Source of the DNA: Reinekea marina
GTDB taxonomy: Bacteria; Pseudomonadota; Gammaproteobacteria; Pseudomonadales; Natronospirillaceae
Reading direction: 5' to 3'
NCBI RefSeq assembly: GCF_030409715.1
Contig: NZ_JAUFQI010000001.1
Coordinates: 3,274,501-3,338,500, forward strand
DNA: 64,000 nucleotides
Below the pieces are notes generated by a model. That model saw nothing but the letters and a program-made list of their open reading frames with translations. It was not told the DNA's origin and searched no databases. Below are positions 1 to 64,000 of the stretch, one piece after another (within the stretch, counting starts at the first letter, position 1; the number at the start of each line of letters is the position of its first letter). The position numbers and the translations under genes were made by a program.

Positions 1-179
1 AGAGTTATACCTTTTTCTATATCCCTTTGATTTGGATGAGATTGAAATATGCATAAGTCTAGAGCCTTCATTAGCTCTACTTTCTCAAGATCTGAAGCTC
101 TTGAAAACAACATAACACCATATTCGATGGCTATTATACCTTGTGCTAACTTGTTAATAAGTAGCTCGTTTTCACTCAT
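1..179 (-). CDS. Hypothetical cassette protein, C-terminus beyond window edge
   Basis: An open frame begins with ATG at 177-179 and runs off the left edge, giving 59 residues that begin MSENELLINKLAQG. The start lies 12 bp inside the cassette joint at 191/192, the usual place for a cassette gene, and no clear Shine-Dalgarno sequence precedes it. The N-terminal pattern (INKLAQG, then acidic and hydrophobic residues) recalls the small DUF5958-type proteins, but this is a weak memory-based match. The gene belongs to the cassette left of cassette 1, whose attC lies outside the window. Confidence 0.6.
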   Translation of the reverse strand, partial: MSENELLINKLAQGIIAIEYGVMLFSRASDLEKVELMKALDLCIFQSHPNQRDIEKGIT

Positions 180-188
180 AAAAATTCA

Positions 189-256
189 TAACGCCAAAAG
201 TTGCGGCTGCGAAGCAGTCCAGCCACGAAATGGCGATGCAACCTTGCCTTGTTAAC
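189..256 (-). other. attC of cassette 1
   Basis: TAAC at 189-192 and GTTAAC at 251-256 bound an imperfect palindrome with GTTGCGGCTGC and its partner arm. The site follows the stop codon of the 133-residue gene. It is identical to the attC at 5981-6048. Confidence 0.9.
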
Positions 257-653
257 TGCCGAACTCTGGCAGTGTGGATGATATATGCAAAACGTCCGAT
301 AACCATGAGCCTTGTTCTTGACTAGATAAATATACAGACTTGCCTTGCCCCTTGATCTCTAGGATCTGATGCAAATTACCGCGACTAATTAATTCTATTT
401 CATTACCGATTAAGCCTTGCCACATATTCCAATTTGAAGCATCTACTACATGGTCAGGCTCATTCGTGTTAAAGCGATGATTCTGAACTCCCACTGAGTA
501 TTGGGCAGGCTTATTGCACCATGAGAAGTATTTCTTCTCTCCTCCTTCAAACTCTAAGTATATTTCTCGGTCTATTTCATGCCACTCTTGATTAATATTG
601 AGTGATACGAGATCTACCTCATAGAGTTCATAAATAACGCGCTTCAATTTCAT
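252..653 (-). CDS. Hypothetical cassette protein, 133 aa (copy 1)
   Basis: The product is 133 residues, soluble and mixed alpha/beta in composition, with no signal peptide or membrane segment. I do not recognise the family. Two Trp-rich stretches (EKKYFSWC and SNWNMWQG) and a C-terminal GSWLSDVLHIS are its distinctive parts. The ATG sits 10 bp inside the cassette with no clear Shine-Dalgarno sequence. The stop lies in the first bases of the attC. The whole cassette (192-663, 472 bp) is repeated with no difference I can find at 5984-6455, so it was duplicated recently. Confidence 0.8.
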   Translation of the reverse strand: MKLKRVIYELYEVDLVSLNINQEWHEIDREIYLEFEGGEKKYFSWCNKPAQYSVGVQNHRFNTNEPDHVVDASNWNMWQGLIGNEIELISRGNLHQILEIKGQGKSVYLSSQEQGSWLSDVLHISSTLPEFGS

Positions 654-660
654 AGGCAGT

Positions 661-730
661 TAACGCAAAGCACTGCGGCGAACGACAGTGAGTCCAGTGC
701 CGTAGGCACGATGCAGCTGCGCCTTGTTAC
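661..730 (-). other. attC of cassette 2 (NC1-type site)
   Basis: Read on the minus strand, this 70-bp site shows the classical attC fold. TAAC pairs with GTTA, then GCAgCTGC pairs with GCAGTGC leaving one extrahelical G, and the loop contains GTGCCTACGGCAC. This is the reference site for all NC1 cassettes. Confidence 0.95.
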
Positions 731-1023
731 AAGTAGTGGCCTGTAGCTCATAACTATCACGTGCCAACGTGCTTAATTATTTATTGTTTTCCATCAAACT
801 CCGCCTTTGGTGCGGAAGTTTAGCTTGATGACCTTTATACTTGGTTGCCAGCTTAACTAGGCTGGCTAATCACTCTACCCTAGCTTGGGAGCGATGACTA
901 TTGCGTACAAGCTAGCCTGTTAAAGTTGTGACCCGTTGCTCTAAAAACCATAAATTTATACGAGCAAAACTATATTTTGGTGCAGGATTCATTCAATAGT
1001 TTTAAATGCCCTTCCACCTGTAA
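731..1023. ncRNA. NC1 structured noncoding cassette, copy 1 (cassette 2)
   Basis: No convincing gene is present. Five hairpins follow each other on the plus strand: CACGT/ACGTG (758-762, 767-771); CATCAAACT/AGCTTGATG (792-800, 822-830) capped by CCGC/GCGG; GCCAGC/GCTGGC (847-852, 861-866); CTAGCTTG/CAAGCTAG (880-887, 908-915); TTGCTC/GAGCAA (936-941, 962-967). The same chain recurs in ten more cassettes. Whether it works as RNA, and from which strand, is not settled. A minus-strand promoter-like sequence lies at 969-996. The body appears identical to that of cassette 27. Confidence 0.5.
969..996 (-). promoter_or_regulatory. Sigma-70-like promoter inside NC1 cassette
   Basis: On the minus strand TTGAAT (991-996) and TATAGT (969-974) are separated by 16 bp. 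It would drive transcription through the NC1 body into the next cassette to the left. The same pair is kept in cassettes 6, 9, 15 and 27. Cassette 13 has TTGAGT with the same spacing. Cassettes 12, 17 and 23 have altered boxes. Functional assignment is inference. Confidence 0.4.
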
Positions 1024-1074
1024 CGTCTACAGCTGTGGCGCCTGATTTTCGCGTCCACTGCCTGTTTTTGTTAT
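1021..1074 (-). other. attC of cassette 3, inside the coding region
   Basis: TAAC at 1021-1024 and GTTAT at 1070-1074 bound a short 54-bp site. The HAD hydrolase frame reads through almost the whole attC and stops at 1027-1029. Confidence 0.75.
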
Positions 1075-1722
1075 GGCTAGTACATCGTAAAATAGTCGAT
1101 CTATAGCCACCTGGTATTTCGCATTTGTTTTAATAGCTATTTTTGGTGATACCAATGCGGCATCCATACCCATTTTAGTCGCTCCTTCAACATCAGCAAT
1201 TTCAGAGTCTCCAATCATGAGCGATTCTTCGGGCCTAACACCCAATTCACCAAGAACAGCCTCAAAAGCATTACAAGACGGCTTCCTATAACCAATTGCG
1301 CACGACCAAACAACACTATCAAAGTACTTTGCCAACCCACGAGCTTCTAAATCATTTTGGAAGATTTCTTTAGGACCGGTAGCATTTGACAACAAGCCCA
1401 ACTTATATCCGTTTCTCTTTAACTCTATAAGCATTTTTTCTACGTTCGGAAAAGTTTCATTAGAACGACAAAACTCTTCTAAATGCCTACGACCAATATT
1501 CTCACTAAATGGAAGCCCTGTCCTCTCAAAGCAATGTGCCCAAATATCCGTCCACTCGGGCTGTTTTTTCTGGTCCGGCTTATATAGATTGCTAATTTCT
1601 TTTTCAATCTGTTTTCCTACAACAAAAGCTTTCTCGTCATCAACGACAGATTTAAGAGCATTCGCTAACGAACCTGATTTTGCTATAGTATTTCCAAAAT
1701 CAAATACTAATGCTTTATACAT
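1027..1722 (-). CDS. HAD-superfamily hydrolase
   Basis: A 231-residue HAD-type phosphatase or dehalogenase-like enzyme, cytosolic. Motif I is FDFGNT near residue 8, motif II is LLSNAT near residue 114, motif III is the Lys of GYRKPSCNAF and motif IV is MIGDSEIADVEGA. The second Asp of the common DxD motif I is Gly here, as in the DxGNT subgroup. The substrate cannot be told. The last 14 or so codons are made of attC sequence, so the native C-terminus is probably near VLAIT. It is the only gene of cassette 3 (1024-1734). Confidence 0.8.
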   Translation of the reverse strand: MYKALVFDFGNTIAKSGSLANALKSVVDDEKAFVVGKQIEKEISNLYKPDQKKQPEWTDIWAHCFERTGLPFSENIGRRHLEEFCRSNETFPNVEKMLIELKRNGYKLGLLSNATGPKEIFQNDLEARGLAKYFDSVVWSCAIGYRKPSCNAFEAVLGELGVRPEESLMIGDSEIADVEGATKMGMDAALVSPKIAIKTNAKYQVAIDRLFYDVLAITKTGSGRENQAPQL

Positions 1723-1800
1723 AATGGACCATAACGCAAAGCTAAGCGGCGCAGCTAGGCTGCGTCTGATCTTCCCCCGATAAAATGGACACCTCGGGAT

Positions 1801-2688
1801 TCACGCTGCCATTTGTTCATAATTAATTGGTGACATATACCCAATACCTGAGTGTAACCTCACCGTATTGTAAAATTTATTTATATACCTGCTAAGCTCA
1901 GATCGCAACTCTTCTATTCCTTTAAAATAGGTTTGCCGGATTAACTCACCTTTTAAGGAATGGTAAAACGATTCCATGAACGCATTGTCTGTACAATGTC
2001 CTGGTCGATTGACACTGTGATGCATACCATATTTTACCAATTCAGATTGAAAGACCGAGCCCGTAAATTCAACACCTCTATCGGTGTGAAAAATAACATT
2101 TTTTGGGTTTCGCCCTTTTTTAATGACATACCTTAAAGCGGTTGTCGTTAACTCCGTTGTTCTAGAATAGGATAATGACCAACCCAATATCCGGCGCGAG
2201 TATTGATCCATGATCGTTGCTAAATACGTCCACTTTCTTTGTAATTTAATATAGGTTACATCGGCGACCCAAACTTGATCCGGTGCCGTTGCAGCGTCGC
2301 GCGCTAATAATCGATTTTCACCTTTCGCTATGAAGCGTTTAAGTCCGGGCATTCGCCGCGTTACTTTGGTGACCCTGGCTTTGAGCCCTGCTTCACGCAT
2401 TAGCCGCTCGACACGCTTCTTAGCGATGCGGTAACCGCTCTGACGCAGGGATTCATAGACTCTAGGACTGCCATATCGTCCGTGACTGTCGTCAAATATC
2501 TTCGTGATCTGTTTTAACAATTGCTGATCGGACAATGCCCGATCTGTTGTCCCTCGCTGACGCCATGCATAGTAGCCGCTGGGCGATACCTGCATCCAAC
2601 GACAAAGGTTACGTACCCCTATTTCTTTTCCGTATCTGTGGATGAACCCAAATCGTTCTGATGTTGATCCGCCAGATACTGTTGCCAC
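1801..2688 (-). CDS. IS3-family transposase OrfB (catalytic part)
   Basis: This is the catalytic half of the transposase, 295 residues from a GTG at 2688. An HTH_21-like N-terminal region (GSPRVYESLRQSGYRIAKKR) is followed by an rve integrase core. The DDE residues are the Asp of VADVTY, the Asp of FHTDRG and the Glu of NAFMESF. It lies in the -1 frame relative to orfA. The active enzyme should be the OrfAB fusion made by slippage at 2688-2694. No internal stop or frameshift is seen, so the element could still be active. Confidence 0.93.
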   Translation of the reverse strand: MATVSGGSTSERFGFIHRYGKEIGVRNLCRWMQVSPSGYYAWRQRGTTDRALSDQQLLKQITKIFDDSHGRYGSPRVYESLRQSGYRIAKKRVERLMREAGLKARVTKVTRRMPGLKRFIAKGENRLLARDAATAPDQVWVADVTYIKLQRKWTYLATIMDQYSRRILGWSLSYSRTTELTTTALRYVIKKGRNPKNVIFHTDRGVEFTGSVFQSELVKYGMHHSVNRPGHCTDNAFMESFYHSLKGELIRQTYFKGIEELRSELSRYINKFYNTVRLHSGIGYMSPINYEQMAA

Positions 2689-2993
2689 TTTTTTAGAAGG
2701 TCATTTTCCCTCTTTAATCTATCGATTTCTTTTTTTAACTGAGCGTTCTCAGTTATTTGCTTCGCCGATTTCACTTTGCGTTTCTTTGACAAACCTACTC
2801 GCCTTTTTCCATCACCTTGAAGATGGCCTTCTCGATACTCTTTGCGCCAACGGGACAACATAAATGGATGAATACCCAAGCCTTCCGCAACCTGAGAACT
2901 TTTAATATCAGGTTGATAGCTCATTTTAACAGCTCGAACTTTAAACTCTGTTGAATACTGCCACGTTTTACGTGGATTATTATACTTTGGCAA
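2619..2993 (-). CDS. IS3-family OrfA (DNA-binding part)
   Basis: This 124-residue protein is the DNA-binding half of the IS3-type transposase. A helix-turn-helix (SSQVAEGLGIHPFMLSRWRK, residues about 32-51) is followed by a Lys-rich linker and a leucine-zipper-like coiled coil (KKEIDRLKRENDLLKK) that supports multimerisation. It overlaps orfB by 70 bp in a different frame. Expressed alone it commonly regulates the transposase in this family. Confidence 0.9.
   Translation of the reverse strand: MPKYNNPRKTWQYSTEFKVRAVKMSYQPDIKSSQVAEGLGIHPFMLSRWRKEYREGHLQGDGKRRVGLSKKRKVKSAKQITENAQLKKEIDRLKRENDLLKKWQQYLADQHQNDLGSSTDTEKK
2688..2694 (-). promoter_or_regulatory. Programmed -1 frameshift site (A6G) of the IS
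   Basis: The minus strand reads CTAAAAAAGTGG here. Slippage on A AAA AAG moves ribosomes from the orfA frame (LLKKWQQ) into the orfB frame (VATVSGG), which is the standard way IS3 elements make OrfAB. Confidence 0.75.
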
Positions 2994-3067
2994 AATTACC
3001 TCCAGATGCGTTATCTAGAGGTGTCCACTAAAACGGGGGAAGTTCAGCGTCCGGCTGCATGCGCTTG

Positions 3068-3541
3068 TTATGTGTTTACTCGCTTTATTAGTGGAAAATC
3101 AGTTGTAATACCATGTATTACCAAAGGCTCGCCATTTTTTATAAAGCCATTTCGCTCATAAAACATTTTAGCGGTTATTGAACTAGCGACACGTATATTC
3201 TCTACGCCGTTTTGTATAACTCGTTTTTCCAAAGCGGCTAACATTGCCTTGCCACTATTTTTGTAAAGAGCCTCAGGCAAAAGATAGTTTAATAGTATTT
3301 CACCTGACAAAGTTACTGCTGAAAAACCAACCACCTTATCATCTTCATCCACACAAACGACTTCATAAGTTTCTGGATTATTTATCCACAACTTTATATT
3401 TTCAGGTGTTTTGTTCTCTAGCCATTCTGCCACGAATTCCTCATTCGGATAGTCTTTTGCGCAGACTTCCTTAATCGATCGAATCAATACAGCACAAGCT
3501 TCATTCGCATCTTTCTCAACGGCTTCTCTAATTCTAAACAA
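3068..3541 (-). CDS. GNAT-family N-acetyltransferase
   Basis: A 157-residue GCN5-related acetyltransferase, presumably acting on a small molecule or protein amine with acetyl-CoA. The fold is visible as VVGFSAVTL (beta 4), a degenerate acetyl-CoA loop in NSGKAMLAALEKR and IRVASSITAKMFYERNGF (beta 5 to alpha 4). The start is a TTG at 3541 with a purine-rich AAAGGGA upstream on the minus strand. The stop lies in the right half of the IS-split attC. It is the only gene of cassette 4 (1735-3582 including the IS). Confidence 0.8.
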   Translation of the reverse strand: MFRIREAVEKDANEACAVLIRSIKEVCAKDYPNEEFVAEWLENKTPENIKLWINNPETYEVVCVDEDDKVVGFSAVTLSGEILLNYLLPEALYKNSGKAMLAALEKRVIQNGVENIRVASSITAKMFYERNGFIKNGEPLVIHGITTDFPLIKRVNT

Positions 3542-3579
3542 TCTGATTATCCCTTTGCTTTACGACTTACAGGTACACA

Positions 3580-3655
3580 TAACGTCCACCACACAGGCGA
3601 GCAACTTGTTGCGAGTCCAAGGCACGGAGTGCCTGATTGTGCTGGTTCTTGTTAC
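3580..3655 (-). other. attC of cassette 5
   Basis: TAAC at 3580-3583 and GTTAC at 3651-3655 bound a 76-bp site with internal GCAACTTGTTGC and GGCACGGAGTGCC hairpins. The same site follows each of the four 67-residue membrane-protein genes. Confidence 0.92.
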
Positions 3656-3676
3656 TAGTCTGGGTTGCCTTCATAT

Positions 3677-3880
3677 TTAACTTTGGAGCTCTATTTGTTT
3701 TGGTTTTAGCGGAGCTAATAGCATATAAAATACCCATGCGAACCAAGATACAAAGATCATAGCTAAAAGCCAAGCAAGTTTCTCTTTACCTGAAACCTTC
3801 TTCGAGAAAATGATACTGAGAAGTGGTATAAACCAAAAAATCAGCAAAAATTGACCTAAAAAAGTTAAGTTAATATTCAT
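3677..3880 (-). CDS. Small two-helix membrane protein, PLDc_N-like (copy 1)
   Basis: A 67-residue inner-membrane protein with two hydrophobic helices: FLGQFLLIFWFIPLLSIIF, then a basic loop KKVSGKEK, then LAWLLAMIFVSWFAWVFYML. The layout and the K..W....Y pattern resemble the PLDc_N (phospholipase D N-terminal) two-helix module found alone in many small proteins. AAGGAT lies 6 bp before the ATG. It is the gene of cassette 5 (3583-3910). Near-identical copies follow at 10515-10718, 12207-12410 and 12535-12738, so this is the most amplified coding cassette here. Confidence 0.8.
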   Translation of the reverse strand: MNINLTFLGQFLLIFWFIPLLSIIFSKKVSGKEKLAWLLAMIFVSWFAWVFYMLLAPLKPKQIELQS

Positions 3881-3907
3881 AGATTATCCTTATCTAATTA
3901 TTACTAG

Positions 3908-3977
3908 TAACGCAAAGCACTGCGGCGAGCGTGAGCGAGTCCAGTGCCGTAGGCACGATGCAGCTGCGCCTTGTTAC
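3908..3977 (-). other. attC of cassette 6 (NC1-type)
   Basis: It has the same fold as the site at 661-730, with the loop variant GAGCGTGAGCGAG in place of GAACGACAGTGAG. Confidence 0.95.
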
Positions 3978-4270
3978 AAGTAGTGGCTTGTGGCTCTTAA
4001 CTATCACGTGCCAACGTGCTTAATTATTTATTGTTTTCCATCAAGCTTCGCTTTTGGCGCGATATAATAGCTTGATGGCCTTCATACTTGGTTGCCAGCT
4101 TAACTAGGCTGGCTAATCACTTTACCCTAGCTTGGGAGCGATGACTATTGCGTACAAGCTAGCCTATTAAAATTGTGAACCGTTGCTCTAAAAACCATAA
4201 ATTTATACGAGCAAAACTATATTTCGGTGCAGGATTCATTCAATAGTTTTAAATGCCCTTCCACCTGTAA
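3978..4270. ncRNA. NC1 structured noncoding cassette, copy 2 (cassette 6)
   Basis: Its second hairpin is a perfect 10-bp stem, CCATCAAGCT (4038-4047) with AGCTTGATGG (4069-4078). At the fourth pair from the loop this copy has G-C where cassette 9 has A-T and cassette 15 has G-T, a compensatory series. The other four hairpins are as in cassette 2. Confidence 0.5.
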
Positions 4271-4319
4271 CGCCTTTAGCACGCGCGAGTTTACGAGTCG
4301 CCGTGCCTATAATTGTTAG
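4268..4319 (-). other. attC of cassette 7
   Basis: A short 52-bp site, TAAC at 4268-4271 and GTTAG at 4315-4319, with arms AGCACGCGCGAG and CCGTGCC. The acetyltransferase stop codon lies just right of it. Confidence 0.85.
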
Positions 4320-4321
4320 TA

Positions 4322-4771
4322 TTAGATTGCTTTAACATATAGCATAGTTGGCAGGCCGTCCCAAAGGTCTTTTGTCTGAAACAATCTCTTGAAGCCAAAA
4401 GCTTCGTAAAAAGCCCTTGTTTTCTTATAACCAGGGTGTGGTACTTCGTCTCCTAAAGTTTTTACATGAAGAAATTTATACTCTTTCTTTTTAGCTAGCT
4501 TTTCAGCTGCAACCATGAGTTTCTTGCCTATACCTTTGCGATGATTCTTTTGACTAATTGCCATTGAATAAATTTCAGCAGTAGTTTCGAAGTGCCAATC
4601 AATTGATATTACACCCTCCACTCTACCGTCAACTATTGCCACTAATGCACTATCTTCGCTTAGCTGGTTCGCATAGTCAGAATTTATTTCTTCACTCCCA
4701 AACCAACCATCAAGTTCATTAAAAATTTCATAACAACGTGCTTTATAGTCGACTTTATAAGGTTCGATCAT
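4322..4771 (-). CDS. GNAT-family N-acetyltransferase
   Basis: A GNAT acetyltransferase of 149 residues from the chosen start. The acetyl-CoA binding motif is clear in RKGIGKKLMVAAEKLAKK (R/Q-x-x-G-x-G/A pattern), with AEIYSMAI before it and RAFYEAFGFKRLF near the end. The ATG at 4771 (MIEPYK) is preferred because AAGG lies 6 bp upstream; longer readings from 4837 would be coded by the neighbouring attC. It is the gene of cassette 7 (4271-4791). The substrate is unknown. Confidence 0.83.
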   Translation of the reverse strand: MIEPYKVDYKARCYEIFNELDGWFGSEEINSDYANQLSEDSALVAIVDGRVEGVISIDWHFETTAEIYSMAISQKNHRKGIGKKLMVAAEKLAKKKEYKFLHVKTLGDEVPHPGYKKTRAFYEAFGFKRLFQTKDLWDGLPTMLYVKAI

Positions 4772-4788
4772 GCTCATCCTTAGAATAC

Positions 4789-4858
4789 TAACGTTGTACA
4801 CAGTGGCGAGCGTGAGCGAGTCCAGTGCCGTAGGCACGATACTGCTGTACTTTGTTAA
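4789..4858 (-). other. attC of cassette 8 (NC2-type)
   Basis: TAAC at 4789-4792 and GTTAA at 4854-4858, with GTACACAGTGGCG and CTGCTGTAC arms. The same site occurs at 7175-7244 and 10143-10212, always with an NC2 body. Confidence 0.92.
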
Positions 4859-5066
4859 TGTGCATTGACCACCACTGCCTTTATTTTTAGATTACAAAAG
4901 CATAAATACTATGACTTTTGCCACGAATTAGTGCCTTTAATATGCCAGTGGCGAAGCGTTTAGGCCACTAGAAATTTAAGCTATTCACGAGGAAACTGGC
5001 GCTAAATTAAAAGACAATTACTACATAGTGCCATTTAGTTTTACATATCCCTCGTCTGCACAATAA
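4859..5066. ncRNA. NC2 structured noncoding cassette, copy 1 (cassette 8)
   Basis: No gene is found in this 208-bp body. AGTGGC/GCCACT forms one hairpin. A larger one is closed by ACGAGG (4987-4992) with CCTCGT (5050-5055), and inside it TGGCGCTA (4997-5004) pairs with TAGTGCCA (5026-5033). Copies at 7245 and 10213 have TGGTGCTA instead; with the unchanged partner these pairings hold by G-T wobble only when the plus strand is read. This suggests, without proving, that the plus strand is the folded one. Confidence 0.45.
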
Positions 5067-5133
5067 CGCAAAGCACTGCGGCGAACGACAGTGAGTCCAG
5101 TGCCGTAGGCACGATGCAGCTGCGCCTTGTTAC
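5064..5133 (-). other. attC of cassette 9 (NC1-type)
   Basis: It is the same as the site at 661-730. Confidence 0.95.
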
Positions 5134-5426
5134 AAGTAGTGGCTTGTGGCTCTAAACTATCACGTGCCAACGTGCTGAATTATTTATTGTTTTCCATCAA
5201 ACTTCGCTTTTGACGCAGTAATTTAGTTTGATGGCCTTAAAACTTTCTTGCCAGCTTAACTAGGCTGGCTAATCACTCTACCCTAGCTTGGGAGCGATGA
5301 CTATTGCGTACAAGCTAGCCTGTTAAAGTTGTGAACCGTTGCTCTAAAAACCATAAATTTATACGAGCAAAACTATATTTTGGTGCAGGATTCATTCAAT
5401 AGTTTTAAATGCCCTTCCACCTGTAA
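5134..5426. ncRNA. NC1 structured noncoding cassette, copy 3 (cassette 9)
   Basis: It has a perfect 10-bp stem CCATCAAACT (5194-5203) with AGTTTGATGG (5225-5234). Compared with cassette 6, a G-C pair is replaced by A-T on both arms at once, the clearest compensatory change in the family. The cap TCGC/GCGA is weakened in this copy (TTCGC with ACGCA). Confidence 0.5.
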
Positions 5427-5514
5427 CGCAAAGTTTAGCGGCGAGCGTGAGCGAGTCCACAGCCCACCGCATAGCGGTGAATTTAAGGCTGCATTGCTAC
5501 AGCGTATTGTTAAC
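5424..5514 (-). other. attC of cassette 10
   Basis: A 91-bp site, TAAC at 5424-5427 and GTTAAC at 5509-5514. The central hairpin is CCACCGCATAGCGGTG. Confidence 0.88.
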
Positions 5515-5962
5515 TTATGGCTATCCCAGCTTTAATAAGGTATTGCTTTAGCTTATTAGCAAATTCTGCCATTTCATCTTTATTAAATTTTGGAGCATTT
5601 TCCCAATCATAAAACCAAGCCGGATATCTTCGTATTTCAGGCTCTTCAGACAAGTAGCGAGGGAAAATATGTGTATGTAAAGCTGGTTCGCTATTACCCA
5701 ATGTTTCGTAGTTGACACGATAACAACCGGTTAGTTCTAACAGTGCATCTCCAATCACTGTTGTCTCATAGAGATATTGCTTACGCTCTTCTTCAGTCAA
5801 GCTATTCAAAGACTCAACGACTGGATCTGCTAACAAAAGGCAATAACCTTTTAAAAACTGAACGTCTCCGATTACTACCCAGCCACTTTTAGTTTTGCAG
5901 ACTACTGTTTCATTTTTACCATTTCGTGCTGCTTCTACACGGTCATGTATGAGTGTTCCCAA
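5510..5962 (-). CDS. HIT-like (histidine triad) protein lacking the third His
   Basis: A 150-residue protein of the HIT fold, a family that usually hydrolyses nucleoside or dinucleotide phosphates. The late LHTHIFPRY aligns with the H-x-H-x-H-x-x triad, but the third His is Phe, so ordinary HIT hydrolase chemistry is doubtful. It is also reminiscent of galactose-1-phosphate uridylyltransferase-like variants. The start is a TTG at 5962 with AAGGA 9 bp upstream. An ATG-AAG-TAA mini-frame ends immediately before that TTG. The stop overlaps the attC. Gene of cassette 10 (5427-5983). Confidence 0.7.
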   Translation of the reverse strand: MGTLIHDRVEAARNGKNETVVCKTKSGWVVIGDVQFLKGYCLLLADPVVESLNSLTEEERKQYLYETTVIGDALLELTGCYRVNYETLGNSEPALHTHIFPRYLSEEPEIRRYPAWFYDWENAPKFNKDEMAEFANKLKQYLIKAGIAIS

Positions 5963-5980
5963 TTACTTCATTCCTTAAGT

Positions 5981-6048
5981 TAACGCCAAAAGTTGCGGCT
6001 GCGAAGCAGTCCAGCCACGAAATGGCGATGCAACCTTGCCTTGTTAAC
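5981..6048 (-). other. attC of cassette 11
   Basis: It is identical to the attC at 189-256. Confidence 0.9.
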
Positions 6049-6445
6049 TGCCGAACTCTGGCAGTGTGGATGATATATGCAAAACGTCCGATAACCATGA
6101 GCCTTGTTCTTGACTAGATAAATATACAGACTTGCCTTGCCCCTTGATCTCTAGGATCTGATGCAAATTACCGCGACTAATTAATTCTATTTCATTACCG
6201 ATTAAGCCTTGCCACATATTCCAATTTGAAGCATCTACTACATGGTCAGGCTCATTCGTGTTAAAGCGATGATTCTGAACTCCCACTGAGTATTGGGCAG
6301 GCTTATTGCACCATGAGAAGTATTTCTTCTCTCCTCCTTCAAACTCTAAGTATATTTCTCGGTCTATTTCATGCCACTCTTGATTAATATTGAGTGATAC
6401 GAGATCTACCTCATAGAGTTCATAAATAACGCGCTTCAATTTCAT
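6044..6445 (-). CDS. Hypothetical cassette protein, 133 aa (copy 2)
   Basis: The predicted protein and the surrounding cassette (5984-6455) match copy 1 at 252-653 with no difference found. Function is not recognised. Both copies have an NC1 cassette directly on their upstream (right) side, so the two-cassette unit may have been copied together, although those NC1 copies (cassettes 2 and 12) differ from each other. Confidence 0.8.
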   Translation of the reverse strand: MKLKRVIYELYEVDLVSLNINQEWHEIDREIYLEFEGGEKKYFSWCNKPAQYSVGVQNHRFNTNEPDHVVDASNWNMWQGLIGNEIELISRGNLHQILEIKGQGKSVYLSSQEQGSWLSDVLHISSTLPEFGS

Positions 6446-6452
6446 AGGCAGT

Positions 6453-6522
6453 TAACGCAAAGCACTGCGGCGAACGACAGTGAGTCCAGTGCCGAAGGCA
6501 CGATGCAGCTGCGCCTTGTTAC
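6453..6522 (-). other. attC of cassette 12 (NC1-type)
   Basis: It is the same as the site at 661-730 with GCCGAAGGC in the loop hairpin instead of GCCGTAGGC. Confidence 0.95.
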
Positions 6523-6816
6523 AAGTAGTGGCTTGTGGCTCTTAACTATCACGTGCCAACGTGCTTAATTATTTATTGTTTTCCATCAAGCTTCGCTTTT
6601 GATGCGGTATTTAGGATTGATGGCCCTTAAATTTGATTGCCAGCCTAACGAGGCTGGCTTTTCACTCTACCCTAGCTTGGGAGCGATGACTATTGCGTAC
6701 AAGCTAGCCTTTGAAAGTTGTGAACCGTTGCAATTAAAACCACAAATTAATACGGGCAAAACTAATCTGTTGGTGCAGGATTCAATAATTAGCTATGAAT
6801 GCCCTTCCACCTGTAA
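6523..6816. ncRNA. NC1 structured noncoding cassette, copy 4 (cassette 12)
   Basis: A divergent subtype shared with cassette 23. The GCCAGC hairpin becomes 8 bp, GCCAGCCT/AGGCTGGC, with an AACG loop. The second stem is shortened to CCATCAA/TTGATGG. The right end (GATTCAATAATTAGC) differs from other copies and the promoter-like spacing is lost. A plus-strand frame is open through this copy, but it is closed by stops in nine of eleven copies, so I do not call a gene. Confidence 0.45.
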
Positions 6817-6883
6817 CGCAAAGCACTGCGGCGAACGACAGTGAGTCCAGTGCCGTAGGCACGATGCAGCTGCGCCTTGTTAC
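6814..6883 (-). other. attC of cassette 13 (NC1-type)
   Basis: It is the same as the site at 661-730. Cassettes 12 and 13 are tandem NC1 copies of different subtypes. Confidence 0.95.
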
Positions 6884-7177
6884 AAGTAGTGGCTTGTGGC
6901 TCTTAACTATCACGTGCCAGCGTGCTTAATTATTTATTGTTTTTTCACCAAGCTTCGCTTTTGACGCGGTATTTAAGCTTGATGTCCTTTAAAATTGGCT
7001 GCCAGCTTAACGAGGCTGGCTATTCACTTTACCCTAGCTTGGGAGCGATGACTATTGCGTAAAAGCTAGCCTGTTAAATTTGTGAACCGTTGCACCTAAA
7101 ACCACAAATTAATATGGGCAAAACTATATTTTGGTGCAAACTACACTCAATAGTCTTAAATACTTTTCCACCTGTAA
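6884..7177. ncRNA. NC1 structured noncoding cassette, copy 5 (cassette 13)
   Basis: The first hairpin is CACGT/GCGTG, a T-G pair on the plus strand but A-C on the minus strand. The second stem is CACCAAGCTT/AAGCTTGATG, with one mismatch. The right end has TTGAGT-16-TATAGT on the minus strand. Confidence 0.48.
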
Positions 7178-7244
7178 CGTTGTACACAGTGGCGAGCGTA
7201 TGCGAGTCCAGTGCCGTGGGCACGATACTGCTGTACCTTGTTAA
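7175..7244 (-). other. attC of cassette 14 (NC2-type)
   Basis: It is the same as the site at 4789-4858 with small loop changes (CGTATGCGAG, GCCGTGGGC). Confidence 0.92.
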
Positions 7245-7451
7245 TGTGCATTGACCACCATTGCCTTTATTTTTAGATTACAAAAGCCTAAATATTATGA
7301 CTTTTGCTACAAATTATTGCCTTAAATATGCCAGTGGAAAAACCTTTAAGCCACTGGAAATTTAATCTATTTACGAGGAAATGGTGCTAAATTAAATGAC
7401 AATTACTACATAGTGCCATTTAATATTAAATATCCCTCGTCTGCACAATAA
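7245..7451. ncRNA. NC2 structured noncoding cassette, copy 2 (cassette 14)
   Basis: The long hairpin is AAATGGTGCTA (7379-7389) with TAGTGCCATTT (7411-7421), 11 pairs on the plus strand including tandem T-G and G-T. On the minus strand those two become C-A and A-C mismatches. No gene is seen. Confidence 0.45.
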
Positions 7452-7518
7452 CGCAAAGCACTGCGGCGAAAGACAGTGAGTCCAGTGCCGTAGGCACGAT
7501 GCAGCTGCGCCTTGTTAC
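7449..7518 (-). other. attC of cassette 15 (NC1-type)
   Basis: It is the same as the site at 661-730 with GAAAGACAG in the loop. Confidence 0.95.
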
Positions 7519-7811
7519 AAGTAGTGGCCTGTGGCTCTTAACTATCACGTACCAACGTGCTTAATTATTTATTGTTTTCCATCAAGCTTCGCTTTTGACG
7601 CGGTATTTTAGTTTGATGGCCTTTAAACTTGCTTGCCAGCTTAACTAGGCTAGCTAATCACTTTACCCTAGCTTGGGAGCGATGACTATTGCGTACAAGC
7701 TAGCCTGTTAAAGTTGTGAACCGTTGCTCTAAAAACCATAAATTTATACGAGCAAAACTATATTTTGGTGCAGGATTCATTCAATAGTTTTAAATGCCCT
7801 TCCACCTGTAA
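7519..7811. ncRNA. NC1 structured noncoding cassette, copy 6 (cassette 15)
   Basis: The second stem is CCATCAAGCT (7579-7588) with AGTTTGATGG (7610-7619). This is the G-T intermediate between the G-C of cassette 6 and the A-T of cassette 9. The GCCAGC hairpin has partner GCTAGC, one mismatch on the plus strand. Confidence 0.5.
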
Positions 7812-7905
7812 CGCCCCTAAGCTACGGCGAAATCGCGCGAAGCGTGATTGAGTCCAAGGCCAGCCGCGGAGCGGTGTTTTGGCCTGAGTAGCCTTGGTTT
7901 GTTAG
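7809..7905 (-). other. attC of cassette 16
   Basis: A long site, TAAC at 7809-7812 and GTTAG at 7901-7905, with a nested stem GGCCAGCCGCGGAGCGGT and a CTACGGCG / GTAGCC arm pair. It is similar in layout to the attC at 12766-12865. Confidence 0.88.
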
Positions 7906-8891
7906 TTTTTCTTCGTGTAGTGCTTATCAAATTCTTTAAACACATTAGGATTAAAGAATGACTTACTTCCACTCTTTGCATTTGATGGGTTATAAAGTCG
8001 TTTACGGCAATATTTTTCATCAGTTTCTAAAGGTTTCCGAATTCTGTGATATTGGTTATTTACCTTAAAGTTTTCGTACCGAACTTTTAATCTAGTAGTC
8101 AATACATCGTAATCCCATGGATATTTATCCATGATTTCTTCTTCTGCGAGCCTCACAATCGGTGCTTTCGCATCATTTGATATTTGGATCGGTATACCTG
8201 ACCCGCTCTTAACTTTCTTGAAATTAACATCAATTCTTAATGACAGGTTATAGTCGGTTAGGTTTTCGCCGTCGTAGTTTTTTTCAACAGATTTAATATA
8301 TTTCAGAAGCTTCTTCTCTGAAGCATTAAGAGTTTCACCATTTACTGAATCGAACCCCCTAAAGAATGCCATTGGCATTAGATAGAAATTATATTTATCT
8401 AGTACTGGCCCGAACCATTCTTGTATCAAACGCAAGTAATTCTGTAGAGAGGCAGTCCCAATCTCCTGCACCTTAACCGCTAAAGACAGATCATCGTTAA
8501 TAAAGTGAATTGAGTTATCTCGCACCTCAGCAAGAGTAACTATATTATCCTTTACGGCTGCGCTTATCCTGACGCCATAGTCTTCGGTAACAATCCTATG
8601 AGCTTCATACAGGCTAACGGACATTGGATTCCCAGCTCGATTAGATTTAATAAATCTCTTTTTGGATTTTCCGCCGTTTTTTAACTGTCTATGCTCCCAA
8701 ACGTACAAGCTGTTCACTTGATTGCCTGAGAGTTGTAAAACTTTGGCTTTCAATAAAAGCTCCCAAGCATTAATACATAGTACAGAGAAAGTTTCCTCCC
8801 GGTAGTTGAAGTCTGGTTTATTATAAATTTCTATTGCAGATATCATTGCTGCAATAGATTTGTCTAGCATGGCTCTGGTTCTAGACTTCAT
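7902..8891 (-). CDS. DUF3644-like protein with HEPN-type R-x4-H motif
   Basis: A 329-residue soluble protein. The N-terminal half (FSVLCINAWELLLKAKVL, then LAEVRDNSIHF) matches the pattern of the DUF3644 family. RDNSIH fits the R-x4-H motif of HEPN domains, many of which are RNases in toxin or defence systems; this part is inference. The C-terminal third is basic and ends FDKHYTKKN. AAGGAG lies 7 bp before the ATG, an unusually good site for this array. It is the sole gene of cassette 16 (7812-8910); no antitoxin-like partner is seen in the same cassette. Confidence 0.72.
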   Translation of the reverse strand: MKSRTRAMLDKSIAAMISAIEIYNKPDFNYREETFSVLCINAWELLLKAKVLQLSGNQVNSLYVWEHRQLKNGGKSKKRFIKSNRAGNPMSVSLYEAHRIVTEDYGVRISAAVKDNIVTLAEVRDNSIHFINDDLSLAVKVQEIGTASLQNYLRLIQEWFGPVLDKYNFYLMPMAFFRGFDSVNGETLNASEKKLLKYIKSVEKNYDGENLTDYNLSLRIDVNFKKVKSGSGIPIQISNDAKAPIVRLAEEEIMDKYPWDYDVLTTRLKVRYENFKVNNQYHRIRKPLETDEKYCRKRLYNPSNAKSGSKSFFNPNVFKEFDKHYTKKN

Positions 8892-8907
8892 CCAAACTCC
8901 TTAAAAC

Positions 8908-8977
8908 TAACGCAAAGCACTGCGGCGAACGACAGTGAGTCCAGTGCCGTAGGCACGATGCAGCTGCGCCTTGTTAC
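8908..8977 (-). other. attC of cassette 17 (NC1-type)
   Basis: It is the same as the site at 661-730. Confidence 0.95.
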
Positions 8978-9270
8978 AAGTAGTGGCCTGTGGCTCTTAA
9001 CTATCACGTGCCAACGTGCTTAATTAATTATTGTTTTTTACCAAGCTTCGCTTTTGAAGCGGTATTTAAGCTTGTTGTCCTTTAAATTTGGCTGCCAGCT
9101 TAACGAGGCTGGCTATTCACTTTACCCTAGCTTGGGAGCGATGACTATTGCGTACAAGCTAGCCTGTTAAATTTGTGAACCGTTGCTCCTAAAACCACAA
9201 ATTTATACGAGCAAAACTTAGTTTTGGTGCGGGCTAAGTTAAGTAGTATTAGATGCCCTTCCACCTGTAA
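8978..9270. ncRNA. NC1 structured noncoding cassette, copy 7 (cassette 17)
   Basis: The second stem is reduced to CAAGCTT/AAGCTTG. The TTGCTC/GAGCAA and CTAGCTTG/CAAGCTAG stems are intact. The promoter-like pair is degenerate (TTAACT and CTAAGT on the minus strand). Confidence 0.45.
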
Positions 9271-9337
9271 CGCAAAGCACTGCGGCGAGCGTGAGCGAGT
9301 CCAGTGCCGTAGGCACGATGCAGCTGCGCCTTGTTAC
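9268..9337 (-). other. attC of cassette 18 (NC1-type)
   Basis: It has the same loop variant as the site at 3908-3977 (GAGCGTGAGCGAG). Confidence 0.95.
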
Positions 9338-9630
9338 AAGTAGTGGCTTGTGGCTCTTAACTATCACGTGCCAATGTGCTTAATTATTTATTGTTTTCCA
9401 TCAAGCTCCGCCTTTGGTGCGGAAGTTTAGCTTGATGACCATTAAACTTGCTTGCCAGCTCAACTAGGCTGGCTAATCACTCTACCCTAGCTTGGGAGCG
9501 ATGGCTATTGCGTACAAGCTAGCCTGTTAAAGTTGTGAGCCGTTGCACTCAAAACCACAAATTAATACGGGCAATACTATTTTTTGGTACATATTAAATT
9601 CAATAGTTTCAAATGGTTTTCCACCTGTAA
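9338..9630. ncRNA. NC1 structured noncoding cassette, copy 8 (cassette 18)
   Basis: The second stem is perfect over 9 bp (CATCAAGCT/AGCTTGATG) with the CCGC/GCGG cap. The first hairpin is CACGT/ATGTG, kept by a G-T pair only on the plus strand. The fourth hairpin has a single loop change (GATGGCTA for GATGACTA). Confidence 0.5.
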
Positions 9631-9701
9631 CGCCGCCATAAAAGGCGAGCAACTTGTTGCGAGTCCAGCGCTGAAAGCGCGATTTTTAATGGCCTTGTTA
9701 G
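9628..9701 (-). other. attC of cassette 19
   Basis: TAAC at 9628-9631 and GTTAG at 9697-9701, with GCAACTTGTTGC and GCGCTGAAAGCGC hairpins. Confidence 0.9.
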
Positions 9702-9706
9702 CTTTT

Positions 9707-10123
9707 TCATTCGATAGTGAATTCAAAAATGAACGGCTTGCCAGCTATACATGAATTTGAAGAGCTTAGTGCCGGCAATTGGCCTAAATTTAAAATTGTT
9801 TGCACTAACAGTGAATCTTCATCCGTATTGGCGGCCAACTGATAACCAGTGATAACTGCTCTTTTATCAACTACGAGAGCCAACTTATATTGGCCTATGT
9901 GCTCATGCGTTAACAATCCCGCGTTTCCAAATTCAGTTGAAAAGAATACTGGAAGTTTTGAAAGAAGGTAGTATTTTCCAGCAGCATTTGCACAATCAAA
10001 TCCTTCCTGACTTGTAGCATTAACTGAAGTGTTTATCGCGCCTGTATGTTGATAAGTCACTTCACTTTCTGCCTTCACAAAGCCAGCAAGCAGAAATAAT
10101 AAAGATAATAGTGGAAATCTCAA
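9707..10123 (-). CDS. Secreted or periplasmic protein, possible TonB-C-like fold
   Basis: A 138-residue exported protein with a signal peptide (MRFPLLSLLFLLAGFVKA, cleavage likely after AKA/ESE). The mature part has two Cys (DCANAAG and SNSCIAG) that could form a disulfide. The tail (LVVDKRAVITGYQL ... LGQLPAL ... KPFIFEFTIE) has the spacing of a small TonB C-terminal-like domain; this is only suggestive. The start is a TTG at 10123 with AGGGAG 7 bp upstream and an ATG-TAA pair lying between. Gene of cassette 19 (9631-10145). Confidence 0.7.
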   Translation of the reverse strand: MRFPLLSLLFLLAGFVKAESEVTYQHTGAINTSVNATSQEGFDCANAAGKYYLLSKLPVFFSTEFGNAGLLTHEHIGQYKLALVVDKRAVITGYQLAANTDEDSLLVQTILNLGQLPALSSSNSCIAGKPFIFEFTIE

Positions 10124-10142
10124 ATTACATCTCCCTGACAGC

Positions 10143-10212
10143 TAACGTTGTACACAGTGGCGAGCATATGCGAGTCCAGTGCCGTAGGCACGATACTGCT
10201 GTACCTTGTTAA
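10143..10212 (-). other. attC of cassette 20 (NC2-type)
   Basis: It is the same as the site at 4789-4858. Confidence 0.92.
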
Positions 10213-10420
10213 TGTGCATTGACCACCACTGCCTTTAATTTTAGATTACAAAAGCCTAAATACTATGACTTTTGCCACGAATTAGTGCCTTTAATATGCC
10301 AGTGGCGCAGCGTTTAGGCCACTAGAAATTTAAGCTATTCACGAGGAAAATGGTGCTAAATTAAAAGACAATTACTACATAGTGCCATTTAATATTAAAT
10401 ATCCCTCGTCTGCACAATAA
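10213..10420. ncRNA. NC2 structured noncoding cassette, copy 3 (cassette 20)
   Basis: The long hairpin is AAATGGTGCTA (10348-10358) with TAGTGCCATTT (10380-10390), outside which ACGAGG pairs with CCTCGT. The wobble pattern is as in cassette 14. No gene is seen. Confidence 0.45.
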
Positions 10421-10493
10421 CGCCCACCACACAGGCGAGCAACTTGTTGCGAGTCCAAGGCACGGAGTGCCTGATTGTGCTGGTTCTTGTTAC
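10418..10493 (-). other. attC of cassette 21
   Basis: It is the same as the site at 3580-3655. Confidence 0.92.
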
Positions 10494-10514
10494 TAGTCTG
10501 GGTTGCCTTCATAT

Positions 10515-10718
10515 TTAACTTTGGAGCTCTATTTGTTTTGGTTTTAGCGGAGCTAATAGCATATAAAATACCCATGCGAACCAAGATACAAAGATCATAG
10601 CTAAAAGCCAAGCAAGTTTCTCTTTACCTGAAACCTTCTTCGAGAAAATGATACTGAGAAGTGGTATAAACCAAATAATCAGCAAAAATTGACCTAAAAA
10701 AGTTAAGTTAATATTCAT
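10515..10718 (-). CDS. Small two-helix membrane protein, PLDc_N-like (copy 2)
   Basis: It is the same 67-residue protein as at 3677-3880 except one Phe-to-Ile change in the first helix (FLLIIWF). Gene of cassette 21 (10421-10748). The single substitution in a hydrophobic position suggests the copies are recent and still under mild constraint, or simply young. Confidence 0.8.
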   Translation of the reverse strand: MNINLTFLGQFLLIIWFIPLLSIIFSKKVSGKEKLAWLLAMIFVSWFAWVFYMLLAPLKPKQIELQS

Positions 10719-10745
10719 AGATTATCCTTATCTAATTATTACTAG

Positions 10746-10854
10746 TAACGCCAAGCTCACCTGCGATTTTTGCGGAGAGCAATTGTGTAAAGTGGAGCTA
10801 CGCGACATACACAATTGAGCGTAGCAAAAATTGTCAGGTGCAGCTTTTTGTTAT
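10746..10854 (-). other. attC of cassette 22
   Basis: The longest attC of the array, about 109 bp, TAAC at 10746-10749 and GTTAT at 10850-10854. Long paired arms are visible (CACCTG with CAGGTG, CAATTGTGT with ACACAATTG, ATTTTTGC with GCAAAAAT). Confidence 0.9.
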
Positions 10855-11726
10855 GCATGCCCGAACTCATAATTTACAAGCGATTGATAAACCAGCTTAA
10901 GTAAGTGCTCTCTTTGCTCATAAATCGCTTCAATCTGTTTTGTACTCCAATTGTCGAGTAACTCGAGGTATGCCCCATGAGCAATAAGATTTCTTAAGTG
11001 CGAGTAAGTTTTTGCGCCTAAAACATCATTTTGACTATCAATTTTTCTTACAGCTAATTGGACCTTAAGATCTTTCTTTTTCGAGCCAGGATAAAGACTT
11101 TTCGTGATCATATTTAAAAAGCTCTCAGACAGGTCGGATTCACCATCTCGAGTATTCCAGAACCCCTCGATAAATGCCCATAAACTTAATACTTCAAGAA
11201 ATACATCGTTAATAAGGGATATTTTATAAATTTGCTCAATACTTGGAAAATACCGTTTCTCTAGAGATAGCAGCGACAGTATGTATTTTTCAAAAATATC
11301 GGAGGATTCAGAATCTATCACTACCTTAGACGCTAAGAAAGATTCTGGTATATTAGGCCAGTTTGGCAATATTATAGCTGCTTTTTCTGTGTATTCACCA
11401 ACGCCAGATATATATGTGGGAGTCGGCAGCGACATTCTTAATGCCAAATGAATAGCAGAAAATAGTTTCTGCGTGTTGTGTGTAGCACATGGATTTGGTG
11501 TTACCACATATAAGCAGTCAAAAGGATTAGGTTGCCTAGCACCTATCCAACCACCTGGTTTTACTAGTTTATGTTCAATCCAATCAGCATAAACCTCGTT
11601 TATTTTTATTGCTCTTTCGTAATCAGTAATGAGTAAGCTTACCTTTTCGCCTTCAAAATCAATGTCAATCGTGATTTCCGACTTTAGCGATTCGAAATTG
11701 AATATCATCCATAATCCATATCTCAT
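10851..11726 (-). CDS. Hypothetical protein with HEPN-type R-x4-H motif
   Basis: A 291-residue soluble protein. The C-terminal third carries SHLRNLIAHGAYL, which fits the R-N-x3-H motif of HEPN domains; several HEPN proteins with this layout are RNases of abortive-infection systems. The N-terminal two thirds are not recognised (ADWIEHKL, GEYTEKAAIILPNWPN). The start may be ATG at 11726 or the later ATG giving MIFNFES; neither has a strong Shine-Dalgarno sequence. The stop overlaps the attC. Gene of cassette 22 (10749-11751). The role in phage defence is inference from the motif only. Confidence 0.65.
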   Translation of the reverse strand: MRYGLWMIFNFESLKSEITIDIDFEGEKVSLLITDYERAIKINEVYADWIEHKLVKPGGWIGARQPNPFDCLYVVTPNPCATHNTQKLFSAIHLALRMSLPTPTYISGVGEYTEKAAIILPNWPNIPESFLASKVVIDSESSDIFEKYILSLLSLEKRYFPSIEQIYKISLINDVFLEVLSLWAFIEGFWNTRDGESDLSESFLNMITKSLYPGSKKKDLKVQLAVRKIDSQNDVLGAKTYSHLRNLIAHGAYLELLDNWSTKQIEAIYEQREHLLKLVYQSLVNYEFGHA

Positions 11727-11748
11727 TGGCTAAACTCACTTAAATGCA

Positions 11749-11818
11749 TAACGCAAAGCACTGCGGCGAACGACAGTGAGTCCAGTGCCTTAGGCACGAT
11801 GCAGCTGCGCCTTGTTAC
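11749..11818 (-). other. attC of cassette 23 (NC1-type)
   Basis: It is the same as the site at 661-730 with GTGCCTTAGGCAC in the loop. Confidence 0.95.
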
Positions 11819-12112
11819 AAGTAGTGGCTTGTGGCTCTTAACTGTCACGTGCCAACGTGCTTAATTATTAATTGTTTTCCATCAAGCTTCGCCTTTGGCG
11901 CAGTACTTTACCTTGATGGCCTTTAAACTTGATTGCCAGCTTAACGAGGCTGGCTATTCACTTTACCCTAGCTTGGGAGCGATGACTATTGCGTACATGC
12001 TAGCCTTTGAAAGTTGTGAACCGTTGCAATTAAAACCACAAACTAATACGGGCAAAACTAATCTGTTGGTGCAGGATTCAATAATTAGCTTTGAATGCCC
12101 TTCCACCTGTAA
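11819..12112. ncRNA. NC1 structured noncoding cassette, copy 9 (cassette 23)
   Basis: It belongs to the same subtype as cassette 12. The second stem is CCATCAAG/CTTGATGG. One arm change in the fourth hairpin (CATGCTAG) breaks a pair. A plus-strand frame stays open here as in cassette 12, but almost all differences between the two copies change the amino acid, which does not look like coding constraint. Confidence 0.45.
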
Positions 12113-12185
12113 CGCCCACCACACAGGCGAGCAACTTGTTGCGAGTCCAAGGCACGGAGTGCCTGATTGTGCTGGTTCTTGTTAC
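12110..12185 (-). other. attC of cassette 24
   Basis: It is the same as the site at 3580-3655. Confidence 0.92.
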
Positions 12186-12206
12186 TAGTCTGGGTTGCCT
12201 TCATAT

Positions 12207-12410
12207 TTAACTTTGGAGCTCTATTTGTTTTGGTTTTAGCGGAGCTAATAGCATATAAAATACCCATGCGAACCAAGATACAAAGATCATAGCTAAAAGC
12301 CAAGCAAGTTTCTCTTTACCTGAAACCTTCTTCGAGAAAATGATACTGAGAAGTGGTATAAACCAAAAAATCAGCAAAAATTGACCTAAAAAAGTTAAGT
12401 TAATATTCAT
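12207..12410 (-). CDS. Small two-helix membrane protein, PLDc_N-like (copy 3)
   Basis: It has the same amino-acid sequence as the copy at 3677-3880. Cassette 24 (12113-12440) is the left member of a tandem pair with cassette 25. Confidence 0.8.
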   Translation of the reverse strand: MNINLTFLGQFLLIFWFIPLLSIIFSKKVSGKEKLAWLLAMIFVSWFAWVFYMLLAPLKPKQIELQS

Positions 12411-12437
12411 AGATTATCCTTATCTAATTATTACTAG

Positions 12438-12513
12438 TAACGCCCACCACACAGGCGAGCAACTTGTTGCGAGTCCAAGGCACGGAGTGCCTGATTGTGC
12501 TGGTTTTTGTTAC
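12438..12513 (-). other. attC of cassette 25
   Basis: It is the same as the site at 3580-3655 with one C-to-T change near the right end (GGTTTTTGTTAC). Confidence 0.92.
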
Positions 12514-12534
12514 TAGTCTGGGTTGCCTTCATAT

Positions 12535-12738
12535 TTAACTTTGGAGCTCTATTTGTTTTGGTTTTAGCGGAGCTAATAGCATATAAAATACCCATGCGAA
12601 CCAAGATACAAAGATCATAGCTAAAAGCCAAGCAAGTTTCTCTTTACCTGAAACCTTCTTCGAGAAAATGATACTGAGAAGTGGTATAAACCAAAAAATC
12701 AGCAAAAATTGACCTAAAAAAGTTAAGTTAATATTCAT
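12535..12738 (-). CDS. Small two-helix membrane protein, PLDc_N-like (copy 4)
   Basis: It has the same amino-acid sequence as the copy at 3677-3880. Cassette 25 (12441-12768) is 328 bp, as are the other three copies. The tandem arrangement with cassette 24 suggests local re-insertion or unequal exchange. Confidence 0.8.
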   Translation of the reverse strand: MNINLTFLGQFLLIFWFIPLLSIIFSKKVSGKEKLAWLLAMIFVSWFAWVFYMLLAPLKPKQIELQS

Positions 12739-12765
12739 AGATTATCCTTATCTAATTATTACTAG

Positions 12766-12865
12766 TAACGTTCCTAAACTACGGCGAAAACGCGCGTAGC
12801 GTGTTTGAGTCCAAGCCCCATTTGCGTAGCAAACGTTTTGGGGCTGAGTAGCTTTGGTTTGTTAT
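12766..12865 (-). other. attC of cassette 26
   Basis: A 100-bp site, TAAC at 12766-12769 and GTTAT at 12861-12865, with a CCCCATTTGCGTAGCAAACG stem region and CTACGGCG arm like the site at 7809-7905. Confidence 0.88.
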
Positions 12866-13269
12866 AGGGCTTCACCGTTTGCCACAGACCAATGATGGGG
12901 CATTAGCTCACGAATTGTTTTGAATATCAATTTATTATCTTTTGTACTGATAGCAGCCTTTACATCACCACCCCAAAAAACAAGACGCTCTTGGCAAATA
13001 CCACATGGGGATAAGATTATAACTTCACTATCTTCATCTTTTCTGCAAATACATAGTGAATGGGTAATCGCCTCGTCTAACTTAAAAGCTTCAAGATAAG
13101 CTCCCAGCTCAATACAAACATTTAAACTATCGTTCTTCGTATCTGGCGGAACACTAGTAAGTATTTTTCCTGACTCAGTTCGAACTGCGGCAGCATAACC
13201 ATCACCCTTAGGGTATCTATGCTTTAATAGATTTAAGGCTGAGTCATATAATTTTTGTTCGATGTTCAT
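12862..13269 (-). CDS. Cytidine/blasticidin-S deaminase-like protein
   Basis: A 135-residue member of the cytidine-deaminase superfamily, cytosolic, expected to hydrolytically deaminate a pyrimidine nucleoside or analogue. The zinc site is visible as NVCIELGA (Cys ligand with catalytic Glu two residues on) and SPCGICQERL (C-x-x-C). The length matches small tetrameric cytidine deaminases. GAGAG lies upstream of the ATG. The stop overlaps the attC. Gene of cassette 26 (12769-13290). Whether it acts in salvage or nucleoside-antibiotic resistance cannot be told. Confidence 0.8.
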   Translation of the reverse strand: MNIEQKLYDSALNLLKHRYPKGDGYAAAVRTESGKILTSVPPDTKNDSLNVCIELGAYLEAFKLDEAITHSLCICRKDEDSEVIILSPCGICQERLVFWGGDVKAAISTKDNKLIFKTIRELMPHHWSVANGEAL

Positions 13270-13287
13270 TGATATCTCTCGTAGCTA

Positions 13288-13357
13288 TAACGCAAAGCAC
13301 TGCGGCGAACGACAGTGAGTCCAGTGCCGTAGGCACGATGCAGCTGCGCCTTGTTAC
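13288..13357 (-). other. attC of cassette 27 (NC1-type)
   Basis: It is the same as the site at 661-730. Confidence 0.95.
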
Positions 13358-13650
13358 AAGTAGTGGCCTGTAGCTCATAACTATCACGTGCCAACGTGCT
13401 TAATTATTTATTGTTTTCCATCAAACTCCGCCTTTGGTGCGGAAGTTTAGCTTGATGACCTTTATACTTGGTTGCCAGCTTAACTAGGCTGGCTAATCAC
13501 TCTACCCTAGCTTGGGAGCGATGACTATTGCGTACAAGCTAGCCTGTTAAAGTTGTGACCCGTTGCTCTAAAAACCATAAATTTATACGAGCAAAACTAT
13601 ATTTTGGTGCAGGATTCATTCAATAGTTTTAAATGCCCTTCCACCTGTAA
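13358..13650. ncRNA. NC1 structured noncoding cassette, copy 10 (cassette 27)
   Basis: It appears identical to cassette 2 (731-1023) over the full body, although 12 kb apart. The promoter-like pair lies at 13596-13623 on the minus strand. Confidence 0.5.
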
Positions 13651-13717
13651 CGCAAAGCACTGCGGCGAACGACAGTGAGTCCAGTGCCGTAGGCACGATG
13701 CAGCTGCGCCTTGTTAC
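13648..13717 (-). other. attC of cassette 28 (NC1-type)
   Basis: It is the same as the site at 661-730. This is the rightmost recognisable attC of the array. Confidence 0.95.
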
Positions 13718-14010
13718 AAGTAGTGGCTTGTGGCTCTTAACTATCACGTGCCAACGTGCTTAATTATTTATTGTTTTCCACCAAGCTTCGCTTTTGGCGC
13801 GGTATTATAGCTTGATGGCCTTTAAATTTAGCTGCCAGCTTAACGAGGCTGGCTATTCACTCTACCCTAGCTTGGGAGCGATGACTATTGCGTACAAGCT
13901 AGCCTGTTAAATTTGTGAACCGTTGCACCTAAAACCACAAATTAATATGGGCAAAACTATATTATGGTGCAGACTACACTCAATAGTCTTAAATACTTTT
14001 CAACCTGTAA
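13718..14010. ncRNA. NC1 structured noncoding cassette, copy 11 (cassette 28)
   Basis: The second stem is CCACCAAGCT/AGCTTGATGG, one pair kept as wobble only on the minus strand. It ends the array at TAA/C (14010/14011). The right end carries GTGCAGACTACACTCAAT, close to cassette 13. Confidence 0.48.
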
Positions 14011-14060
14011 CAGTTTATTCTTCCGCACTAGCGGCTTTTACTGGGAGCGGTTAAACTTTG
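14008..14060 (-). other. Right junction of the array, possible attI remnant
   Basis: On the minus strand the joint reads AATAAACTGTTACAGG, with the G-TTACAG core used by all cassettes, and a perfect RYYYAAC box (GTTTAAC) lies 45 bp upstream with a GCCGCTAGTGCGG hairpin between. It could be attI or a decayed attC. No integrase frame is adjacent. Confidence 0.4.
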
Positions 14061-14563
14061 AGCTCGTTTTTATGCATCGCTCCATCCTTAAACCATAATG
14101 GCGCTTTGCGGCTTGCCTGTCAATTTGGTTAGTCTTTTTTTGCCGCTTGTGCAATATATTTCCTGTATATACCGCGCTTTAAACCTACATAAAACCTAGC
14201 CTTTTAATATTTAAGTTTGGTCACTGTTTATGCAAGCATCCACAAAAAACCGCTTAATCCACATATACAGAATAACCACCGGTAATTACCGCTCTTGCTA
14301 ATAGATTGCGATGAGGTTCTCAGTTTACGTGAGGGTTTTTAATATAGGCGATGACTATCTCAACTGATTGTTGCTTCATCTGTACAAGACTGAACTTTTT
14401 TTAAAAAGCACTTGCATGGCGCGTTTGGTTTACATAAGAGACAGTGCCTATAGTTTTAATACTATATGCTTAAGGCTTGTTGTGGGTGTAGGGGGTTTGG
14501 TTGTTGAGTTTATTTTTTCTTATAGGCATTCGTTTATTAAGGCTTCGAGTGAAGCCTTATATT
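14061..14563. other. Intergenic region between cassette array and maiA
   Basis: No gene and no recognisable integrase fragment are seen. A short plus-strand frame at 14368-14577 lacks a ribosome site and is judged spurious. A perfect 9-bp hairpin sits at 14538-14559, next to the end of maiA. Confidence 0.6.
14538..14559 (-). terminator. Hairpin downstream of maiA
   Basis: TAAGGCTTC pairs with GAAGCCTTA over a 4-base loop, 5 bp past the maiA stop. The tail is AT-rich rather than a clean T-run, so termination is probable rather than certain. Confidence 0.5.
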
Positions 14564-15181
14564 TTAAGCGGGCTTAGCGTTTTTAAAACAGGTTAGCCCT
14601 AGGCAGTGTTTTTCTATCGCGGTTATTTTAGGGTAAGGCGTTAAATCAAATTCAAAGCGGCGTGCGTTAAACAATTGCGGTATTAAACATAAGTCGGCCA
14701 TGGTGAGTGTTTCGCCTATGCAATAATGGCTTTCACTTAATGTGGATTCAATTTTTTGAAACCCTTGTGCCAACCAATGGTGGTACCACTGTGTTTTAAC
14801 TGGCTCTGGTTGGCCGAGTTGCCCAGTTAAATATTTGAGTACGCGCAAGTTATTTAATGGGTGCATGTCGCAGGCTATGGCGTAACTTAAGCTTCTAATT
14901 TGGGCGCGCTGCCATGCATCTCCTGGTAGTAATTTGGGCGTTTCTGGGTAAGCTTCATCTAACCATTCGATGATCGCTAAGCTTTGTGCGAGCACCCCTT
15001 GCGGGGTTTCAAGCGCGGGCACTAAGCCTTGCGGGTTCTTATCTGTGTATTGCGCTTGGGTTTGCTCTCCTTTCAGCAAATCCACATCACTCACTACGGC
15101 TGCTATGTCTTTATAGTTAAGCGCAATACGCACTCGATAAGCGGCGGTAGAGCGTACGTAGTTGTGCAACACTAAATTCAT
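14564..15181 (-). CDS. maiA: Maleylacetoacetate isomerase (zeta-class GST)
   Basis: It converts maleylacetoacetate to fumarylacetoacetate with glutathione, in tyrosine and phenylalanine breakdown. The thioredoxin-like N-terminal domain has YVRSTAAYRVRIAL with the catalytic-loop Ser, NPQGLVPALET and QSLAIIEWLDE. The C-terminal helical domain has TMADLCLIPQLFNARRF. At 205 residues it is slightly shorter than usual because the final HPxxQPD-like tail is missing. It is the last gene of hmgA-fahA-maiA, 9 bp after fahA. Confidence 0.93.
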   Translation of the reverse strand: MNLVLHNYVRSTAAYRVRIALNYKDIAAVVSDVDLLKGEQTQAQYTDKNPQGLVPALETPQGVLAQSLAIIEWLDEAYPETPKLLPGDAWQRAQIRSLSYAIACDMHPLNNLRVLKYLTGQLGQPEPVKTQWYHHWLAQGFQKIESTLSESHYCIGETLTMADLCLIPQLFNARRFEFDLTPYPKITAIEKHCLGLTCFKNAKPA

Positions 15182-15190
15182 TATCGCCTC

Positions 15191-16495
15191 CTAGGGCTTA
15201 GCTGGCAGAATTGTTGAACGAACTTCGCCAAAGCCAATACGAACGTAGCCTTCGCGCTTACAATAACCTGTCATGATGATTGAATCGCCGTCATTCAAAA
15301 AAGTTCGCTGTTGCCCATTTTCAAAAGCAATGGGCTTTTTACCGCCTTGGGTTAGCTCCAACAATGAGCCCGCTTGTTCGGGGGTAGGCCCCGATTGTGT
15401 ACCCGAGCCCATTAAATCTCCGGCCATTAAATTGCAGCCATTACTGGCGTGGTGCGTAATCATTTGCGCCACACTCCAGTAAGCGTCTTTGAAATTCGAT
15501 TGCGACAATTGCGTCAACGGAACATCGGCCGCTTCAATTGAACAGGTTAACTCCATGTCTATTGCGCCATATTGCTGGTTGTACTCTGAATCTAAATGCG
15601 GCATGGGCTCTGGCTCGCCTTGCTCGCGCACAAAGGGCGCTCTAAACGGTGCTAGCGCTTCGGCTGTTATAACCCAAGGCGAAATAGTAGAAGCAAAACT
15701 TTTTGCCAAAAATGGTCCTAACGGCTGATACTCCCAAGCTTGTATATCACGTGCCGACCAATCGTTTAGCAGGCATAAACCAAATAATCGCTGCTCGGCT
15801 TCTTCCATCGTTAAAGGTTCACCGAGTTCGTTGTTTTGTCCAATAAAGAACCCAACTTCCAGCTCGTAATCTAAGCGCTTACAAGGGCCAAAACTAGGCT
15901 CAGTTGCATCGGGTGCTTTGGTCTGCCCTTTCGGACGGTGAAACTGTTGCCCACTCACATCTATACTCGACGCTCTACCATGATACCCAATAGGCACCCA
16001 TTTATAGTTAGGTAACAGTGGGTTGTCGGGCCGGAATAAACGGCCGACTGCGGTTGCATGGTGAATAGACGCGTAAAAATCGGTGTAGTCCCCGATTTGG
16101 CAAGGCCGTTTAAATTGCGCCTCGTTTTGGCTATAAAGTAATGACTGCAAAGCCGGCTGTGTTTCACTTCCAACTTGCAACCAGCGCGATATGTCGGTTC
16201 TTAAGGCAGACCAATGCGCTGGGGTTAGCGCCATCAACTTATTCATTTCGGGCTCTTTACAACACTCTAAGGCTTCTTGCGATAAAGGCGTTGATGCTAC
16301 ATTTAGAGCGGCTATGGGGGCTAACGGTAATATTTGGTCGCCAATGGCGGTCACTATTGAACACTCACCCTTATCAGAACTTTTTTTAGCGCTGGCAAAA
16401 GGTAGGTTTTGTATTGGGAAATCGGTCACGCCATCGTTGGCGCTCTCTACCCAGCTTTTTAACCTAGGATCGTGCGTTGCATTTAACATGTCCAC
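15191..16495 (-). CDS. fahA: Fumarylacetoacetase
   Basis: It hydrolyses fumarylacetoacetate to fumarate and acetoacetate, the last step of homogentisate breakdown. The family signatures are DYTDFYASIHHATAVG (metal Asp and catalytic His), VPIGYHGRASSI, DYELEVGFFIG (metal Glu residues) and LLNDWSARDIQAWEYQPLGP (metal Asp). The length of 434 residues is normal for the two-domain bacterial enzyme. An internal ATG two codons in (MLNATH) is an equally good start. Its start lies 5 bp after the hmgA stop, so the three genes form one operon. Confidence 0.95.
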   Translation of the reverse strand: MDMLNATHDPRLKSWVESANDGVTDFPIQNLPFASAKKSSDKGECSIVTAIGDQILPLAPIAALNVASTPLSQEALECCKEPEMNKLMALTPAHWSALRTDISRWLQVGSETQPALQSLLYSQNEAQFKRPCQIGDYTDFYASIHHATAVGRLFRPDNPLLPNYKWVPIGYHGRASSIDVSGQQFHRPKGQTKAPDATEPSFGPCKRLDYELEVGFFIGQNNELGEPLTMEEAEQRLFGLCLLNDWSARDIQAWEYQPLGPFLAKSFASTISPWVITAEALAPFRAPFVREQGEPEPMPHLDSEYNQQYGAIDMELTCSIEAADVPLTQLSQSNFKDAYWSVAQMITHHASNGCNLMAGDLMGSGTQSGPTPEQAGSLLELTQGGKKPIAFENGQQRTFLNDGDSIIMTGYCKREGYVRIGFGEVRSTILPAKP

Positions 16496-16500
16496 TCTCT

Positions 16501-17802
16501 TTAAGATTCATTATTGTCTGTAAATTTAGATTCTAAACCCGCCCAACACTGGGGGTAGTCTAACTGCCGCTCGGGTGCGTTTAACATTTGCGCAGTAGGC
16601 GCCAGCACGTAACGAGATTCAAACATGAACGCTAAGGTGTTTTCATAGCGCTCCGGTTTTAAATTGGCATTGCTGGCTTTTTCAAAGACGGCTTGCTCAG
16701 GGCCATGCGGTGTCATGGCGTTGTGTAAACTGAACCCACCCGGTTCGAATCCTTTTTCTTTGGCATCGTAAACGCCTTCGATCAGGCCCATAAATTCGCT
16801 CATCACATTACGATGGAACCAAGGCGGGCGAAAGGTATGCTCGGCCACCATCCAACGCGGTGGGAAAATAACAAAATCTAAATTTGCGGTGCCTTCGGCG
16901 TAAGAAGGCGAGGTTAATACGGTAAAAATTGAAGGGTCAGGATGGTCAAAGCTGACTGTATTGATTACATTAAAGCGAGATAAATCGTATTTGTAGGGCG
17001 CACTGTTGCCTGCCCACGCGACCACATCAAATGGGCTGTGCTCTAGCAAGTTACGATAAAAATGTCCGCTAAATTTGGTGATCAACTCATACGAGTGATC
17101 GCTTTCTTCAAACCAGGCCACTGGGTACTGAAAGTCTCGATCATTGGCAAAGCCATTGGCACCTACTGGGCCACGCTCAGGTAACGTCAACGGGTGGCCG
17201 TAGTTTTCACACAAGTAGCCGCGAGCACTGTTTTCCGAAATATCGATACTGAATTTCATACCACGAGGTATAACCATGATTTCGCCAGGCGCTACAGTTA
17301 AACAGCCGCATTCCGTTTTTACCTGCAGCTCGCCTTGGTGCGGAACAAACAACATTTCAGCGTCGGCATTGATCATAGCGCGACCCTTCATCGATAAGTT
17401 AAACCCATAGTGAGCGATGCCGATGCCTACCTGCTCTTTTACAGAGCCATTGCTGGCAATTGAAACAACGCCATCAATGAAGTCGTTTGTCGTATCATTT
17501 CCAGTTAATGGACTCCAACGCATAGCAGAAGGAGGCGTTGGCGTGGGTTCGGGTGCGCTCGTCCAACTAGCCTGCACATAGGTTTGATAATCGCTTTGGC
17601 AAACCGATGGGCGTTTCCTATAAAACCAAGTGCGTCTGTTTTGCGCTCGTGGTGCTGTAAATGCCGTGCTGCTGAACTGCTCGGTATAGAGCCCTAACGG
17701 TGCTTTCTGTGGGTTAAATTGCCCCACCGGCAAAGCGCCAGAAATGGCTTCGGTCTCAAATTGGTTGTTGAATCCAGATAAATAGTGAAGCGCGGTTGTC
17801 AT
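16501..17802 (-). CDS. hmgA: Homogentisate 1,2-dioxygenase
   Basis: This non-haem Fe(II) dioxygenase opens the homogentisate ring to maleylacetoacetate. The iron ligands are visible in FHRNVMSEFMGLIEG (His and Glu) and in NAMTPHGPEQ (His). The length of 433 residues is normal. The ATG is preceded by GAGGCTC. It is the first gene of the operon hmgA-fahA-maiA. An AT-rich palindrome CTAAATTCTAG lies between the probable promoter area and the start and could be an operator, but no regulator of the pathway is adjacent apart from the XRE gene upstream. Confidence 0.96.
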   Translation of the reverse strand: MTTALHYLSGFNNQFETEAISGALPVGQFNPQKAPLGLYTEQFSSTAFTAPRAQNRRTWFYRKRPSVCQSDYQTYVQASWTSAPEPTPTPPSAMRWSPLTGNDTTNDFIDGVVSIASNGSVKEQVGIGIAHYGFNLSMKGRAMINADAEMLFVPHQGELQVKTECGCLTVAPGEIMVIPRGMKFSIDISENSARGYLCENYGHPLTLPERGPVGANGFANDRDFQYPVAWFEESDHSYELITKFSGHFYRNLLEHSPFDVVAWAGNSAPYKYDLSRFNVINTVSFDHPDPSIFTVLTSPSYAEGTANLDFVIFPPRWMVAEHTFRPPWFHRNVMSEFMGLIEGVYDAKEKGFEPGGFSLHNAMTPHGPEQAVFEKASNANLKPERYENTLAFMFESRYVLAPTAQMLNAPERQLDYPQCWAGLESKFTDNNES

Positions 17803-17923
17803 TATTATGAGCCTCTAATTCTCTTAGCTAGAATTTAGCGAGAAATTAACCGATTCACCAACCCTAATGCACAATCGAATAGAATTTATGCGTAAAGCAA
17901 ACAGAACTCGGGTGTAAAGTTGG

Positions 17924-18364
17924 TTAGCCCATTGTGGGCAATAGATGCTCAATAAATTGCCGGGTTGCAAATTCATCTAGGTAACCATCGGGCTTTTTAT
18001 GGCTTCTTAAGTGTTGATAAGCCGAAATAATTAAAACCCAATGTTCATCAGGTTCTAGATAGGAGGCTACTTCAAAGACGATTTTCTGCGCCATCGTCAA
18101 TGCCTTACGGTCTACAACTTCGGCTTGGCGGTACTGATAGCCACAGCCAGTGGCTAACCACTCTAAACTGACATTTGCCGATACGGCAATTTGGTTGGCT
18201 TTGGCTAAACTGGGCTCAGAACCTCTTAAATATTTGCGAATGAGGCTTTCGCTCAGCTTTACTTTGCGTGCAAATGCCGAAACAGACAAATCACCTATGA
18301 GAACCTGTAATCGCTCCGCAAAGTTTTGTGATGGCTGTGATGTTTGCTCAACGTCTGTATTCAT
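17924..18364 (-). CDS. XRE-family transcriptional regulator
   Basis: A 146-residue DNA-binding protein. The helix-turn-helix is FARKVKLSESLIRKYLRGSE (residues about 31-50), followed by SLEWLATG, the pattern of phage-repressor-like regulators. The C-terminal half (VFEVASYLEPDEHWVLI) is not recognised and lacks the Ser/Lys peptidase residues of LexA-like repressors. It lies 121 bp upstream of hmgA in the same orientation and diverges from cobT, so it might control either; this is inference from position only. Confidence 0.8.
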   Translation of the reverse strand: MNTDVEQTSQPSQNFAERLQVLIGDLSVSAFARKVKLSESLIRKYLRGSEPSLAKANQIAVSANVSLEWLATGCGYQYRQAEVVDRKALTMAQKIVFEVASYLEPDEHWVLIISAYQHLRSHKKPDGYLDEFATRQFIEHLLPTMG

Positions 18365-18521
18365 GTCGGTAGCCTAGGGCAACTATATTTAAGAAGTTAA
18401 GCAAGAATTATCGGTTGCTTGCACACTAACGTCAATTGCGTACTTTGGCCAATAGTCAATAATCGAACAGGCTTTAAAAAAAACCTCTGCTACACTTTAA
18501 GAGTCACTTTAGAGGTATTTT

Positions 18522-19535
18522 ATGTATCCTACTTTCACCATTACACCCGTTGACACTCGCTTTGCGCTTGAAGTTGACCAACTAATAGAACAGCTCGAGT
18601 TACCTCAACAAGCGCTTGGCAACCTAGTTACGGTTGTGGAAAAGCTGGCTTGCGTTCAACAAACGGTTCACATTAATGTTGGCGAGCTTTCTCATACTAT
18701 TTTTTGCGCCGATCATGGTATTTATCAGCGCTCTCATGCGTCGAGTACACAGCCCTATACTACGGCTGACTATATCTCTCGAATCTTAAAATCTCGCTCG
18801 CCTCTAGCCAAAGCCTGCGCGATGAATAAAATTGATTTCACGGTGGTTGATTGCGGTTTAAGCCATGAGGTTACGTTGCCACATGAGCATTATTTAAACT
18901 ATTCCGTAGCTCCCGGTACACGCGATTTTTCGACGCTCCCAGCCATGACTCACGAGCAATTTTTACAAGCGTTTAATATTGGCCAAGAGATCGCACAATT
19001 AAGAATGGCCGAGGGCGCTAGAATTATATCATTTGGCGCATTGGGGTTAGGGAACACCACCAGCGCTGCGACTATTACAGCTCACTTGCTCAAAATGCCG
19101 GTCGAAGATTGCATCAAAAACTTCTCTCATTATGATGCACAACTCACGCAAGATAAGCTGCACTGCGTAACTCAAGCCCTTATGTTGCATCGAGATTCGA
19201 TGATTGATGGTTTTAGTGCCGTAGAATTGGTAGGCGGGTTTGAAATAGCTGCATTAATGGGTGCTATGGCTATAACGGCCGAATTGGGTGGCCTAATATT
19301 AGTGGATGGGTACGCTTGCTCAACGGCGCTGCTTGCCTTATCACAACAATATCCGGCGGTTATAGACTACGCACTTTTTACGCACCAGTCTGTGCATGCC
19401 GGTCAGTTAGCCATTTGCCAACATTTTAAACAAAAACCTCTATTAAATTTAGGGCTATCCGTCGGTGAAGGCACTGGTTCCGTTTTAGCTTGGCCACTTA
19501 TTAAATCGGCCGTTAATTGCTTACAAGATGACTAG
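18522..19535 (+). CDS. cobT: Nicotinate-nucleotide-dimethylbenzimidazole phosphoribosyltransferase
   Basis: It activates the lower ligand of cobalamin by making alpha-ribazole 5'-phosphate from nicotinate mononucleotide and dimethylbenzimidazole. The signatures are ADHGIYQRS, ALGLGNTTSAATITA, ELVGGFEIAALMGAM and LSVGEGTGSVLAW with the catalytic Glu. The length of 337 residues is normal. AGAGG lies before the ATG. It stands alone here without other cob genes, suggesting cobinamide salvage rather than complete synthesis at this locus. It overlaps the convergent gene at 19532 by a few bases. No cobalamin riboswitch is seen upstream. Confidence 0.9.
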   Translation: MYPTFTITPVDTRFALEVDQLIEQLELPQQALGNLVTVVEKLACVQQTVHINVGELSHTIFCADHGIYQRSHASSTQPYTTADYISRILKSRSPLAKACAMNKIDFTVVDCGLSHEVTLPHEHYLNYSVAPGTRDFSTLPAMTHEQFLQAFNIGQEIAQLRMAEGARIISFGALGLGNTTSAATITAHLLKMPVEDCIKNFSHYDAQLTQDKLHCVTQALMLHRDSMIDGFSAVELVGGFEIAALMGAMAITAELGGLILVDGYACSTALLALSQQYPAVIDYALFTHQSVHAGQLAICQHFKQKPLLNLGLSVGEGTGSVLAWPLIKSAVNCLQDD

Positions 19536-20782
19536 TTCTCAGAAGCAATCATCACAATATTCCTACCGGCTTCTTTAGCACGAAACAGCGCTTGGCCAGC
19601 GCTTTTCATAAGCCCTTCTAATCCCAGCGTGGCCGATTGAGCAATGCCAGCGCTGACGGTATAACTCACACTGCCTACTGTTGTTTCGGCATAGCCTTCT
19701 TCAATTTTGGTCCTGAAAAAATCGACCAGCTGAGACGTTTTATCGTCGGTTAAGCCTGGAAAAACAACGCAAAATTCTTCGCCTCCCAACCGGCCCACAA
19801 TAAAGCGATCAAAGGTTTCCTGCATCGCTTTCGCTAAATGAATAAGTACTTCATCGCCCACATCATCACCATAATCTTCATTAACGTGCCTAAAATGATC
19901 GATATTAAACAGCGCTAATGAGATCGGCGTTGCTTGGTTTTGGCATTCCTCTAACGAGGCGCGCGCGTGTTCTACAAAATAGCGGCGATTCCCAATTCCC
20001 GTTAGCACATCGGAATACGCCAGCTTTTTCATGGCATCTAAGCGTTCCATTGACTCTACGCTTTGCATAACACGGCAAAAAAACTCTTCATGCGAAAAGG
20101 GTTTATAAAGGAAATCATTGGCACCATTTTTAATAAACTTTGCCGACAAATATTTATCCTCGGCCGAAGATAAACCAATTACGGCTAAGTCTTCCTTGCC
20201 GTGTTTATGCCGCAACTGATGCACTAAATCGAAACCATCTAACTTGGGCATATTATTATCGGTGATAAGTAGCTTTATTTCTTTATCGGATAGAATCGTT
20301 TGTAAGGCTTGCTCACCGTCTTCGGCTTCGACCACCTGAAATAAGTGGCGTCTTAACAATTCAATCATATATCGGCGCGTAACTTTTGAATCTTCTGCGA
20401 CCAATACTTTCACAAAGCGATTTTGTGCTAATCGATTAACTAAATTAACGGCGTATAAATAACTAAACGGACCTTCCTTTAAAACATAATCAACAATGCC
20501 TTTTTTGGTTAAATGATCACGCTTTTCTTTATCAACAGAACCGGTTAAAACGATCGTCGGAATGCCTTGGCTTAAACAATCATCCACGAGCTCACCATTA
20601 GCGGCATCGGGTAAATTTAAATCTACAATCGCGGCGAGCCAATCGGAAGATTTGACAAGGTGCTTTACCGCTTCGTGGCGAGATTCGGCAAACACTAAAT
20701 TATAGTTTAATGTCTTCTGCGCGAGGTGCTTTAAGATTTTAAGCACCATTGGGGAGTCTTCTACAATTAAAACCGACTGCAC
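19532..20782 (-). CDS. Double-receiver diguanylate cyclase response regulator
   Basis: The 416 residues hold two receiver domains and a GGDEF domain. REC1 spans about 1-120 (VEDSP, then IVDLNLPDA as phospho-acceptor region). REC2 spans about 124-245 (VAEDSK, LITDNNMPKLDGF, YKPFS). The GGDEF domain spans about 250-416 with GRLGGEEFCVVF as active site. No RxxD inhibitory site is seen ahead of GGEEF. It should make cyclic di-GMP on phosphorylation of one or both receivers. No partner kinase is adjacent. Confidence 0.9.
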   Translation of the reverse strand: MQSVLIVEDSPMVLKILKHLAQKTLNYNLVFAESRHEAVKHLVKSSDWLAAIVDLNLPDAANGELVDDCLSQGIPTIVLTGSVDKEKRDHLTKKGIVDYVLKEGPFSYLYAVNLVNRLAQNRFVKVLVAEDSKVTRRYMIELLRRHLFQVVEAEDGEQALQTILSDKEIKLLITDNNMPKLDGFDLVHQLRHKHGKEDLAVIGLSSAEDKYLSAKFIKNGANDFLYKPFSHEEFFCRVMQSVESMERLDAMKKLAYSDVLTGIGNRRYFVEHARASLEECQNQATPISLALFNIDHFRHVNEDYGDDVGDEVLIHLAKAMQETFDRFIVGRLGGEEFCVVFPGLTDDKTSQLVDFFRTKIEEGYAETTVGSVSYTVSAGIAQSATLGLEGLMKSAGQALFRAKEAGRNIVMIASEN

Positions 20783-20843
20783 TGTTGTGTCCTTAAATGA
20801 GACAGATATTTCCAGTGTAGTCGGTCAATGGTATTTTTCTAGA

Positions 20844-22241
20844 TTAAAACAATAAGCTCAGTAAATTCTGAGTTAAGCGCACGCCGTAGCCGGTAACATC
20901 TGTTGGTACATGAGCTAAACCACCTTTATGGCGGGCTGAGGAAAGATCTATGTGTAACCAAGGTACCGCAGGCTCAACAAACCGACTCAAGAAACGCGCG
21001 GCATCGATATGATCGGATGATTTACCCGGGTTGCATTGCATAACATCCGCAACGTCACTTTTAATGTTGTCGTCGTAGTCAGCGTCTAACGGAAATGGCC
21101 AAACTCGTTCACCACTGGCTTTTCCAGCTTCTATAAGCGGTAAAAACCAAGCATCGTGGTTGGTAAAACAGCCCGAGTAACGAGTCGATAATGCCCCAAC
21201 ACAGGCACCCGTTAACGTGGCGTAATCGAATACCGCCTTAGGGTGCTCACGCGAGGCTAATGTTAATGTATCGGCCAGAACCATTCGCCCTTCGGCATCG
21301 GTGTCTACAATTTCAATGGTGGTGCCATTGAGTGCACGAACCCATTCATTGGCATGAAAAGCTTTAGGACCTAAATGGTTATCGGTTATCGCCAACCAAC
21401 CGGTTAAATTCACTTTTTGCTTGCGTCGAGAGGCGGTTAAAATGTTTCCCAAAACCAGCGCACTGCCGCCCATGTCGCCGTTCATACCAAACATAGAGCC
21501 AGATATTTTTAGGTTGTAGCCACCTGTATCCATTGTGATGCCTTTACCGACCAATGCGATACTCTCGACGGAATCGGCATCGCCTCGGTAATGCACACGC
21601 ACGATGCTGGCTTCATTATGTTCAGAACCTCGCGCTACCGCCAAAAAGGCTCCCGCGCCCATTTGTTCTAGCTCTTTGTAACGGAATACTTTGCAATCCC
21701 AGCCTTCGGCTTCGGCTAGGTCTTCTACTAATTCACGATAAGACCAAGGGTTAAGTTCATTAGCAGGTAATTCACTTAAATACCGAGTAAACGCATTGCC
21801 TTCGGCTTCGGCCAGGCGTTTTTCAACTTCTTCGTTGGCTAAAGGACCGGTAATCGAAAGCGTTAATGATGGCGTTTTAGCACTGTCTTTTTTGAAACTG
21901 GGTAACTGATACCATGCGGCAAGTACGGCACTTAGCAAAGCATCACCAAGCTCTGTTTTGTCGAAACTAAGGGCAATATGTTGATCTTCTTTACGCCAAG
22001 CCCCTTTTACTAGATCACGCGCGGCACTTAACAACTCAAAGGTGCTTTGGCTCTCTGGCTCGGTTTGATAGGTCCATTGCTGGCCCGTTTCGAGCAATGT
22101 TTTTAATGAAGTTTCGCCATTTAAGTGTTGATTTATGACGTTATGAGTAGACTCTTTACGCCACTCTATACAGCTCTGGGCTTCGCCAGGCACTTGCTGA
22201 GAAAATCGAACTTCAATTGCTGGGTAATCAAATAACTTCAT
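20844..22241 (-). CDS. M17 leucyl aminopeptidase family protein
   Basis: A cytosolic dizinc aminopeptidase that removes N-terminal residues from peptides. The M17 signatures are present: VGKGITMDTGGYNLK with catalytic Lys and metal Asp, and VDTDAEGRMVLADTL, the family fingerprint, with metal Asp/Glu and catalytic Arg. The N-terminal half is divergent, as in PepB-like members. It is 465 residues long. It starts 9 bp after the end of the acyltransferase gene (22251) on the same strand, so the two may be co-transcribed. Confidence 0.88.
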   Translation of the reverse strand: MKLFDYPAIEVRFSQQVPGEAQSCIEWRKESTHNVINQHLNGETSLKTLLETGQQWTYQTEPESQSTFELLSAARDLVKGAWRKEDQHIALSFDKTELGDALLSAVLAAWYQLPSFKKDSAKTPSLTLSITGPLANEEVEKRLAEAEGNAFTRYLSELPANELNPWSYRELVEDLAEAEGWDCKVFRYKELEQMGAGAFLAVARGSEHNEASIVRVHYRGDADSVESIALVGKGITMDTGGYNLKISGSMFGMNGDMGGSALVLGNILTASRRKQKVNLTGWLAITDNHLGPKAFHANEWVRALNGTTIEIVDTDAEGRMVLADTLTLASREHPKAVFDYATLTGACVGALSTRYSGCFTNHDAWFLPLIEAGKASGERVWPFPLDADYDDNIKSDVADVMQCNPGKSSDHIDAARFLSRFVEPAVPWLHIDLSSARHKGGLAHVPTDVTGYGVRLTQNLLSLLF

Positions 22242-22250
22242 TTAATGTGC

Positions 22251-23207
22251 CTATTTATATACGGACGGCTCGCCTTCTGGGCGAGTTTTAAAGCGTTTAT
22301 GCAACCATAAATACTGGTCAGGGTGGCGACGAATACACGATTCTAACCACGCATTCACACGGTGTGCATCACCTACGTTATCGCCACTTGGGATCTCCAA
22401 TGGCGCTTCGAATTTTAATACAATGGTCTGGTCATCGTCATCTCGATATGAGCTTAGCGGTAAAACTATTGCGTTACCAGAACTTGCGAGCTTTCCGGTC
22501 ATGGTGACTGTAGCGGTAGGTATACCAAAAAACGGCGCAAACACACTCACCTTTCGACCGTAATCTTGATCTGGAGCGTACCATATAATTTCGCCGCGCT
22601 TAAAGGCCCCTAATAAACCGCGCATATCTTTACGTGCAATGGTGCGATGAACAAATTTTTGTCGCCCTTTAACCATAAAATAATTAAACAGCGGGTTGTC
22701 ATCGTTTCGGTAGGTCACTGAATATTGAGCGTATTTAGCTAAAGCAACCCCTGCAATATCGAGGGGCCCAAAGTGGCCACTGAGCAATAACACCCCTCTT
22801 GGGTCGGCTTGGGCCGCCTGTAAGTGCTCTATACCTTCTACTCGCTGCTTTAACTGGCTATCTTGAATGCACCAGGCTCGTGCGGTTTCAATTAACCCTA
22901 AAGTGTATGAATAAAAGGTCTTTTTGGTTAACGCGACTTGTTCTGAGCGGGTTAACTCAGGAAAGCACAAAGTGATGTTGGTCAATGCTACCTTGCGTCG
23001 GCTACTGGCCACTTTAAACAACAGTTTCGCCAGACCCTTGGCCAGTGCTTTTTGAACAATAAAAGGCAACCGCGCAACACCTTGCAAAAACCCAATGCCC
23101 AGCCATGTCGGCCAAAACCTAGGGTGCAAAAAGTCACGATACCGATATGTGCTGACGATGTTTGAGTTTTTCTGTTTACCTGGGCGAGGTACATTACCTA
23201 GCGACAT
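22251..23207 (-). CDS. LpxL/HtrB-like lysophospholipid acyltransferase
   Basis: An inner-membrane enzyme that adds a secondary acyl chain to lipid A or a related lipid. The HX4D motif is SGHFGPLDIAG. Further family marks are YAPDQDYGRK and HPDQYLWLHKRFKTRPEGE. The start chosen (MSLGNV) has GGAG 9 bp upstream on the minus strand; a GTG five codons earlier (23222) is less likely. The N-terminal region has a membrane-associating hydrophobic stretch. Distinguishing LpxL, LpxM and LpxP is not possible by eye. Confidence 0.85.
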   Translation of the reverse strand: MSLGNVPRPGKQKNSNIVSTYRYRDFLHPRFWPTWLGIGFLQGVARLPFIVQKALAKGLAKLLFKVASSRRKVALTNITLCFPELTRSEQVALTKKTFYSYTLGLIETARAWCIQDSQLKQRVEGIEHLQAAQADPRGVLLLSGHFGPLDIAGVALAKYAQYSVTYRNDDNPLFNYFMVKGRQKFVHRTIARKDMRGLLGAFKRGEIIWYAPDQDYGRKVSVFAPFFGIPTATVTMTGKLASSGNAIVLPLSSYRDDDDQTIVLKFEAPLEIPSGDNVGDAHRVNAWLESCIRRHPDQYLWLHKRFKTRPEGEPSVYK

Positions 23208-23256
23208 GCAAAGGGGCTCCACAATTTAATTGACTATTGTACCGCGCTTAACGGTT

Positions 23257-23283
23257 TTGTCAGCTCCAAAAGCAGCTTATACT
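23257..23283 (+). promoter_or_regulatory. Sigma-70-like promoter ahead of a short frame
   Basis: TTGTCA (23257-23262) and TATACT (23278-23283) lie 15 bp apart, 33 bp before the ATG of the 46-residue frame at 23317. The spacer is short but both boxes are close to consensus. Confidence 0.45.
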
Positions 23284-23316
23284 AGGGTTATCATTTTATG
23301 AGCAAAGATAAAGACT

Positions 23317-23457
23317 ATGGCCAAAGCATTACCGAAGATATTAACCAATCGCCCTCAGGCGCACTTACTCATTAGTAAATTGCAGCAGTGGCAGATTAAA
23401 TTCCAAGGCTGGCAAGATGCCCGCCGTGCCTTAAAAGCACACAAGCGTTACTCTTAA
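23317..23457 (+). CDS. Small basic protein, 46 aa
   Basis: A 46-residue frame beginning MAKALPKILTNRPQAH and ending RRALKAHKRYS. It is rich in Lys, Arg and Gln, with no membrane segment. Support is positional: a promoter-like sequence lies just upstream and a strong hairpin terminator (23481-23517) follows the stop within 25 bp, giving a complete single-gene unit between divergent lpxL-like and convergent greA genes. The Shine-Dalgarno sequence is weak (AAAGA). I do not recognise the family. A second overlapping frame (from ATG 23298) is shorter. Confidence 0.5.
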   Translation: MAKALPKILTNRPQAHLLISKLQQWQIKFQGWQDARRALKAHKRYS

Positions 23458-23480
23458 ACGAACGCATTTGCCGTAATACA

Positions 23481-23517
23481 GCACTAAAAAAGCCGCTAAA
23501 AGCGGCTTCTTAGTGCT
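23481..23517. terminator. Bidirectional terminator between small ORF and greA
   Basis: GCACTAA ... AAGCCGCT AAA AGCGGCTT ... TTAGTGC forms a nested hairpin with A- and T-rich flanks usable from both strands. It lies past the ends of both converging genes. Confidence 0.75.
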
Positions 23518-23540
23518 AACAAAGTACCTACAGCTAAAAC

Positions 23541-24017
23541 CTACAGGTGCTCCACCATCTCAATTTCATATTCAACAACACCGCCAGGGGTGGTAATACC
23601 CACTGTATCGCCTTCTTCTTTGCCGATAAGGCCACGTGCAATGGGTGAATTAACCGAAATTTTATTGCTCTTCACGTCAGCTTCATCGTCACCGACAATT
23701 TTATAAACCACACTTTGCTCGGTTTCGATATTCAACAGCGTAACCGTGGTTCCAAAGATGACTTTTCCGGTAGCCGGAATATCAAGCACATTAATAACCT
23801 GAGCCATCGATAATTTGGCTTCGATATCTTGAATGCGCCCTTCAATAAAGCCTTGTTGCTCGCGTGCTGAATGATATTCTGCGTTTTCTTTTAAATCACC
23901 ATGCTCTCGTGCTTCTGCAATGGCCGCAATTACAGCAGGGCGCTTGACAGTCTTGAGCTCTTTTAGCTCTTCTTGAAGTGCGAGTTCGCCTTCTACAGTC
24001 ATTGGGTAACGTTGCAT
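23541..24017 (-). CDS. greA: Transcription elongation factor GreA
   Basis: It stimulates the RNA cleavage activity of stalled RNA polymerase. The N-terminal coiled coil includes [13 protein letters not shown] and the acidic tip [13 protein letters not shown]. The C-terminal FKBP-like domain has [16 protein letters not shown]. The start at 24017 ([11 protein letters not shown]) gives the standard 158 residues and has GAAGG upstream; a longer reading to 24053 would cross the leader. It follows carA-carB in the same direction, as in Pseudomonas. A strong terminator hairpin lies in its leader (24041-24065). Confidence 0.96.
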
Positions 24018-24040
24018 AGGTTTTCCTTCTAATAAAATCA

Positions 24041-24065
24041 AAAAGAGCCACAAACTGGCTCTTTT
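24041..24065 (-). terminator. Intrinsic terminator in the greA leader
   Basis: AAAAGAGCCA pairs with TGGCTCTTTT over a 5-base loop, followed on the minus strand by TTTTTGATTTT. It lies only 23 bp ahead of the greA start and downstream of the probable greA promoter, so it may cut greA transcription short, as described for the GraL leader RNA of Escherichia coli. Confidence 0.75.
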
Positions 24066-24104
24066 ATATAATTTGTCTCAACCGAGAATGGTCTAATTTC
24101 GACT

Positions 24105-24132
24105 ATTATGACGCGCTTTTTACTAGGTGCAA
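24105..24132 (-). promoter_or_regulatory. Probable greA promoter
   Basis: On the minus strand TTGCAC (24127-24132) and CATAAT (24105-24110) are separated by 16 bp. The -35 box overlaps the hairpin that follows carB. Confidence 0.45.
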
Positions 24133-24163
24133 GCCCGCTGTCACATTAGCGAGTTTGCACCTA
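24124..24163. terminator. Hairpin after carB
   Basis: TAGGTGCAA (24124-24132) pairs with TTGCACCTA (24155-24163), with an inner GCCCGCT / AGCGAG stem, 7 bp past the carB stop. There is no T-run, so it is either a Rho-linked or stabilising hairpin. Confidence 0.5.
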
Positions 24164-24170
24164 ACAAGAC

Positions 24171-27100
24171 TTAATCGGCAATTTGACCTAAATGCAGGTC
24201 TTGCAATCGATTTACGCCGCTGCTGCCTTTTAACATCATCGCCATTACTGAAGCTTCTGCGCCTGCTAACGTAGTGGTGTAATAGACTTTATGTTGCAAT
24301 GCGCCACGGCGAATCTCGGCACTGTCGATCATTGATTGGCGGCCTGCGGTGGTATTCATCACATAGCTCACTTCATCGTTCTTAATCAAATCGACTAAAT
24401 GCGGTCGGCCTTCTTTTACCTTATTCACCGCTTGAGTTGGCAAGCCGTTTTCAGCAAAGTATGCCGCTGTACCTTTGGTCGCAACAACTTCGAAGCCTAA
24501 CTCAGCTAGGTTCTTAGCCATGTCTAGCGCCGCTGCTTTATCTTGGTCTTTAACCGAAATGATCACTTTGCCCGACGTCGGGATTATTGAACCCGCGCCA
24601 ATTAACGCTTTAGAGAAAGCTTCCGCAAACGTTTTACCCGTGCCCATGACTTCACCGGTCGATTTCATCTCTGGGCTTAAAACTGGGTCAACTCCGTGGA
24701 ATTTATTGAAAGGCATCACCGCTTCTTTCACTGAGTAATAGCTTGGAACCACTTCGGCGGTGTAGCCTAATTCAGACAGCTTTTTACCGGTCATGACTTG
24801 AGCGCCTATTTTCGCAAGCGACTGCCCAATGGCTTTAGAAACAAAAGGCACCGTTCGTGATGCTCTAGGGTTTACCTCAATGATGTACATTTTGCCGTTT
24901 TGCCACGCCATTTGTACGTTCATTAAACCGACTACGTCTAGCTCAAGCGCCATGGCTTTCACTTGTTCACGAACAATATTTTGAGCTTCAGTAGATAAAC
25001 TGTAAGGCGGTAAAGAACAAGCGGAATCGCCTGAGTGAATACCTGCCTGCTCAATATGCTGCATGATCGCTCCGATCACTACTTGCTCGCCGTCGCTCAC
25101 ACAGTCGATGTCTAGCTCAATTGCGTTGTCTAAGAAGTGGTCAAGCAATACTGGCGCGTCATTAGAAACTTGTACCGCTTCATTCATATAACGGCGCAGC
25201 TCGGTTTCGGCGTAAACAATTTCCATAGCACGGCCACCCAACACATAAGATGGTCGCACCACCAATGGGTAGCCAATACGGTTCGCAATGGTCACGGCTT
25301 CGTCTAAGCTTCGCGCTGTGCCGTTTTCGGGCTGGCGCAAGTTGAGTTTTTCAACCATAACCTGGAAACGTTCACGGTCTTCAGCTCGGTCAATGGCATC
25401 TGGGCTGGTACCAATAATTGGTGCACCGGCGGCTTCTAGTTCACGTGCTAATTTAAGTGGGGTTTGGCCACCGTATTGAACGATCACACCCTTAGGCTGC
25501 TCAAGTTCAATAATTTCCAACACGTCTTCTAAAGTTACAGGCTCAAAGTAGAGGCGATCAGAAGTGTCGTAATCGGTTGAAACGGTTTCTGGGTTGCAAT
25601 TCACCATGATCGTTTCGTAGCCTTCATCGCGAGCCGCCAACACGGCGTGTACACAACAATAATCGAACTCAATACCTTGACCAATACGGTTAGGACCACC
25701 ACCAAGCACAATAATTTTATCGCGCTCACTCGGTGCGGCCTCACACTCTTCATCGTATGATGAATACATATAAGCCGTGTCTGATGCAAATTCAGCAGCA
25801 CAAGTATCAACGCGCTTATACACCGGGCGAATGCCTAAATCCCAACGCTTTTTACGTAATTGCTTTTCACCCACACCGAGCAATTTGGCTAATCGCTCAT
25901 CTGAAAAACCTTTACGTTTTAAACGACGCATTTCAGTGGCGTCGATGTCTTTCATGCCTTTGCTGGCCAGCGCTGTTTCGTCTTTGATGATGTCGGCAAT
26001 TTGAACCAAGAACCAAGGGTCTACGCCCGTGTACTCGTATATTTCATCGATACTCATGCCGCTGCGTAATGCATCGCCTATGTACCAAATTCGGTCAGGG
26101 CCGCATTCTTGCAATTCACGTAGGATTTTTTCTCGACTGCCTTCGGCATTATAATCGATGAAGCTATCGAAACCACATGCGCCTACTTCTAAGCCACGTA
26201 ATGCTTTTTGCATAGATTCTTGAAAGTTACGACCAATGGCCATCACTTCGCCAACCGATTTCATTTGTGTTGTTAAACGATCATTGGCTTGTGGGAATTT
26301 CTCAAATGCGAAGCGAGGAATTTTTGTAACAACGTAATCGATGCTTGGCTCAAACGATGCTGGAGTAATGCCGCCAGTAATATCATTTTGCAATTCATCC
26401 AATGTGTACCCTACGGCTAACTTGGCAGCGATTTTAGCGATCGGGAACCCCGTCGCTTTCGATGCAAGTGCCGATGATCGACTCACGCGCGGGTTCATTT
26501 CAATAATGACCATGCGCCCGTCTTTTGGGTTAATACCGAACTGAACGTTAGAACCACCCGTTTCAACACCGATTTCACGCAGAACCGCCAACGAGGCGTT
26601 ACGCATAATTTGGTATTCTTTATCGGTTAACGTTTGTGCCGGTGCAACGGTAATAGAATCACCGGTATGCACGCCCATTGGATCAAAGTTTTCAATGGCG
26701 CAAACAATAATGCAGTTATCGGCTTTGTCGCGAACAACTTCCATTTCATATTCTTTCCAACCAATTAGGCTCTCATCGATCAGCAATTCATTGGTGGGTG
26801 ATAAATCTAAACCGCGTCGACAAATTTCTTCAAATTCATCTTTGTTGTAAGCAATGCCGCCGCCCGTTCCGCCCATGGTAAAGCTAGGACGAATAATCGT
26901 TGGGAAGCCTAGCTTCTCTACAATGGCCCAAGCTTCTTCTAAATTGTGCGCAATACCAGAACGAGGCGTTTCTAAATTAATCGCCTTCATCGCTTTATCA
27001 AAACGATCGCGATCTTCGGCTTTATCAATGGTGTCGGCATTTGCGCCGATCATCTCTACATTGAATTTTTCCAATACGCCGTGCTTTTCTAGATCAAGCG

Positions 27101-27395
27101 CGCAGTTCAATGCGGTTTGGCCACCCATGGTTGGCAAAAGGGCATCGGGCTTTTCTTTTTCAATTATTTTTGCGACTTCTTGCCATACCACGGGCTCGAT
27201 ATAGGTTGCATCGGCCATGCTAGGGTCAGTCATAATGGTCGCTGGGTTCGAGTTCACTAAGATGACTCGATAACCTTCTTCACGCAGCGCTTTACAAGCT
27301 TGCGCTCCGGAATAATCAAACTCACAAGCCTGACCAATAACAATGGGGCCGGCGCCTAATATTAATATGCTTTTTATGTCTGTACGTTTTGGCAT
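24171..27395 (-). CDS. carB: Carbamoyl-phosphate synthase large subunit
   Basis: It makes carbamoyl phosphate from bicarbonate, ATP and ammonia delivered by CarA, for arginine and pyrimidine synthesis. The 1074 residues are the normal length, with duplicated ATP-grasp halves. The first half has [19 protein letters not shown] and [20 protein letters not shown], the second has [19 protein letters not shown] and [18 protein letters not shown]. The C-terminal MGS-like regulatory domain begins near [15 protein letters not shown]. It lies 61 bp after carA on the same strand. Confidence 0.98.
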
Positions 27396-27456
27396 GATAA
27401 CTCGCTAATTCTTTAAAAACTTGGGTCAGTTTAGTTTTACTTTTAACGTTTAACCT

Positions 27457-28587
27457 TTAAGCCTTACGTTTACTCATGTCGTCAATAAACTGGTCAAACA
27501 AAGGTGCGCAATCGTGTGGCCCTGGGCTGGCTTCTGGATGCCCCTGAAAACTGAATGCGGCTTTGTCTGTTCGCCGAATACCTTGCAATGATTTATCAAA
27601 AAGAGATTGATGCGTCATTTCAATGTGCGCCGGCAGCGATGTTTCATCGATCGCAAAACCATGGTTCTGACTGGTGATCATGACAGTTTTATCGGCCAGT
27701 GTTTGCACTGGATGGTTAGCTCCGTGATGACCAAATTTCATCTTCAAAGTTTTTGCACCACTGGCTAAGCCAAGTAACTGATGCCCTAAGCAAATACCAA
27801 AAACGGGAACATCGGTTTCTAGAATTTGTTGAATGGCGGAAATAGCGTAATCGCACGGCTCTGGATCACCCGGGCCATTAGATAAAAAGATGCCATCTGG
27901 GTTCATCGCTAACACGTCGGCGGCTGGAGTTTGTGCTGGCACAACCGTGATGCGACATCCACGATCCGCTAACATACGCAGAATATTGCGCTTAACACCG
28001 TAATCGTATGCAACGACATGGAACTTGCTGGTATCGGGTTTAGTGTGGCCATGGCCAAGTACCCAGCTGCCTTCTGTCCACTCGTAAGGCTCTTTAACGG
28101 ACACTTCTTTGGCTAAGTCCATACCCTTTAAGCCGGCAAAGCCTTTCGCCAGCTCAAGCGCTTTTGCTTCGTCAATACTGTCACCGACCATGATACAGCC
28201 GTTTTGCGCACCTTTTTGGCTCAATAAGCGAGTCAGCCGCCGAGTATCGATATCGGCAATGGCAACGACATTTCGCTCGACTAAATAGTCTTCAAGTGAT
28301 TGTTCACTGCGAAAATTACTTTCAAGAAGTGGTAGGTCGCGAATAACAAGGCCAGATGCCCAAACTTGAGACGATTCTTCATCTTCTGAGTTTACGCCGG
28401 TGTTGCCAATATGGGGGTAGGTGAGGGTTACGATTTGTCGTGCATAGGAGGGGTCGGTGAGAATTTCTTGATAGCCTGTCATGGAAGTGTTGAAGACCAC
28501 CTCACCAACAGATTCACCAACGGCACCTATGCCGATTCCTGTAAAAATACTTCCGTCTTCGAGCGCGAGAATGGCAAGCTTAGCCAA
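27457..28587 (-). CDS. carA: Carbamoyl-phosphate synthase small subunit
   Basis: This glutamine amidotransferase subunit supplies ammonia to CarB. The N-terminal domain has [20 protein letters not shown]. The C-terminal class I amidotransferase triad is [12 protein letters not shown] (Cys) and [13 protein letters not shown] (His and Glu). I place the start at the TTG at 28587 because AGGGGA lies 7 bp ahead and the protein then begins [13 protein letters not shown], as in relatives; the ATG at 28605 has no ribosome site. Upstream is a leader with a terminator hairpin and a tiny frame, suggesting attenuation. Confidence 0.95.
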
Positions 28588-28654
28588 GATCTGTTCCCCT
28601 ATCATTAATCAAATGGATTGAGAAATCTGACCTTTCAGACCAAAAACTACGTTT

Positions 28655-28690
28655 CTAATTCGCAAAAAAGCGAGATGAAGTTGCCCTCAT
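28655..28690 (-). CDS. Possible leader peptide of carAB, 11 aa
   Basis: A tiny frame MRATSSRFFAN starts at 28690 inside the leader and overlaps the terminator hairpin and its T-run (TTT TTT codes for Phe-Phe). The ribosome site AAGCGGG is directly next to the ATG and weak. The layout is of the kind used for transcription attenuation coupled to translation; this is inference. Confidence 0.35.
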   Translation of the reverse strand: MRATSSRFFAN

Positions 28691-28697
28691 CCCGCTT
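28664..28697 (-). terminator. Attenuator-like terminator in the carA leader
   Basis: On the minus strand AAGCGGGATGA (28687-28697) pairs with TCATCTCGCTT (28668-28678) with one wobble, followed by a T-run ending at 28664. It lies about 75 bp ahead of the carA start and downstream of any likely promoter, so it would stop carAB transcription unless bypassed. Confidence 0.65.
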
Positions 28698-29001
28698 CTT
28701 ATAATTCGTGCCAAGTACAGCTGCACTTGATGCGGTTTTGAAACTGTAGTGTAGTTATAATCTGTCATGTCAACGAGTTGCGTAAACAACTCAAAATTTG
28801 GCGGATTCTACATGAAATCAGCCTACTTTGTCCATAAATTTTGGCATTGAAATGTTTTTTAAAGCTTACTTGGCAAGCCGACCTTAATTGGCCTAAATAA
28901 ATGTCGCTCATTTGTAGTTTTAAGTGCACCTAAATCTGGTCAGTTAAATAAAAAAATGTCATTATAAGTAGCAAATAACGCTACTTTTCCTTGAGGTCTT
29001 C
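28698..29001. promoter_or_regulatory. Divergent promoter region of carAB and the XRE gene
   Basis: About 300 bp without a gene. A perfect TTGACA occurs on the minus strand (CTCGTTGACATGAC) and a perfect TATAAT on the plus strand (AGTTATAATCTG) near 28755-28775, but neither has a well-spaced partner box. Nothing else is recognised. Confidence 0.35.
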
Positions 29002-29766
29002 ATGTCTCAAACGGTTCAACTCGTCGATACCTTGAAAAAAATTCTTCGAGAACGAAAAATCACGTATCAAGAAGTGGCTGAGAAGCTCGACTTGAGTGAA
29101 GCCAATGTTAAACGCATGTTTTCGAAGCGCCATTTTACATTGGCTCGCTTAGAAGAAGTCTGCGCCATGGCCGATGCCGACTTAGGCTACTTAATGTCAC
29201 GTATGCATGAAGGGTCGATGATCATCGACACCTTAAGCAAAGAAGCCGAGAAAGAGTTGTGTGGAAACATCAAGCTTTTAATGATTGCTCAGCTACTGAT
29301 TAACCGCTGGGAGATTGAAGACATTGTCGAGACTTATGAGTTTGAAGACCACGAAGTGACGCAATTGATGGCTAAGCTAGACCGCTTAGGCATTATTGAA
29401 CTTCTGCCAGGTGACCGCGTAAGGAACTTAATTTCCCGAGACTTTAAGTGGATTCCTAACGGACCTGTTTATAAGTACTTTGAAGAACATATTGCCAGAG
29501 AGTTCTTTAACTGTAAGTTTGAACAGAAAAACGGTGAGATTTTGATTTTCATGGCCGGCATGTTGTCTCGCCAAAGCAACAGTCAAATGCAAACCAGTAT
29601 GCGCCGCTTAGCACGCGAGTTTGATGAACTCAGCAAAGAAGACGGCAAGTTGCCATTAAATGAAACTTACGGCACAGGTTTAGTGCTCGCCATGCGCCCT
29701 TGGGAGCTCAGCACCTTTGCTCAATTCCGACGCAAAGAAAATACAAAGAAATTTAGGCTCACCTAA
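29002..29766 (+). CDS. XRE-family helix-turn-helix regulator
   Basis: A 254-residue transcriptional regulator. The N-terminal helix-turn-helix is ITYQEVAEKLDLSEANVKRM (residues about 20-39), then FTLARLEEVCAMADADLGYL completes the XRE domain. The rest is alpha-helical with a WEIEDIVETYEFEDHEVTQL segment typical of this regulator type, whose ligand is unknown. TTGAGG lies before the ATG. It diverges from carAB and converges on the SprA-like gene. It resembles regulators often found alone on gammaproteobacterial chromosomes. Confidence 0.85.
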   Translation: MSQTVQLVDTLKKILRERKITYQEVAEKLDLSEANVKRMFSKRHFTLARLEEVCAMADADLGYLMSRMHEGSMIIDTLSKEAEKELCGNIKLLMIAQLLINRWEIEDIVETYEFEDHEVTQLMAKLDRLGIIELLPGDRVRNLISRDFKWIPNGPVYKYFEEHIAREFFNCKFEQKNGEILIFMAGMLSRQSNSQMQTSMRRLAREFDELSKEDGKLPLNETYGTGLVLAMRPWELSTFAQFRRKENTKKFRLT

Positions 29767-29769
29767 CAC

Positions 29770-29815
29770 AAACACCAAACAAGCCAACGCGTGTGTGGTG
29801 TTTAGTGGCTTTTTT
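29770..29815. terminator. Terminator between converging genes
   Basis: AAGCCA (29781-29786) pairs with TGGCTT (29806-29811), which runs into TTTTTT. An alternative stem AAACACCA/TGGTGTTT (29770-29777, 29796-29803) crosses it and would exclude it. Confidence 0.6.
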
Positions 29816-29820
29816 AGAAA

Positions 29821-30798
29821 TTACACCGTGGTGTCTAGATTAAACCCGACTTCTTGCTGTCGATTCACTTGATAGGCGGCATCTAAGGCTGACTCTACGG
29901 TTTCAGAGGTTTGGCTTAATATGTCGTTTAAGCGTTCTTTATTCGATTCTGAAACTTCTTCGCTGCGCTTATCTTCGTTTTCAGAATTTGCTTCTACTTT
30001 AGAACTGTCTTCGCCTTGAATATCACGCTGTTCACTACGTTCTTCTTCGGTTTTTTCAGCCATTTGACGCTCAAGTTGGCGCAGGTCGTTTTGCGCTTCC
30101 ATTGATAGCTGAGTGGCCAACGCCGCCACTTGGCGATCTTGGGCCGACGGTTCCGCCGGTGCTAAAGCGGCTCGGCGCACTTGCTCGGCTTTGCGCAATG
30201 TGGCTTCTGGGTTATTTGGAACCGGAGATACACTGATCCCCACCTCACCGGCGGTTGCATAGCGCTTACCATCGGGACCTTGGGTATAAGTAAACTGCAT
30301 GGCACCCGCATATTGGCCTCCGACGGATTGGTGCGCCTGTTCATGCGCTTTAACTTCTCTGTCTCGGGCGGCTAATTCACGAATGGTTTCAATATCGTCT
30401 TGAAGCTTAGCTTGCTCTGCTTCGGCGTTTCGCTTGGCTTGCTCGGCTTGCTGTTCAACGCGCTGGCTTTGCTCGCTACTGCTTGGGGCTTCGTCTCGGC
30501 TGACTTCATTTGAACGCGCAGACTCTTCTTGCGAGCGCACCTCAGAGCTGGCGCGGCCTTCAATTTCGGCATTGGCATTTGGTGCAGGACGCGTTTGCCT
30601 CGTATCTACTTCAGCTTCTAACTTACCAGGCTGCTCTCTTGCGCTGCGGCGAGAGTCTGTCGACTTTTCGGGTTCTTCAACCGGTGCGAAGACGGCGGTT
30701 TCATTTTCTTTACGCAACCGAGATTGCTCTGCTGGGTCACTAGACAAAGCAAAGGTCGGGGTTATTGCATTTGGAAACACACCGCTGACTGTCGACAT
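29821..30798 (-). CDS. SprA-related putative metalloprotease
   Basis: A 325-residue protein of the SprA-related family (putative metalloprotease CJM1_0395 type). The central domain has AHEQAHQSVGGQYAGAMQFT with an HExxH-type HEQAH, followed by GPDGKRYATAGEVGI, the family fingerprint. The N-terminal 130 residues and C-terminal 90 are low-complexity, rich in Glu, Ser, Arg and Gln. There is no signal peptide. It is preceded by a small flagellar-like protein gene (30808-31044), 9 bp upstream, so the two are likely co-expressed. Confidence 0.82.
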   Translation of the reverse strand: MSTVSGVFPNAITPTFALSSDPAEQSRLRKENETAVFAPVEEPEKSTDSRRSAREQPGKLEAEVDTRQTRPAPNANAEIEGRASSEVRSQEESARSNEVSRDEAPSSSEQSQRVEQQAEQAKRNAEAEQAKLQDDIETIRELAARDREVKAHEQAHQSVGGQYAGAMQFTYTQGPDGKRYATAGEVGISVSPVPNNPEATLRKAEQVRRAALAPAEPSAQDRQVAALATQLSMEAQNDLRQLERQMAEKTEEERSEQRDIQGEDSSKVEANSENEDKRSEEVSESNKERLNDILSQTSETVESALDAAYQVNRQQEVGFNLDTTV

Positions 30799-30807
30799 AA
30801 TGTTCTT

Positions 30808-31044
30808 TTAAACCTTTATATCAATTAAAGTGCCCAGCATATCACTGCCTGCTTGCACTACTTTTGCGCTGGCTTGCACTTGGATTTTACCCATCTGTTG
30901 CTCAACGATTGGGCTTACCAATTCTTCTGGGCCCCCTTCTTCGGGTGGTAAATTTGCTTTTGCGATTTGATCGGCACTGCGATTGAGCATGTCATTGCCA
31001 CGCGCAATTCCGTATACACCACTACTTAACACAGAATTTATCAT
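30808..31044 (-). CDS. Small flagellar rod/hook-like protein
   Basis: A 78-residue protein. The N-terminal SGVYGIARGNDMLNRSADQIAKA and C-terminal IQVQASAKVVQAGSDMLGTL have the heptad-like pattern of flagellar rod and hook protein ends (compare FlgC or FlgE termini), with a short Pro/Glu-rich linker instead of the middle domains. Its function is unknown. The pairing with a SprA-like gene is seen in other gammaproteobacteria to my knowledge. It starts with ATG, AGGAG upstream. Confidence 0.65.
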   Translation of the reverse strand: MINSVLSSGVYGIARGNDMLNRSADQIAKANLPPEEGGPEELVSPIVEQQMGKIQVQASAKVVQAGSDMLGTLIDIKV

Positions 31045-31264
31045 CCGAACTCCTATTCAAAAAACAACAGGCATAGCCAGCCTTGACTATATTTTAACCA
31101 ATTCCATTCGCAGTACTGTAAAATTTTGTGAATTCACTCAAGAAATCTATAGCCCTGCCGATACAGCGACTGTTGCGGGAAAAACCCAAATACAAACGGT
31201 TAGATAGGTGCATTACAAGCACGAATTTTTGGCATATATTCGGTTGAATTATGCCAATTTATTG

Positions 31265-31699
31265 TTATTCACTTGTTAGTAGAAAGGTCTCAGATGGATC
31301 AACCGTGATTCGATTCAACATGGCCTCGCGCCCTAAAAGCATTAGGTAGCTCATGTCGGAACGATCCGTTAAAGAAATATCAATCTGCCATTCTTGTTGA
31401 TTCATCCGAATTGATGTTCTAACAATGTATCGCTCTTCGGTCACTCCATTCGATGATTTAATTTTCCGGACATCTCTTAGCGGTGCTTGACAAGTTATCA
31501 CTTCATCTACGTTATGTACCGTTGGGTGAATATCAAATGAGACCCACTTTTTTCCGCCTTTTTTAAATTTCTTAATATGATCAACATGCAACGAAGAGGT
31601 TTTCGCGCCGGTATCTACCCTAACTTCTAAATCAATAATGCCTAAACCGGGCAAATCGCAATTCTCAATACTGCCCACCATAAACTTTTGCAAAGTCAT
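31265..31699 (-). CDS. RimB-like retropepsin-type protease (Zn_protease / DUF615-type PF05618 family)
   Basis: A 144-residue protein of the family annotated as ATP-dependent zinc protease or RimB. The VDTGAKTSSLH motif gives the aspartic-protease Asp, and LTDRSDMSYLMLLGREAM is the second family signature. In Pseudomonas, RimB works with RimA and RimK to remove glutamate tails that RimK adds to ribosomal protein S6. Here it is the last gene of rimK / AstE-like / RimB-like on the minus strand, 33 bp after the preceding gene. Confidence 0.85.
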   Translation of the reverse strand: MTLQKFMVGSIENCDLPGLGIIDLEVRVDTGAKTSSLHVDHIKKFKKGGKKWVSFDIHPTVHNVDEVITCQAPLRDVRKIKSSNGVTEERYIVRTSIRMNQQEWQIDISLTDRSDMSYLMLLGREAMLNRITVDPSETFLLTSE

Positions 31700-31732
31700 T
31701 TGCTGCCCTCTTACATAGCTCTATTTTTCAGA

Positions 31733-32746
31733 TCAATCAGGAATAAGGATGTCTTGCATTACTTCAATATTATCGGCAATGTCTTCATCGTTTTCAGTGA
31801 AGAAGGCTATGTGCACCAGTGCTTCTCCTTCTTGAACCAATGGAATATTTTGCTTTCCAATAATAATGCCTGAACGCGGTGCTGTAATTTCTGTTAACAC
31901 TTCACCAAAAGGGTTGCTGATTTTAGCAAGGACATCTCCTTTTTGAACTTGATCACCCAGTTTGTGCGCCGTATTTACGATGCCACTTAGGCTTGCTCGC
32001 ACCCAGCTGCTGTTATTCGCCACATAGGGCGTAAACTTTCTTTTTGGAAGCTTCCTATTAACCAACCCTAACGATATAAGCACGTTTATGACGCCCTTCA
32101 CGCCGGCTCGAATCGACAATTCATCAAACCTTAATGCCTGACCCGCTTCATACAACAGTATTTTAGTGCCATTTTCTACAGCGGCTTCTCGCAAAGAACC
32201 ATCCCGTAAATCTGAGTTTAAAAGAACGGGTACACCAAATTGCATGGCCAGCTCACGGGTTTCAGAGTCTTTCAAGTTCGCGCGGATCTGCGGTAAATTA
32301 GATCGATGAATCGCCCCTGTGTGTAAATCGATTCCGTATTCACATTGCGACACAATTTCTTCCATGAATATATTCGCCACACGTCCGGCCAAAGAACCTT
32401 TTGCTGATCCAGGAAAACAGCGGTTAAGATCGCGCCTATCTGGCATATATCGACTTTGATTGAGAACGCCGTAAACATTTACCATCGGAACGAGAATTAC
32501 TGTACCCGCACTCACCTTAAGGGATTTTGATTGTATTAAGCGGCCGACTATTTCGACACCGTTTAATTCATCACCATGTATCGCTGCTGAGACAAACACA
32601 GTGGGCCCGGGTCGTTTACCGCGAATAACGTAAATTGGCATGTTTACGTCTGTGTTTGTGTAAAGCTTGGCAACAGGCAATTCTATGCTACACCGCTCTC
32701 CGAGTTTAATTTCTTTACCGCCAATTACGAGTACATTAGTTGTCAT
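31733..32746 (-). CDS. Succinylglutamate desuccinylase/aspartoacylase family protein
   Basis: A 337-residue zinc carboxypeptidase-like (M14, AstE/AspA) protein. Zinc ligands are suggested by SAAIHGDELNGVEIV (H-x-x-E) and GIDLHTGAIHRS (His). A C-terminal domain (VRASLSGIVNTAHKLGDQVQKGDVLAKI) looks like a barrel-sandwich module. The start codon is adjacent to the rimK stop (32747), so the two are tightly coupled. It may trim or recycle glutamate-containing peptides made by RimK; this is inference from context. Confidence 0.85.
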   Translation of the reverse strand: MTTNVLVIGGKEIKLGERCSIELPVAKLYTNTDVNMPIYVIRGKRPGPTVFVSAAIHGDELNGVEIVGRLIQSKSLKVSAGTVILVPMVNVYGVLNQSRYMPDRRDLNRCFPGSAKGSLAGRVANIFMEEIVSQCEYGIDLHTGAIHRSNLPQIRANLKDSETRELAMQFGVPVLLNSDLRDGSLREAAVENGTKILLYEAGQALRFDELSIRAGVKGVINVLISLGLVNRKLPKRKFTPYVANNSSWVRASLSGIVNTAHKLGDQVQKGDVLAKISNPFGEVLTEITAPRSGIIIGKQNIPLVQEGEALVHIAFFTENDEDIADNIEVMQDILIPD

Positions 32747-33652
32747 CTAGCCTTTACCTTTGGTTTTGGTTTTGTGTGGTTTCGCATCTGTTTCAATAAA
32801 ATCAAAGATCAAACCCGCTACGTCTTTTCCTGTAGCCTGCTCTATGCCCTCTAAACCTGGCGATGAATTTACTTCCATCACGACCGGTCCATTCTTAGAT
32901 TGTAGCAAATCAACGCCACACACATTTAAACCCATAACTTTAGCTGCTTTAGCCGCCGTAGCCCGCTCTTCTTTAGTGAGCTTGATTAATTGGGCTGAGC
33001 CGCCGCGATGTAGGTTGGAGCGGAACTCGCCTTCGGCACCCTGGCGTTTCATCGCAGCGACAACTTTCCCGCCAACAACGAAGCATCGAATGTCTGCACC
33101 ACCGGCTTCCTTGATGTACTCTTGAACTAGGATGTTTGCTTTTAAGCCCATAAAGGCCTCAATGATACTTTCAGCGGCTTTATTGGTATCGGCCAACACC
33201 ACTCCAATACCTTGAGTGCCCTCCAATAGTTTGATCACTAAAGGCGCGCCACCCACATTTTTTATTAAATCTTTTACGTTATCTGGCTTACTGGCAAAGC
33301 CTGTGCGCGGCAAACCAACATCTTTTCTGGACATTAGCTGTAATGAACGCAACTTATCTCGTGAACGACTGATGGCGACCGATTCGTTCACACAAAATGT
33401 GCCCATCATCTCAAACTGACGAACAACCGCTGTACCATAAAAAGTAATTGACGCGCCGATGCGTGGAATAACAGCATCAAAGTAAGGAAGCTCCTCACCA
33501 TGGTATCGAACAGCAGGCCGACTGCGGGTTATATCCATATAGCAATGCAGGGTATCGATCACTTCTACTTCATGACCACGCGCGCGGCCAGCTTCGACGA
33601 GTCGGCGGGTTGAGTAGAGGTTTTCGTTTCGAGAAAGTACAGCGATTTTCAT
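32747..33652 (-). CDS. rimK: RimK alpha-L-glutamate ligase
   Basis: An ATP-grasp ligase that adds glutamate to the C-terminus of ribosomal protein S6 or makes poly-alpha-glutamate. The 301 residues match the standard enzyme. Signatures are [39 protein letters not shown] (ATP loop), [19 protein letters not shown] and [15 protein letters not shown] (metal ligands). It is the first gene of the three-gene operon with an AstE-like and a RimB-like gene. Confidence 0.93.
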
Positions 33653-33792
33653 AGCAAGCCCTTGATTAAGAAAAGCGGCACTCGCAATGAATTTGCCAGT
33701 GGCCTAATCTTGAATAATGTTAGAGAAACCTTAGTTTGTCGATCATTATTTACAAGGGCGGCTAACTATTTTAAAACCACTCAGAGAATCGC

Positions 33793-34476
33793 TTACAGGT
33801 CTAAAAATTTAGGATTGAGCCAATCGCTCGGGATATCGCTCAGTTTTTCTGAAAAAGGCATTACGCCTATCAACGGAGCTCTTAAATACTGTTGCAAGGT
33901 TTGAATGTTTTCTTCTAGGCCGTCCATTTCAGGGTCAATACAATTCGCGATCCACCCAGCGACCTTTAAGCCATCTCGTTCAATGGCTTCCATTGTAAGA
34001 ATGGCATGATTCAAACAACCAAGTTTCATACCCACTACTAAAATAACGTCAAGATTAAGTGCCTTTACAACGTCCGCCAAGGTTTCGCGGTTGTTTAGCG
34101 GCACGCGCCAACCTCCAGCCCCTTCAACAAGGGTTAGCGCTGCATTAGCGCTCATTAAAGTGCCTCGCACAAAACCCACCAGCTGCTGAGAAGACAAACG
34201 TTTATTTTCACGTTGTGCTGCAATATGAGGTGCCATGGGTGCTTTTAGTAACACAGGGTTCGTTTGTTGATAACTCAGTTTCACCGTGGAAGCATTCGCT
34301 AAGTTTACGGCATCGTCATTTTTTTCTTCGCCATTCAATAACTCCGACCCGGCCGCCAATGGTTTTAACCCAAGCGTTGAATGGCCTTGCTGTGCAAAGG
34401 CGTTCAACAAGGCTACTGATACAAAAGTTTTGCCTGCGTCGGTATCGGTACCGGAAATAAAATATTTTCGTTTCAT
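33793..34476 (-). CDS. bioD: Dethiobiotin synthetase
   Basis: It closes the ureido ring of biotin from 7,8-diaminopelargonate, CO2 and ATP. The P-loop is FISGTDTDAGKTFVSVALL near the N-terminus. Further signatures are LVEGAGGWRVPL and VGMKLGCLNHAILT. The 227 residues are standard. It starts directly at the end of bioC (34477), the last gene of bioB-bioF-bioH-bioC-bioD. Confidence 0.95.
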   Translation of the reverse strand: MKRKYFISGTDTDAGKTFVSVALLNAFAQQGHSTLGLKPLAAGSELLNGEEKNDDAVNLANASTVKLSYQQTNPVLLKAPMAPHIAAQRENKRLSSQQLVGFVRGTLMSANAALTLVEGAGGWRVPLNNRETLADVVKALNLDVILVVGMKLGCLNHAILTMEAIERDGLKVAGWIANCIDPEMDGLEENIQTLQQYLRAPLIGVMPFSEKLSDIPSDWLNPKFLDL

Positions 34477-35250
34477 TTAATTCGGTTTCTTTAAAATTAT
34501 GTAAAAAATTTCCCATGTGGCGGGGTATTGCGAATTTTGCCTTCTAAACGGCTGATAAGCACGCAACATTTTTCGGACCGACGATACTTTAGGTTGCTCA
34601 TTACGATCAACATGATTCGCCCCTAATATCTTAAGTTCATTGAGCAAGGTTAAAGGGTGATCGTATAAAACTTCGATGAATGATTCCTGCCAATGTTCTA
34701 CCACAAAGCCTGTATCACTGATGGCATCGCGCCACTGTTGAGCGCTATTAAACTGATTTACGTGCGCTACTTCATCCACCGATTGCCAAGCGGTTTTTAG
34801 TTCGCTTAAAGTTTTTGGTCCGACAGTGGCTAAAGCAAGATAACCCCCTGGCGTTAACATGGAAAAAGCATGTTCAACAAACTTCATCGGGCACTCTAAC
34901 CATTGCACAGCTAAACTTGACACAGCTAAGTCGATACTCGAACTTTGAAAGGGCGGTTGTTCAAGATCGGCCTGCACCGTTATTACCTTTCGGTGACGAT
35001 GCTTTGCTTGGTGTAACATCGCATTCGATAAATCTAACCCGAATAGCTCGCGCGGGTTAAACCGATGATCAAGCGCAGGCAGTAAATAGCCTGTCCCTGT
35101 GCCTAAATCGACCGCTTTTTGAGCGCTCACCATAGGAAGCCGGGTTACACGTTTCATGAGTTCGTCGGCCACTTGGCGTTGCAAGTGCGCCACTGAGTCG
35201 TAGTGCTCTGCCGCAGCACTAAACGATTGAGCTACTGCGGATTTATTCAT
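34477..35250 (-). CDS. bioC: Malonyl-ACP O-methyltransferase
   Basis: It methylates malonyl-ACP so that it can prime pimeloyl synthesis. The SAM-binding motif is AVDLGTGTGYLLPAL, preceded by the BioC-typical N-terminus (VAQSFSAAAEHYDSVAHLQ). SSLAVQWLE and GGYLALAT are further marks. I use the ATG at 35250 (MNKSAVAQ), which overlaps the bioH stop by 8 bp (ATGAATAA), rather than the upstream ATG at 35310 that lies inside bioH. Confidence 0.93.
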   Translation of the reverse strand: MNKSAVAQSFSAAAEHYDSVAHLQRQVADELMKRVTRLPMVSAQKAVDLGTGTGYLLPALDHRFNPRELFGLDLSNAMLHQAKHRHRKVITVQADLEQPPFQSSSIDLAVSSLAVQWLECPMKFVEHAFSMLTPGGYLALATVGPKTLSELKTAWQSVDEVAHVNQFNSAQQWRDAISDTGFVVEHWQESFIEVLYDHPLTLLNELKILGANHVDRNEQPKVSSVRKMLRAYQPFRRQNSQYPATWEIFYIILKKPN

Positions 35251-35884
35251 GTGACTGAATCCAATTAATGGTGTCTGCTTCTGCAAATAACGGCGCACTG
35301 TGCTGTGCATTGATTTTGGTTAAAGATGCCACTGGCAATGCTTCCCAAGCTTTAGAGGCTTTTTCGATCGGTACCAATTGATCTTGAGCACTGAGCAATA
35401 CGTGACAGGGCACATCCACTTTAAAATTTTCGGCGTTAAAATCGTACAACCACTGCAAAGTATTCAGCTGCTTTCCTAAACATAAATATGAAGACACCTC
35501 TTTACCGCGTGCTTGATCTACCAGTAAAGCAAAGCGTTTTCGAGTAGCCTCGGGGTTAGCCTCATACCGAGCCATAAAACCTTCTGCTACATCAGGCTCT
35601 AACCCATTCTCACCGCTAAATTGCACGTTGGTATTTATCAGCAAACAATTCTGCACCCACTTGTTTCGACTGGCGAGCTGATAAGCTAATGCGCCCCCTA
35701 AAGACCATCCCACCAGCTGAGTTGGCTCGGTAATTTGGCGGCTGCATTTTTGAAGCCAGGAATCGACGGTGCCTTGCTCATTTTGAAAACTCAATTGCTC
35801 TTCATTTTCGGCACCAAGCTGTGCTTTTAAAGTGTCGAAGCTGGTTTCATTCATTTGCCAACCCGGTAACCAAACGCGCTTCAT
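35243..35884 (-). CDS. bioH: BioH-like pimeloyl-ACP methyl ester esterase
   Basis: An alpha/beta hydrolase that removes the methyl ester from pimeloyl-ACP. The nucleophile elbow is LVGWSLGGALAYQ, the acid LLSAQDQLVP and the His NAQHSAPL. At 213 residues it is shorter than the Escherichia coli BioH but fits the compact form found inside pseudomonad-type bio operons. It overlaps bioF by 4 bp (ATGA) and bioC by 8 bp. Confidence 0.85.
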   Translation of the reverse strand: MKRVWLPGWQMNETSFDTLKAQLGAENEEQLSFQNEQGTVDSWLQKCSRQITEPTQLVGWSLGGALAYQLASRNKWVQNCLLINTNVQFSGENGLEPDVAEGFMARYEANPEATRKRFALLVDQARGKEVSSYLCLGKQLNTLQWLYDFNAENFKVDVPCHVLLSAQDQLVPIEKASKAWEALPVASLTKINAQHSAPLFAEADTINWIQSHE

Positions 35885-37035
35885 ACGACCAACCTTAATG
35901 CATCATAGAGCTCATCAATATCGGCTTGAGTGTGATCGGCACTGAGCGTAAATCTTAATCGTGCCGTTCCCTTGGGCACAGTTGGCGGCCGGATCGCTGA
36001 GACTAAAATTCCCTGCTCTTTTAATTGCTTGCTTAACTGCAATGCTCGTTCGTTTGCACCCACCAGCACCGGTTGTATGGCGGTAGAAGAAGACATTAAT
36101 TCGAAACCTAACGAGGAGATTTTAGCTCTAAAATAAGCAATATTTTGATTCAATTGGGCTCGACGATCTTGGCCATTGATCACCAACTTTAAAGACTCTC
36201 GAGTAGCTGCGGCTACCGAAGGTGGAGACGCCGTGGTATAGGTATAAGGCCGCGAGTATTGCAAAATGTATTCAATGGTTGTCGCATCGCCAGCAACAAA
36301 AGCGCCAGAAGTACCAAAGGCTTTACCTAATGTGCCTATCACCAAGGGAACCGCTTTCGAATCTAATCCTAACTGAGATACCAAGCCGGCACCGTTGTCA
36401 CCTAAAGTACCCAAACCATGTGCATCATCTACCATCAACCAAGCACCGTACTGCGAACAGAGTTGAGCAATGTCGGTTAAGGGCGCGCAATCACCATCCA
36501 TCGAAAATACGCCATCGGTCACGACTAATTTTTTACTGGTCGCTGAAGCCAAACATTGCTCTAGGTGTTCTAAATCATTGTGCCGATACCGCAAAGAGCG
36601 CGCTTGCGACAAGATACCGCCATCGATCAACGAGGCATGATTCAGCTTATCTTGAATGATCGTATCGTGACGTGTCATCAAGGCTGCTATAACACCCAGG
36701 TTGGCCATATAGCCTGTTGAGAACAGCAATGCTCTCTCTCGCACCATAAAGGCGGCTAACTCTTGCTCTAACTGCTCATGCTCTCGATGATGGCCATCTA
36801 TTAAATGCGATGCGCCCGCTCCTACGCCTACTTTTTTAATACTGGCAATCATGGCCTCGCAGACGAGAGGGTGGTTAGCTAAGCCTAAGTAATCGTTACT
36901 GCAAAACGAGAGCATGGGTTGGCCATCAATGACAACTCTAATGCCTTGTGCAGAATGCAACTGCACGCGTGAACGAAGCAGCTGATCGTTTTTGCGCTTT
37001 TCTATTGCCGCGCTGATGTCGCTAAATTGTTTCAA
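35881..37035 (-). CDS. bioF: 8-amino-7-oxononanoate synthase
   Basis: A PLP enzyme joining pimeloyl-ACP and alanine. Signatures are SFCSNDYLGLANHPLV, the DDAHGLGTLG loop and the PLP Lys region IGTLGKAFGTSGAFV. The 384 residues are standard. It begins directly after bioB and overlaps bioH. No bioA is present in the window, so the diaminopelargonate aminotransferase must lie elsewhere. Confidence 0.96.
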   Translation of the reverse strand: MKQFSDISAAIEKRKNDQLLRSRVQLHSAQGIRVVIDGQPMLSFCSNDYLGLANHPLVCEAMIASIKKVGVGAGASHLIDGHHREHEQLEQELAAFMVRERALLFSTGYMANLGVIAALMTRHDTIIQDKLNHASLIDGGILSQARSLRYRHNDLEHLEQCLASATSKKLVVTDGVFSMDGDCAPLTDIAQLCSQYGAWLMVDDAHGLGTLGDNGAGLVSQLGLDSKAVPLVIGTLGKAFGTSGAFVAGDATTIEYILQYSRPYTYTTASPPSVAAATRESLKLVINGQDRRAQLNQNIAYFRAKISSLGFELMSSSTAIQPVLVGANERALQLSKQLKEQGILVSAIRPPTVPKGTARLRFTLSADHTQADIDELYDALRLVV

Positions 37036-38088
37036 TTATAAGGTCGCGTCGTAAAATTTTTCGTTATTGCGCTTAGGGCAATTCATCGGATCAAAGGTTT
37101 GCACAGCGTCGTTGTCGAAGCTGCCTTCGCGCTCAGGACGTATGCCCAATTTTTTAAACAAGGCTTTGTCTTTGTTTGCCTCTGGATTTGCGGTGGTTAA
37201 TAGCTTTTCACCATAAAAAATAGAGTTTGCGCCAGCGAAGAAGGTCATCGCCTGCATTTCTTCTGTCATCTCTTCTCGCCCTGCCGATAATCGCACGTGT
37301 GATGTCGGCATCATGATTCGTGCCACGGCAATGGCACGGATAAAGTCGAGTGAATCTAATTCCTCTTCTTGTGCCATTGGCGTTCCTTCGACTTTCACCA
37401 GCATATTTACCGGTACGCTTTCTGGATGCGGATTCATGTTGGCGAGCTGAATAAACATGCTGGCGCGGTCACCGACGCCTTCGCCCATTCCCAAAATGCC
37501 GCCTGAGCAAATTTTCATACCTGCATTACGTACGTTTTGTAGGGTTTCTAAGCGATCACCGTAAGTACGGGTCGTTATAATTTCTCCGTAATACTCAGGT
37601 GAGGTGTCTAAATTGTGGTTGTAGTAATCTAATCCTGCATCGGCAAGTTCTGCGGCTTGCTCATCTTTAAGCATGCCCAGCGTCATGCAAGTTTCTAGCC
37701 CCAACTCTTTTACGCTTTTAACCATTTCAATAATATGCGGGAAATCTTTAACCGCAGGAGAGCGATAGGCTGCTCCCATGCAAAATCGGCTTGCGCCAGC
37801 GGCTTTGGCGGCCTTAGCTTGCTCAATCACCTTTTGAACTTCCATCAACTTTTCTTTTGCTAAACCGGTATTGTAATGCGCCGATTGAGGGCAGTATTTA
37901 CAGTCTTCTGGGCAGGCTCCCGTTTTAATCGATAAAAGCGTACTGACCTGCACTTCATTAGGGTCGAAATTAGCGCGATGCACACTGGCGGCTTGAAACA
38001 TTAAATCATTAAATGGCAACTCAAACAGAGCCACGACTTCTTCTTTAGTCCAGTTGTGGCGGGGGGTTGTCGGGTTTAACGTGGTCAT
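37036..38088 (-). CDS. bioB: Biotin synthase
   Basis: A radical SAM enzyme inserting sulfur into dethiobiotin. The [4Fe-4S] motif is CPEDCKYC, followed by [20 protein letters not shown] and the late [14 protein letters not shown] region with auxiliary-cluster residues fit the family. The 350 residues are standard. It is the first gene of the bio operon and diverges from comF, the arrangement known from Pseudomonas. Confidence 0.97.
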
Positions 38089-38330
38089 AATGCATCCTAG
38101 TTGTGTTTCAGCCAGCTTCGCGCTTGCTATTTAATCGAGTTTTAGTGGTTTAAATTTTATAGGTCGCTTCAAATAGGTCAACCTTGAGTAACCCAGAACC
38201 TTACTACTGATCAATATTCAACCACAGTGATAATAGTTCGGACTTCAATCGCAACTTTTGAATGGACTGTTTGTCGTCTTTGTCTTTGGCTTGTATGGTG
38301 AGTAAACCATTCGTTCAAGGAAGAACAACA

Positions 38331-39029
38331 ATGCTAATTAAGTGGCGTGCATGGCTTGCCCATGCATTAAACCCGGTATGCCCTGGTTGCCAGCAAGCTC
38401 TAGCCGGTGACCATTTGTGTTTAGTGTGTCAAAGCTTTTTAACCCCTTTGCCACTGCCCTGCCCTTGCTGTGGTGAACCTAATTCAAACGGTCACCGATG
38501 TGGACGATGCTTAAAATACCCAAGCCGATGGGACCGACTCTATGCCCCATGGCCGTTCGAATTTTTGGCACGCCATCTCATTCTTGAATTTAAATACCGC
38601 CGAAATTTTGCGGCTGGGCAAGCGCTGGTTAGGCTGTGGCACGCTAATGTGGGAGCTGTTGACTTGCCGGATGCATTCGCCTTTGCGCCTATGACTCACG
38701 CTAAGCAAATGAAGCGTGGGTATAACCAAGCTCAATGGCTGTGCCGATCTTTTTCTAAATCCTTCAAAAGGCCTGTGTTTTCAGGGCTTCAAAAAAAACA
38801 CGATACTCAACCTCTGGAAGGACTAACTAAAAAAGAGCGAAAGCGGGTTCTAAAGAATTCATTTCAGGTTCTATCCCCTCCGCCCAAGCATATTGCCATC
38901 ATAGATGACGTCTTCACTTCAGGCGCAACGGCCAACGAATTAGCACGCATTTTAAAAAAAGCGGGCGCGGCCCGTGTCGATATTTGGGTGCTGGCAAGAA
39001 CCCCATTACAAGGTAAATCAATGCTTTAA
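38331..39029 (+). CDS. comF: ComF-family phosphoribosyltransferase-like protein
   Basis: A protein of the ComF family, linked to DNA uptake and replication-fork work in some bacteria. Two zinc-finger-like pairs (NPVCPGCQQAL ... HLCLVCQSF and CPCCGEP ... RCGRC) precede the PRTase domain with PRPP loop IAIIDDVFTSGAT. The ATG at 38331 (MLIKWR) is chosen since AAGGA lies 11 bp upstream; the frame extends to 38262. The end overlaps the convergent histidine kinase gene by 12 bp. Confidence 0.88.
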   Translation: MLIKWRAWLAHALNPVCPGCQQALAGDHLCLVCQSFLTPLPLPCPCCGEPNSNGHRCGRCLKYPSRWDRLYAPWPFEFLARHLILEFKYRRNFAAGQALVRLWHANVGAVDLPDAFAFAPMTHAKQMKRGYNQAQWLCRSFSKSFKRPVFSGLQKKHDTQPLEGLTKKERKRVLKNSFQVLSPPPKHIAIIDDVFTSGATANELARILKKAGAARVDIWVLARTPLQGKSML

Positions 39030-40247
39030 ATTTAGTCGATTACTCTTAGAGACGTCGCTGACTGGCAGAGCAATCTCAAAGCTAGCGCCGCGTTTTAAGT
39101 AAGGCTCAACTAAGCGTATATTGCCATTGAGCCCTCTTTCTACCAGATTATAAACCAACGATAAGCCAATGCCGTGGTGCCCACCCATTTGGCTTGAATA
39201 AAACGCTTCAAATACACGGCTTTGGTCATTAGCGGCAATACCATGACCATCATCTGAAAACTGAATCACATATTGGCTACCCTCGCAGTAGCCTTTAATG
39301 TGAATACGCCCTTTATCTTGACCGCGAAAAGCATGTTGCAGTGCGTTTTCGCAAAACACCGAGATAATTTGCATCCAAATATTTGGGTTGGATTGAATGT
39401 ATAGGTCGTCCTTCATATCCATACTAATGTGCACCGTCACGCCTTGTGCGTTTTGGCAAAATAAACGTGCGGCGTCTTCTAAGATCGGTTTTAAAGCAAA
39501 GGTTTGTTTGTCTGTCTGATCGTGCTCAGACACCATCATTTGCACACTTTTGATCAGTTTAGTGGCCTTGGTTACGCTTTTATCAATGACTGACATCACG
39601 TCTAAGGAGCCGGCAATATGGTCAGTGAGATCCGTTTGTGTCAGCTGATCACGTTTTAAATCACTGAGGATGCCGTTTAAATGCGATTCGGCCGTTGAAG
39701 CCGACGTTCGAATATTGCCCAACGGCGTATTTAACTGATGTGACATGCCACGTAACAGCTGACTTAAGGCGGTTTGTTTTTCACGCTCAACCATGAGCGC
39801 TTGTAACGATTCTAGCTCTTTACGTGTGATGGTTTCGCGTTCGGCCAGCTGCTCAAATTGTTCCATCAGCAACACCTCATCGGTGATGTCTATTAGCACC
39901 GTAAGTACACAGTAATCGCCATCGTCTAAAGTGATACGCTGATCTTGCAGCTTTACCCAAACTACCGTGCCATCAACGCGATGTGTTTTCAGCGTCATAG
40001 GCTCGCCAACACCGGTTTCTATGATTTGCGCATACCGTTGTTTGGCGAGTTCATGTATTTCTTCTGGGATCAACGTCATGATTGAATCCAATGTTAAATA
40101 GTCTTCAACGCGATCAAAGCCATACAAACGTGCGTAGTCTTCCGACACGTAAATAGGTTTAAAGTTTTTATGTATTTGCATGGTAACGCCCGACAGGCGA
40201 CCCATGGCCGAGATGAGTTCAGAGGCTGAGATATCTGAAAATTTCAT
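39018..40247 (-). CDS. PAS-domain sensor histidine kinase
   Basis: A 409-residue cytosolic histidine kinase with no membrane segments. A PAS domain covers residues about 10-130 (IHKNFKPIYVSEDYARLYGF, then VLIDITDE). A coiled region leads to the dimerisation box RGMSHQLNTPLGNI with the phospho-acceptor His. The ATPase domain has CENALQHAF (N box), FSDDGHGIA (G1) and HHGIGLSLV (G2). No response regulator is adjacent, so it is an orphan kinase at this locus. Confidence 0.9.
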   Translation of the reverse strand: MKFSDISASELISAMGRLSGVTMQIHKNFKPIYVSEDYARLYGFDRVEDYLTLDSIMTLIPEEIHELAKQRYAQIIETGVGEPMTLKTHRVDGTVVWVKLQDQRITLDDGDYCVLTVLIDITDEVLLMEQFEQLAERETITRKELESLQALMVEREKQTALSQLLRGMSHQLNTPLGNIRTSASTAESHLNGILSDLKRDQLTQTDLTDHIAGSLDVMSVIDKSVTKATKLIKSVQMMVSEHDQTDKQTFALKPILEDAARLFCQNAQGVTVHISMDMKDDLYIQSNPNIWMQIISVFCENALQHAFRGQDKGRIHIKGYCEGSQYVIQFSDDGHGIAANDQSRVFEAFYSSQMGGHHGIGLSLVYNLVERGLNGNIRLVEPYLKRGASFEIALPVSDVSKSNRLNLKH

Positions 40248-40314
40248 TCACTTTCTAACGGCTGTGACTATTCCTCACAGACTAGTTGAGAGTTGTAATT
40301 CCGCCAGTGTGAAT

Positions 40315-41421
40315 TCATACCTCCTGTTTTAGGGCAATGGCGGTTCTTAAGCGAGTTGCGCCAAAGGCGGACATTTTTTCAAAGTCTGCTCGAGCAATGG
40401 GTACATGCTGACAATCGATAGGCAACTGCCTATCGTCATCAAGGTCAGGATCATGGACGTAAATACAGGTGTCGTCGGTGTGCGTCACGGTCACCCAGTG
40501 CGGGGCTTTTTTGCCATCCAATCGGTAGGTACTGATCAAGACTAAAACGGCGTAACCACTGGCCAATAATGTATCGACCTCCGCTTGAACAATGTCACCA
40601 TAAACAATCTCAATATTATTTTCTTTGGCTTGCGCAACAAAGTGATGATGAACCGTACTCATGATGGCTTTCTTTTCGGCTGAGCGAACGCCGTCCAAAA
40701 ATAAAGGCTCATGAGTATTGATAAAAACTTTAGCGCTAAACCCTCTTTTTACAGCAGAAAGGCCCAAGCCCAGAGGGTGACACCCGCCATGACCGGAGGT
40801 CATAAAAATGGTCGTTGCTTCGCGCCAAAGATCGAGCTCTAGCTCTTGCGATAAAGCGACAGACGGATCAAGACTCGACATCGCCATCATTACCGCCGCT
40901 GGACCACAACTGAAATCGGTTGTTTGCGGGTACCAGGTGGTTTTTCTCTGCAACACGGTTTCATCGACTCGGCGAATGGTTTTCTGCATTCGCAAGGCAT
41001 CACTCTTATCATCATAATAATGAGAGTATTCACCAAACACTCGATATCCCCGACGCTCATAAAGTTGCCGAGCCGGTAGGTTATTTTCAGCGACTTCTAA
41101 GCGCATATACAAACGCCCAACATTCGCCGCCAAGAGCTCTAACTCAGCCAAAAGGCGGCCTGCCAACCCTTGCCCGCGCGCCTCTGGCGAAATGGCTAAT
41201 GAATATAACCGAGCCAGGCGCGTGCCTCTGTTACACATCACTAGGCCATAGCCCAGCAACACACCCGGTTTGGCTTCGGCGACGAGCAATATATCCTCTT
41301 GCGATGCGATCCAACGCTGTAAGCTACGTTTACTTAAGCGATCATGATCGAAGCTGCTTTGCTCTAATGTATGTAAAGCAGCAAGGTCCTTTTTTTGCGC
41401 GCGACGAAAATTAACGGCCAC
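40315..41421 (-). CDS. GNAT acetyltransferase fused to C39-like peptidase
   Basis: A fusion of a GNAT domain (residues about 5-140, with SPEARGQGLAGRLLAELELL as acetyl-CoA motif and LPARQLYERRGYRVFG) and a papain-like C39-type peptidase domain (residues about 170-360). The catalytic Cys is in TTDFSCGPAAVMM, the His in KAPHWVTVTHTD and the Asp in VHDPDLDD. I prefer the GTG at 41421 (start of VAVNFRRAQ); the ATG at 41472 lies deeper in the upstream gene. It follows the RLAN-RimK gene with overlap, a pairing that suggests a joint role in making or maturing a peptide; this is inference. Confidence 0.85.
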   Translation of the reverse strand: MAVNFRRAQKKDLAALHTLEQSSFDHDRLSKRSLQRWIASQEDILLVAEAKPGVLLGYGLVMCNRGTRLARLYSLAISPEARGQGLAGRLLAELELLAANVGRLYMRLEVAENNLPARQLYERRGYRVFGEYSHYYDDKSDALRMQKTIRRVDETVLQRKTTWYPQTTDFSCGPAAVMMAMSSLDPSVALSQELELDLWREATTIFMTSGHGGCHPLGLGLSAVKRGFSAKVFINTHEPLFLDGVRSAEKKAIMSTVHHHFVAQAKENNIEIVYGDIVQAEVDTLLASGYAVLVLISTYRLDGKKAPHWVTVTHTDDTCIYVHDPDLDDDRQLPIDCQHVPIARADFEKMSAFGATRLRTAIALKQEV

Positions 41422-42859
41422 GGTTTTCGAGCCGACGTTGAAACTCACCCATAATTTGCATATACAACTCATCTCCTAAATAAAGGTCTTCAACGCCGCG
41501 ATCTAAGCTTGGGTTATCGTTTACTTCAATAACATAGGCTTTCCCTTTGTGTTCTTTAATATCGACGCCGTATAGGCCATTACCAATAATTGAACATGAC
41601 TTTAACGCGGCATCCAAGACGATTTTAGGGACCTCAAAAGTTGGCAGGGTTTCGAAATCACCTGATACGTTACGCTTAGCGCCATGGTTATAGATCTGCC
41701 AATGGTTTCGCGCCATTTTATAACGGCAGGCAAAAATGGCACGCCCACCTAACACACCAATGCGCCAATCAAAATCGGTATATAAGTATTCCTGCGCCAA
41801 CACCAGCGCACTGTCCGCTAATAACAGCTGTAGCTTTTCTCGAAGGGCGTTGCGATCGGCCACTTTGAAGACTCCACGCGAGAACGAACCCTCTGGCATT
41901 TTTAACACCACGGGGTAACTGAAATTATCCTCGATAACGTCTAACGTTGTTGCTTCTGCGTCGGTCACAACCTCAGTCTTTAAACTGGGTACCTGATGGT
42001 AGCTAAAGGCATCGTGTAAAAACACCTTGTTGCAGCAGCGCAAAATAGACTGGGAATCGTCTATAACCACTAAGCCCTGATTTTCAGCCTGAACCGCGAG
42101 CCGATAGGTATGGTGATCGATAGCGGTGGTCTCACGAATGAACAGTGCATCAAAGTGCCCAATATTTGAAATTTGCTCAATACTTAATGCTTCGGCATGA
42201 ATGCCATGCTTTGCCGCGGCTCGAATCATGTGCGTAATGGCCGCTTTATCACTCGGAGGCACCGACTCTTCTGGGTTCACCAAAATTGCCATGTCCCAAC
42301 GCGCTTGTTTTTTCTTGGCTTGCACTTTCCAAATCGACTCTGAAAACTCTTTAAGGTGTTCAGAAAAAACCGCCAGTTGATCGTGGGGCAAATCTGACAA
42401 GCAGAGCTGCGCCACATAAATACTTAACCGTCCAGCATTGGGCTGGAGTGTTAATTTTAGCAATGGCGTTTGCAGCTGCGCGTAAACTCGACTGACCAGT
42501 TTTTGTAATTCAGGCGAGGAAACCTTGCCGAAAAACGCATAAATAGTTTCTTGATTCGCCAATTCAGCCATCAGCTTGCTTTCTTGAGCCATGGTTAAGA
42601 ACGGTTGACCCGCAGGTTGATTGCGCAAGGCGTTTAAGGTTTTGACACTCGGCACCACTTTATGACTTCGCGCTTCGGCCAGCAACGAACAATAGTAGCC
42701 TTTACTCAAGTAGGCTTGGCTATCGCATAGATTGATAATGCGTGTTTTTGGCTCATTGCGTTTTGGGTAGTCTTTTAAGTAGGTGTTAAAGTTAATAACC
42801 CCAGGCAACTCATCACCAACAGGGCTATTTTCATCAATAACGATAAGCGTTTTATACAC
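41411..42859 (-). CDS. RimK-like ATP-grasp ligase with RLAN N-terminal domain
   Basis: A 482-residue ligase from a GTG at 42859 (AGGAA upstream; begins MYKTLIVIDENSP). The N-terminal half is the RimK-like ATP-grasp N-terminal (RLAN) type (IINLCDSQAYLSKGYYCSLLAEAR). The C-terminal ATP-grasp has VVLKMPEGSFSRGVFKV, LAQEYLYTDFDWRIGVLGG and KAYVIEVNDNPSLDRGVED. It should form a peptide-like bond from an amino acid; the substrate is not known. It is distinct from the rimK at 32747 and co-directional with the GNAT-C39 gene that overlaps its end. Confidence 0.87.
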   Translation of the reverse strand: MYKTLIVIDENSPVGDELPGVINFNTYLKDYPKRNEPKTRIINLCDSQAYLSKGYYCSLLAEARSHKVVPSVKTLNALRNQPAGQPFLTMAQESKLMAELANQETIYAFFGKVSSPELQKLVSRVYAQLQTPLLKLTLQPNAGRLSIYVAQLCLSDLPHDQLAVFSEHLKEFSESIWKVQAKKKQARWDMAILVNPEESVPPSDKAAITHMIRAAAKHGIHAEALSIEQISNIGHFDALFIRETTAIDHHTYRLAVQAENQGLVVIDDSQSILRCCNKVFLHDAFSYHQVPSLKTEVVTDAEATTLDVIEDNFSYPVVLKMPEGSFSRGVFKVADRNALREKLQLLLADSALVLAQEYLYTDFDWRIGVLGGRAIFACRYKMARNHWQIYNHGAKRNVSGDFETLPTFEVPKIVLDAALKSCSIIGNGLYGVDIKEHKGKAYVIEVNDNPSLDRGVEDLYLGDELYMQIMGEFQRRLENRGR

Positions 42860-43264
42860 TGAATTTCCTAGTAAAAAAGGCGGCCCAAAGGTCACCTGAA
42901 TTGTTTTATTTGAGTCATCTCAATTAGCGCAGAATGCCTATGCTATATAGCGCTGTTTTAGTGTTTGAGCAACCTTTAAAGCGGTGGATTTCCAAGCTAT
43001 TTTTCGGTGGCACTGAGTTTATGACGACCGTCGCATTTTACGACCCAATTATTGAGTCTTTTCGAGGCGCGCTAAAAGGCGCATTTTAGGGAACAGGCAG
43101 ACCGCCTTTAGCCTTGGCTATCCTTGATCCACCCAGCCCCTAGAACGGCTATACGGTTAACTTGAATTGCTCTGACTTCAAGTAAATAGCTCTGCAAATG
43201 GCGTGTCTTGCTTACATGCTTTCCGTTATACTCCGCCCAATTCTACTTTTAGCGATTCAGCTCT
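42860..43264. promoter_or_regulatory. Divergent intergenic region, RLAN-RimK and srkA
   Basis: About 400 bp without a supported gene. TATACT, a good -10 box, occurs at about 43230 ahead of srkA, with only a poor -35 partner. A 22-codon frame near 43020 lacks a ribosome site. Nothing else is recognised. Confidence 0.35.
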
Positions 43265-44245
43265 ATGGAAACTCAACACCCGTACGATCGCCTGACACAA
43301 GATCGGCTCATCGATTGGCTTGAAACGATAGGCTTGTATACAGACTATCGAATATACCCACTGAACAGCTATGAAAACCGTGTTTACCGTGTTGGTGTTG
43401 AAGACGACACACCGGTGGTCGTAAAAGTATACCGCCCAAATCGTTGGACACAGGCTCAAATTCAGGAGGAGCTCGATTTTACCGACCAATTGGCAGAAGC
43501 CGAGATTCCCGTGGTGCCGGCGCAAAAAATTAATGGGGCAAACCTTCATGAACAAGATGACTTTTTCTTTGCTAGCTTCCCAATGCGAGCAGGCCACGCT
43601 TTTGATCTAGACAATGCCGATCAACTCTATCGTGTTGGCCAACTGCTCGGACGGCTGCACAGTGTTGGTAAGCAAGCGTCCTTTAAGACCCGGCCCGCAA
43701 TGTCATTGGTCGAGCCGATCAAAGAAGCGCGCGAGTTTTTCCAAGACAGTGACATGATGAGTGCAGACATTAAACACAATTATTTGGACTGTTTAACCGG
43801 CATTGAAGCTCAGCTACCTTTTTACCAAAACATATTTGAGCAATCTGAACAATTTCGTATTCATGGTGACTTTCATCCGGGTAATATCCTGACTCGCGAT
43901 GATCAACTTCTGGTTGTCGACTTTGATGACACTGTGACCGGCCCGGCCATGCAAGACATTTGGAAATTATTGTCTGGCTCGGCACATGAACAAGCTCAAC
44001 AACTGAATGAACTCGAAGAAGGCTACGAGCAGTTTTGTGATTTTCCTCGATCCGAGATTCCACTGGTTGAAGCCTTACGGACTGTTCATATGGTGAAACA
44101 CGCTTTATGGATTGCCAAACGATGGCAAGACCCTGCCTTCCCGGTAGCGTTTTCCTGGTTTGGCACCGATCGTTATTGGAGTGAGCACCTTTTAGCCTTG
44201 CGCGAACAATGGGCCGAGCTCCAAGAACGCCGTGATGATTTTTAA
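43265..44245 (+). CDS. srkA: Stress response kinase A (YihE/RdoA type)
   Basis: A 326-residue aminoglycoside-phosphotransferase-fold protein kinase that protects against stress-induced death in Escherichia coli. Signatures are YPLNSYENRVYRVG, VVVKVYRPNRW (Lys), FRIHGDFHPGNIL (catalytic loop) and LVVDFDDTVTGP (metal Asp). The length matches the family. It is followed 37 bp later by an FKBP gene in the same direction; a shared transcript is possible. Confidence 0.92.
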   Translation: METQHPYDRLTQDRLIDWLETIGLYTDYRIYPLNSYENRVYRVGVEDDTPVVVKVYRPNRWTQAQIQEELDFTDQLAEAEIPVVPAQKINGANLHEQDDFFFASFPMRAGHAFDLDNADQLYRVGQLLGRLHSVGKQASFKTRPAMSLVEPIKEAREFFQDSDMMSADIKHNYLDCLTGIEAQLPFYQNIFEQSEQFRIHGDFHPGNILTRDDQLLVVDFDDTVTGPAMQDIWKLLSGSAHEQAQQLNELEEGYEQFCDFPRSEIPLVEALRTVHMVKHALWIAKRWQDPAFPVAFSWFGTDRYWSEHLLALREQWAELQERRDDF

Positions 44246-44282
44246 TAACCCCACCGCTTGGTGATTTAACTTGAGGTAACAC

Positions 44283-44759
44283 ATGTCAAAAATAATATTA
44301 GTGGTCATTATCATTGTTGCGTTGTTAGTTTTAATTAAACGCAACGCAAACAATAGCCAATTAGCCGAAGCAAACAAGCAAGCGGGTTTAGAGCACTTGT
44401 CCGAAAACGCTAAAAACGTAAATGTTGTCACCACCGAATCAGGGCTGCAAATAGAGGTTCTTGAAAAAGGCAACGGTACTGAACATCCGAAAGCGTCGGA
44501 TCGAGTAAAGGTTCACTACCACGGCACTTTAACCGATGGCACTGTTTTTGACAGTTCTGTTGAGCGTGGCCAACCGATTAGCTTTGGTTTAAATCAGGTT
44601 ATCAAAGGTTGGACAGAGGGGTTACAAACGATGGTTGTAGGAGACAAAGTTAAGCTAACTATCCCGAGTGAGCTAGGTTATGGCAACCAAGCAGCAGGGA
44701 AAATACCACCCGGTGCCGTACTCATTTTTGAAGTAGAACTGCTCGGTATTAACGAATAA
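44283..44759 (+). CDS. Membrane-anchored FKBP-type peptidyl-prolyl isomerase
   Basis: A 158-residue prolyl isomerase. An N-terminal hydrophobic helix (KIILVVIIIVALLVLI) anchors it, and the FKBP domain begins near residue 55: KVHYHGTLTDGTVFDSSVER, then VIKGWTEGLQTMVVGDKVKL and PSELGYGNQAAGKIPPGAVL. All usual active-site aromatics appear present. TTGAGG precedes the ATG. A strong terminator follows at 44768-44807. Confidence 0.92.
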   Translation: MSKIILVVIIIVALLVLIKRNANNSQLAEANKQAGLEHLSENAKNVNVVTTESGLQIEVLEKGNGTEHPKASDRVKVHYHGTLTDGTVFDSSVERGQPISFGLNQVIKGWTEGLQTMVVGDKVKLTIPSELGYGNQAAGKIPPGAVLIFEVELLGINE

Positions 44760-44767
44760 GCACCCTT

Positions 44768-44807
44768 AAATTAGGCTGAAAAATATTAAAAAATTTCAGC
44801 CTAATTT
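44768..44807 (+). terminator. Terminator after the FKBP gene
   Basis: AAATTAGGCTGAAA pairs with TTTCAGCCTAATTT over a 12-base loop, followed by a short T-run, 8 bp after the stop. Confidence 0.85.
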
Positions 44808-44923
44808 TCGCCAGTTGCTTGACGGTCTGTAGTTTTTAGAAACCTTAAGCATTTAGTAGTGGCAAAAATAAATTCTTGGCCGATACTCAATAGTAACCTT
44901 AGTCGTATTACAAGAAGGTTATT

Positions 44924-45565
44924 ATGAATACGTCATTACCTACCTACAGTCGCTTAGAAGATCAACTCAACTCAGCTTCTCACGCACTCGGCAGCCTACT
45001 GGCTGTAATAGGCACCGCGGTGCTTCTCGTCGTTGCTGTTAGCACATCAAATCCATGGGCTGTTGTAAGCACGATTATTTATGGCGCATCCGTCATTACC
45101 CTGTTCTCTGCATCGGCGGTATACCACTGGATAACAGAACCCACTATTCGGCGATTAATGCAACGCTTTGATCATATTGCTATTTTATATTTTATTGCAG
45201 GCACTTTTACGCCTTTTGCATTAGTCAGCTTACAGAGTGTTTGGGGCTGGAGCGTCTTTGGATTTGTTTGGTTTTGTGCGATTACCGGAACCATTGTTCA
45301 TCTTACGCCGTTGCGAAAATACCACCTCTTCATGGTGTTTTTAAATTTACTGATGGGCTGGTCGGCTTTATTAATTGTAGTGCCTCTATCACAAGCCATA
45401 GAACCTATGGGCGTCGGCATGTTAGTGGCTGGCGGAATTACTTATACGCTTGGCTTGGTCTTTTATTTAAACCAGCGCCTATGGTTAAACCACTTTATAT
45501 GGCATCTATTTGTTTTGCTTGGCGCTATTTTGCATTATTTCACCATCTTGTTTTACGTATTCTAA
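44924..45565 (+). CDS. Hemolysin III / TrhA-family membrane protein (PAQR)
   Basis: A 213-residue inner-membrane protein with seven predicted hydrophobic helices. PAQR family marks are HALGSLLAVIG, SASAVYHW (Ser and His), RFDHIAILYFIAGTFTPFAL (Asp-His) and the late HLFVLLGAILHYF (metal His residues). In Escherichia coli the homologue is linked to membrane energetics. AAGGTT lies before the ATG. It converges on the MarR-type gene. Confidence 0.9.
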   Translation: MNTSLPTYSRLEDQLNSASHALGSLLAVIGTAVLLVVAVSTSNPWAVVSTIIYGASVITLFSASAVYHWITEPTIRRLMQRFDHIAILYFIAGTFTPFALVSLQSVWGWSVFGFVWFCAITGTIVHLTPLRKYHLFMVFLNLLMGWSALLIVVPLSQAIEPMGVGMLVAGGITYTLGLVFYLNQRLWLNHFIWHLFVLLGAILHYFTILFYVF

Positions 45566-45573
45566 CGAAAAGG

Positions 45574-46002
45574 TTATATGGCGCTGTATAGTTTTTCGGT
45601 GAGCTGTTTTAACAAAACAGCTTCCTCGTGACTAAACTTTATCTTACAACTCAATGCTTCAGGAACACTGGCCGCTTTAGATTGTAATAACCGCCCCGCT
45701 TCAGTCACTAATATAACTTTTTGACGAGAATCCACTTCGCTGGTTTGCCGCTCAATAATCTCTTTTTGCTCTAATCTTTTTAAAATAGGCGTGAGTGTGC
45801 CTGCATCTAACCGTGTTCGTTCAACCAAACGTTTTATCATAACGCCATCGTCTTCCCACAGTGCTAACATGACTAAATACTGTGGGTATGTTAAATCGAG
45901 CACCTCCAGTAAAGGACGGTACGCGCGAATGAGTGCATTCGTGGCTGAATACAAAGAGTGGCAGATTTGGTTTTCGAGTTTAAGCTGATTGTACTCAGAC
46001 AT
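45574..46002 (-). CDS. MarR-family regulator, OhrR-like
   Basis: A 142-residue winged-helix repressor. The conserved N-terminal Cys of peroxide-sensing OhrR proteins is at LENQICHSLYSATN. DLTYPQYLVMLALWE and DAGTLTPILKRLEQKEIIERQ form the DNA-binding core. The start at 46002 (MSEYNQL) has AAGAGG upstream; an upstream ATG at 46065 lies inside the operator area. It diverges from a DUF1499 and a flavoprotein gene, and two identical 18-bp repeats lie between them. Control of that redox module by organic peroxides is a reasonable inference. Confidence 0.88.
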   Translation of the reverse strand: MSEYNQLKLENQICHSLYSATNALIRAYRPLLEVLDLTYPQYLVMLALWEDDGVMIKRLVERTRLDAGTLTPILKRLEQKEIIERQTSEVDSRQKVILVTEAGRLLQSKAASVPEALSCKIKFSHEEAVLLKQLTEKLYSAI

Positions 46003-46025
46003 AAGGCACCTCTTAAAAAAACAAC

Positions 46026-46087
46026 TATTTTGCGCACAAACTATTGACGAGTCAATCTTTTCCATGCATTATTTTGCGCACAAACTA
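46026..46087. promoter_or_regulatory. Twin operator: two identical 18-bp repeats
   Basis: TATTTTGCGCACAAACTA occurs at 46026-46043 and again at 46070-46087, 44 bp apart (about four helical turns). Each contains TTGCGCACAA, a near-palindrome typical of MarR-type sites. They sit between the divergent MarR gene and the DUF1499 gene, so they are probable autoregulatory operators. Confidence 0.75.
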
Positions 46088-46108
46088 AATAACACTTGGA
46101 GATACAAG

Positions 46109-46558
46109 ATGAACGCTATTCTAACCATTATCGCAATTTTTATCATTTTCAATATTGGCCGCATTGTTTACCAAAACAACCAAACACCTGAATTAGGCGT
46201 TAATAATGGCCAACTTAGCCCAATCAGCAAAAAGCCGAACAACGTTTCAAGCCAAACTGACATTCCAGAGAAGTATGTCGCGCCGTTGGCCATGAAAGGA
46301 ACGCTGGAAGAAACCATGCAATCACTTAAAACAGCTTGTGCGGAATATGGCAACGCTTCCATCATTGAACAAACTGACAACTACTTGTATGTCATCTTTA
46401 CGACCGCGCTCATGAAATACAAAGACGATGTCGAGTTTTACATTGATCAAGAGAACAAAGAAGTGCATTTCCGCTCTGCTAGCCGCGCCGGTTATTCCGA
46501 TATGGGCTTAAACCGAGAACGCTACAATAAAATTGCCGAACTTTATCAAGCAAACTGA
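46109..46558 (+). CDS. DUF1499-family protein with N-terminal membrane helix
   Basis: A 149-residue protein. The N-terminal helix (AILTIIAIFIIFNIGRIVY) probably anchors it. The C-terminal half fits DUF1499: LKTACAEYGNASI, VIFTTALMKYKDDVEFYID and VHFRSASRAGYSDMGLNRERY, the family fingerprint. The start at 46109 has GGAG 9 bp ahead; the open frame extends upstream through the operator and is not used. It is followed 45 bp later by a flavoprotein gene in the same direction. Confidence 0.85.
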   Translation: MNAILTIIAIFIIFNIGRIVYQNNQTPELGVNNGQLSPISKKPNNVSSQTDIPEKYVAPLAMKGTLEETMQSLKTACAEYGNASIIEQTDNYLYVIFTTALMKYKDDVEFYIDQENKEVHFRSASRAGYSDMGLNRERYNKIAELYQAN

Positions 46559-46603
46559 GTCTAATGGTCACCACCACTGGTCACCGATTAAAAAGGAAAC
46601 ACT

Positions 46604-47992
46604 GTGAAAAAATTTGATCTTATCGTTATAGGTTCTGGCGCGGCAGGCCTAACCAGCGCATTTACAGCGCTTGGCTTTGGTAAAAAAGTACTTATTATTG
46701 AAAAAGACAAGCCCGGTGGTGAGTGTACTTGGTCGGGCTGTGTACCGAGCAAAGGTTTAATCAACCAAGCTAAAGATATTCATATCGCTAAAAAATACGC
46801 TGATATCAACATCAACAGCGCCGAGATTTTAGAAAAAGTCCGCGCCACGAGCGAAAAAATCTATACCCACGAAACGCCTGAGGTATTAGAAAAGGCCGGT
46901 GCTGTATTTGTGCAGGGATCGGCTAAATTTGTATCGCCGAAGGTTATTGATGTGAACGGTGAGCAATATCAGGCTAAAAAAGTCATGATCGCCACCGGCT
47001 CTAGCCCAATGGTTCCGCCTATTCCTGGTTTGGCCGATGTGCCTTACTTAACCAATGAGAATTTTTTCCAACAAACCAGTTTGCCGAAATCGGTGATTGT
47101 TTTAGGTGCCGGTGCAATTGGTATGGAACTCTCTCAGTCGATGAATCGCTTAGGGGTTGCTGTACAGGTAGTAGAGATGATGCCTGAAGTCATGTTCCGT
47201 GAAGAACCTGAGTTCTCAGAAATTATTCGCAACAAACTCGAGCAAGAAGGCGTTGAATTTGCACTTGGCCATAAAGCAGTAAAAGTTGAAAAAACCGCGC
47301 AAGGCATTCGTTTAACCACCGACAACAACGGTGAATCTTCACACTTTGAAGCAGAAACCATTTTAGTTGCACTGGGTCGTTCACCTAACGTAAAAGGCAT
47401 GGATCTAGATAAAGCCGGTATTGAAGTAGAGCGTGGCGTGGTAGTTGATGAACATTTACAAACCACGGCCAAAGGTGTGTATGCCTGCGGAGATGTAGCA
47501 GGGCCATACTTGCTGTCTCACATGGCCAACTACCAAGGCAAGCTTGCGACCATGAACGCCATTTTGCCAGTGATTAACCGCAAGGTGAATTACCAGCATG
47601 TAGCCTGGACCACCTTTACAGACCCAGAGTTTGCTCGCGCTGGCTTAACCGAAGCCGAAGCCCGTGAACAACACGGCGACAGCATTCGCGTGTACCACTA
47701 CGATTTTGAAAAGCTCGATCGCGCGATCACCAAGGCCGGTGACTTCGGTAAGATTAAGCTAATTGTTAATCGCAAAGGCAAAGTACTGGGCGCGCACATT
47801 ATTGCAGACCGTGCAGGTGAGTTAATTGCCGAAGTGCAAGTGATGAAAACGCTGGGGCTAAACTTTGGTAAATTACAAAGTGTGATTCACCCCTACCCAA
47901 CTTACTCTGATTCTCTAAGGCAAATTGCACAGCAAGTTTACCTAGATAACATTTTGCACCACCCTGTGGTTAAATTGTTTCGTAAGTCTTAA
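46604..47992 (+). CDS. Class I pyridine nucleotide-disulfide oxidoreductase
   Basis: A 462-residue FAD/NAD(P)H enzyme of the dihydrolipoyl dehydrogenase / mercuric reductase family. The FAD motif is VIGSGAAGLTSAFTALGFG, the redox disulfide GGECTWSGCVPSKGL, the NAD motif VLGAGAIGMELSQSMNRLG and the second FAD motif YACGDVAGPYLLS. The C-terminal dimerisation domain ends with IHPYPTYSDSLRQIA. The active-site loop CTWSGC is unlike the CLNVGC of lipoamide dehydrogenases, so the substrate may differ. It shares a promoter region with DUF1499 under the MarR-type gene. Confidence 0.87.
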   Translation: MKKFDLIVIGSGAAGLTSAFTALGFGKKVLIIEKDKPGGECTWSGCVPSKGLINQAKDIHIAKKYADININSAEILEKVRATSEKIYTHETPEVLEKAGAVFVQGSAKFVSPKVIDVNGEQYQAKKVMIATGSSPMVPPIPGLADVPYLTNENFFQQTSLPKSVIVLGAGAIGMELSQSMNRLGVAVQVVEMMPEVMFREEPEFSEIIRNKLEQEGVEFALGHKAVKVEKTAQGIRLTTDNNGESSHFEAETILVALGRSPNVKGMDLDKAGIEVERGVVVDEHLQTTAKGVYACGDVAGPYLLSHMANYQGKLATMNAILPVINRKVNYQHVAWTTFTDPEFARAGLTEAEAREQHGDSIRVYHYDFEKLDRAITKAGDFGKIKLIVNRKGKVLGAHIIADRAGELIAEVQVMKTLGLNFGKLQSVIHPYPTYSDSLRQIAQQVYLDNILHHPVVKLFRKS

Positions 47993-48035
47993 CAGTACCT
48001 TTCGTTATTATTTTTTATAAAAACGAACACTCAAT

Positions 48036-48066
48036 AAAAAAGCGCATCTAAGATGCGCTTTTTTTG
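48036..48066. terminator. Bidirectional terminator
   Basis: AAAAAAGCGCATCT followed directly by AGATGCGCTTTTTTT, a perfect palindrome with A- and T-runs, lies between converging genes. Confidence 0.9.
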
Positions 48067-48087
48067 AATCCTAGCTAAGCGTTACTC

Positions 48088-48963
48088 TTACTCATCATCT
48101 AAATCATCATCTTCGTCTTCATCTAGCTCGCCGTCGTCGTCTAAATCTTCACCATATTCGGCTGACTCTTCCATGTTGTCTAACACAACATTGGCTATTT
48201 CACTGCCGGCTTCGATGGTAACGCTGTTGCCATCGAACACGCTTAAATCGATGTTGGCATTGCTGTTAGTTTCTGTATTTGAAAAATCAAACCAAGCATC
48301 CGTTCTAAATGCCACAATGACATCATTTAAACCGGCACCGTCGACCATAAACCCTTTTGAAGCTTCGCCTTCACCGCTGAATTCAAATTCAATATCTTCA
48401 TCGGTGGAAAAAGTAAAGGCTACACCTTCTGTGGCATTTGCTTTTAAATAGGTGCCTGAAAAGTGAATGGTTTTTCCGGTTAAAATTGCTTTCGTTGTGT
48501 CGTCTAACCCCACCAACGAATCAACATCGGCTTCTTTTAGAGGCTCAAGCTCAAACTCGATGTCTGTGTAATTGCCGGCTTTAATGTCAACTTGTGGCAA
48601 CTCTGGGTAAGTGGTGTTGGTAGCGAGGTCGACCACAAAAGGGCCTACAAATTCAACTTCTTCTTCAGATTCAACCTCGACTTCATTATCCGCGTAGTCG
48701 TCTTCGTGCTCTAACTCAATCTCATCCACTACAACCCAAGCGCTGTCTAGGGTTAAGGTACCCAACGTAGCGCCCGAGGCATTAATAACGCTAATGTCTA
48801 CGCTCGTGCTGGTGTTTCGAGCCACCGTGCGAACGGCCTGTTTTGGTGCGGTATTCGCTTTTGCTTGAATATCGAGTGTAACAGCGCCCTTGCTGCCATC
48901 GCTTGGGTTGCAGCCTACGAGAGCGATAGATGTGAATAAGATGCTTGGAAGTAACTTGTTCAT
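48088..48963 (-). CDS. Acidic lipoprotein with an EF-hand-like C-terminal loop
   Basis: A 291-residue probable outer-membrane lipoprotein. The signal ends in the lipobox IALVGC near residue 18 when started at 48963 (MNKLLPS). The body is rich in beta-type and acidic sequence (EVESEEEVEF). The tail has DLDDDGELDEDE, which matches the spacing of an EF-hand loop (D-x-D-x-D-G-x-L-x-x-x-E), within an acidic stretch, so calcium binding is possible. Family not recognised. It diverges from the sensor kinase at 49112, whose operon codes another very acidic exported protein. Confidence 0.7.
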   Translation of the reverse strand: MNKLLPSILFTSIALVGCNPSDGSKGAVTLDIQAKANTAPKQAVRTVARNTSTSVDISVINASGATLGTLTLDSAWVVVDEIELEHEDDYADNEVEVESEEEVEFVGPFVVDLATNTTYPELPQVDIKAGNYTDIEFELEPLKEADVDSLVGLDDTTKAILTGKTIHFSGTYLKANATEGVAFTFSTDEDIEFEFSGEGEASKGFMVDGAGLNDVIVAFRTDAWFDFSNTETNSNANIDLSVFDGNSVTIEAGSEIANVVLDNMEESAEYGEDLDDDGELDEDEDDDLDDE

Positions 48964-49111
48964 AGTGTTTATTCTCATTGGGTGAATGTGTAAACACAGC
49001 TTAACCCGCTTGCGCACCCTACAATGTTCTAGAAACGTTCTAAGTTTGTAGTCTTGCTGTAATTAAAGGCCGTAGTCGATTAAAGTAGGCGAATGAGAAT
49101 CATAGAGACAA

Positions 49112-50698
49112 ATGATGAAAAACCTGTTTACGCAAATATACATACGCATGGCGATTGGCTTTATTGCGACAACGCTCCTAATTCTAGCGCTTCTAACAGT
49201 ATTAGTAGATCGACGCTACGAATCGTTTGTTGAAAAAAGCGCAATTCCGGCAGGTAATTTAGTGTCAACCGGTTGGCTCGCCGCCTCTGGTGATGAACAA
49301 ACAGCTTGGCTAGATTTAGTATCCAGCTTGACCAATACTACTTGGCAGCTCAATGAAATGAGTCTAAGTAGCCCGATAGAGATCATCCATTCTTCTTGGA
49401 TTCAGCAAAGTGCCGAAGTAAATATCCGATTAACCAATCAATTGGCCGTTTGCGTTAAGGTGTCTAATTGGCGTGACTGGTACATTGGAATTGGTTGGCT
49501 AATTTTAAACGACATTTCGCTGCAGCCGAGTGATAAGCGTCAAGCTTACTTTGAACAATTACAGCTAGAGATGCCTTGGCAACTCGAAAGAGTAGACCGT
49601 GAAGAAGAATCATTGTCTAAACTTTCACTACGACAGCTGAAATCTGGCCAAGCGGTTTTTTTACCGGCGCAAGACCAGCAGTCAGATTGGCTTTACTTAC
49701 CCGGCGGTGCAGAACAAGTCATTAAAATTGGTCCGATAGCTCGATTCGAAACATTCAGCGTTTTACAGTGGTTTGGCGTATTAACTTTGGCGTTGTCTAT
49801 ATTAGCCATTGCTTTAACCCTCATTACTCGCCCCATTTATAATCGTATAGAAGACATTCGTCGGGGTTTGGCTGACTTTACTCAAAACAAAGGTTACTTA
49901 AGCCTACCCACTGATTATTCCGACAACTTAGGATTAATGGCTAAACACATTGAAGATTTATCTAACGATCTCATTAAACAAGCCGAACAGAATAAGCAAT
50001 TAAATATGGCTGTTTCACACGATTTGAAAACGCCAATCGCGAGACTTAAATTTGCGCTAGAAATGGCAAAGGAAAGCCAAAGTTTGGACCATCTTGAAAC
50101 AATGGATCGAGATATTCAATTGCTCACCAATCTTATAAATGAGCTATTACTCTATCACCAATTAAATTCAACGAAACACTCAGAATTAGAGCCGTTTGAT
50201 ATTGCACATTCACTTTATAAACAGGTTCGAGAAACCGTCCCATCAAATTTTGAGCTTAAGCTGCAAGTGAGCCACACAAAAATGATGGTGCCGATAGACT
50301 CCAGCCATTGGCGACGCTTGTCACAAAACTTAATTGATAATGCGATGCAATATGGACAAAAAAGACTGTCCATTCACTTGAAAGCGCACAAACACTGCAT
50401 TGAATTTAAAGTTCAAGACGATGGACCCGGATTAACACCACGCGATTTTGAAAGCTTTTTAATGCCGTTCCAACGTAAAGATCAAAGCCGAGGCACACAA
50501 AACTTGAATCACGGATTAGGGTTAAGTTTAGTGCAAGCGGTTACAGCACACTACGATGGTCAATTATCTCTAGAACCATCTGCGCTCGGAGGCTGTTGTA
50601 TTTCTGTCACGTTACCACTTTGGCCAAAAACTCAAACAGGGTTAACGATTGAGGATTCTTCTTCGCCTTTATTCAATGAAAAGAGGGTATTGCTATGA
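49112..50698 (+). CDS. RstB-like sensor histidine kinase
   Basis: A 528-residue membrane histidine kinase. Two membrane helices (about residues 10-30 and 218-240) frame a periplasmic sensing region of some 190 residues. Cytosolic parts are a HAMP-like segment (ITRPIYNRIEDIRRGL), the phospho-acceptor box AVSHDLKTPIARLKFALEM, LIDNAMQYG (N box), VQDDGPGL (G1) and NHGLGLSLV (G2). The SHDLKTPI box resembles RstB. It overlaps the next gene by 4 bp. Its response regulator is the fourth gene of this operon (52169). Confidence 0.87.
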   Translation: MMKNLFTQIYIRMAIGFIATTLLILALLTVLVDRRYESFVEKSAIPAGNLVSTGWLAASGDEQTAWLDLVSSLTNTTWQLNEMSLSSPIEIIHSSWIQQSAEVNIRLTNQLAVCVKVSNWRDWYIGIGWLILNDISLQPSDKRQAYFEQLQLEMPWQLERVDREEESLSKLSLRQLKSGQAVFLPAQDQQSDWLYLPGGAEQVIKIGPIARFETFSVLQWFGVLTLALSILAIALTLITRPIYNRIEDIRRGLADFTQNKGYLSLPTDYSDNLGLMAKHIEDLSNDLIKQAEQNKQLNMAVSHDLKTPIARLKFALEMAKESQSLDHLETMDRDIQLLTNLINELLLYHQLNSTKHSELEPFDIAHSLYKQVRETVPSNFELKLQVSHTKMMVPIDSSHWRRLSQNLIDNAMQYGQKRLSIHLKAHKHCIEFKVQDDGPGLTPRDFESFLMPFQRKDQSRGTQNLNHGLGLSLVQAVTAHYDGQLSLEPSALGGCCISVTLPLWPKTQTGLTIEDSSSPLFNEKRVLL

Positions 50699-51150
50699 AA
50701 CGATTGTGCGTAACAATTCTATTGTTGCTCCCTAACATAGCCCTAACCGATGACTGGGGTAGTTGGGATGATTTACCTGACAACTTGCTTCAAGAGACCG
50801 ATACATTAAAGCTGATGAATGAATTGGATCGATTATTCTCTAGTGGCTCTGAAACCGTAGATGAAGAGCTAGACACTTGGTTGAATCAGCTCAACTTACG
50901 CCTTAATATTTCCGAAGAAGATTTAGAAGCATTATTGGAAGAGTTAGGCGAAAGTGAAGCTGAGCGCCTTGAGGATTGGCTAGAAGACCAGCTCGAGCTA
51001 CAAGAAGATGCCTTGGAGTTTAAAGAAGAAGATGATGATGACGATGATTTTGACGACGAAGATGATGTTGAAATAGAAGAGGAAGAGGAAGAAGAGGAAG
51101 AAGAGGAAGAAGAGGACGACGATGAAGAAGATGACGAGGACGTTGAGTGA
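50695..51150 (+). CDS. Exported, extremely acidic small protein
   Basis: A 151-residue protein with a signal peptide (MKRLCVTILLLLPNIALT, cleavage probably near TDD). The mature N-terminal part has helical acidic repeats (EELDTWLNQLNLRLNISEEDL, EELGESEAERLEDWLEDQL). The last 45 residues are nearly all Asp and Glu. No family is recognised. The start overlaps the kinase stop by ATGA, and its stop overlaps the next start by 4 bp, so translation is coupled. A role in binding cations or cationic peptides in the envelope is inference. Confidence 0.75.
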   Translation: MKRLCVTILLLLPNIALTDDWGSWDDLPDNLLQETDTLKLMNELDRLFSSGSETVDEELDTWLNQLNLRLNISEEDLEALLEELGESEAERLEDWLEDQLELQEDALEFKEEDDDDDDFDDEDDVEIEEEEEEEEEEEEEDDDEEDDEDVE

Positions 51151-52166
51151 TTCTTTTTAGAGTTTTATCCATTGGAAGCGTAATGGCTGCCATGGCAACA
51201 ACAACGTTGGCTTCTGATTGTAAATGGGAAGAGACATTAACCGAAATCATTGAGCATCAAGATCAAAATAGCCCGTACACTACATTAGTTGAACTCAATG
51301 CATTAATGTCAAAATGCCCGAGCACCCCAAGGCTGTACCTTGAAAAAGGTACAATGCTCTACAAATTACAACGATATAATGACGCGGTTGATCAATGGCA
51401 ATACGCGCTCGATACATATGAATTGCCCGAAAATGTAGCCTTAAAAGTAAAGTTAAAAATACTCGACGCACAAAAAAAACAAAAGAACCAACTACGTCAT
51501 TTATTATTAGCGCGAGTATCGTTTCAATCACAATCTAATGAAGAACAGCAGTACGGAATTCTTTCCTTGCAAGGTAAATCTACGTTTAGCTTTCCGGCTT
51601 GGGAATTATTTAAACAACCGGCTTATATCGAAACCTATACTGGCTACGGTGGGTTAATGAAACAGCCCCTAGTACAAACACCAGACTCTACCTCAAATAC
51701 ATTATTAATGTTCCAAGTGGGCAGTGCTATCAATTGGCAAAACCTTAGGCTACCCGTTTCGCTTGGGTTAAATTACATTAGTAAAGAACTCAGCTTTAAC
51801 CTGTCTACTTCACCTCGGTTCAAATGGAAAAGCATAGAAGCCTCTACAGGTTTCGATTACGAATTAAGCGAAGGCACTTTAGAATTGGAACCTAAAGTTC
51901 GCTGGAAAGGGTCTGAACTGTCAATCGATGTCAGTGCAACGCATCAAAAACTATGGCAAACATTGAATGTAGAAGCCAGCGTGGGCAAAAAGTGGAATGT
52001 TGAGGTTGCTGGTGAGTACGACCTTATCGACGCCGAGCATGAGCTGAGTATCGCTTTAGCGAATCGAATTACTTCAAATTTAAAGCTTTCTGTTAGTGCT
52101 AATGCTGTGATGTCTGAACCCAGCTATTGGGAAACCAAAGCTGGCCTTCTTTGGAAAATATATTAA
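51147..52166 (+). CDS. Exported TPR plus beta-barrel-like protein
   Basis: A 339-residue exported protein. The signal peptide ends near TLASDCKW. Residues about 30-110 look like TPR helices (YLEKGTMLYKLQRYNDAVDQW). From about residue 125 on, alternating strands such as LRLPVSLGLNYISKELSFNL and NLKLSVSANAVM end in a terminal WKIY aromatic, typical of outer-membrane barrels. This layout is loosely like Slam-type TPR-barrel proteins, but the barrel is small. It overlaps the acidic gene and is followed 2 bp later by the response regulator. Confidence 0.7.
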   Translation: MILFRVLSIGSVMAAMATTTLASDCKWEETLTEIIEHQDQNSPYTTLVELNALMSKCPSTPRLYLEKGTMLYKLQRYNDAVDQWQYALDTYELPENVALKVKLKILDAQKKQKNQLRHLLLARVSFQSQSNEEQQYGILSLQGKSTFSFPAWELFKQPAYIETYTGYGGLMKQPLVQTPDSTSNTLLMFQVGSAINWQNLRLPVSLGLNYISKELSFNLSTSPRFKWKSIEASTGFDYELSEGTLELEPKVRWKGSELSIDVSATHQKLWQTLNVEASVGKKWNVEVAGEYDLIDAEHELSIALANRITSNLKLSVSANAVMSEPSYWETKAGLLWKIY

Positions 52167-52168
52167 TC

Positions 52169-52855
52169 ATGCAAACCGATTTTGAATACGCAACTATTAG
52201 CTTAGTAGAGGATGATGCTGGATTAGCCGAGTTAACGGCCACCTATTTAGAAAGCCACGGTTATTCAGTTGACATTATTGTTAACGGCCTTGATGCGGTA
52301 AAACGCATTCCTGAAACAAACCCAGATTTAGTCATCTTAGATATAATGCTGCCAGGCTTAGATGGCATGGCTGTTTGTCAAAAACTCAGGCAATCTTTCT
52401 ATGGACCTATACTTTTTTTAACAGCACGAGGCGATTCTATCGACGAGATATTGGGGTTAGAGATTGGAGGCGATGATTATTTAGCGAAGCCTGTTGAACC
52501 CCGCCGGTTATTGGCCCGAGTAAGAGCGATGTTACGACGGCAAACAACCGATATATCCACAACAATAGGCAATCAAAGTCAAAGTGACTTTAGGTTTGAT
52601 AAAGTAAAACAAGAAGTTTACTTTCAAGACTCAAGGGTAGAGTTAACACAGCCCGAATTCCGGTTACTGCTGTGTTTAAAAGAAGCACAGGGTAAAATAG
52701 TTTCTCGTGATGACATCATGAAAACGATTCGAGGCATCGAATACGATGGTGTATCACGCACCGCCGATATTTTAGTATCAGAGGTACGAAAAAAGCTTCC
52801 ACAAGGAGAATGGATAAAAACCATTCGTGGTCAGGGCTACACCTGGACAGAGTAG
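52169..52855 (+). CDS. RstA-like OmpR-family response regulator
   Basis: A 228-residue regulator from the ATG at 52169. The receiver domain (about residues 8-120) has LVEDDAG, phospho-acceptor LVILDIMLPGLDGM and YLAKPVEPRRLLARV. The winged-helix domain (about 140-228) has LTQPEFRLLLCLKEAQGKIV and RTADILVSEVRKKLP with IKTIRGQGYTW. The upstream frame to 52127 lies inside the barrel gene. It closes the operon kinase / acidic protein / barrel / regulator. Confidence 0.9.
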   Translation: MQTDFEYATISLVEDDAGLAELTATYLESHGYSVDIIVNGLDAVKRIPETNPDLVILDIMLPGLDGMAVCQKLRQSFYGPILFLTARGDSIDEILGLEIGGDDYLAKPVEPRRLLARVRAMLRRQTTDISTTIGNQSQSDFRFDKVKQEVYFQDSRVELTQPEFRLLLCLKEAQGKIVSRDDIMKTIRGIEYDGVSRTADILVSEVRKKLPQGEWIKTIRGQGYTWTE

Positions 52856-52860
52856 TGTAC

Positions 52861-53796
52861 TTATGGGTGTTGAGTATTTCGTGCAATTTGCATCAGTGCT
52901 TTGAGATAATCGGTGTCTTTGTCGGCATCACGAACCCCTAAATAGATTTTTTTAGGTACGCCTTTCTTCCCTAACCTAACCGTCTTAATCGGCAACTTAG
53001 ATTGGTATTCTTGAGCAAGCCACTTAGGCAACGCAGCCACCCCACGTTTACTTGCCACCATCTGCAACATAATGTCTGTGGTTTCAATGGTTTTATGTTG
53101 CTTTGGTGTGATGCCCGCAGGCGACAAAAAATGCGTAAAAATATCCAGCCGATCTCGCGCAACAGGATAAGTAATCAGCACTTCTTCCATTAAATCGCTG
53201 GGCACTGCAGAAGCTTGCTTGGCCAGCTTATGTGCATTATGCACAACGAGCACTTGCTCATATTCAAAAACTGGCTCGAAACTAGAACCGGGCTTAATGA
53301 TTGGGTCTGGCGTGACCAATAGATCTATTTCATGACCATACAACGCGCCCATGCCACCAAATTGAAACTTTTGCTTCACATCGATATCGACATTGGGCCA
53401 TTGCTCTAAAAATGGCGACACCACCTTGAGTAACCATTGGTAACAGGGGTGGCATTCCATGCCAATGCGTAATTCGCCTCGGTGACCTTGTGCGAATTGC
53501 TTTAGCTGCACCTCGGCATGTTCTAATTGCGGCAAAATTCGGTTGGCCACGTTTAGTAAATAATGCCCAGACTGGGTGAGTTGCAGTGTGCGCCCTTCTC
53601 TCAGCCAGATGGCCGTGCCTAACTTTTGCTCTAATTTCCTCATAGTATGGCTAAGCGCCGACTGAGTTAAACATAAGCTCTGCGCGGCGGCGGTTAAGGT
53701 ACCTAAGCGCTCGGTTTCTCTTATTATCGAAAAGTGAATTCTTTCCAGCACATAACAACCATGAATATAATTAATGAGTTGGTGAATATATACCAT
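52861..53796 (-). CDS. metR: LysR-family regulator MetR
   Basis: A LysR-type activator of methionine genes responding to homocysteine. The helix-turn-helix is LGTLTAAAQSLCLTQSALSH, followed by the effector domain (ELRIGMECHPCYQWLLKVV, typical of MetR). It diverges from metE with 64 bp between the given starts, the classical arrangement. The true start may be the GTG at 53751 (reading VLERIHFS), which aligns better with MetR proteins and leaves a longer control region. No perfect TGAA-N5-TTCA site is seen. Confidence 0.9.
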   Translation of the reverse strand: MVYIHQLINYIHGCYVLERIHFSIIRETERLGTLTAAAQSLCLTQSALSHTMRKLEQKLGTAIWLREGRTLQLTQSGHYLLNVANRILPQLEHAEVQLKQFAQGHRGELRIGMECHPCYQWLLKVVSPFLEQWPNVDIDVKQKFQFGGMGALYGHEIDLLVTPDPIIKPGSSFEPVFEYEQVLVVHNAHKLAKQASAVPSDLMEEVLITYPVARDRLDIFTHFLSPAGITPKQHKTIETTDIMLQMVASKRGVAALPKWLAQEYQSKLPIKTVRLGKKGVPKKIYLGVRDADKDTDYLKALMQIARNTQHP

Positions 53797-53860
53797 TATA
53801 CGTCATGAATAAATATCCTTAACCTAGCGCCACTGACTCATTGTTACAAAGGATTATCTC

Positions 53861-56188
53861 ATGGCGTTAACACATAACTTAGGGTTCCCAAGAATTGGAG
53901 CGAACCGAGAATTAAAATTTGCACTCGAATCTTTCTGGCAGGGCAAAAGTACAGAGGCCGACTTACATGCCACCGCACAAGCCATTCGATCAAAAAACTG
54001 GCAAGTACAAGCTTCGCTCGATTTTACACCTGTGGGTGATTTTTCATTTTACGATCACGTACTCGATACCAGTTTTATGTTGGGTCACTTACCTGAGCGC
54101 GCTAAAAACATAGATGGCAATCGATTAGATCAATATTTTAGCGTGGCCCGAGGGCGTTCTGCTCGTAACCAAAACACAAATGCCTGCCCTCACATACATG
54201 CCGGTGAAATGACAAAATGGTTTGATACAAATTACCATTACATTGTGCCAGAGCTCACTCAAGGCTCCGAGTTTAAGCTCAATGCAACCGCATTGTTGAG
54301 TCAAATAAAAGAAGCGCAACAATTTGGCCGTGCCATAAAACCCGTGATCATTGGTCCGGCAACTTATTTATGGTTAAGCAAACCAAAAGACAAAAGCCAT
54401 CCTCTGGAATTTGCTCAGCAATTAGTAGAGCAATACATTGATTTACTCACATTACTGAGCGAGCACCAAGTGGAATGGGTGCAAATAGATGAACCCATTT
54501 TAGTAACTGAGCTCGAAAAACCTTGGTTAGATACCATTGATGCATTGTACAAGGCGCTTTCTGACACCCCAATTAAACTATTACTGACTACCTATTTTGG
54601 CAGCTTAGGTGAAAACCTGCACTTCACCAGCCAATTACCCGTAGCGGGCTTTCACTTAGACGCCATCAATGCTCAGCACGAAGTAGAGTTTTTAACGAAC
54701 CAATTAACGGACAACCAAATACTTTCTTTAGGCGTCATAAACGGTCGTAACGTATGGGTTAGCGACTTAAACGCCACACTAAACTGGCTAGAACCAATTT
54801 CAAACAAGCTCAAACATCGACTTTGGTTAGCGCCATCCTGTTCTTTGATTCATGTACCGGTGGATTTAAATAGCGAAGATAAACTGGATGATGAAATTAA
54901 GTCTTGGCTTTCATTTGCGCATCAAAAGCTTCAAGAGTTGGCGATTTTGAAACAGGCACTTAACCACGGTCGTCACACGGTAGAATCGGAACTGGATCAA
55001 AATAGCAAAGCTCTAGAAAGCCGTGCAAGTTCAGCGCGAATACATAATCCAATTGTGCAAAACGCATTGAGCGCAATAACCAAAACCGACGAAGCTCGTG
55101 ATAGCGGCTACGAAACGCGTGCAGCAATACAATCAAAGCAATTTCATTTACCGCTGTACCCAACTACGACAATTGGTTCGTTCCCGCAAACTGAGGACAT
55201 TCGTAAAATACGCCAACAATTCAAACGAGGCGATATACGATTCAGTGACTATCAACATAAAATCCGTGAAGCCATCAATGAATGCGTTTCCATTCAAGAA
55301 GCCATTGGCTTAGATGTTTTGGTTCATGGTGAAGCAGAGCGCAATGATATGGTTGAATACTTTGGTGAGCAGCTTCAAGGATATACGTTTAGCCAATTTG
55401 GCTGGGTACAATCTTATGGATCTCGTTGTGTAAAACCCCCTATTTTATTCGGAGACATAAGCCGCCCGTTCCCGATGACGGTCAGTTGGACAAAGTATGC
55501 TCAGGCACAAACAAGCAAACCCATGAAAGGAATGCTTACTGGCCCTGTCACTCTCCTAAACTGGTCATTTGTGCGCGATGACCAACCAAGATCCGTTACG
55601 GCACTGCAGCTTGCACTAGCCATAAAATCTGAAGTACTGGATCTTGAAAAAGCCGGCATCAACATAATTCAAATAGATGAAGCCGCATTGCGTGAAGGGC
55701 TACCGTTGAAAAAATCAGAGTGGCAGGCTTACTTAGATTGGGCGATTAAAGCATTCAAAGTCACCGCCAATGGCGTAAAAGATAGCACCCAGATTCATAC
55801 GCACATGTGCTACTCGGAGTTCAACGACATTATTGAAGCCATTGCCGATATGGACGCCGATGTTATCACCATAGAAACCTCCCGTTCAGACATGGAACTA
55901 TTGGATGTTTTCCAACATTTTAATTACCCGAACCAAATAGGCCCCGGTGTTTACGACATCCACTCGCCTAATTTACCCACCAAGGAGAGCATTGTTGCCT
56001 TAATGCGAAAAGCCGCGGAGCGCATACCCAAAGAGCGATTATGGGTAAACCCAGATTGTGGTTTAAAAACTCGACAATGGTCTGAGGTAACACCCGCACT
56101 TGAAAACATGGTGGCCGCCGCCAAAGAATTGCGCGCAGAAGGTTCACCCAGCCATGCGTTAAAGACACCTGAAAAGGCACTCGCTTAG
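53861..56188 (+). CDS. metE: Cobalamin-independent methionine synthase
   Basis: It transfers the methyl group of 5-methyltetrahydropteroyl-glutamate to homocysteine. The N-terminal half begins [19 protein letters not shown]. The C-terminal catalytic half has [27 protein letters not shown], the zinc ligands in [10 protein letters not shown] and NPDCGLKTR. The 775 residues are standard. It is controlled from the divergent metR. Confidence 0.97.
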
Positions 56189-56359
56189 CCAGGTAAAAAA
56201 GCAGGTAATTTTTTTAATTGTCTGCTTTGCTTAAATTAAGAATTAGACCCTTCCATTTTATTTATTGCATGCTAAGCTCTGCCTATGACTTATATTACAT
56301 GCAACTATTCTATTTCTATTTGTTCACTGCGGTTCGTTAGATCCTGCAGTACTTTTCCC

Positions 56360-56403
56360 GTTTAAGGGCGATTAAGGGCGGACACTCTTAGTCGCCCTTA
56401 AAC
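56360..56403. other. Hairpin with alternative pairing, metE-rnk spacer
   Basis: GTTTAAGGGCGA (56360-56371) pairs perfectly with TCGCCCTTAAAC (56392-56403). A second TTAAGGGCG inside the loop can pair with the same 3' arm, so two mutually exclusive folds exist. No T-run follows. Confidence 0.5.
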
Positions 56404-56449
56404 TCACCTGTTTAAAATTTAAAAACACCCAAAACGCCAACTAATTCGC

Positions 56450-56506
56450 ACTAAGCGCGACCCACTCTGCCCAACTAGCGCAGTGTGTTCGTGCTGTGCG
56501 CTTAGT
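56450..56506. other. Second hairpin, metE-rnk spacer
   Basis: ACTAAGCGC (56450-56458) pairs with GCGCTTAGT (56498-56506), enclosing an inner CACT...AGTG stem. It could be part of a small RNA or of the rnk leader. Confidence 0.45.
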
Positions 56507-56601
56507 AGCGTTTAGGCTTTCTCAAAAAAACACGCTTTGCCAATACAGCATTTAAACTGCAAGCAAGGCAATAACACCCAGAACCTAATTAGGAGAGCAA
56601 C

Positions 56602-56997
56602 ATGAACAACCCAGAGATCACAATATCAAGCTACGACTTTGATTTAATCAGTGACTTACTAGATAAAATGAAATCGACTGAAGAGCTTGAAAAACTCAGC
56701 GCCGAACTCGATCGCGCTAACGTAGTGGCGTTAAAAGATTTACCAGGAAACATAGTAGCCATAAACTCAACCGTGAGCTTTATTATTGAAACCACACAAA
56801 AAGCCTTCACCTATAAATTAGTAACGCCTAAACCAAAGCTAGAAGACGGCGGGTTATCTATTATGTCTCCCATTGGCAGCGCCATTATCGGCTTGAGTGA
56901 AGGGCAAACAATAGAATGGCCAATGAGCAAAGGTGAAACTGTTACCGTAAAAATCACCAATGTGAACCACGCAGAACGAGCACAGAAGCTTGCTTAG
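56602..56997 (+). CDS. rnk: Regulator of nucleoside diphosphate kinase
   Basis: A 131-residue GreA-fold protein that binds RNA polymerase. The short N-terminal helical arm (LDKMKSTEELEKLSAELDRA) is followed by the FKBP-like domain (PGNIVAINSTVSFIIE, SIMSPIGSAIIGLSEGQTI, WPMSKGETVTVKITNV). The length and order match Rnk rather than GreA or GreB. AGGAGAG lies ahead of the ATG. A strong terminator follows at 57038-57077. Confidence 0.9.
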   Translation: MNNPEITISSYDFDLISDLLDKMKSTEELEKLSAELDRANVVALKDLPGNIVAINSTVSFIIETTQKAFTYKLVTPKPKLEDGGLSIMSPIGSAIIGLSEGQTIEWPMSKGETVTVKITNVNHAERAQKLA

Positions 56998-57037
56998 GCT
57001 GCATGGCTTACCACAAAAAAGTTAGAATCCAATAAAG

Positions 57038-57077
57038 GAACCCTACGTAACCCACAACGGCTCGTAGGGTTCTTTTT
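57038..57077 (+). terminator. Terminator after rnk
   Basis: GAACCCTACG pairs with CGTAGGGTTC over a 15-base loop, followed by TTTTT. Confidence 0.9.
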
Positions 57078-57234
57078 GCATGCCCCTTAAAAACCCATTA
57101 CTCTAATAGCGCAAATACAGCCTCACTATAAACCAAAAAACGGGCTGCCTAGAAGCCAAGTATTTAGCCTTAACGATACCCTCTAAGGCTTTGCTGGTTA
57201 CGATGAATTCAAAACACTAATAATTAGAGGCTCT

Positions 57235-57744
57235 ATGAAAAAGCTTATTGTTGTATTCACCCTCTTTCTTGTGAGCTGCGCTAGCTTAGAACCCAAATCG
57301 ACTGAATCTAGCGCTTTAACCGGCACCATATCGGTTGAACTTAATAAACCTTGGCGCTTGTTTTATAAAGGCGTTCAGAAAACCCCCATTCAAATTAAAA
57401 TTGAGAATCTCGATACTGGGAAAACACACCTAATAAAATCTAACTCACAAGGGTTTTATTTTTTAGCAAACGTACCTCCCGGCCACTACGCAATGTCTCA
57501 GTGGAAAATAGAGCGATCGACTTCTTCAGAAAACTGGTTTATGACCGGCGCTCTGACCAATAACTATGTTGAAGCACAGCCCGGGACCATTGGCGTTTTT
57601 AAACCCGTTTCGGCAAGTGTCTCCGTAATATCGGCAAATAAAAACAAACTGGATTTCCGCACCAACTTAGGGGTAGTCAACAAAGAAGCCTTACACGGCA
57701 TGATCGCCCGAGATTTTCCAAGCTGGTTAAGTTATTTAAAATAG
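57235..57744 (+). CDS. Lipoprotein with carboxypeptidase-regulatory-like domain
   Basis: A 169-residue lipoprotein with signal peptide and lipobox LFLVSC (Cys near residue 15). The middle (IQIKIENLDTGKTHLIKSN, SQGFYFLANVPPGHYAMSQW) has the pattern of a carboxypeptidase-regulatory or SpaA-like beta-sandwich. The function is unknown. AGAGG precedes the ATG. A DUF4177 gene follows 36 bp later in the same direction. Confidence 0.75.
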   Translation: MKKLIVVFTLFLVSCASLEPKSTESSALTGTISVELNKPWRLFYKGVQKTPIQIKIENLDTGKTHLIKSNSQGFYFLANVPPGHYAMSQWKIERSTSSENWFMTGALTNNYVEAQPGTIGVFKPVSASVSVISANKNKLDFRTNLGVVNKEALHGMIARDFPSWLSYLK

Positions 57745-57780
57745 CCACCCTAGATTGCCGCTTAACCAAGGAATAAGCTC

Positions 57781-57972
57781 ATGAATAACAAATACAAAAC
57801 CATTAACTACAAGTTTAAAAAGCGCTGGTTTAGCTCGGAAGTAAATACCGAAGAACTCAATAACGAGATAAACGCCCAAGCCACCAACGGCTGGCAGTTT
57901 GTAAGCATGAGTGTGGTTACGCTATATGGCTACCCACAATCGGTGGTGTGTGTTTATAAGAATGTCGATTGA
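57781..57972 (+). CDS. DUF4177-like small protein
   Basis: A 63-residue soluble protein. YKTINYKFKKRWF, ELNNEINAQATNGWQFVSMS and SVVCVYKN give the three-strand plus helix pattern of DUF4177, with the GW motif. Function is unknown. AAGGAATAAGCTC lies before the ATG. Confidence 0.75.
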   Translation: MNNKYKTINYKFKKRWFSSEVNTEELNNEINAQATNGWQFVSMSVVTLYGYPQSVVCVYKNVD

Positions 57973-58124
57973 AACGGCTATTTGAAAACTGAACGACATT
58001 TGACTTTAGTGGCCTAGGTGTTCAATATGGCTATTATTTTTATTTATCCGCTTATCTTGGATTTAGCCTGATATGGAGGCTAGAGCGGTAGAATAAGGTG
58101 TTACTTTTAGGAGGCGAAGCAGGT

Positions 58125-58829
58125 ATGTCGCAGGAATGTAATGAAAATGCTAAGGCTGTTCAAGAGGCGTCTAAAGCTGTCGTAAAAGTAGCAGAAACTT
58201 CTGAAAAGTTCGGTGCTTTCATCGCTGAGTTTACTCGGGAGTCATTAGAAGCTGGAATGGGAGTATTTGCTGATAAACTCAAATACCTCCGCTGGGAAAG
58301 GCAGCATCGGCTTATAAAGCGGGCAAACGAGTTTCTGAGACTAGAAGGGTTTGATAAACCCGTATTCGCCTTACCCTTAAAAAGTGCGATCCCATTAATA
58401 GAAGCCGCCTCCCTTGAAGAAGTTGACGAGTTGCAAGACTTATATGCCCGCTTAATAGTTGTGGCTACAACTAATAAAGAAGTAAATGAAACATTCATGC
58501 GCAGTTATATTGATACGCTGGAACGTTTTACACCTCTTATGGCTTCAATATTTGATAAATCTTATACGAACTATTGGAATTCAATAGATTCCGTTTCGAA
58601 GTTAGTTGACCTTGATTCTACTTTACCAGAGGATTTTTCTTCGGCAATTGTATTTGGTTCATTTGAAACCGATAAAGAATTAGCATGGAACGAGCTAGAT
58701 AGACTAGGTTGCCTTAGAGTTGAAAGGAAAATGAGTGGTGGAAAGCTTCACATGGAATCAAAGACTACAAGGTACGGATTGGCTCTATTTGATGCTTTGA
58801 AACTGAAACCCGTAAATGAACAAAAGTAA
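58125..58829 (+). CDS. Abi-alpha-like (DUF4393) protein in a cassette-like unit
   Basis: A 234-residue protein from the ATG at 58125 (MSQECNENA), with AGGAGG 10 bp ahead. The long N-terminal helices (AKAVQEASKAVVKVAETSEKF), LPLKSAIPLIEAASLEEVDEL and the trailing small domain fit the Abi-alpha family, associated with abortive phage infection in some bacteria. The stop TAA is itself the first box of a classical attC (58827-58878). It is therefore the first gene of a second cassette run, here on the plus strand. The antiphage role is inferred from the family. Confidence 0.75.
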   Translation: MSQECNENAKAVQEASKAVVKVAETSEKFGAFIAEFTRESLEAGMGVFADKLKYLRWERQHRLIKRANEFLRLEGFDKPVFALPLKSAIPLIEAASLEEVDELQDLYARLIVVATTNKEVNETFMRSYIDTLERFTPLMASIFDKSYTNYWNSIDSVSKLVDLDSTLPEDFSSAIVFGSFETDKELAWNELDRLGCLRVERKMSGGKLHMESKTTRYGLALFDALKLKPVNEQK

Positions 58830-58878
58830 CAAGCGTAAGCACTGCGACTCGAAAGCTCGCGCGTGTTACGGGCGTTAG
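58827..58878 (+). other. attC of the second array, site 1
   Basis: TAAC-AAG-CGTAAgCAC at the left pairs with GTGTTACG-GGC-GTTA at the right, leaving one extrahelical G, exactly the classical attC plan. It is oriented opposite to the first array. Confidence 0.85.
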
Positions 58879-58883
58879 TAGCC

Positions 58884-59363
58884 ATGAATCAGATGCATCT
58901 AGTCACATGGGGTGATACCGAATATAAGTTGCAGTGGGTATTACCTGAGGATATTCCGAAGGACTCCATAGTCACTACGGCGCATGGATATTGCTTTAAA
59001 GGTGACGAGCTATTGGTAGTGGAAAATCATCGGGGTTTTGAACTGCCGGGCGGTCATTTAGATCCTGGCGAAAATTACGAAGCAGCGTTCAAGAGAGAAG
59101 TTCTAGAGGAAGCCTGTGTACATGTAGGAAATGTAGTCTTACTTGGTTTTATTCGTGTAGAGCCATTGCTAAAGACCACTTCGTTGAACTATCCATCCAT
59201 TTCTTATATGGCATTCTGCTCGTCAGTCGTAGAGAAAATTGAAGATTACTTGCCAGTTCATGAGTGTGTATCTAGAAAATACATTGCTCCAATGGAAATA
59301 AGGGTGGTTCACCATCACTGGCATGAAATATATGAACCATCACTATTATCTGCTGTTGCGTAA
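58884..59363 (+). CDS. Nudix hydrolase
   Basis: A 159-residue Nudix protein from the ATG at 58884 (MNQMHLV). The Nudix box is GGHLDPGENYEAAFKREVLEEA, shown here as GHLDPGE, then KREVLEEA; the usual final Gly-side residues differ. It should hydrolyse a nucleoside diphosphate linked to another group. The longer frame from 58863 is coded by attC and not used. The second cassette gene of the plus-oriented run. Confidence 0.8.
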   Translation: MNQMHLVTWGDTEYKLQWVLPEDIPKDSIVTTAHGYCFKGDELLVVENHRGFELPGGHLDPGENYEAAFKREVLEEACVHVGNVVLLGFIRVEPLLKTTSLNYPSISYMAFCSSVVEKIEDYLPVHECVSRKYIAPMEIRVVHHHWHEIYEPSLLSAVA

Positions 59364-59368
59364 ACTAC

Positions 59369-59444
59369 TAACAAGCAGTGGCTGGAACGGGCCCGCTTAA
59401 ACTAACCCGCTGTAGCGGGCGGGCCTTCGTCACAAAAACGTTAA
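59369..59444 (+). other. attC of the second array, site 2
   Basis: TAAC at 59369-59372 and GTTAA at 59440-59444, with a GGGCCCGC ... GCGGGCGGGCC central stem. Arm pairing beside the core boxes is weaker than at site 1. Confidence 0.65.
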
Positions 59445-59454
59445 TGGTAATTGT

Positions 59455-59946
59455 ATGATTCAGCCTTTATCCAAAAAGTTAATCGATCCTGTTTTTGAAT
59501 TAATGAAGCAGAATATGCTTAGTTACTACGTCAGTAGAGGCGAAGATTGGAATGAGCAAAAGATTAGGGAACACTTTCTAGCCCAAGACGGTATCGTAAT
59601 TGCTAAGTCCGGCCAAGTATTAGGTTTCTCATTCTATGAGTTAAAGGAAAAATGTATTCACATTCATACGTTACAAATTGCATCACCATATCAAAATCGA
59701 ACTTTGGGTGGCCGATTTTTTAAATGGTATCGAGAGCTGGCAAGTAAAACTAGTTCTGAGGTCATAACTTGTGGTGTGTACGAAAGTAATGCAGCACGAT
59801 ACATGTATGAACGGATTGGATTTAAAGAGATAGGTTTAGTAAACGGCGTAGTCAAAATGGCGCTAACATTAACAAGTACGGACTTGGGGCTTGGGGCTCG
59901 TGACCTCTCCCCAGCCGTAAACGTTATGTTGAAAGGTCTCGGGTGA
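59455..59946 (+). CDS. GNAT-family N-acetyltransferase
   Basis: A GNAT acetyltransferase, 163 residues as open. The core has ENQ-like IHIHTLQIASPYQNRTLGG (acetyl-CoA loop, degenerate) and SNAARYMYERIGFKEIGLV. The last 24 residues (from about TSTDLGLG) are coded by attC sequence, so the native protein probably ended near KMALT. The ATG at 59455 has a weak ribosome site. The third cassette gene of the plus-oriented run. Confidence 0.78.
   Translation: MIQPLSKKLIDPVFELMKQNMLSYYVSRGEDWNEQKIREHFLAQDGIVIAKSGQVLGFSFYELKEKCIHIHTLQIASPYQNRTLGGRFFKWYRELASKTSSEVITCGVYESNAARYMYERIGFKEIGLVNGVVKMALTLTSTDLGLGARDLSPAVNVMLKGLG
59870..59937 (+). other. attC of the second array, site 3, inside the GNAT frame
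   Basis: TAAC-AAG-TACGGaCT at the left pairs with AGCCGTA-AAC-GTTA at the right with one extrahelical A, and a TTGGGG ... CTCCCC stem extends it. Confidence 0.85.
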
Positions 59947-59952
59947 TCCCTT

Positions 59953-60339
59953 ATGAAAGAACTCTCAATGGCTGTTTTGGTTAGGAATGGAAAAGTTCTC
60001 ATACAGAAGAGATATCGACGTGCAAAAGGCATGGTATTTGAGTTTCCAGGCGGGTCTGTCGATGAAGGAGAGTCTGGTGAGGTTGCAGCCAGAAGAGAGT
60101 TAATGGAAGAAACAGGTATTACTGGATTGAGTGTGCTAGGCAGTCGATCTTTGACAAACGAATATGGTGGGAAAATACATTATATTGTTTTTGAAGCTAA
60201 GCAAAATTCGAAACCAGTTGAAGTCGATCCGGTGCGTAAACAAACCTTCCATTGGTTTGACTTGGATGGAATTCCTACTTCTGACTTTTATGAAGCAGAT
60301 ATACACTTTATAAAGCATGAACTTGGCAACTTCACATAA
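59953..60339 (+). CDS. Nudix hydrolase (MutT-like)
   Basis: A 128-residue Nudix protein with a full Nudix box: GGSVDEGESGEVAARRELMEE followed by TGI (quoted in part: GGSVDEGE, RRELMEETGI). The N-terminus MKELSMAVLVRNGKVLIQKR is MutT-like. It could remove oxidised or unusual nucleotides; the substrate is unknown. The stop overlaps a further TAAC box (60337-60340). Confidence 0.85.
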   Translation: MKELSMAVLVRNGKVLIQKRYRRAKGMVFEFPGGSVDEGESGEVAARRELMEETGITGLSVLGSRSLTNEYGGKIHYIVFEAKQNSKPVEVDPVRKQTFHWFDLDGIPTSDFYEADIHFIKHELGNFT

Positions 60340-60482
60340 CAAATACGGGTTAACTTCAATAGAGATTGAGTCGAACGTCAAGGTAGAGTACTTGAATCGC
60401 GAGACTTGCTTAAATTTGGGATGTCGGACAAATTAACCGCAGCGGTGCTTCGCGATTATACCGCTACGTTACTGCCCGTTAG
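60337..60482 (+). other. Probable decayed attC of the second array, site 4
   Basis: TAAC at 60337-60340 follows the Nudix stop and CCCGTTAGC at 60475-60482 ends the spacer before the DUF1801 gene. Inside, TAACCGCAGCGGT and ACCGCTACGTTA (60434-60471) form a compact palindrome. The pieces are attC-like but the order is disturbed. Confidence 0.4.
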
Positions 60483-60522
60483 CTTAACGCTATGTGTAAA
60501 TCAGATTCGGAGAACAATCTTA

Positions 60523-60927
60523 GTGGATGCCGAAGTAAAGAAAAAATTCGATTCATATCCAGACCATGTTCGAAATCGGCTTTTAGATATTAGAGGGTTA
60601 ATTCTTGAGGTCGCCGAAGCTGATGAGGTTGGAGAGATTACGGAGGCGTTGAAGTGGGGCGAGCCAAGCTACGCAGCCAAAAAAGGAAGCCCCATTAGAA
60701 TAGATTGGAAGCCGAAGAACCCAGAAATTTTTTCTATCTATTTCAACTGTAACACAACCCTAATTGAAACATTCAGAGAAATATATAGCGAATCGTTTCA
60801 ATTCGTAGGCAATAGGGAAATGGTATTTCCACTATCAGAGGATATACCAATATCTGAGTTAAAAGCATGTATTTCAATGTCGTTGCGTTATCACAATATC
60901 AAACATTTACCATTACTTGGAGCCTAA
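60523..60927 (+). CDS. DUF1801 / YdhG-like protein
   Basis: A 134-residue protein from the GTG at 60523 (reading MDAEVKKKFDSYP), with GGAG 10 bp ahead. ITEALKWGEPSYAAKKGSPI and YHNIKHLPLLGA are typical of the DUF1801 fold, which is related to YdhG/frataxin-like small proteins of unknown function. The open frame extends to 60406 through the decayed attC, which I exclude. Fifth cassette-type gene of the run. Confidence 0.75.
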   Translation: MDAEVKKKFDSYPDHVRNRLLDIRGLILEVAEADEVGEITEALKWGEPSYAAKKGSPIRIDWKPKNPEIFSIYFNCNTTLIETFREIYSESFQFVGNREMVFPLSEDIPISELKACISMSLRYHNIKHLPLLGA

Positions 60928-60940
60928 TCATCTCAACACA

Positions 60941-61040
60941 TTACGAACGGCTCAAACGGACAAATATTCGCTGTCACTATTTTTGCTTTGAAACGAAAAA
61001 AGCCGCCATTAAATATTTGCGCGGTTAGCCGTACGTTTTG
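60941..61040 (+). other. Possible attC relic, site 5
   Basis: ACGAACGGCT (60943-60952) pairs with AGCCGTACGT (61027-61036) with one mismatch, at the place where an attC is expected after the DUF1801 gene, but the GTTA core has become GTTT. Confidence 0.3.
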
Positions 61041-61078
61041 TGCTAGAAATTGGTTAGCATTTGAATCAAGGCAAACTT

Positions 61079-61441
61079 ATGATCGATCACTTTGAAATTA
61101 AGGTAGTAGAATTTGAGAAGTGCTTGAAATTCTATTCAAGTGCACTAAAACCATTGGGCATTGTATTAAAATGGTCAGATTCATCTGCCGCTGGCTTTGG
61201 AACTACTCACGAGCCTAATGTTAGGTTTCTAATTGAGAAATCAGAGTCTTCTACAAAGAGTCATATAGCATTTAAAGCAAAAGATGAAGCATCTGTAGCG
61301 TCGTTCTATGAGAAAGGGCTAGCTACATCGGGTATTTGTAATGGCAAGCCGGGAATTAGAGAGCATTACGCACCAAACTACTTTGCGGCATTCTTATTTG
61401 ATCCAGATGGTAATAACATTGAAGCAGTTGTTTACCTTTAA
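61079..61441 (+). CDS. VOC-family (glyoxalase-like) protein
   Basis: A 120-residue vicinal-oxygen-chelate fold protein. The start MIDHFEIKVVEFEKCLKFYS and the end YAAFLFDPDGNNIEAVV type pattern (NYFAAFLFDPDGNNIEAV) are characteristic. Metal ligands could be His of IDHFE and Glu of NIEAV. AAGG lies before the ATG at 61079. The substrate is unknown; such genes are common integron cassettes. Confidence 0.82.
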   Translation: MIDHFEIKVVEFEKCLKFYSSALKPLGIVLKWSDSSAAGFGTTHEPNVRFLIEKSESSTKSHIAFKAKDEASVASFYEKGLATSGICNGKPGIREHYAPNYFAAFLFDPDGNNIEAVVYL

Positions 61442-61479
61442 ATGCACATAATGAAGAGTTATATGTTCAAGCCCGATTT

Positions 61480-61797
61480 TAACCTGCTATCACAGGGGGC
61501 TTTGAACTCGTTGGCAGCATGAGCTTAAAAATAGGTGCTAAACCAATTGTAGATATTGCAATAGGCTTAGCTACTTTGGATTCAGCTTTAGAGGTTGATT
61601 TTAAATTATTAGCAAAGCGAAGATGGTTTCGCTACCTTTCTATTGCCGAAAAACGTTAGGCTTACACTGAGTCGGAAATTAATGATTTCATGGCTAATTC
61701 TGGGTTTGTAGTATCAAAACAGGAGAGAGAAGTTGGTTACACTTCAGGTGCAGGTTATGCCTGCGAGTATTTAATGGTAGCTGCACGTAAAGACTAA
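61480..61797 (+). pseudogene. Decayed gene, methyltransferase-like C-terminal remnant
   Basis: One frame reads GGFELVGSMSLKIGAKPIVD and onward to SIAEKR, meets TAG at 61657-61659, and continues in the same frame with AYTESEINDFMANSGF to EYLMVAARKD and TAA at 61795-61797. The tail pattern (YTESEI..., ending in YLMVAARK) resembles class I SAM methyltransferase C-termini, weakly. The nonsense codon and missing N-terminus mark it as broken. Confidence 0.55.
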
Positions 61798-61870
61798 CAG
61801 GTAGCAGAACCCGCCCGTACCAGGCTTTGAATTGAACATTATTTGCCATACCCAGAGAGTAATATTTGAG

Positions 61871-62272
61871 ATGAATTATACAGGTTCGTGTTTATGCGGT
61901 GATGTGAGCTTTGAACTCAATGGTGAGTTCGAAAGTTTCTATCTATGTCATTGCAAGCATTGTCAGAAAGATACGGGCTCAGCGCATGCATCAAATTTAT
62001 TTTCAACAACAGCAAAGCTGATCTGGCGAACAGGAAAATCTAAAATCACCACCTATAAGTTACCAAAAACGAAACATGTTAAAAGCTTCTGCTCAAGTTG
62101 TGGATCTGCCGTTCCAAACATTCAGATGAACAACAAACTTGTTGTTGTACCAGCGGGCTGTTTAAACGAAGAGATTTCCATTAAACCGACAGCGCATATT
62201 TTCAAAGCAAGCGCTGCTTCGTGGGAGGATAACTTAGACAATGTTAAATCTTATGATCAACTTCCTGAATAG
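61871..62272 (+). CDS. GFA/CENP-V-family zinc protein
   Basis: A 133-residue protein of the GFA (glutathione-dependent formaldehyde-activating-like) fold from the ATG at 61871. Zinc-binding Cys residues are in GSCLCGDVSFEL, YLCHCKHCQKDTGSAHA and KSFCSSCGSAVPN. Such proteins bind two zinc ions; the activity of most is untested. It ends the plus-oriented run of cassette-type genes. Confidence 0.85.
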   Translation: MNYTGSCLCGDVSFELNGEFESFYLCHCKHCQKDTGSAHASNLFSTTAKLIWRTGKSKITTYKLPKTKHVKSFCSSCGSAVPNIQMNNKLVVVPAGCLNEEISIKPTAHIFKASAASWEDNLDNVKSYDQLPE

Positions 62273-62934
62273 AGACACAAAAACTATTAACGCACGCCTA
62301 CGGCTTTACGTGGCTGTCGCCACACTGTATTTTTATCATTATAGAAAACAGCGAAACCAGAAGCATTCAAAATATATAGGTACTATTTTCAGAGTATTTT
62401 ACAGCTTGTCGATCAGGATTTTGTGAAAATTCGAAGTCCTTCTGAAAGGTGGTGGGTAAGAACAAGAAGCTACATATCTCAAAAACACACTATTTTGCTT
62501 TGAGTAGCACTGGTAAAGAAAAACTCACGGAATCCCTTTAGTCCGAATATGCACAGATTTGCGACTCGCTACTCTCACAGACAAGGAGGCCAAATCTTAC
62601 TGCCGTTTCTGGCAATGAATATTTTGAAACTCAGTATAAAACTGTTATTAGTCTTGTAAAAAATGAAGGATAGTTAAACTAGGACATCCATCATATTTCC
62701 GTTTGAAGTACTGATTCATGAACTAGGATTGGAAAATGTATACTCTCCAAAATTCGAGTGTCTTACTCGAATATATATTCCCCTTTTAGATATCCTTCAA
62801 GTGCACCACTGTTGAAATTTTATTTATAAGCATTCCCTACAATCTAAGTTTGCCTATTGAAGCACACACTTAATTTCGAAGAAACTTGATTTATTTGTTA
62901 CTATCACAATAAGTTACCTAAATATTTACACACT
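62273..62934. other. Gene-free AT-rich stretch with decayed coding traces
   Basis: About 660 bp without an intact gene. A frame around 62507-62675 reads STGKEKLTESL, stop, then SEYAQICDSLLSQTRRPNL and on to VISLVKNEG, suggesting a small broken gene of unknown type. Nothing else is recognised. Confidence 0.4.
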
Positions 62935-63540
62935 ATGATAGACATTACCGGCTTTATAATAACCATTCTGCCTATTGCCCTCTCTCCTGGTACTAGCTTT
63001 ACATTGGCCATTTCAAATATTGCTATTGCTGGGCTACGTGGTGTGCTGCCTGTGATTTTGGGCTCCGGCGTTGGCATTGTTCTACATGCCACCTTGGTGG
63101 GCTTAGGTGTTTCAACACTCATAGCCAACAATCCTCAAGCGATGTATGCACTCCACTTATTTGGCATAGCCTTTTTGGGCTGGCTTGGATTTAAGTTATT
63201 GTTCACTGGCATTCAAGCGTTCCATGAAAATTTAGCGCTGAATCATAGATTAGTAGGCTTTAAACAAGCATTATTATTAAACTTAATCAATGCGCGAGCC
63301 ATTGTTTTGTACCTGACAGTAACGCCTATTTTTGCAGGTAATTCCCTGACCGGCTTCATTGCGCTAGGGCTAGTTCATGTGGCAATGTTGGCTTGCTGGA
63401 TACTACTGGCTGGCTCTATCATTATTATTGCGCGTAGAAAAATAAAGCTTAATCTCGTTACCGGGGTAATTAACTTCATGGGCGGTACTTCGTTGTTAGC
63501 CGTTACCTTGAATATGATCTACGCCAACTTCTTAGCTTAA
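62935..63540 (+). CDS. LysE/RhtB-family exporter
   Basis: A 201-residue inner-membrane amino-acid or metabolite exporter. The family start is ITILPIALSPGTSFTLAISN with the SPG motif, followed by GLRGVLPVILGSGVGIVLHA. Six hydrophobic segments are visible. The length is typical for RhtB-type proteins. The ATG at 62935 has no strong Shine-Dalgarno sequence. The substrate cannot be told. Confidence 0.87.
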   Translation: MIDITGFIITILPIALSPGTSFTLAISNIAIAGLRGVLPVILGSGVGIVLHATLVGLGVSTLIANNPQAMYALHLFGIAFLGWLGFKLLFTGIQAFHENLALNHRLVGFKQALLLNLINARAIVLYLTVTPIFAGNSLTGFIALGLVHVAMLACWILLAGSIIIIARRKIKLNLVTGVINFMGGTSLLAVTLNMIYANFLA

Positions 63541-63598
63541 CTTAAGGTTTTAGTTTAACAATGGATTCAAAAACTGATTTAAAATAAGGAATAATTTA

Positions 63599-63979
63599 AT
63601 GAAAGCAAGGATAAAGCACTTTGGGTTGGGTATTGTATTCTTTCCAATCCCATTTTTTTATACCACTGTATATTTAGGGGATATTGAAAACACCCTTTCT
63701 AGCTTTATAAGTATACTTATTTCTAGCCTGCTTGGCTTTGTGTTGGCAGGATTATATGCTGAGGTTTTTGCACCAAAAATCAGACGGTTTTATTGGTTAA
63801 TAACTTTATTTATAGGCATATTGATCACTATTGCTTTGCTTATAACGGGTTTGGATGAAAATACGTTTGTTGATGCAAGCTGTGTAGCGGTTGCTTTTGT
63901 TCTCATGGCAACAAGCTATAATGATGGCGTGCATAGACCTCTGAATTCAGTCCAAGAACAAAAAGACGCCCTTAGATAG
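63599..63979 (+). CDS. Small four-helix membrane protein
   Basis: A 126-residue protein with about four hydrophobic helices (GLGIVFFPIPFFYTTVYL, ISILISSLLGFVLAGLYA, FYWLITLFIGILITIALLI, ASCVAVAFVLMA). The family is not recognised. AAGGAATAA lies before the ATG. It follows the exporter gene by 58 bp on the same strand. Confidence 0.65.
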   Translation: MKARIKHFGLGIVFFPIPFFYTTVYLGDIENTLSSFISILISSLLGFVLAGLYAEVFAPKIRRFYWLITLFIGILITIALLITGLDENTFVDASCVAVAFVLMATSYNDGVHRPLNSVQEQKDALR

Positions 63980-64000
63980 TTAAAGAGCAAATTTGCCTCA

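Follow-up and report, generated by a model that had tools for sequence, protein, structure and literature searches.

Within the window, the 64,000-nucleotide stretch of Reinekea marina DNA analysed here, one gene-less integron cassette (NC1) recurs eleven times, which raises the question of whether it is a new structured RNA, as compensatory base changes in its hairpins had been taken to indicate, or a cassette of an already described kind that has been multiplied by integron activity. On balance we favour the second answer: NC1 is probably a gene-less cassette multiplied under one integrase (IntI) that serves three platforms in trans, and not a new RNA class.

Copies, build and spread of the NC1 cassette

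All eleven copies lie where the preliminary description had put them, each body starting 70 nt after the start of its attC site, which is the first coordinate of each copy below. The near-fixed cassette length also stood, at 360–362 bp once aligned instead of the 360–361 bp given earlier. Structurally, a unit comprises a 69-nt attC and a body of about 292 nt that holds no conserved frame of gene size, and the tandem spacing of 360–362 bp marks an exact cassette boundary, as in an attC-bounded integron cassette. The features of the array, in window positions, are as follows.

661..1021, minus strand: NC1 copy, attC 661–729 plus body; identical to 13288–13648 and to one copy in array A1
3908..4268, minus strand: NC1 copy
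5064..5424, minus strand: NC1 copy, A-T at the second-stem pair
6453..6814, minus strand: NC1 copy, G-A (broken) at the second-stem pair
6814..7175, minus strand: NC1 copy
7449..7809, minus strand: NC1 copy, G-T at the second-stem pair
8908..9268, minus strand: NC1 reference copy, with hairpins HP1 9005–9018, HP2 9039–9077, HP3 9094–9113, HP4 9127–9162 and HP5 9184–9213
9268..9628, minus strand: NC1 copy, in tandem
11749..12110, minus strand: NC1 copy, pair beside the second-stem pair broken
13288..13648, minus strand: NC1 copy, identical to the copy at 661
13648..14008, minus strand: NC1 copy, the array's first cassette, adjoining attI
4789..5063, minus strand: NC2, a second gene-less cassette with a related 69-nt attC
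7175..7448, minus strand: NC2 copy
10143..10417, minus strand: NC2 copy
14014..14055, minus strand: attI-like block, 0 mismatches to the pattern common to A1 and A2
14095..14123, minus strand: Pc promoter, −35 TTGACA at 14118–14123, 17-nt spacer, −10 CATTAT at 14095–14100
14162..14174, no strand assigned: block CCTGTATATACCG, in this genome's three platforms and, with changes, in the four of strain G003

Genome-wide, NC1 totals 41 copies: 39 in three arrays (7 in A1, 20 in A2 and 12 in A3, the window array, whose twelfth copy lies just left of the window), one intact single and one decayed single. The attC sites were located by a simple pattern, not by IntegronFinder, which makes the cassette total of about 120 units approximate. 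With attC boundaries, 41 copies and no shared gene-sized frame, the earlier view of an amplified noncoding integron cassette is borne out. The first cassette is NC1 in A3, in A2 and at the single S1, and NC2 in A1; NC1 was thus rejected as the founder of every array, and its lead position is not telling, because about one-third of cassettes are NC1. The window array has a homogentisate dioxygenase gene as a neighbour.

The 42 copies aligned were 39 of the genome's 41 and three from strain G003 (left out were the A2 copy C1:2627865, which straddles the boundary between two stretches, the decayed single S2 and a weak relic in G003, L161), and counts were made on 39 distinct rows after three duplicate rows were collapsed. 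Evolutionarily, the copies are mosaics produced by free recombination and constitute a single pool over three arrays 0.4–1.1 Mb apart: 2575 of 3741 site pairs failed the four-gamete test, similarity was no higher within arrays than between them (494 of 500 permutations gave at least the observed difference), and identical copies occur in A1 and A3 as well as in A1 and A2. Through so many copies, homologous recombination could also transfer cassettes between arrays.

Apparent compensatory changes

The case for folding had been built on a pair in the second stem, said to be G-C, G-T, A-T or A-C with the rest of the stem kept. Those states do occur, both among the 11 window copies (G-C 6, A-C 2, A-T 1, G-T 1, G-A 1) and over the 39 rows (GC 30, AC 5, AT 2, GT 1, GA 1), but the broken G-A copy at 6453 had been overlooked, and in the copy at 11749 the adjacent pair is broken. 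The covariation score of this pair, 2.6, is unremarkable, as about 4% of all column pairs score higher; against a tree-based null, even column pairs scoring about 22 have an E-value of about 35, although that null assumes a tree while the copies recombine, and the pairs it ranks highest mostly join columns lying close together, some of them non-complementary. What had been read as compensatory change is two assorting sites in four combinations, the outcome of free assortment given that NC1 copies recombine so freely.

Across the five body hairpins, both-sided changes amounted to two pairs and four cells, compared with three pairs and four cells when partners were slid by −1, and the wider claim of selection on RNA folding through compensatory change is not supported against the slid control. 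The body covariation score (0.039, versus 0.036 in shuffles) was narrowly above all 500 shuffles and above every one of six slid controls (maximum 0.031), and one body pair, 330-354, was G-C in 27 rows and A-T in 12 (E 0.03, tree-based null). Clear covariation sits in attC, where it is expected because NC1 is an integron cassette: its stems held 25 both-sided cells over 39 rows, versus 3.4 in shuffles and 0–1 with slid partners, with both-sided change in 6 of 17 pairs and 99.2% of cells paired. The compensatory-change argument for NC1 is not supported by these counts, and NC1 shows that assortment among recombining repeats can mimic compensatory base changes.

Constraint on the body and rival explanations

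Selection in a general sense did find support, as the NC1 sequence is under some constraint: the HP1, HP3 and HP4 stems change at 0.73 per site, versus 1.71 in shifted blocks (fraction 0.007), a result drawn from few independent lineages, as only two genomes, both of a single species, yielded NC1. Pairing over the 39 rows was 100% in HP1, 92.3% in HP2, 97.0% in HP3, 97.1% (outer) and 99.0% (inner) in HP4, and 81.0% in HP5, such that the chain of five hairpins described earlier is well kept in HP1, HP3 and HP4, frayed in HP2 and broken in HP5 at one pair in most copies (281-304, unpaired in 26 of 39 rows, the other four HP5 pairs being kept in 34–39). These stems offer limited power for covariation because they hold few changes (8 in HP1, 7 in HP3 and 20 in HP4). 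NC1 also folds more stably than its shuffles, with a mean z of −2.0 on one strand and −2.3 on the other for 20 copies drawn from 29 (versus −0.4 and −0.75 for a control of 25 gene chunks drawn from 51), and RNAalifold, run on the 42 copies, assigned −2.02 of −52.02 kcal/mol to its covariation term.

A structured RNA acting in trans, the view of the preliminary description, would fit this folding, the conserved stems and the slight excess in body covariation score, and an sRNA from an ORF-less cassette (sRNA-Xcc1) is cited in PMC6557892; against it stand both-sided changes no commoner than in the slid control, a sigma-70 score on the plus strand below that of shuffles (7.8 versus 8.2), and the lack of a consistent strand, since HP1 and HP4 pair better on the plus strand (100% versus 95.4%, and 97.8% versus 90.7%) while HP2 and HP3 pair slightly better on the minus strand. 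Nor did Rfam match anywhere in the window at gathering score, and at relaxed E the stretch 8900–9640 gave four chance-level matches, with scores well short of gathering and E-values of 4 or more; the earlier statement that no named family fits is thus right for Rfam, but a described kind does exist in the highly paralogous non-coding cassettes reported in PMC1382264. We regard the RNA explanation as improbable. We give still less credence to the body's bottom (plus) strand folding as single-stranded DNA and aiding recombination of its own attC: HP1 and HP4 do pair better on this strand, the one that IntI uses, and when the 42 aligned copies were all folded as DNA ensembles, HP2, HP3 and HP4 persisted (mean P 0.66–0.76), but HP2 and HP3 favour the opposite strand, and the bottom strand appears to lie on the leading-strand template at all five loci, an orientation thought to limit folding (PMC11023631). 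Moreover, the attC stem probability was 0.15 with the native body versus 0.30 with a shuffled one (native higher in 2 of the 14 copies tested, out of 42), which speaks against a body that insulates attC folding, although this is a weak test because the assumed attC fold is not the minimum-energy one even alone.

That NC1 encodes a small protein is scarcely credible. The sole frame open in every one of the 42 copies, on the sense strand with ATG, GTG or TTG at its start, is 17 codons long in most, varies mostly at amino-acid-changing sites and is preceded by no ribosome site visible by eye; among the eight best-shared stops per strand, longer frames (38–70 codons) share a stop in only 10 of 42 copies, a few copies have ORFs of 58–70 aa, above the 150-bp limit of PMC1382264, and three ORFs of 81–101 aa running out of NC1 had no Pfam match. 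A protein-coding reading was rejected, there being no gene-sized frame common to most copies. Selection as a promoter cassette, driving cassettes far from Pc, is a possible but rather doubtful alternative. Most of 29 gene-less Vibrio cassettes were active on the sense strand according to PMC11014356, the best sigma-70 score on the NC1 sense strand exceeds that of shuffles (8.8 versus 7.8), and, among the eight commonest sites, one at column 340 (TTGAAT or TTGAGT-16-TATAGT) is the best in 19 of 42 copies. However, the mean z is just 0.76, many copies have other best sites, a simple consensus scan of two copies (8900–9640) found no promoter-like site where 0.8 were expected, and the column-340 region is among the fastest-changing (about 2.2–2.5 changes per site), which fits poorly with a conserved promoter; in silico scans settle little here, as PMC11014356 calls such promoters undetectable in silico. 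A terminator role was also rejected: 8900–9640 held four hairpin-plus-T matches versus 1.2 in shuffles, of which one is HP3, one falls in HP2 and the remaining two lie in attC on the opposite strand; the tails are weak.

One integrase and several platforms

Each of the three arrays has a single attI-like block, with zero mismatches, and the Pc promoter TTGACA-17-CATTAT. A single IntI in the genome scored above the family cut-off, at A1, and no IntI remnant was found within 4 kb beside A2 or A3; the window array thus has at least two attC sites with intI absent nearby, as in a CALIN, and, for want of intI, is not a complete integron despite its attI-like block and Pc. Cassettes are shared between arrays: A1 and A2 have one with a 142-aa ORF at 100% identity, and A1 and A3 have another, with a 66-aa ORF, at 99.7%. 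Strain G003 likewise has one IntI above cut-off and, by a looser pattern, four attI-plus-Pc platforms (16 bases with up to four changes, which also gave stray matches away from any Pc; platforms counted were those with the Pc pattern 80–81 bases further on). Three of these four are at orthologous places, with flanks at 94, 92 and 90%, and the A2 platform has attI and Pc but not intI in both strains. Of the 17 units beside the G003 A2 platform, only 5 could be matched to arrays of this genome across more than 60% of the unit, three of the five being gene-less by length, in a draft assembly in which repeats may be collapsed and contig-end cassettes missing. The junction TAAC falls at the same base in seven of seven platforms.

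From these sequence patterns, a single integrase probably acts in trans on every platform. In our preferred reading, the IntI of A1 would act on all three, excising cassettes and re-inserting them at each attI, and the resident cassette NC1 would have multiplied mainly by IntI copying together with gene conversion, helped by its low cost and working attC. Less firmly, we posit that the conserved body palindromes may have a cis role, the likeliest being an effect on how cassettes behind NC1 are transcribed, since measurements on gene-less Vibrio cassettes have shown promoter activity. A more elaborate scheme, which we consider a long shot, is a distributed integron in this Reinekea species: one integrase would work in trans on three or four attI-Pc platforms separated by as much as 1.1 Mb, and NC1 and NC2 would be specialised gene-less carriers, with bottom strands whose folding outside attC aids recombination or keeps the shared cassette pool together. 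If one integrase does serve several platforms, some CALINs would be working satellites and each platform would give a Pc-driven first-position slot, with NC1, abundant and mosaic, as a natural tracer of cassette traffic.

Occurrence and comparison with known systems

Of the genomes searched, those of this species alone carried NC1. At the DNA level it was present in 2 of 7 genus genomes and 2 of 22 family genomes, and a covariance model built from 16 of the 42 copies found it in 2 of 390 order genomes and 1 of 369 class genomes, again in this species only, under strict filters (seven candidates scored per genome) that may miss diverged relatives. Plasmids gave no NC1 match, and viral contigs gave no match to one exact NC1 pattern.

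NC1 has no gene-sized ORF common to most copies and, for its three longer ORFs, no Pfam match, and it has many copies and, among the genomes searched, relatives in close kin only, in line with the two marks of paralogous cassettes; by this analogy, NC1 is an addition to the known class of highly paralogous non-coding cassettes. As reported for Vibrio, these number 45 and 34 copies in two V. vulnificus strains, and selfish element, promoter or RNA were offered as alternatives (BMC Evol Biol 2006, PMC1382264). Like NC1, they have no notable ORF, tens of copies per genome, relatives in nearby hosts alone and copies possibly homogenised by gene conversion; NC1 differs in its host and its three arrays, and is likened to them by description, not by sequence. 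Gene-less promoter cassettes (NAR 2024, PMC11014356) and the ORF-less cassettes of Treponema (PMC6557892) share the lack of a gene, but promoter activity was measured in the gene-less cassettes whereas NC1 has weak sequence matches only, and the high copy number that marks NC1 is not defining for them.

At the level of the array, CALINs are attC clusters without an integrase, proposed to be degraded integrons, and attI is poorly described outside class 1, according to IntegronFinder 2.0 (PMC9024848). The window array resembles them in its many attC sites without a nearby integrase, but, unlike CALINs as described there, the integrase-less arrays here keep an attI-like block and Pc, intact in the window array, are orthologous in two strains, differ between strains in cassette content and hold cassettes identical to those of the integrase-bearing array. 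Sedentary chromosomal integrons of the V. cholerae type (PMC11023631) share with this one a large array in which the leading-strand template carries the attC bottom strand. The reading favoured here differs from that type in its architecture. A V. cholerae-type sedentary chromosomal integron is one platform with its integrase, whereas here three platforms, and four in G003, go with a single integrase.

The NC1 cassette and its neighbours

NC1, a gene-less integron cassette with an attC site and a body of five hairpins (HP1-HP5), had been put forward in the preliminary description as amplified and as carrying compensatory base changes; the amplification stands, with 11 copies of 360-362 bp in the window and 41 in the genome, whereas the inference of compensation is not supported. 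The window occupies positions 3274501-3338500 of C1, a contig of 3.51 Mb, and the homogentisate dioxygenase encoded nearby has its best named match in R. forsetii G2M07 (95%). The three cassette arrays A1, A2 and A3, the last being that of the window, together hold about 120 cassette-like units.

NC1 copies in the Reinekea genome
A1, 2.17-2.19 Mb: 7 copies
A2, 2.61-2.64 Mb: 20 copies
A3, 3.27-3.29 Mb: 12 copies
Intact single, 2.42 Mb: 1 copy
Decayed single, 0.54 Mb: 1 copy, 74% over 328 bases

A further gene-less cassette, NC2, is 273-278 bp long; counted by length, there are at least 12 copies, and its attC is related to that of NC1 (80-83% over 59 bases). The decayed single (L121, C1 about 541 kb) adjoins an AbiL-like pair (AbiLi, E 8e-102; AbiLii, E 9e-32). 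In another strain, draft genome G003, a very decayed, weak NC1-like match of 42.5 bits (L161, C2:1980-2118) lies close to an attC-like remnant, judged by eye. A transposase-like ORF pair at 1801-2993, IS3-like by eye, is repeated inside A1 and A2 and beside the intact single. The cassette gene at 7902-8891 matches the candidate phage-defence family PDC-S19 (E 3e-145). A 328-bp cassette found only in A3, in five copies 99.4-100% identical, encodes a 67-aa membrane-like protein for which PADLOC gave no match.

ORF copies of the 67-aa protein
window 3677-3880
window 10515-10718
window 12207-12410
window 12535-12738
C1:3272546

Covariation and constraint

The alignment comprised 42 NC1 copies (39 distinct rows). 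Three came from G003 and 39 were from this genome, which contributed all of its 41 except the decayed single and one copy in A2, at 2627865. In attC, 6 of 17 pairs were changed on both sides (25 cells), against a mean of 3.4 cells over 500 shuffles and 0-1 with pairing partners slid. In the five body hairpins, such changes affected 2 of 37 pairs (4 cells; shuffle mean 0.8, 0/500 reaching 4), with a covariation score of 0.039 (shuffle mean 0.036, 0/500 reaching 0.039; six slid versions at most 0.031), and sliding the partners by -1 gave 3 pairs and the same 4 cells. Since structure-free but related sequences can outscore shuffles, we read this as no clear covariation in the body, at low power. 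In a tree-based simulation, E fell below 0.1 for four column pairs (330-354, 330-355, 199-210 and 298-304); the HP2 pair proposed as compensatory (139-165) came nowhere near them and was unremarkable. Pair 330-354 (G-C 27, A-T 12), which closes a possible terminal stem, is the sole body signal worth a second look. The attC motif AGCAC (columns 9-13) can also pair with body GTGCT (109-113), as a rival to HP1 (mean P 0.45).

The G-C, G-T, A-T and A-C series at the HP2 pair is explained otherwise. NC1 copies are mosaics: all four combinations are present in 2575 of the 3741 variable-site pairs, and by about 80 nt linkage (r2) has decayed from 0.16 to only 0.06. Two two-state sites thus yield the whole series by assortment, and a fifth state, G-A, is also present in the window.

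Constraint on the stems is real. Changes per site were 0.77 in attC, 1.35 in all body stems and 1.91 in the non-stem body, and the stems of HP1, HP3 and HP4 had 0.73, where blocks of identical shape moved to other places in the body had 1.71 (fraction 0.007). The constraint may reflect not just folding but also sequence. Folding z on the two strands was -2.0 and -2.3 for NC1 (20 of 29 copies) and -2.1 and -1.7 for NC2 (12 copies), whereas gene chunks, 25 of 51 being folded, gave -0.4 and -0.75; the strand preference of the NC1 hairpins was split.

Several platforms and one integrase

An attI-like block and a Pc promoter, with a constant junction, are common to the three arrays and lie to the right of the array in A3; the attI pattern has three matches in this genome with zero mismatches.

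Platforms lacking an integrase
A3, window 14014-14174: intact attI-like block and Pc
A2, C1:2636772-2636813: intact attI-like block, with Pc
G003, contigs C18, C4 and C12: same architecture as in this genome

A CCTGTATATACCG-like block next to Pc (window 14162-14174) is conserved in the other six platforms too. The one integrase above the family cut-off lies beside A1, its gene preceded by CTGTATATGCATACAG, which resembles a LexA box. G003 likewise has one such integrase, with four attI-plus-Pc platforms found using a looser pattern. As read from sequence, this arrangement appears a more interesting result than NC1 itself.

Identical NC1 copies recur between arrays (three shared by A3, with two, and A1; another two by A1 and A2), NC1 similarity is no greater within arrays than between them, and two ORF-bearing cassettes show 100% and 99.7% identity between arrays. 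A single integrase acting in trans would be the simplest reading of this movement, homologous recombination between arrays being the alternative. Of the 47 G003 units compared, 12 match this genome's arrays across more than 60% of the unit, and 8 of the 12 are NC1 or NC2 to judge by length. The unit calling was crude, and another two NC1 copies that it merged with an adjacent unit are entered as partial. Array flanks match G003 contigs C1 (A1, 94%), C18 (A2, 92%) and C4 (A3, 90%), extending through attI and Pc in A1 and A2. Because the A3 match begins only about 570 bp out and its platform block matches that of the fourth G003 platform, on C12 (76% over 181 bases), platform blocks may also be exchanged.

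Comparison with known integrons

On integrons in Reinekea, the literature searched names the genus only in abbreviation lists; nor did it, consisting largely of freely readable papers, yield, on integrase-less platforms or insertion outside attI, a described case of the present arrangement. NC1 is a known kind of element in a new host: highly paralogous non-coding cassettes were described in 2006 in 45 and 34 copies, with selfishness, promoters or RNA proposed for them (PMC1382264), and promoter activity was measured in most of 29 gene-less cassettes in a further study (PMC11014356). With dnaA at 354 kb and GC skew becoming negative between 2.09 and 2.13 Mb (20 sampled stretches, those at 1.2 and 2.7 Mb being near zero with the wrong sign), the attC bottom strand then lies on the leading-strand template at all five NC1 loci, as PMC11023631 describes for chromosomal integrons.
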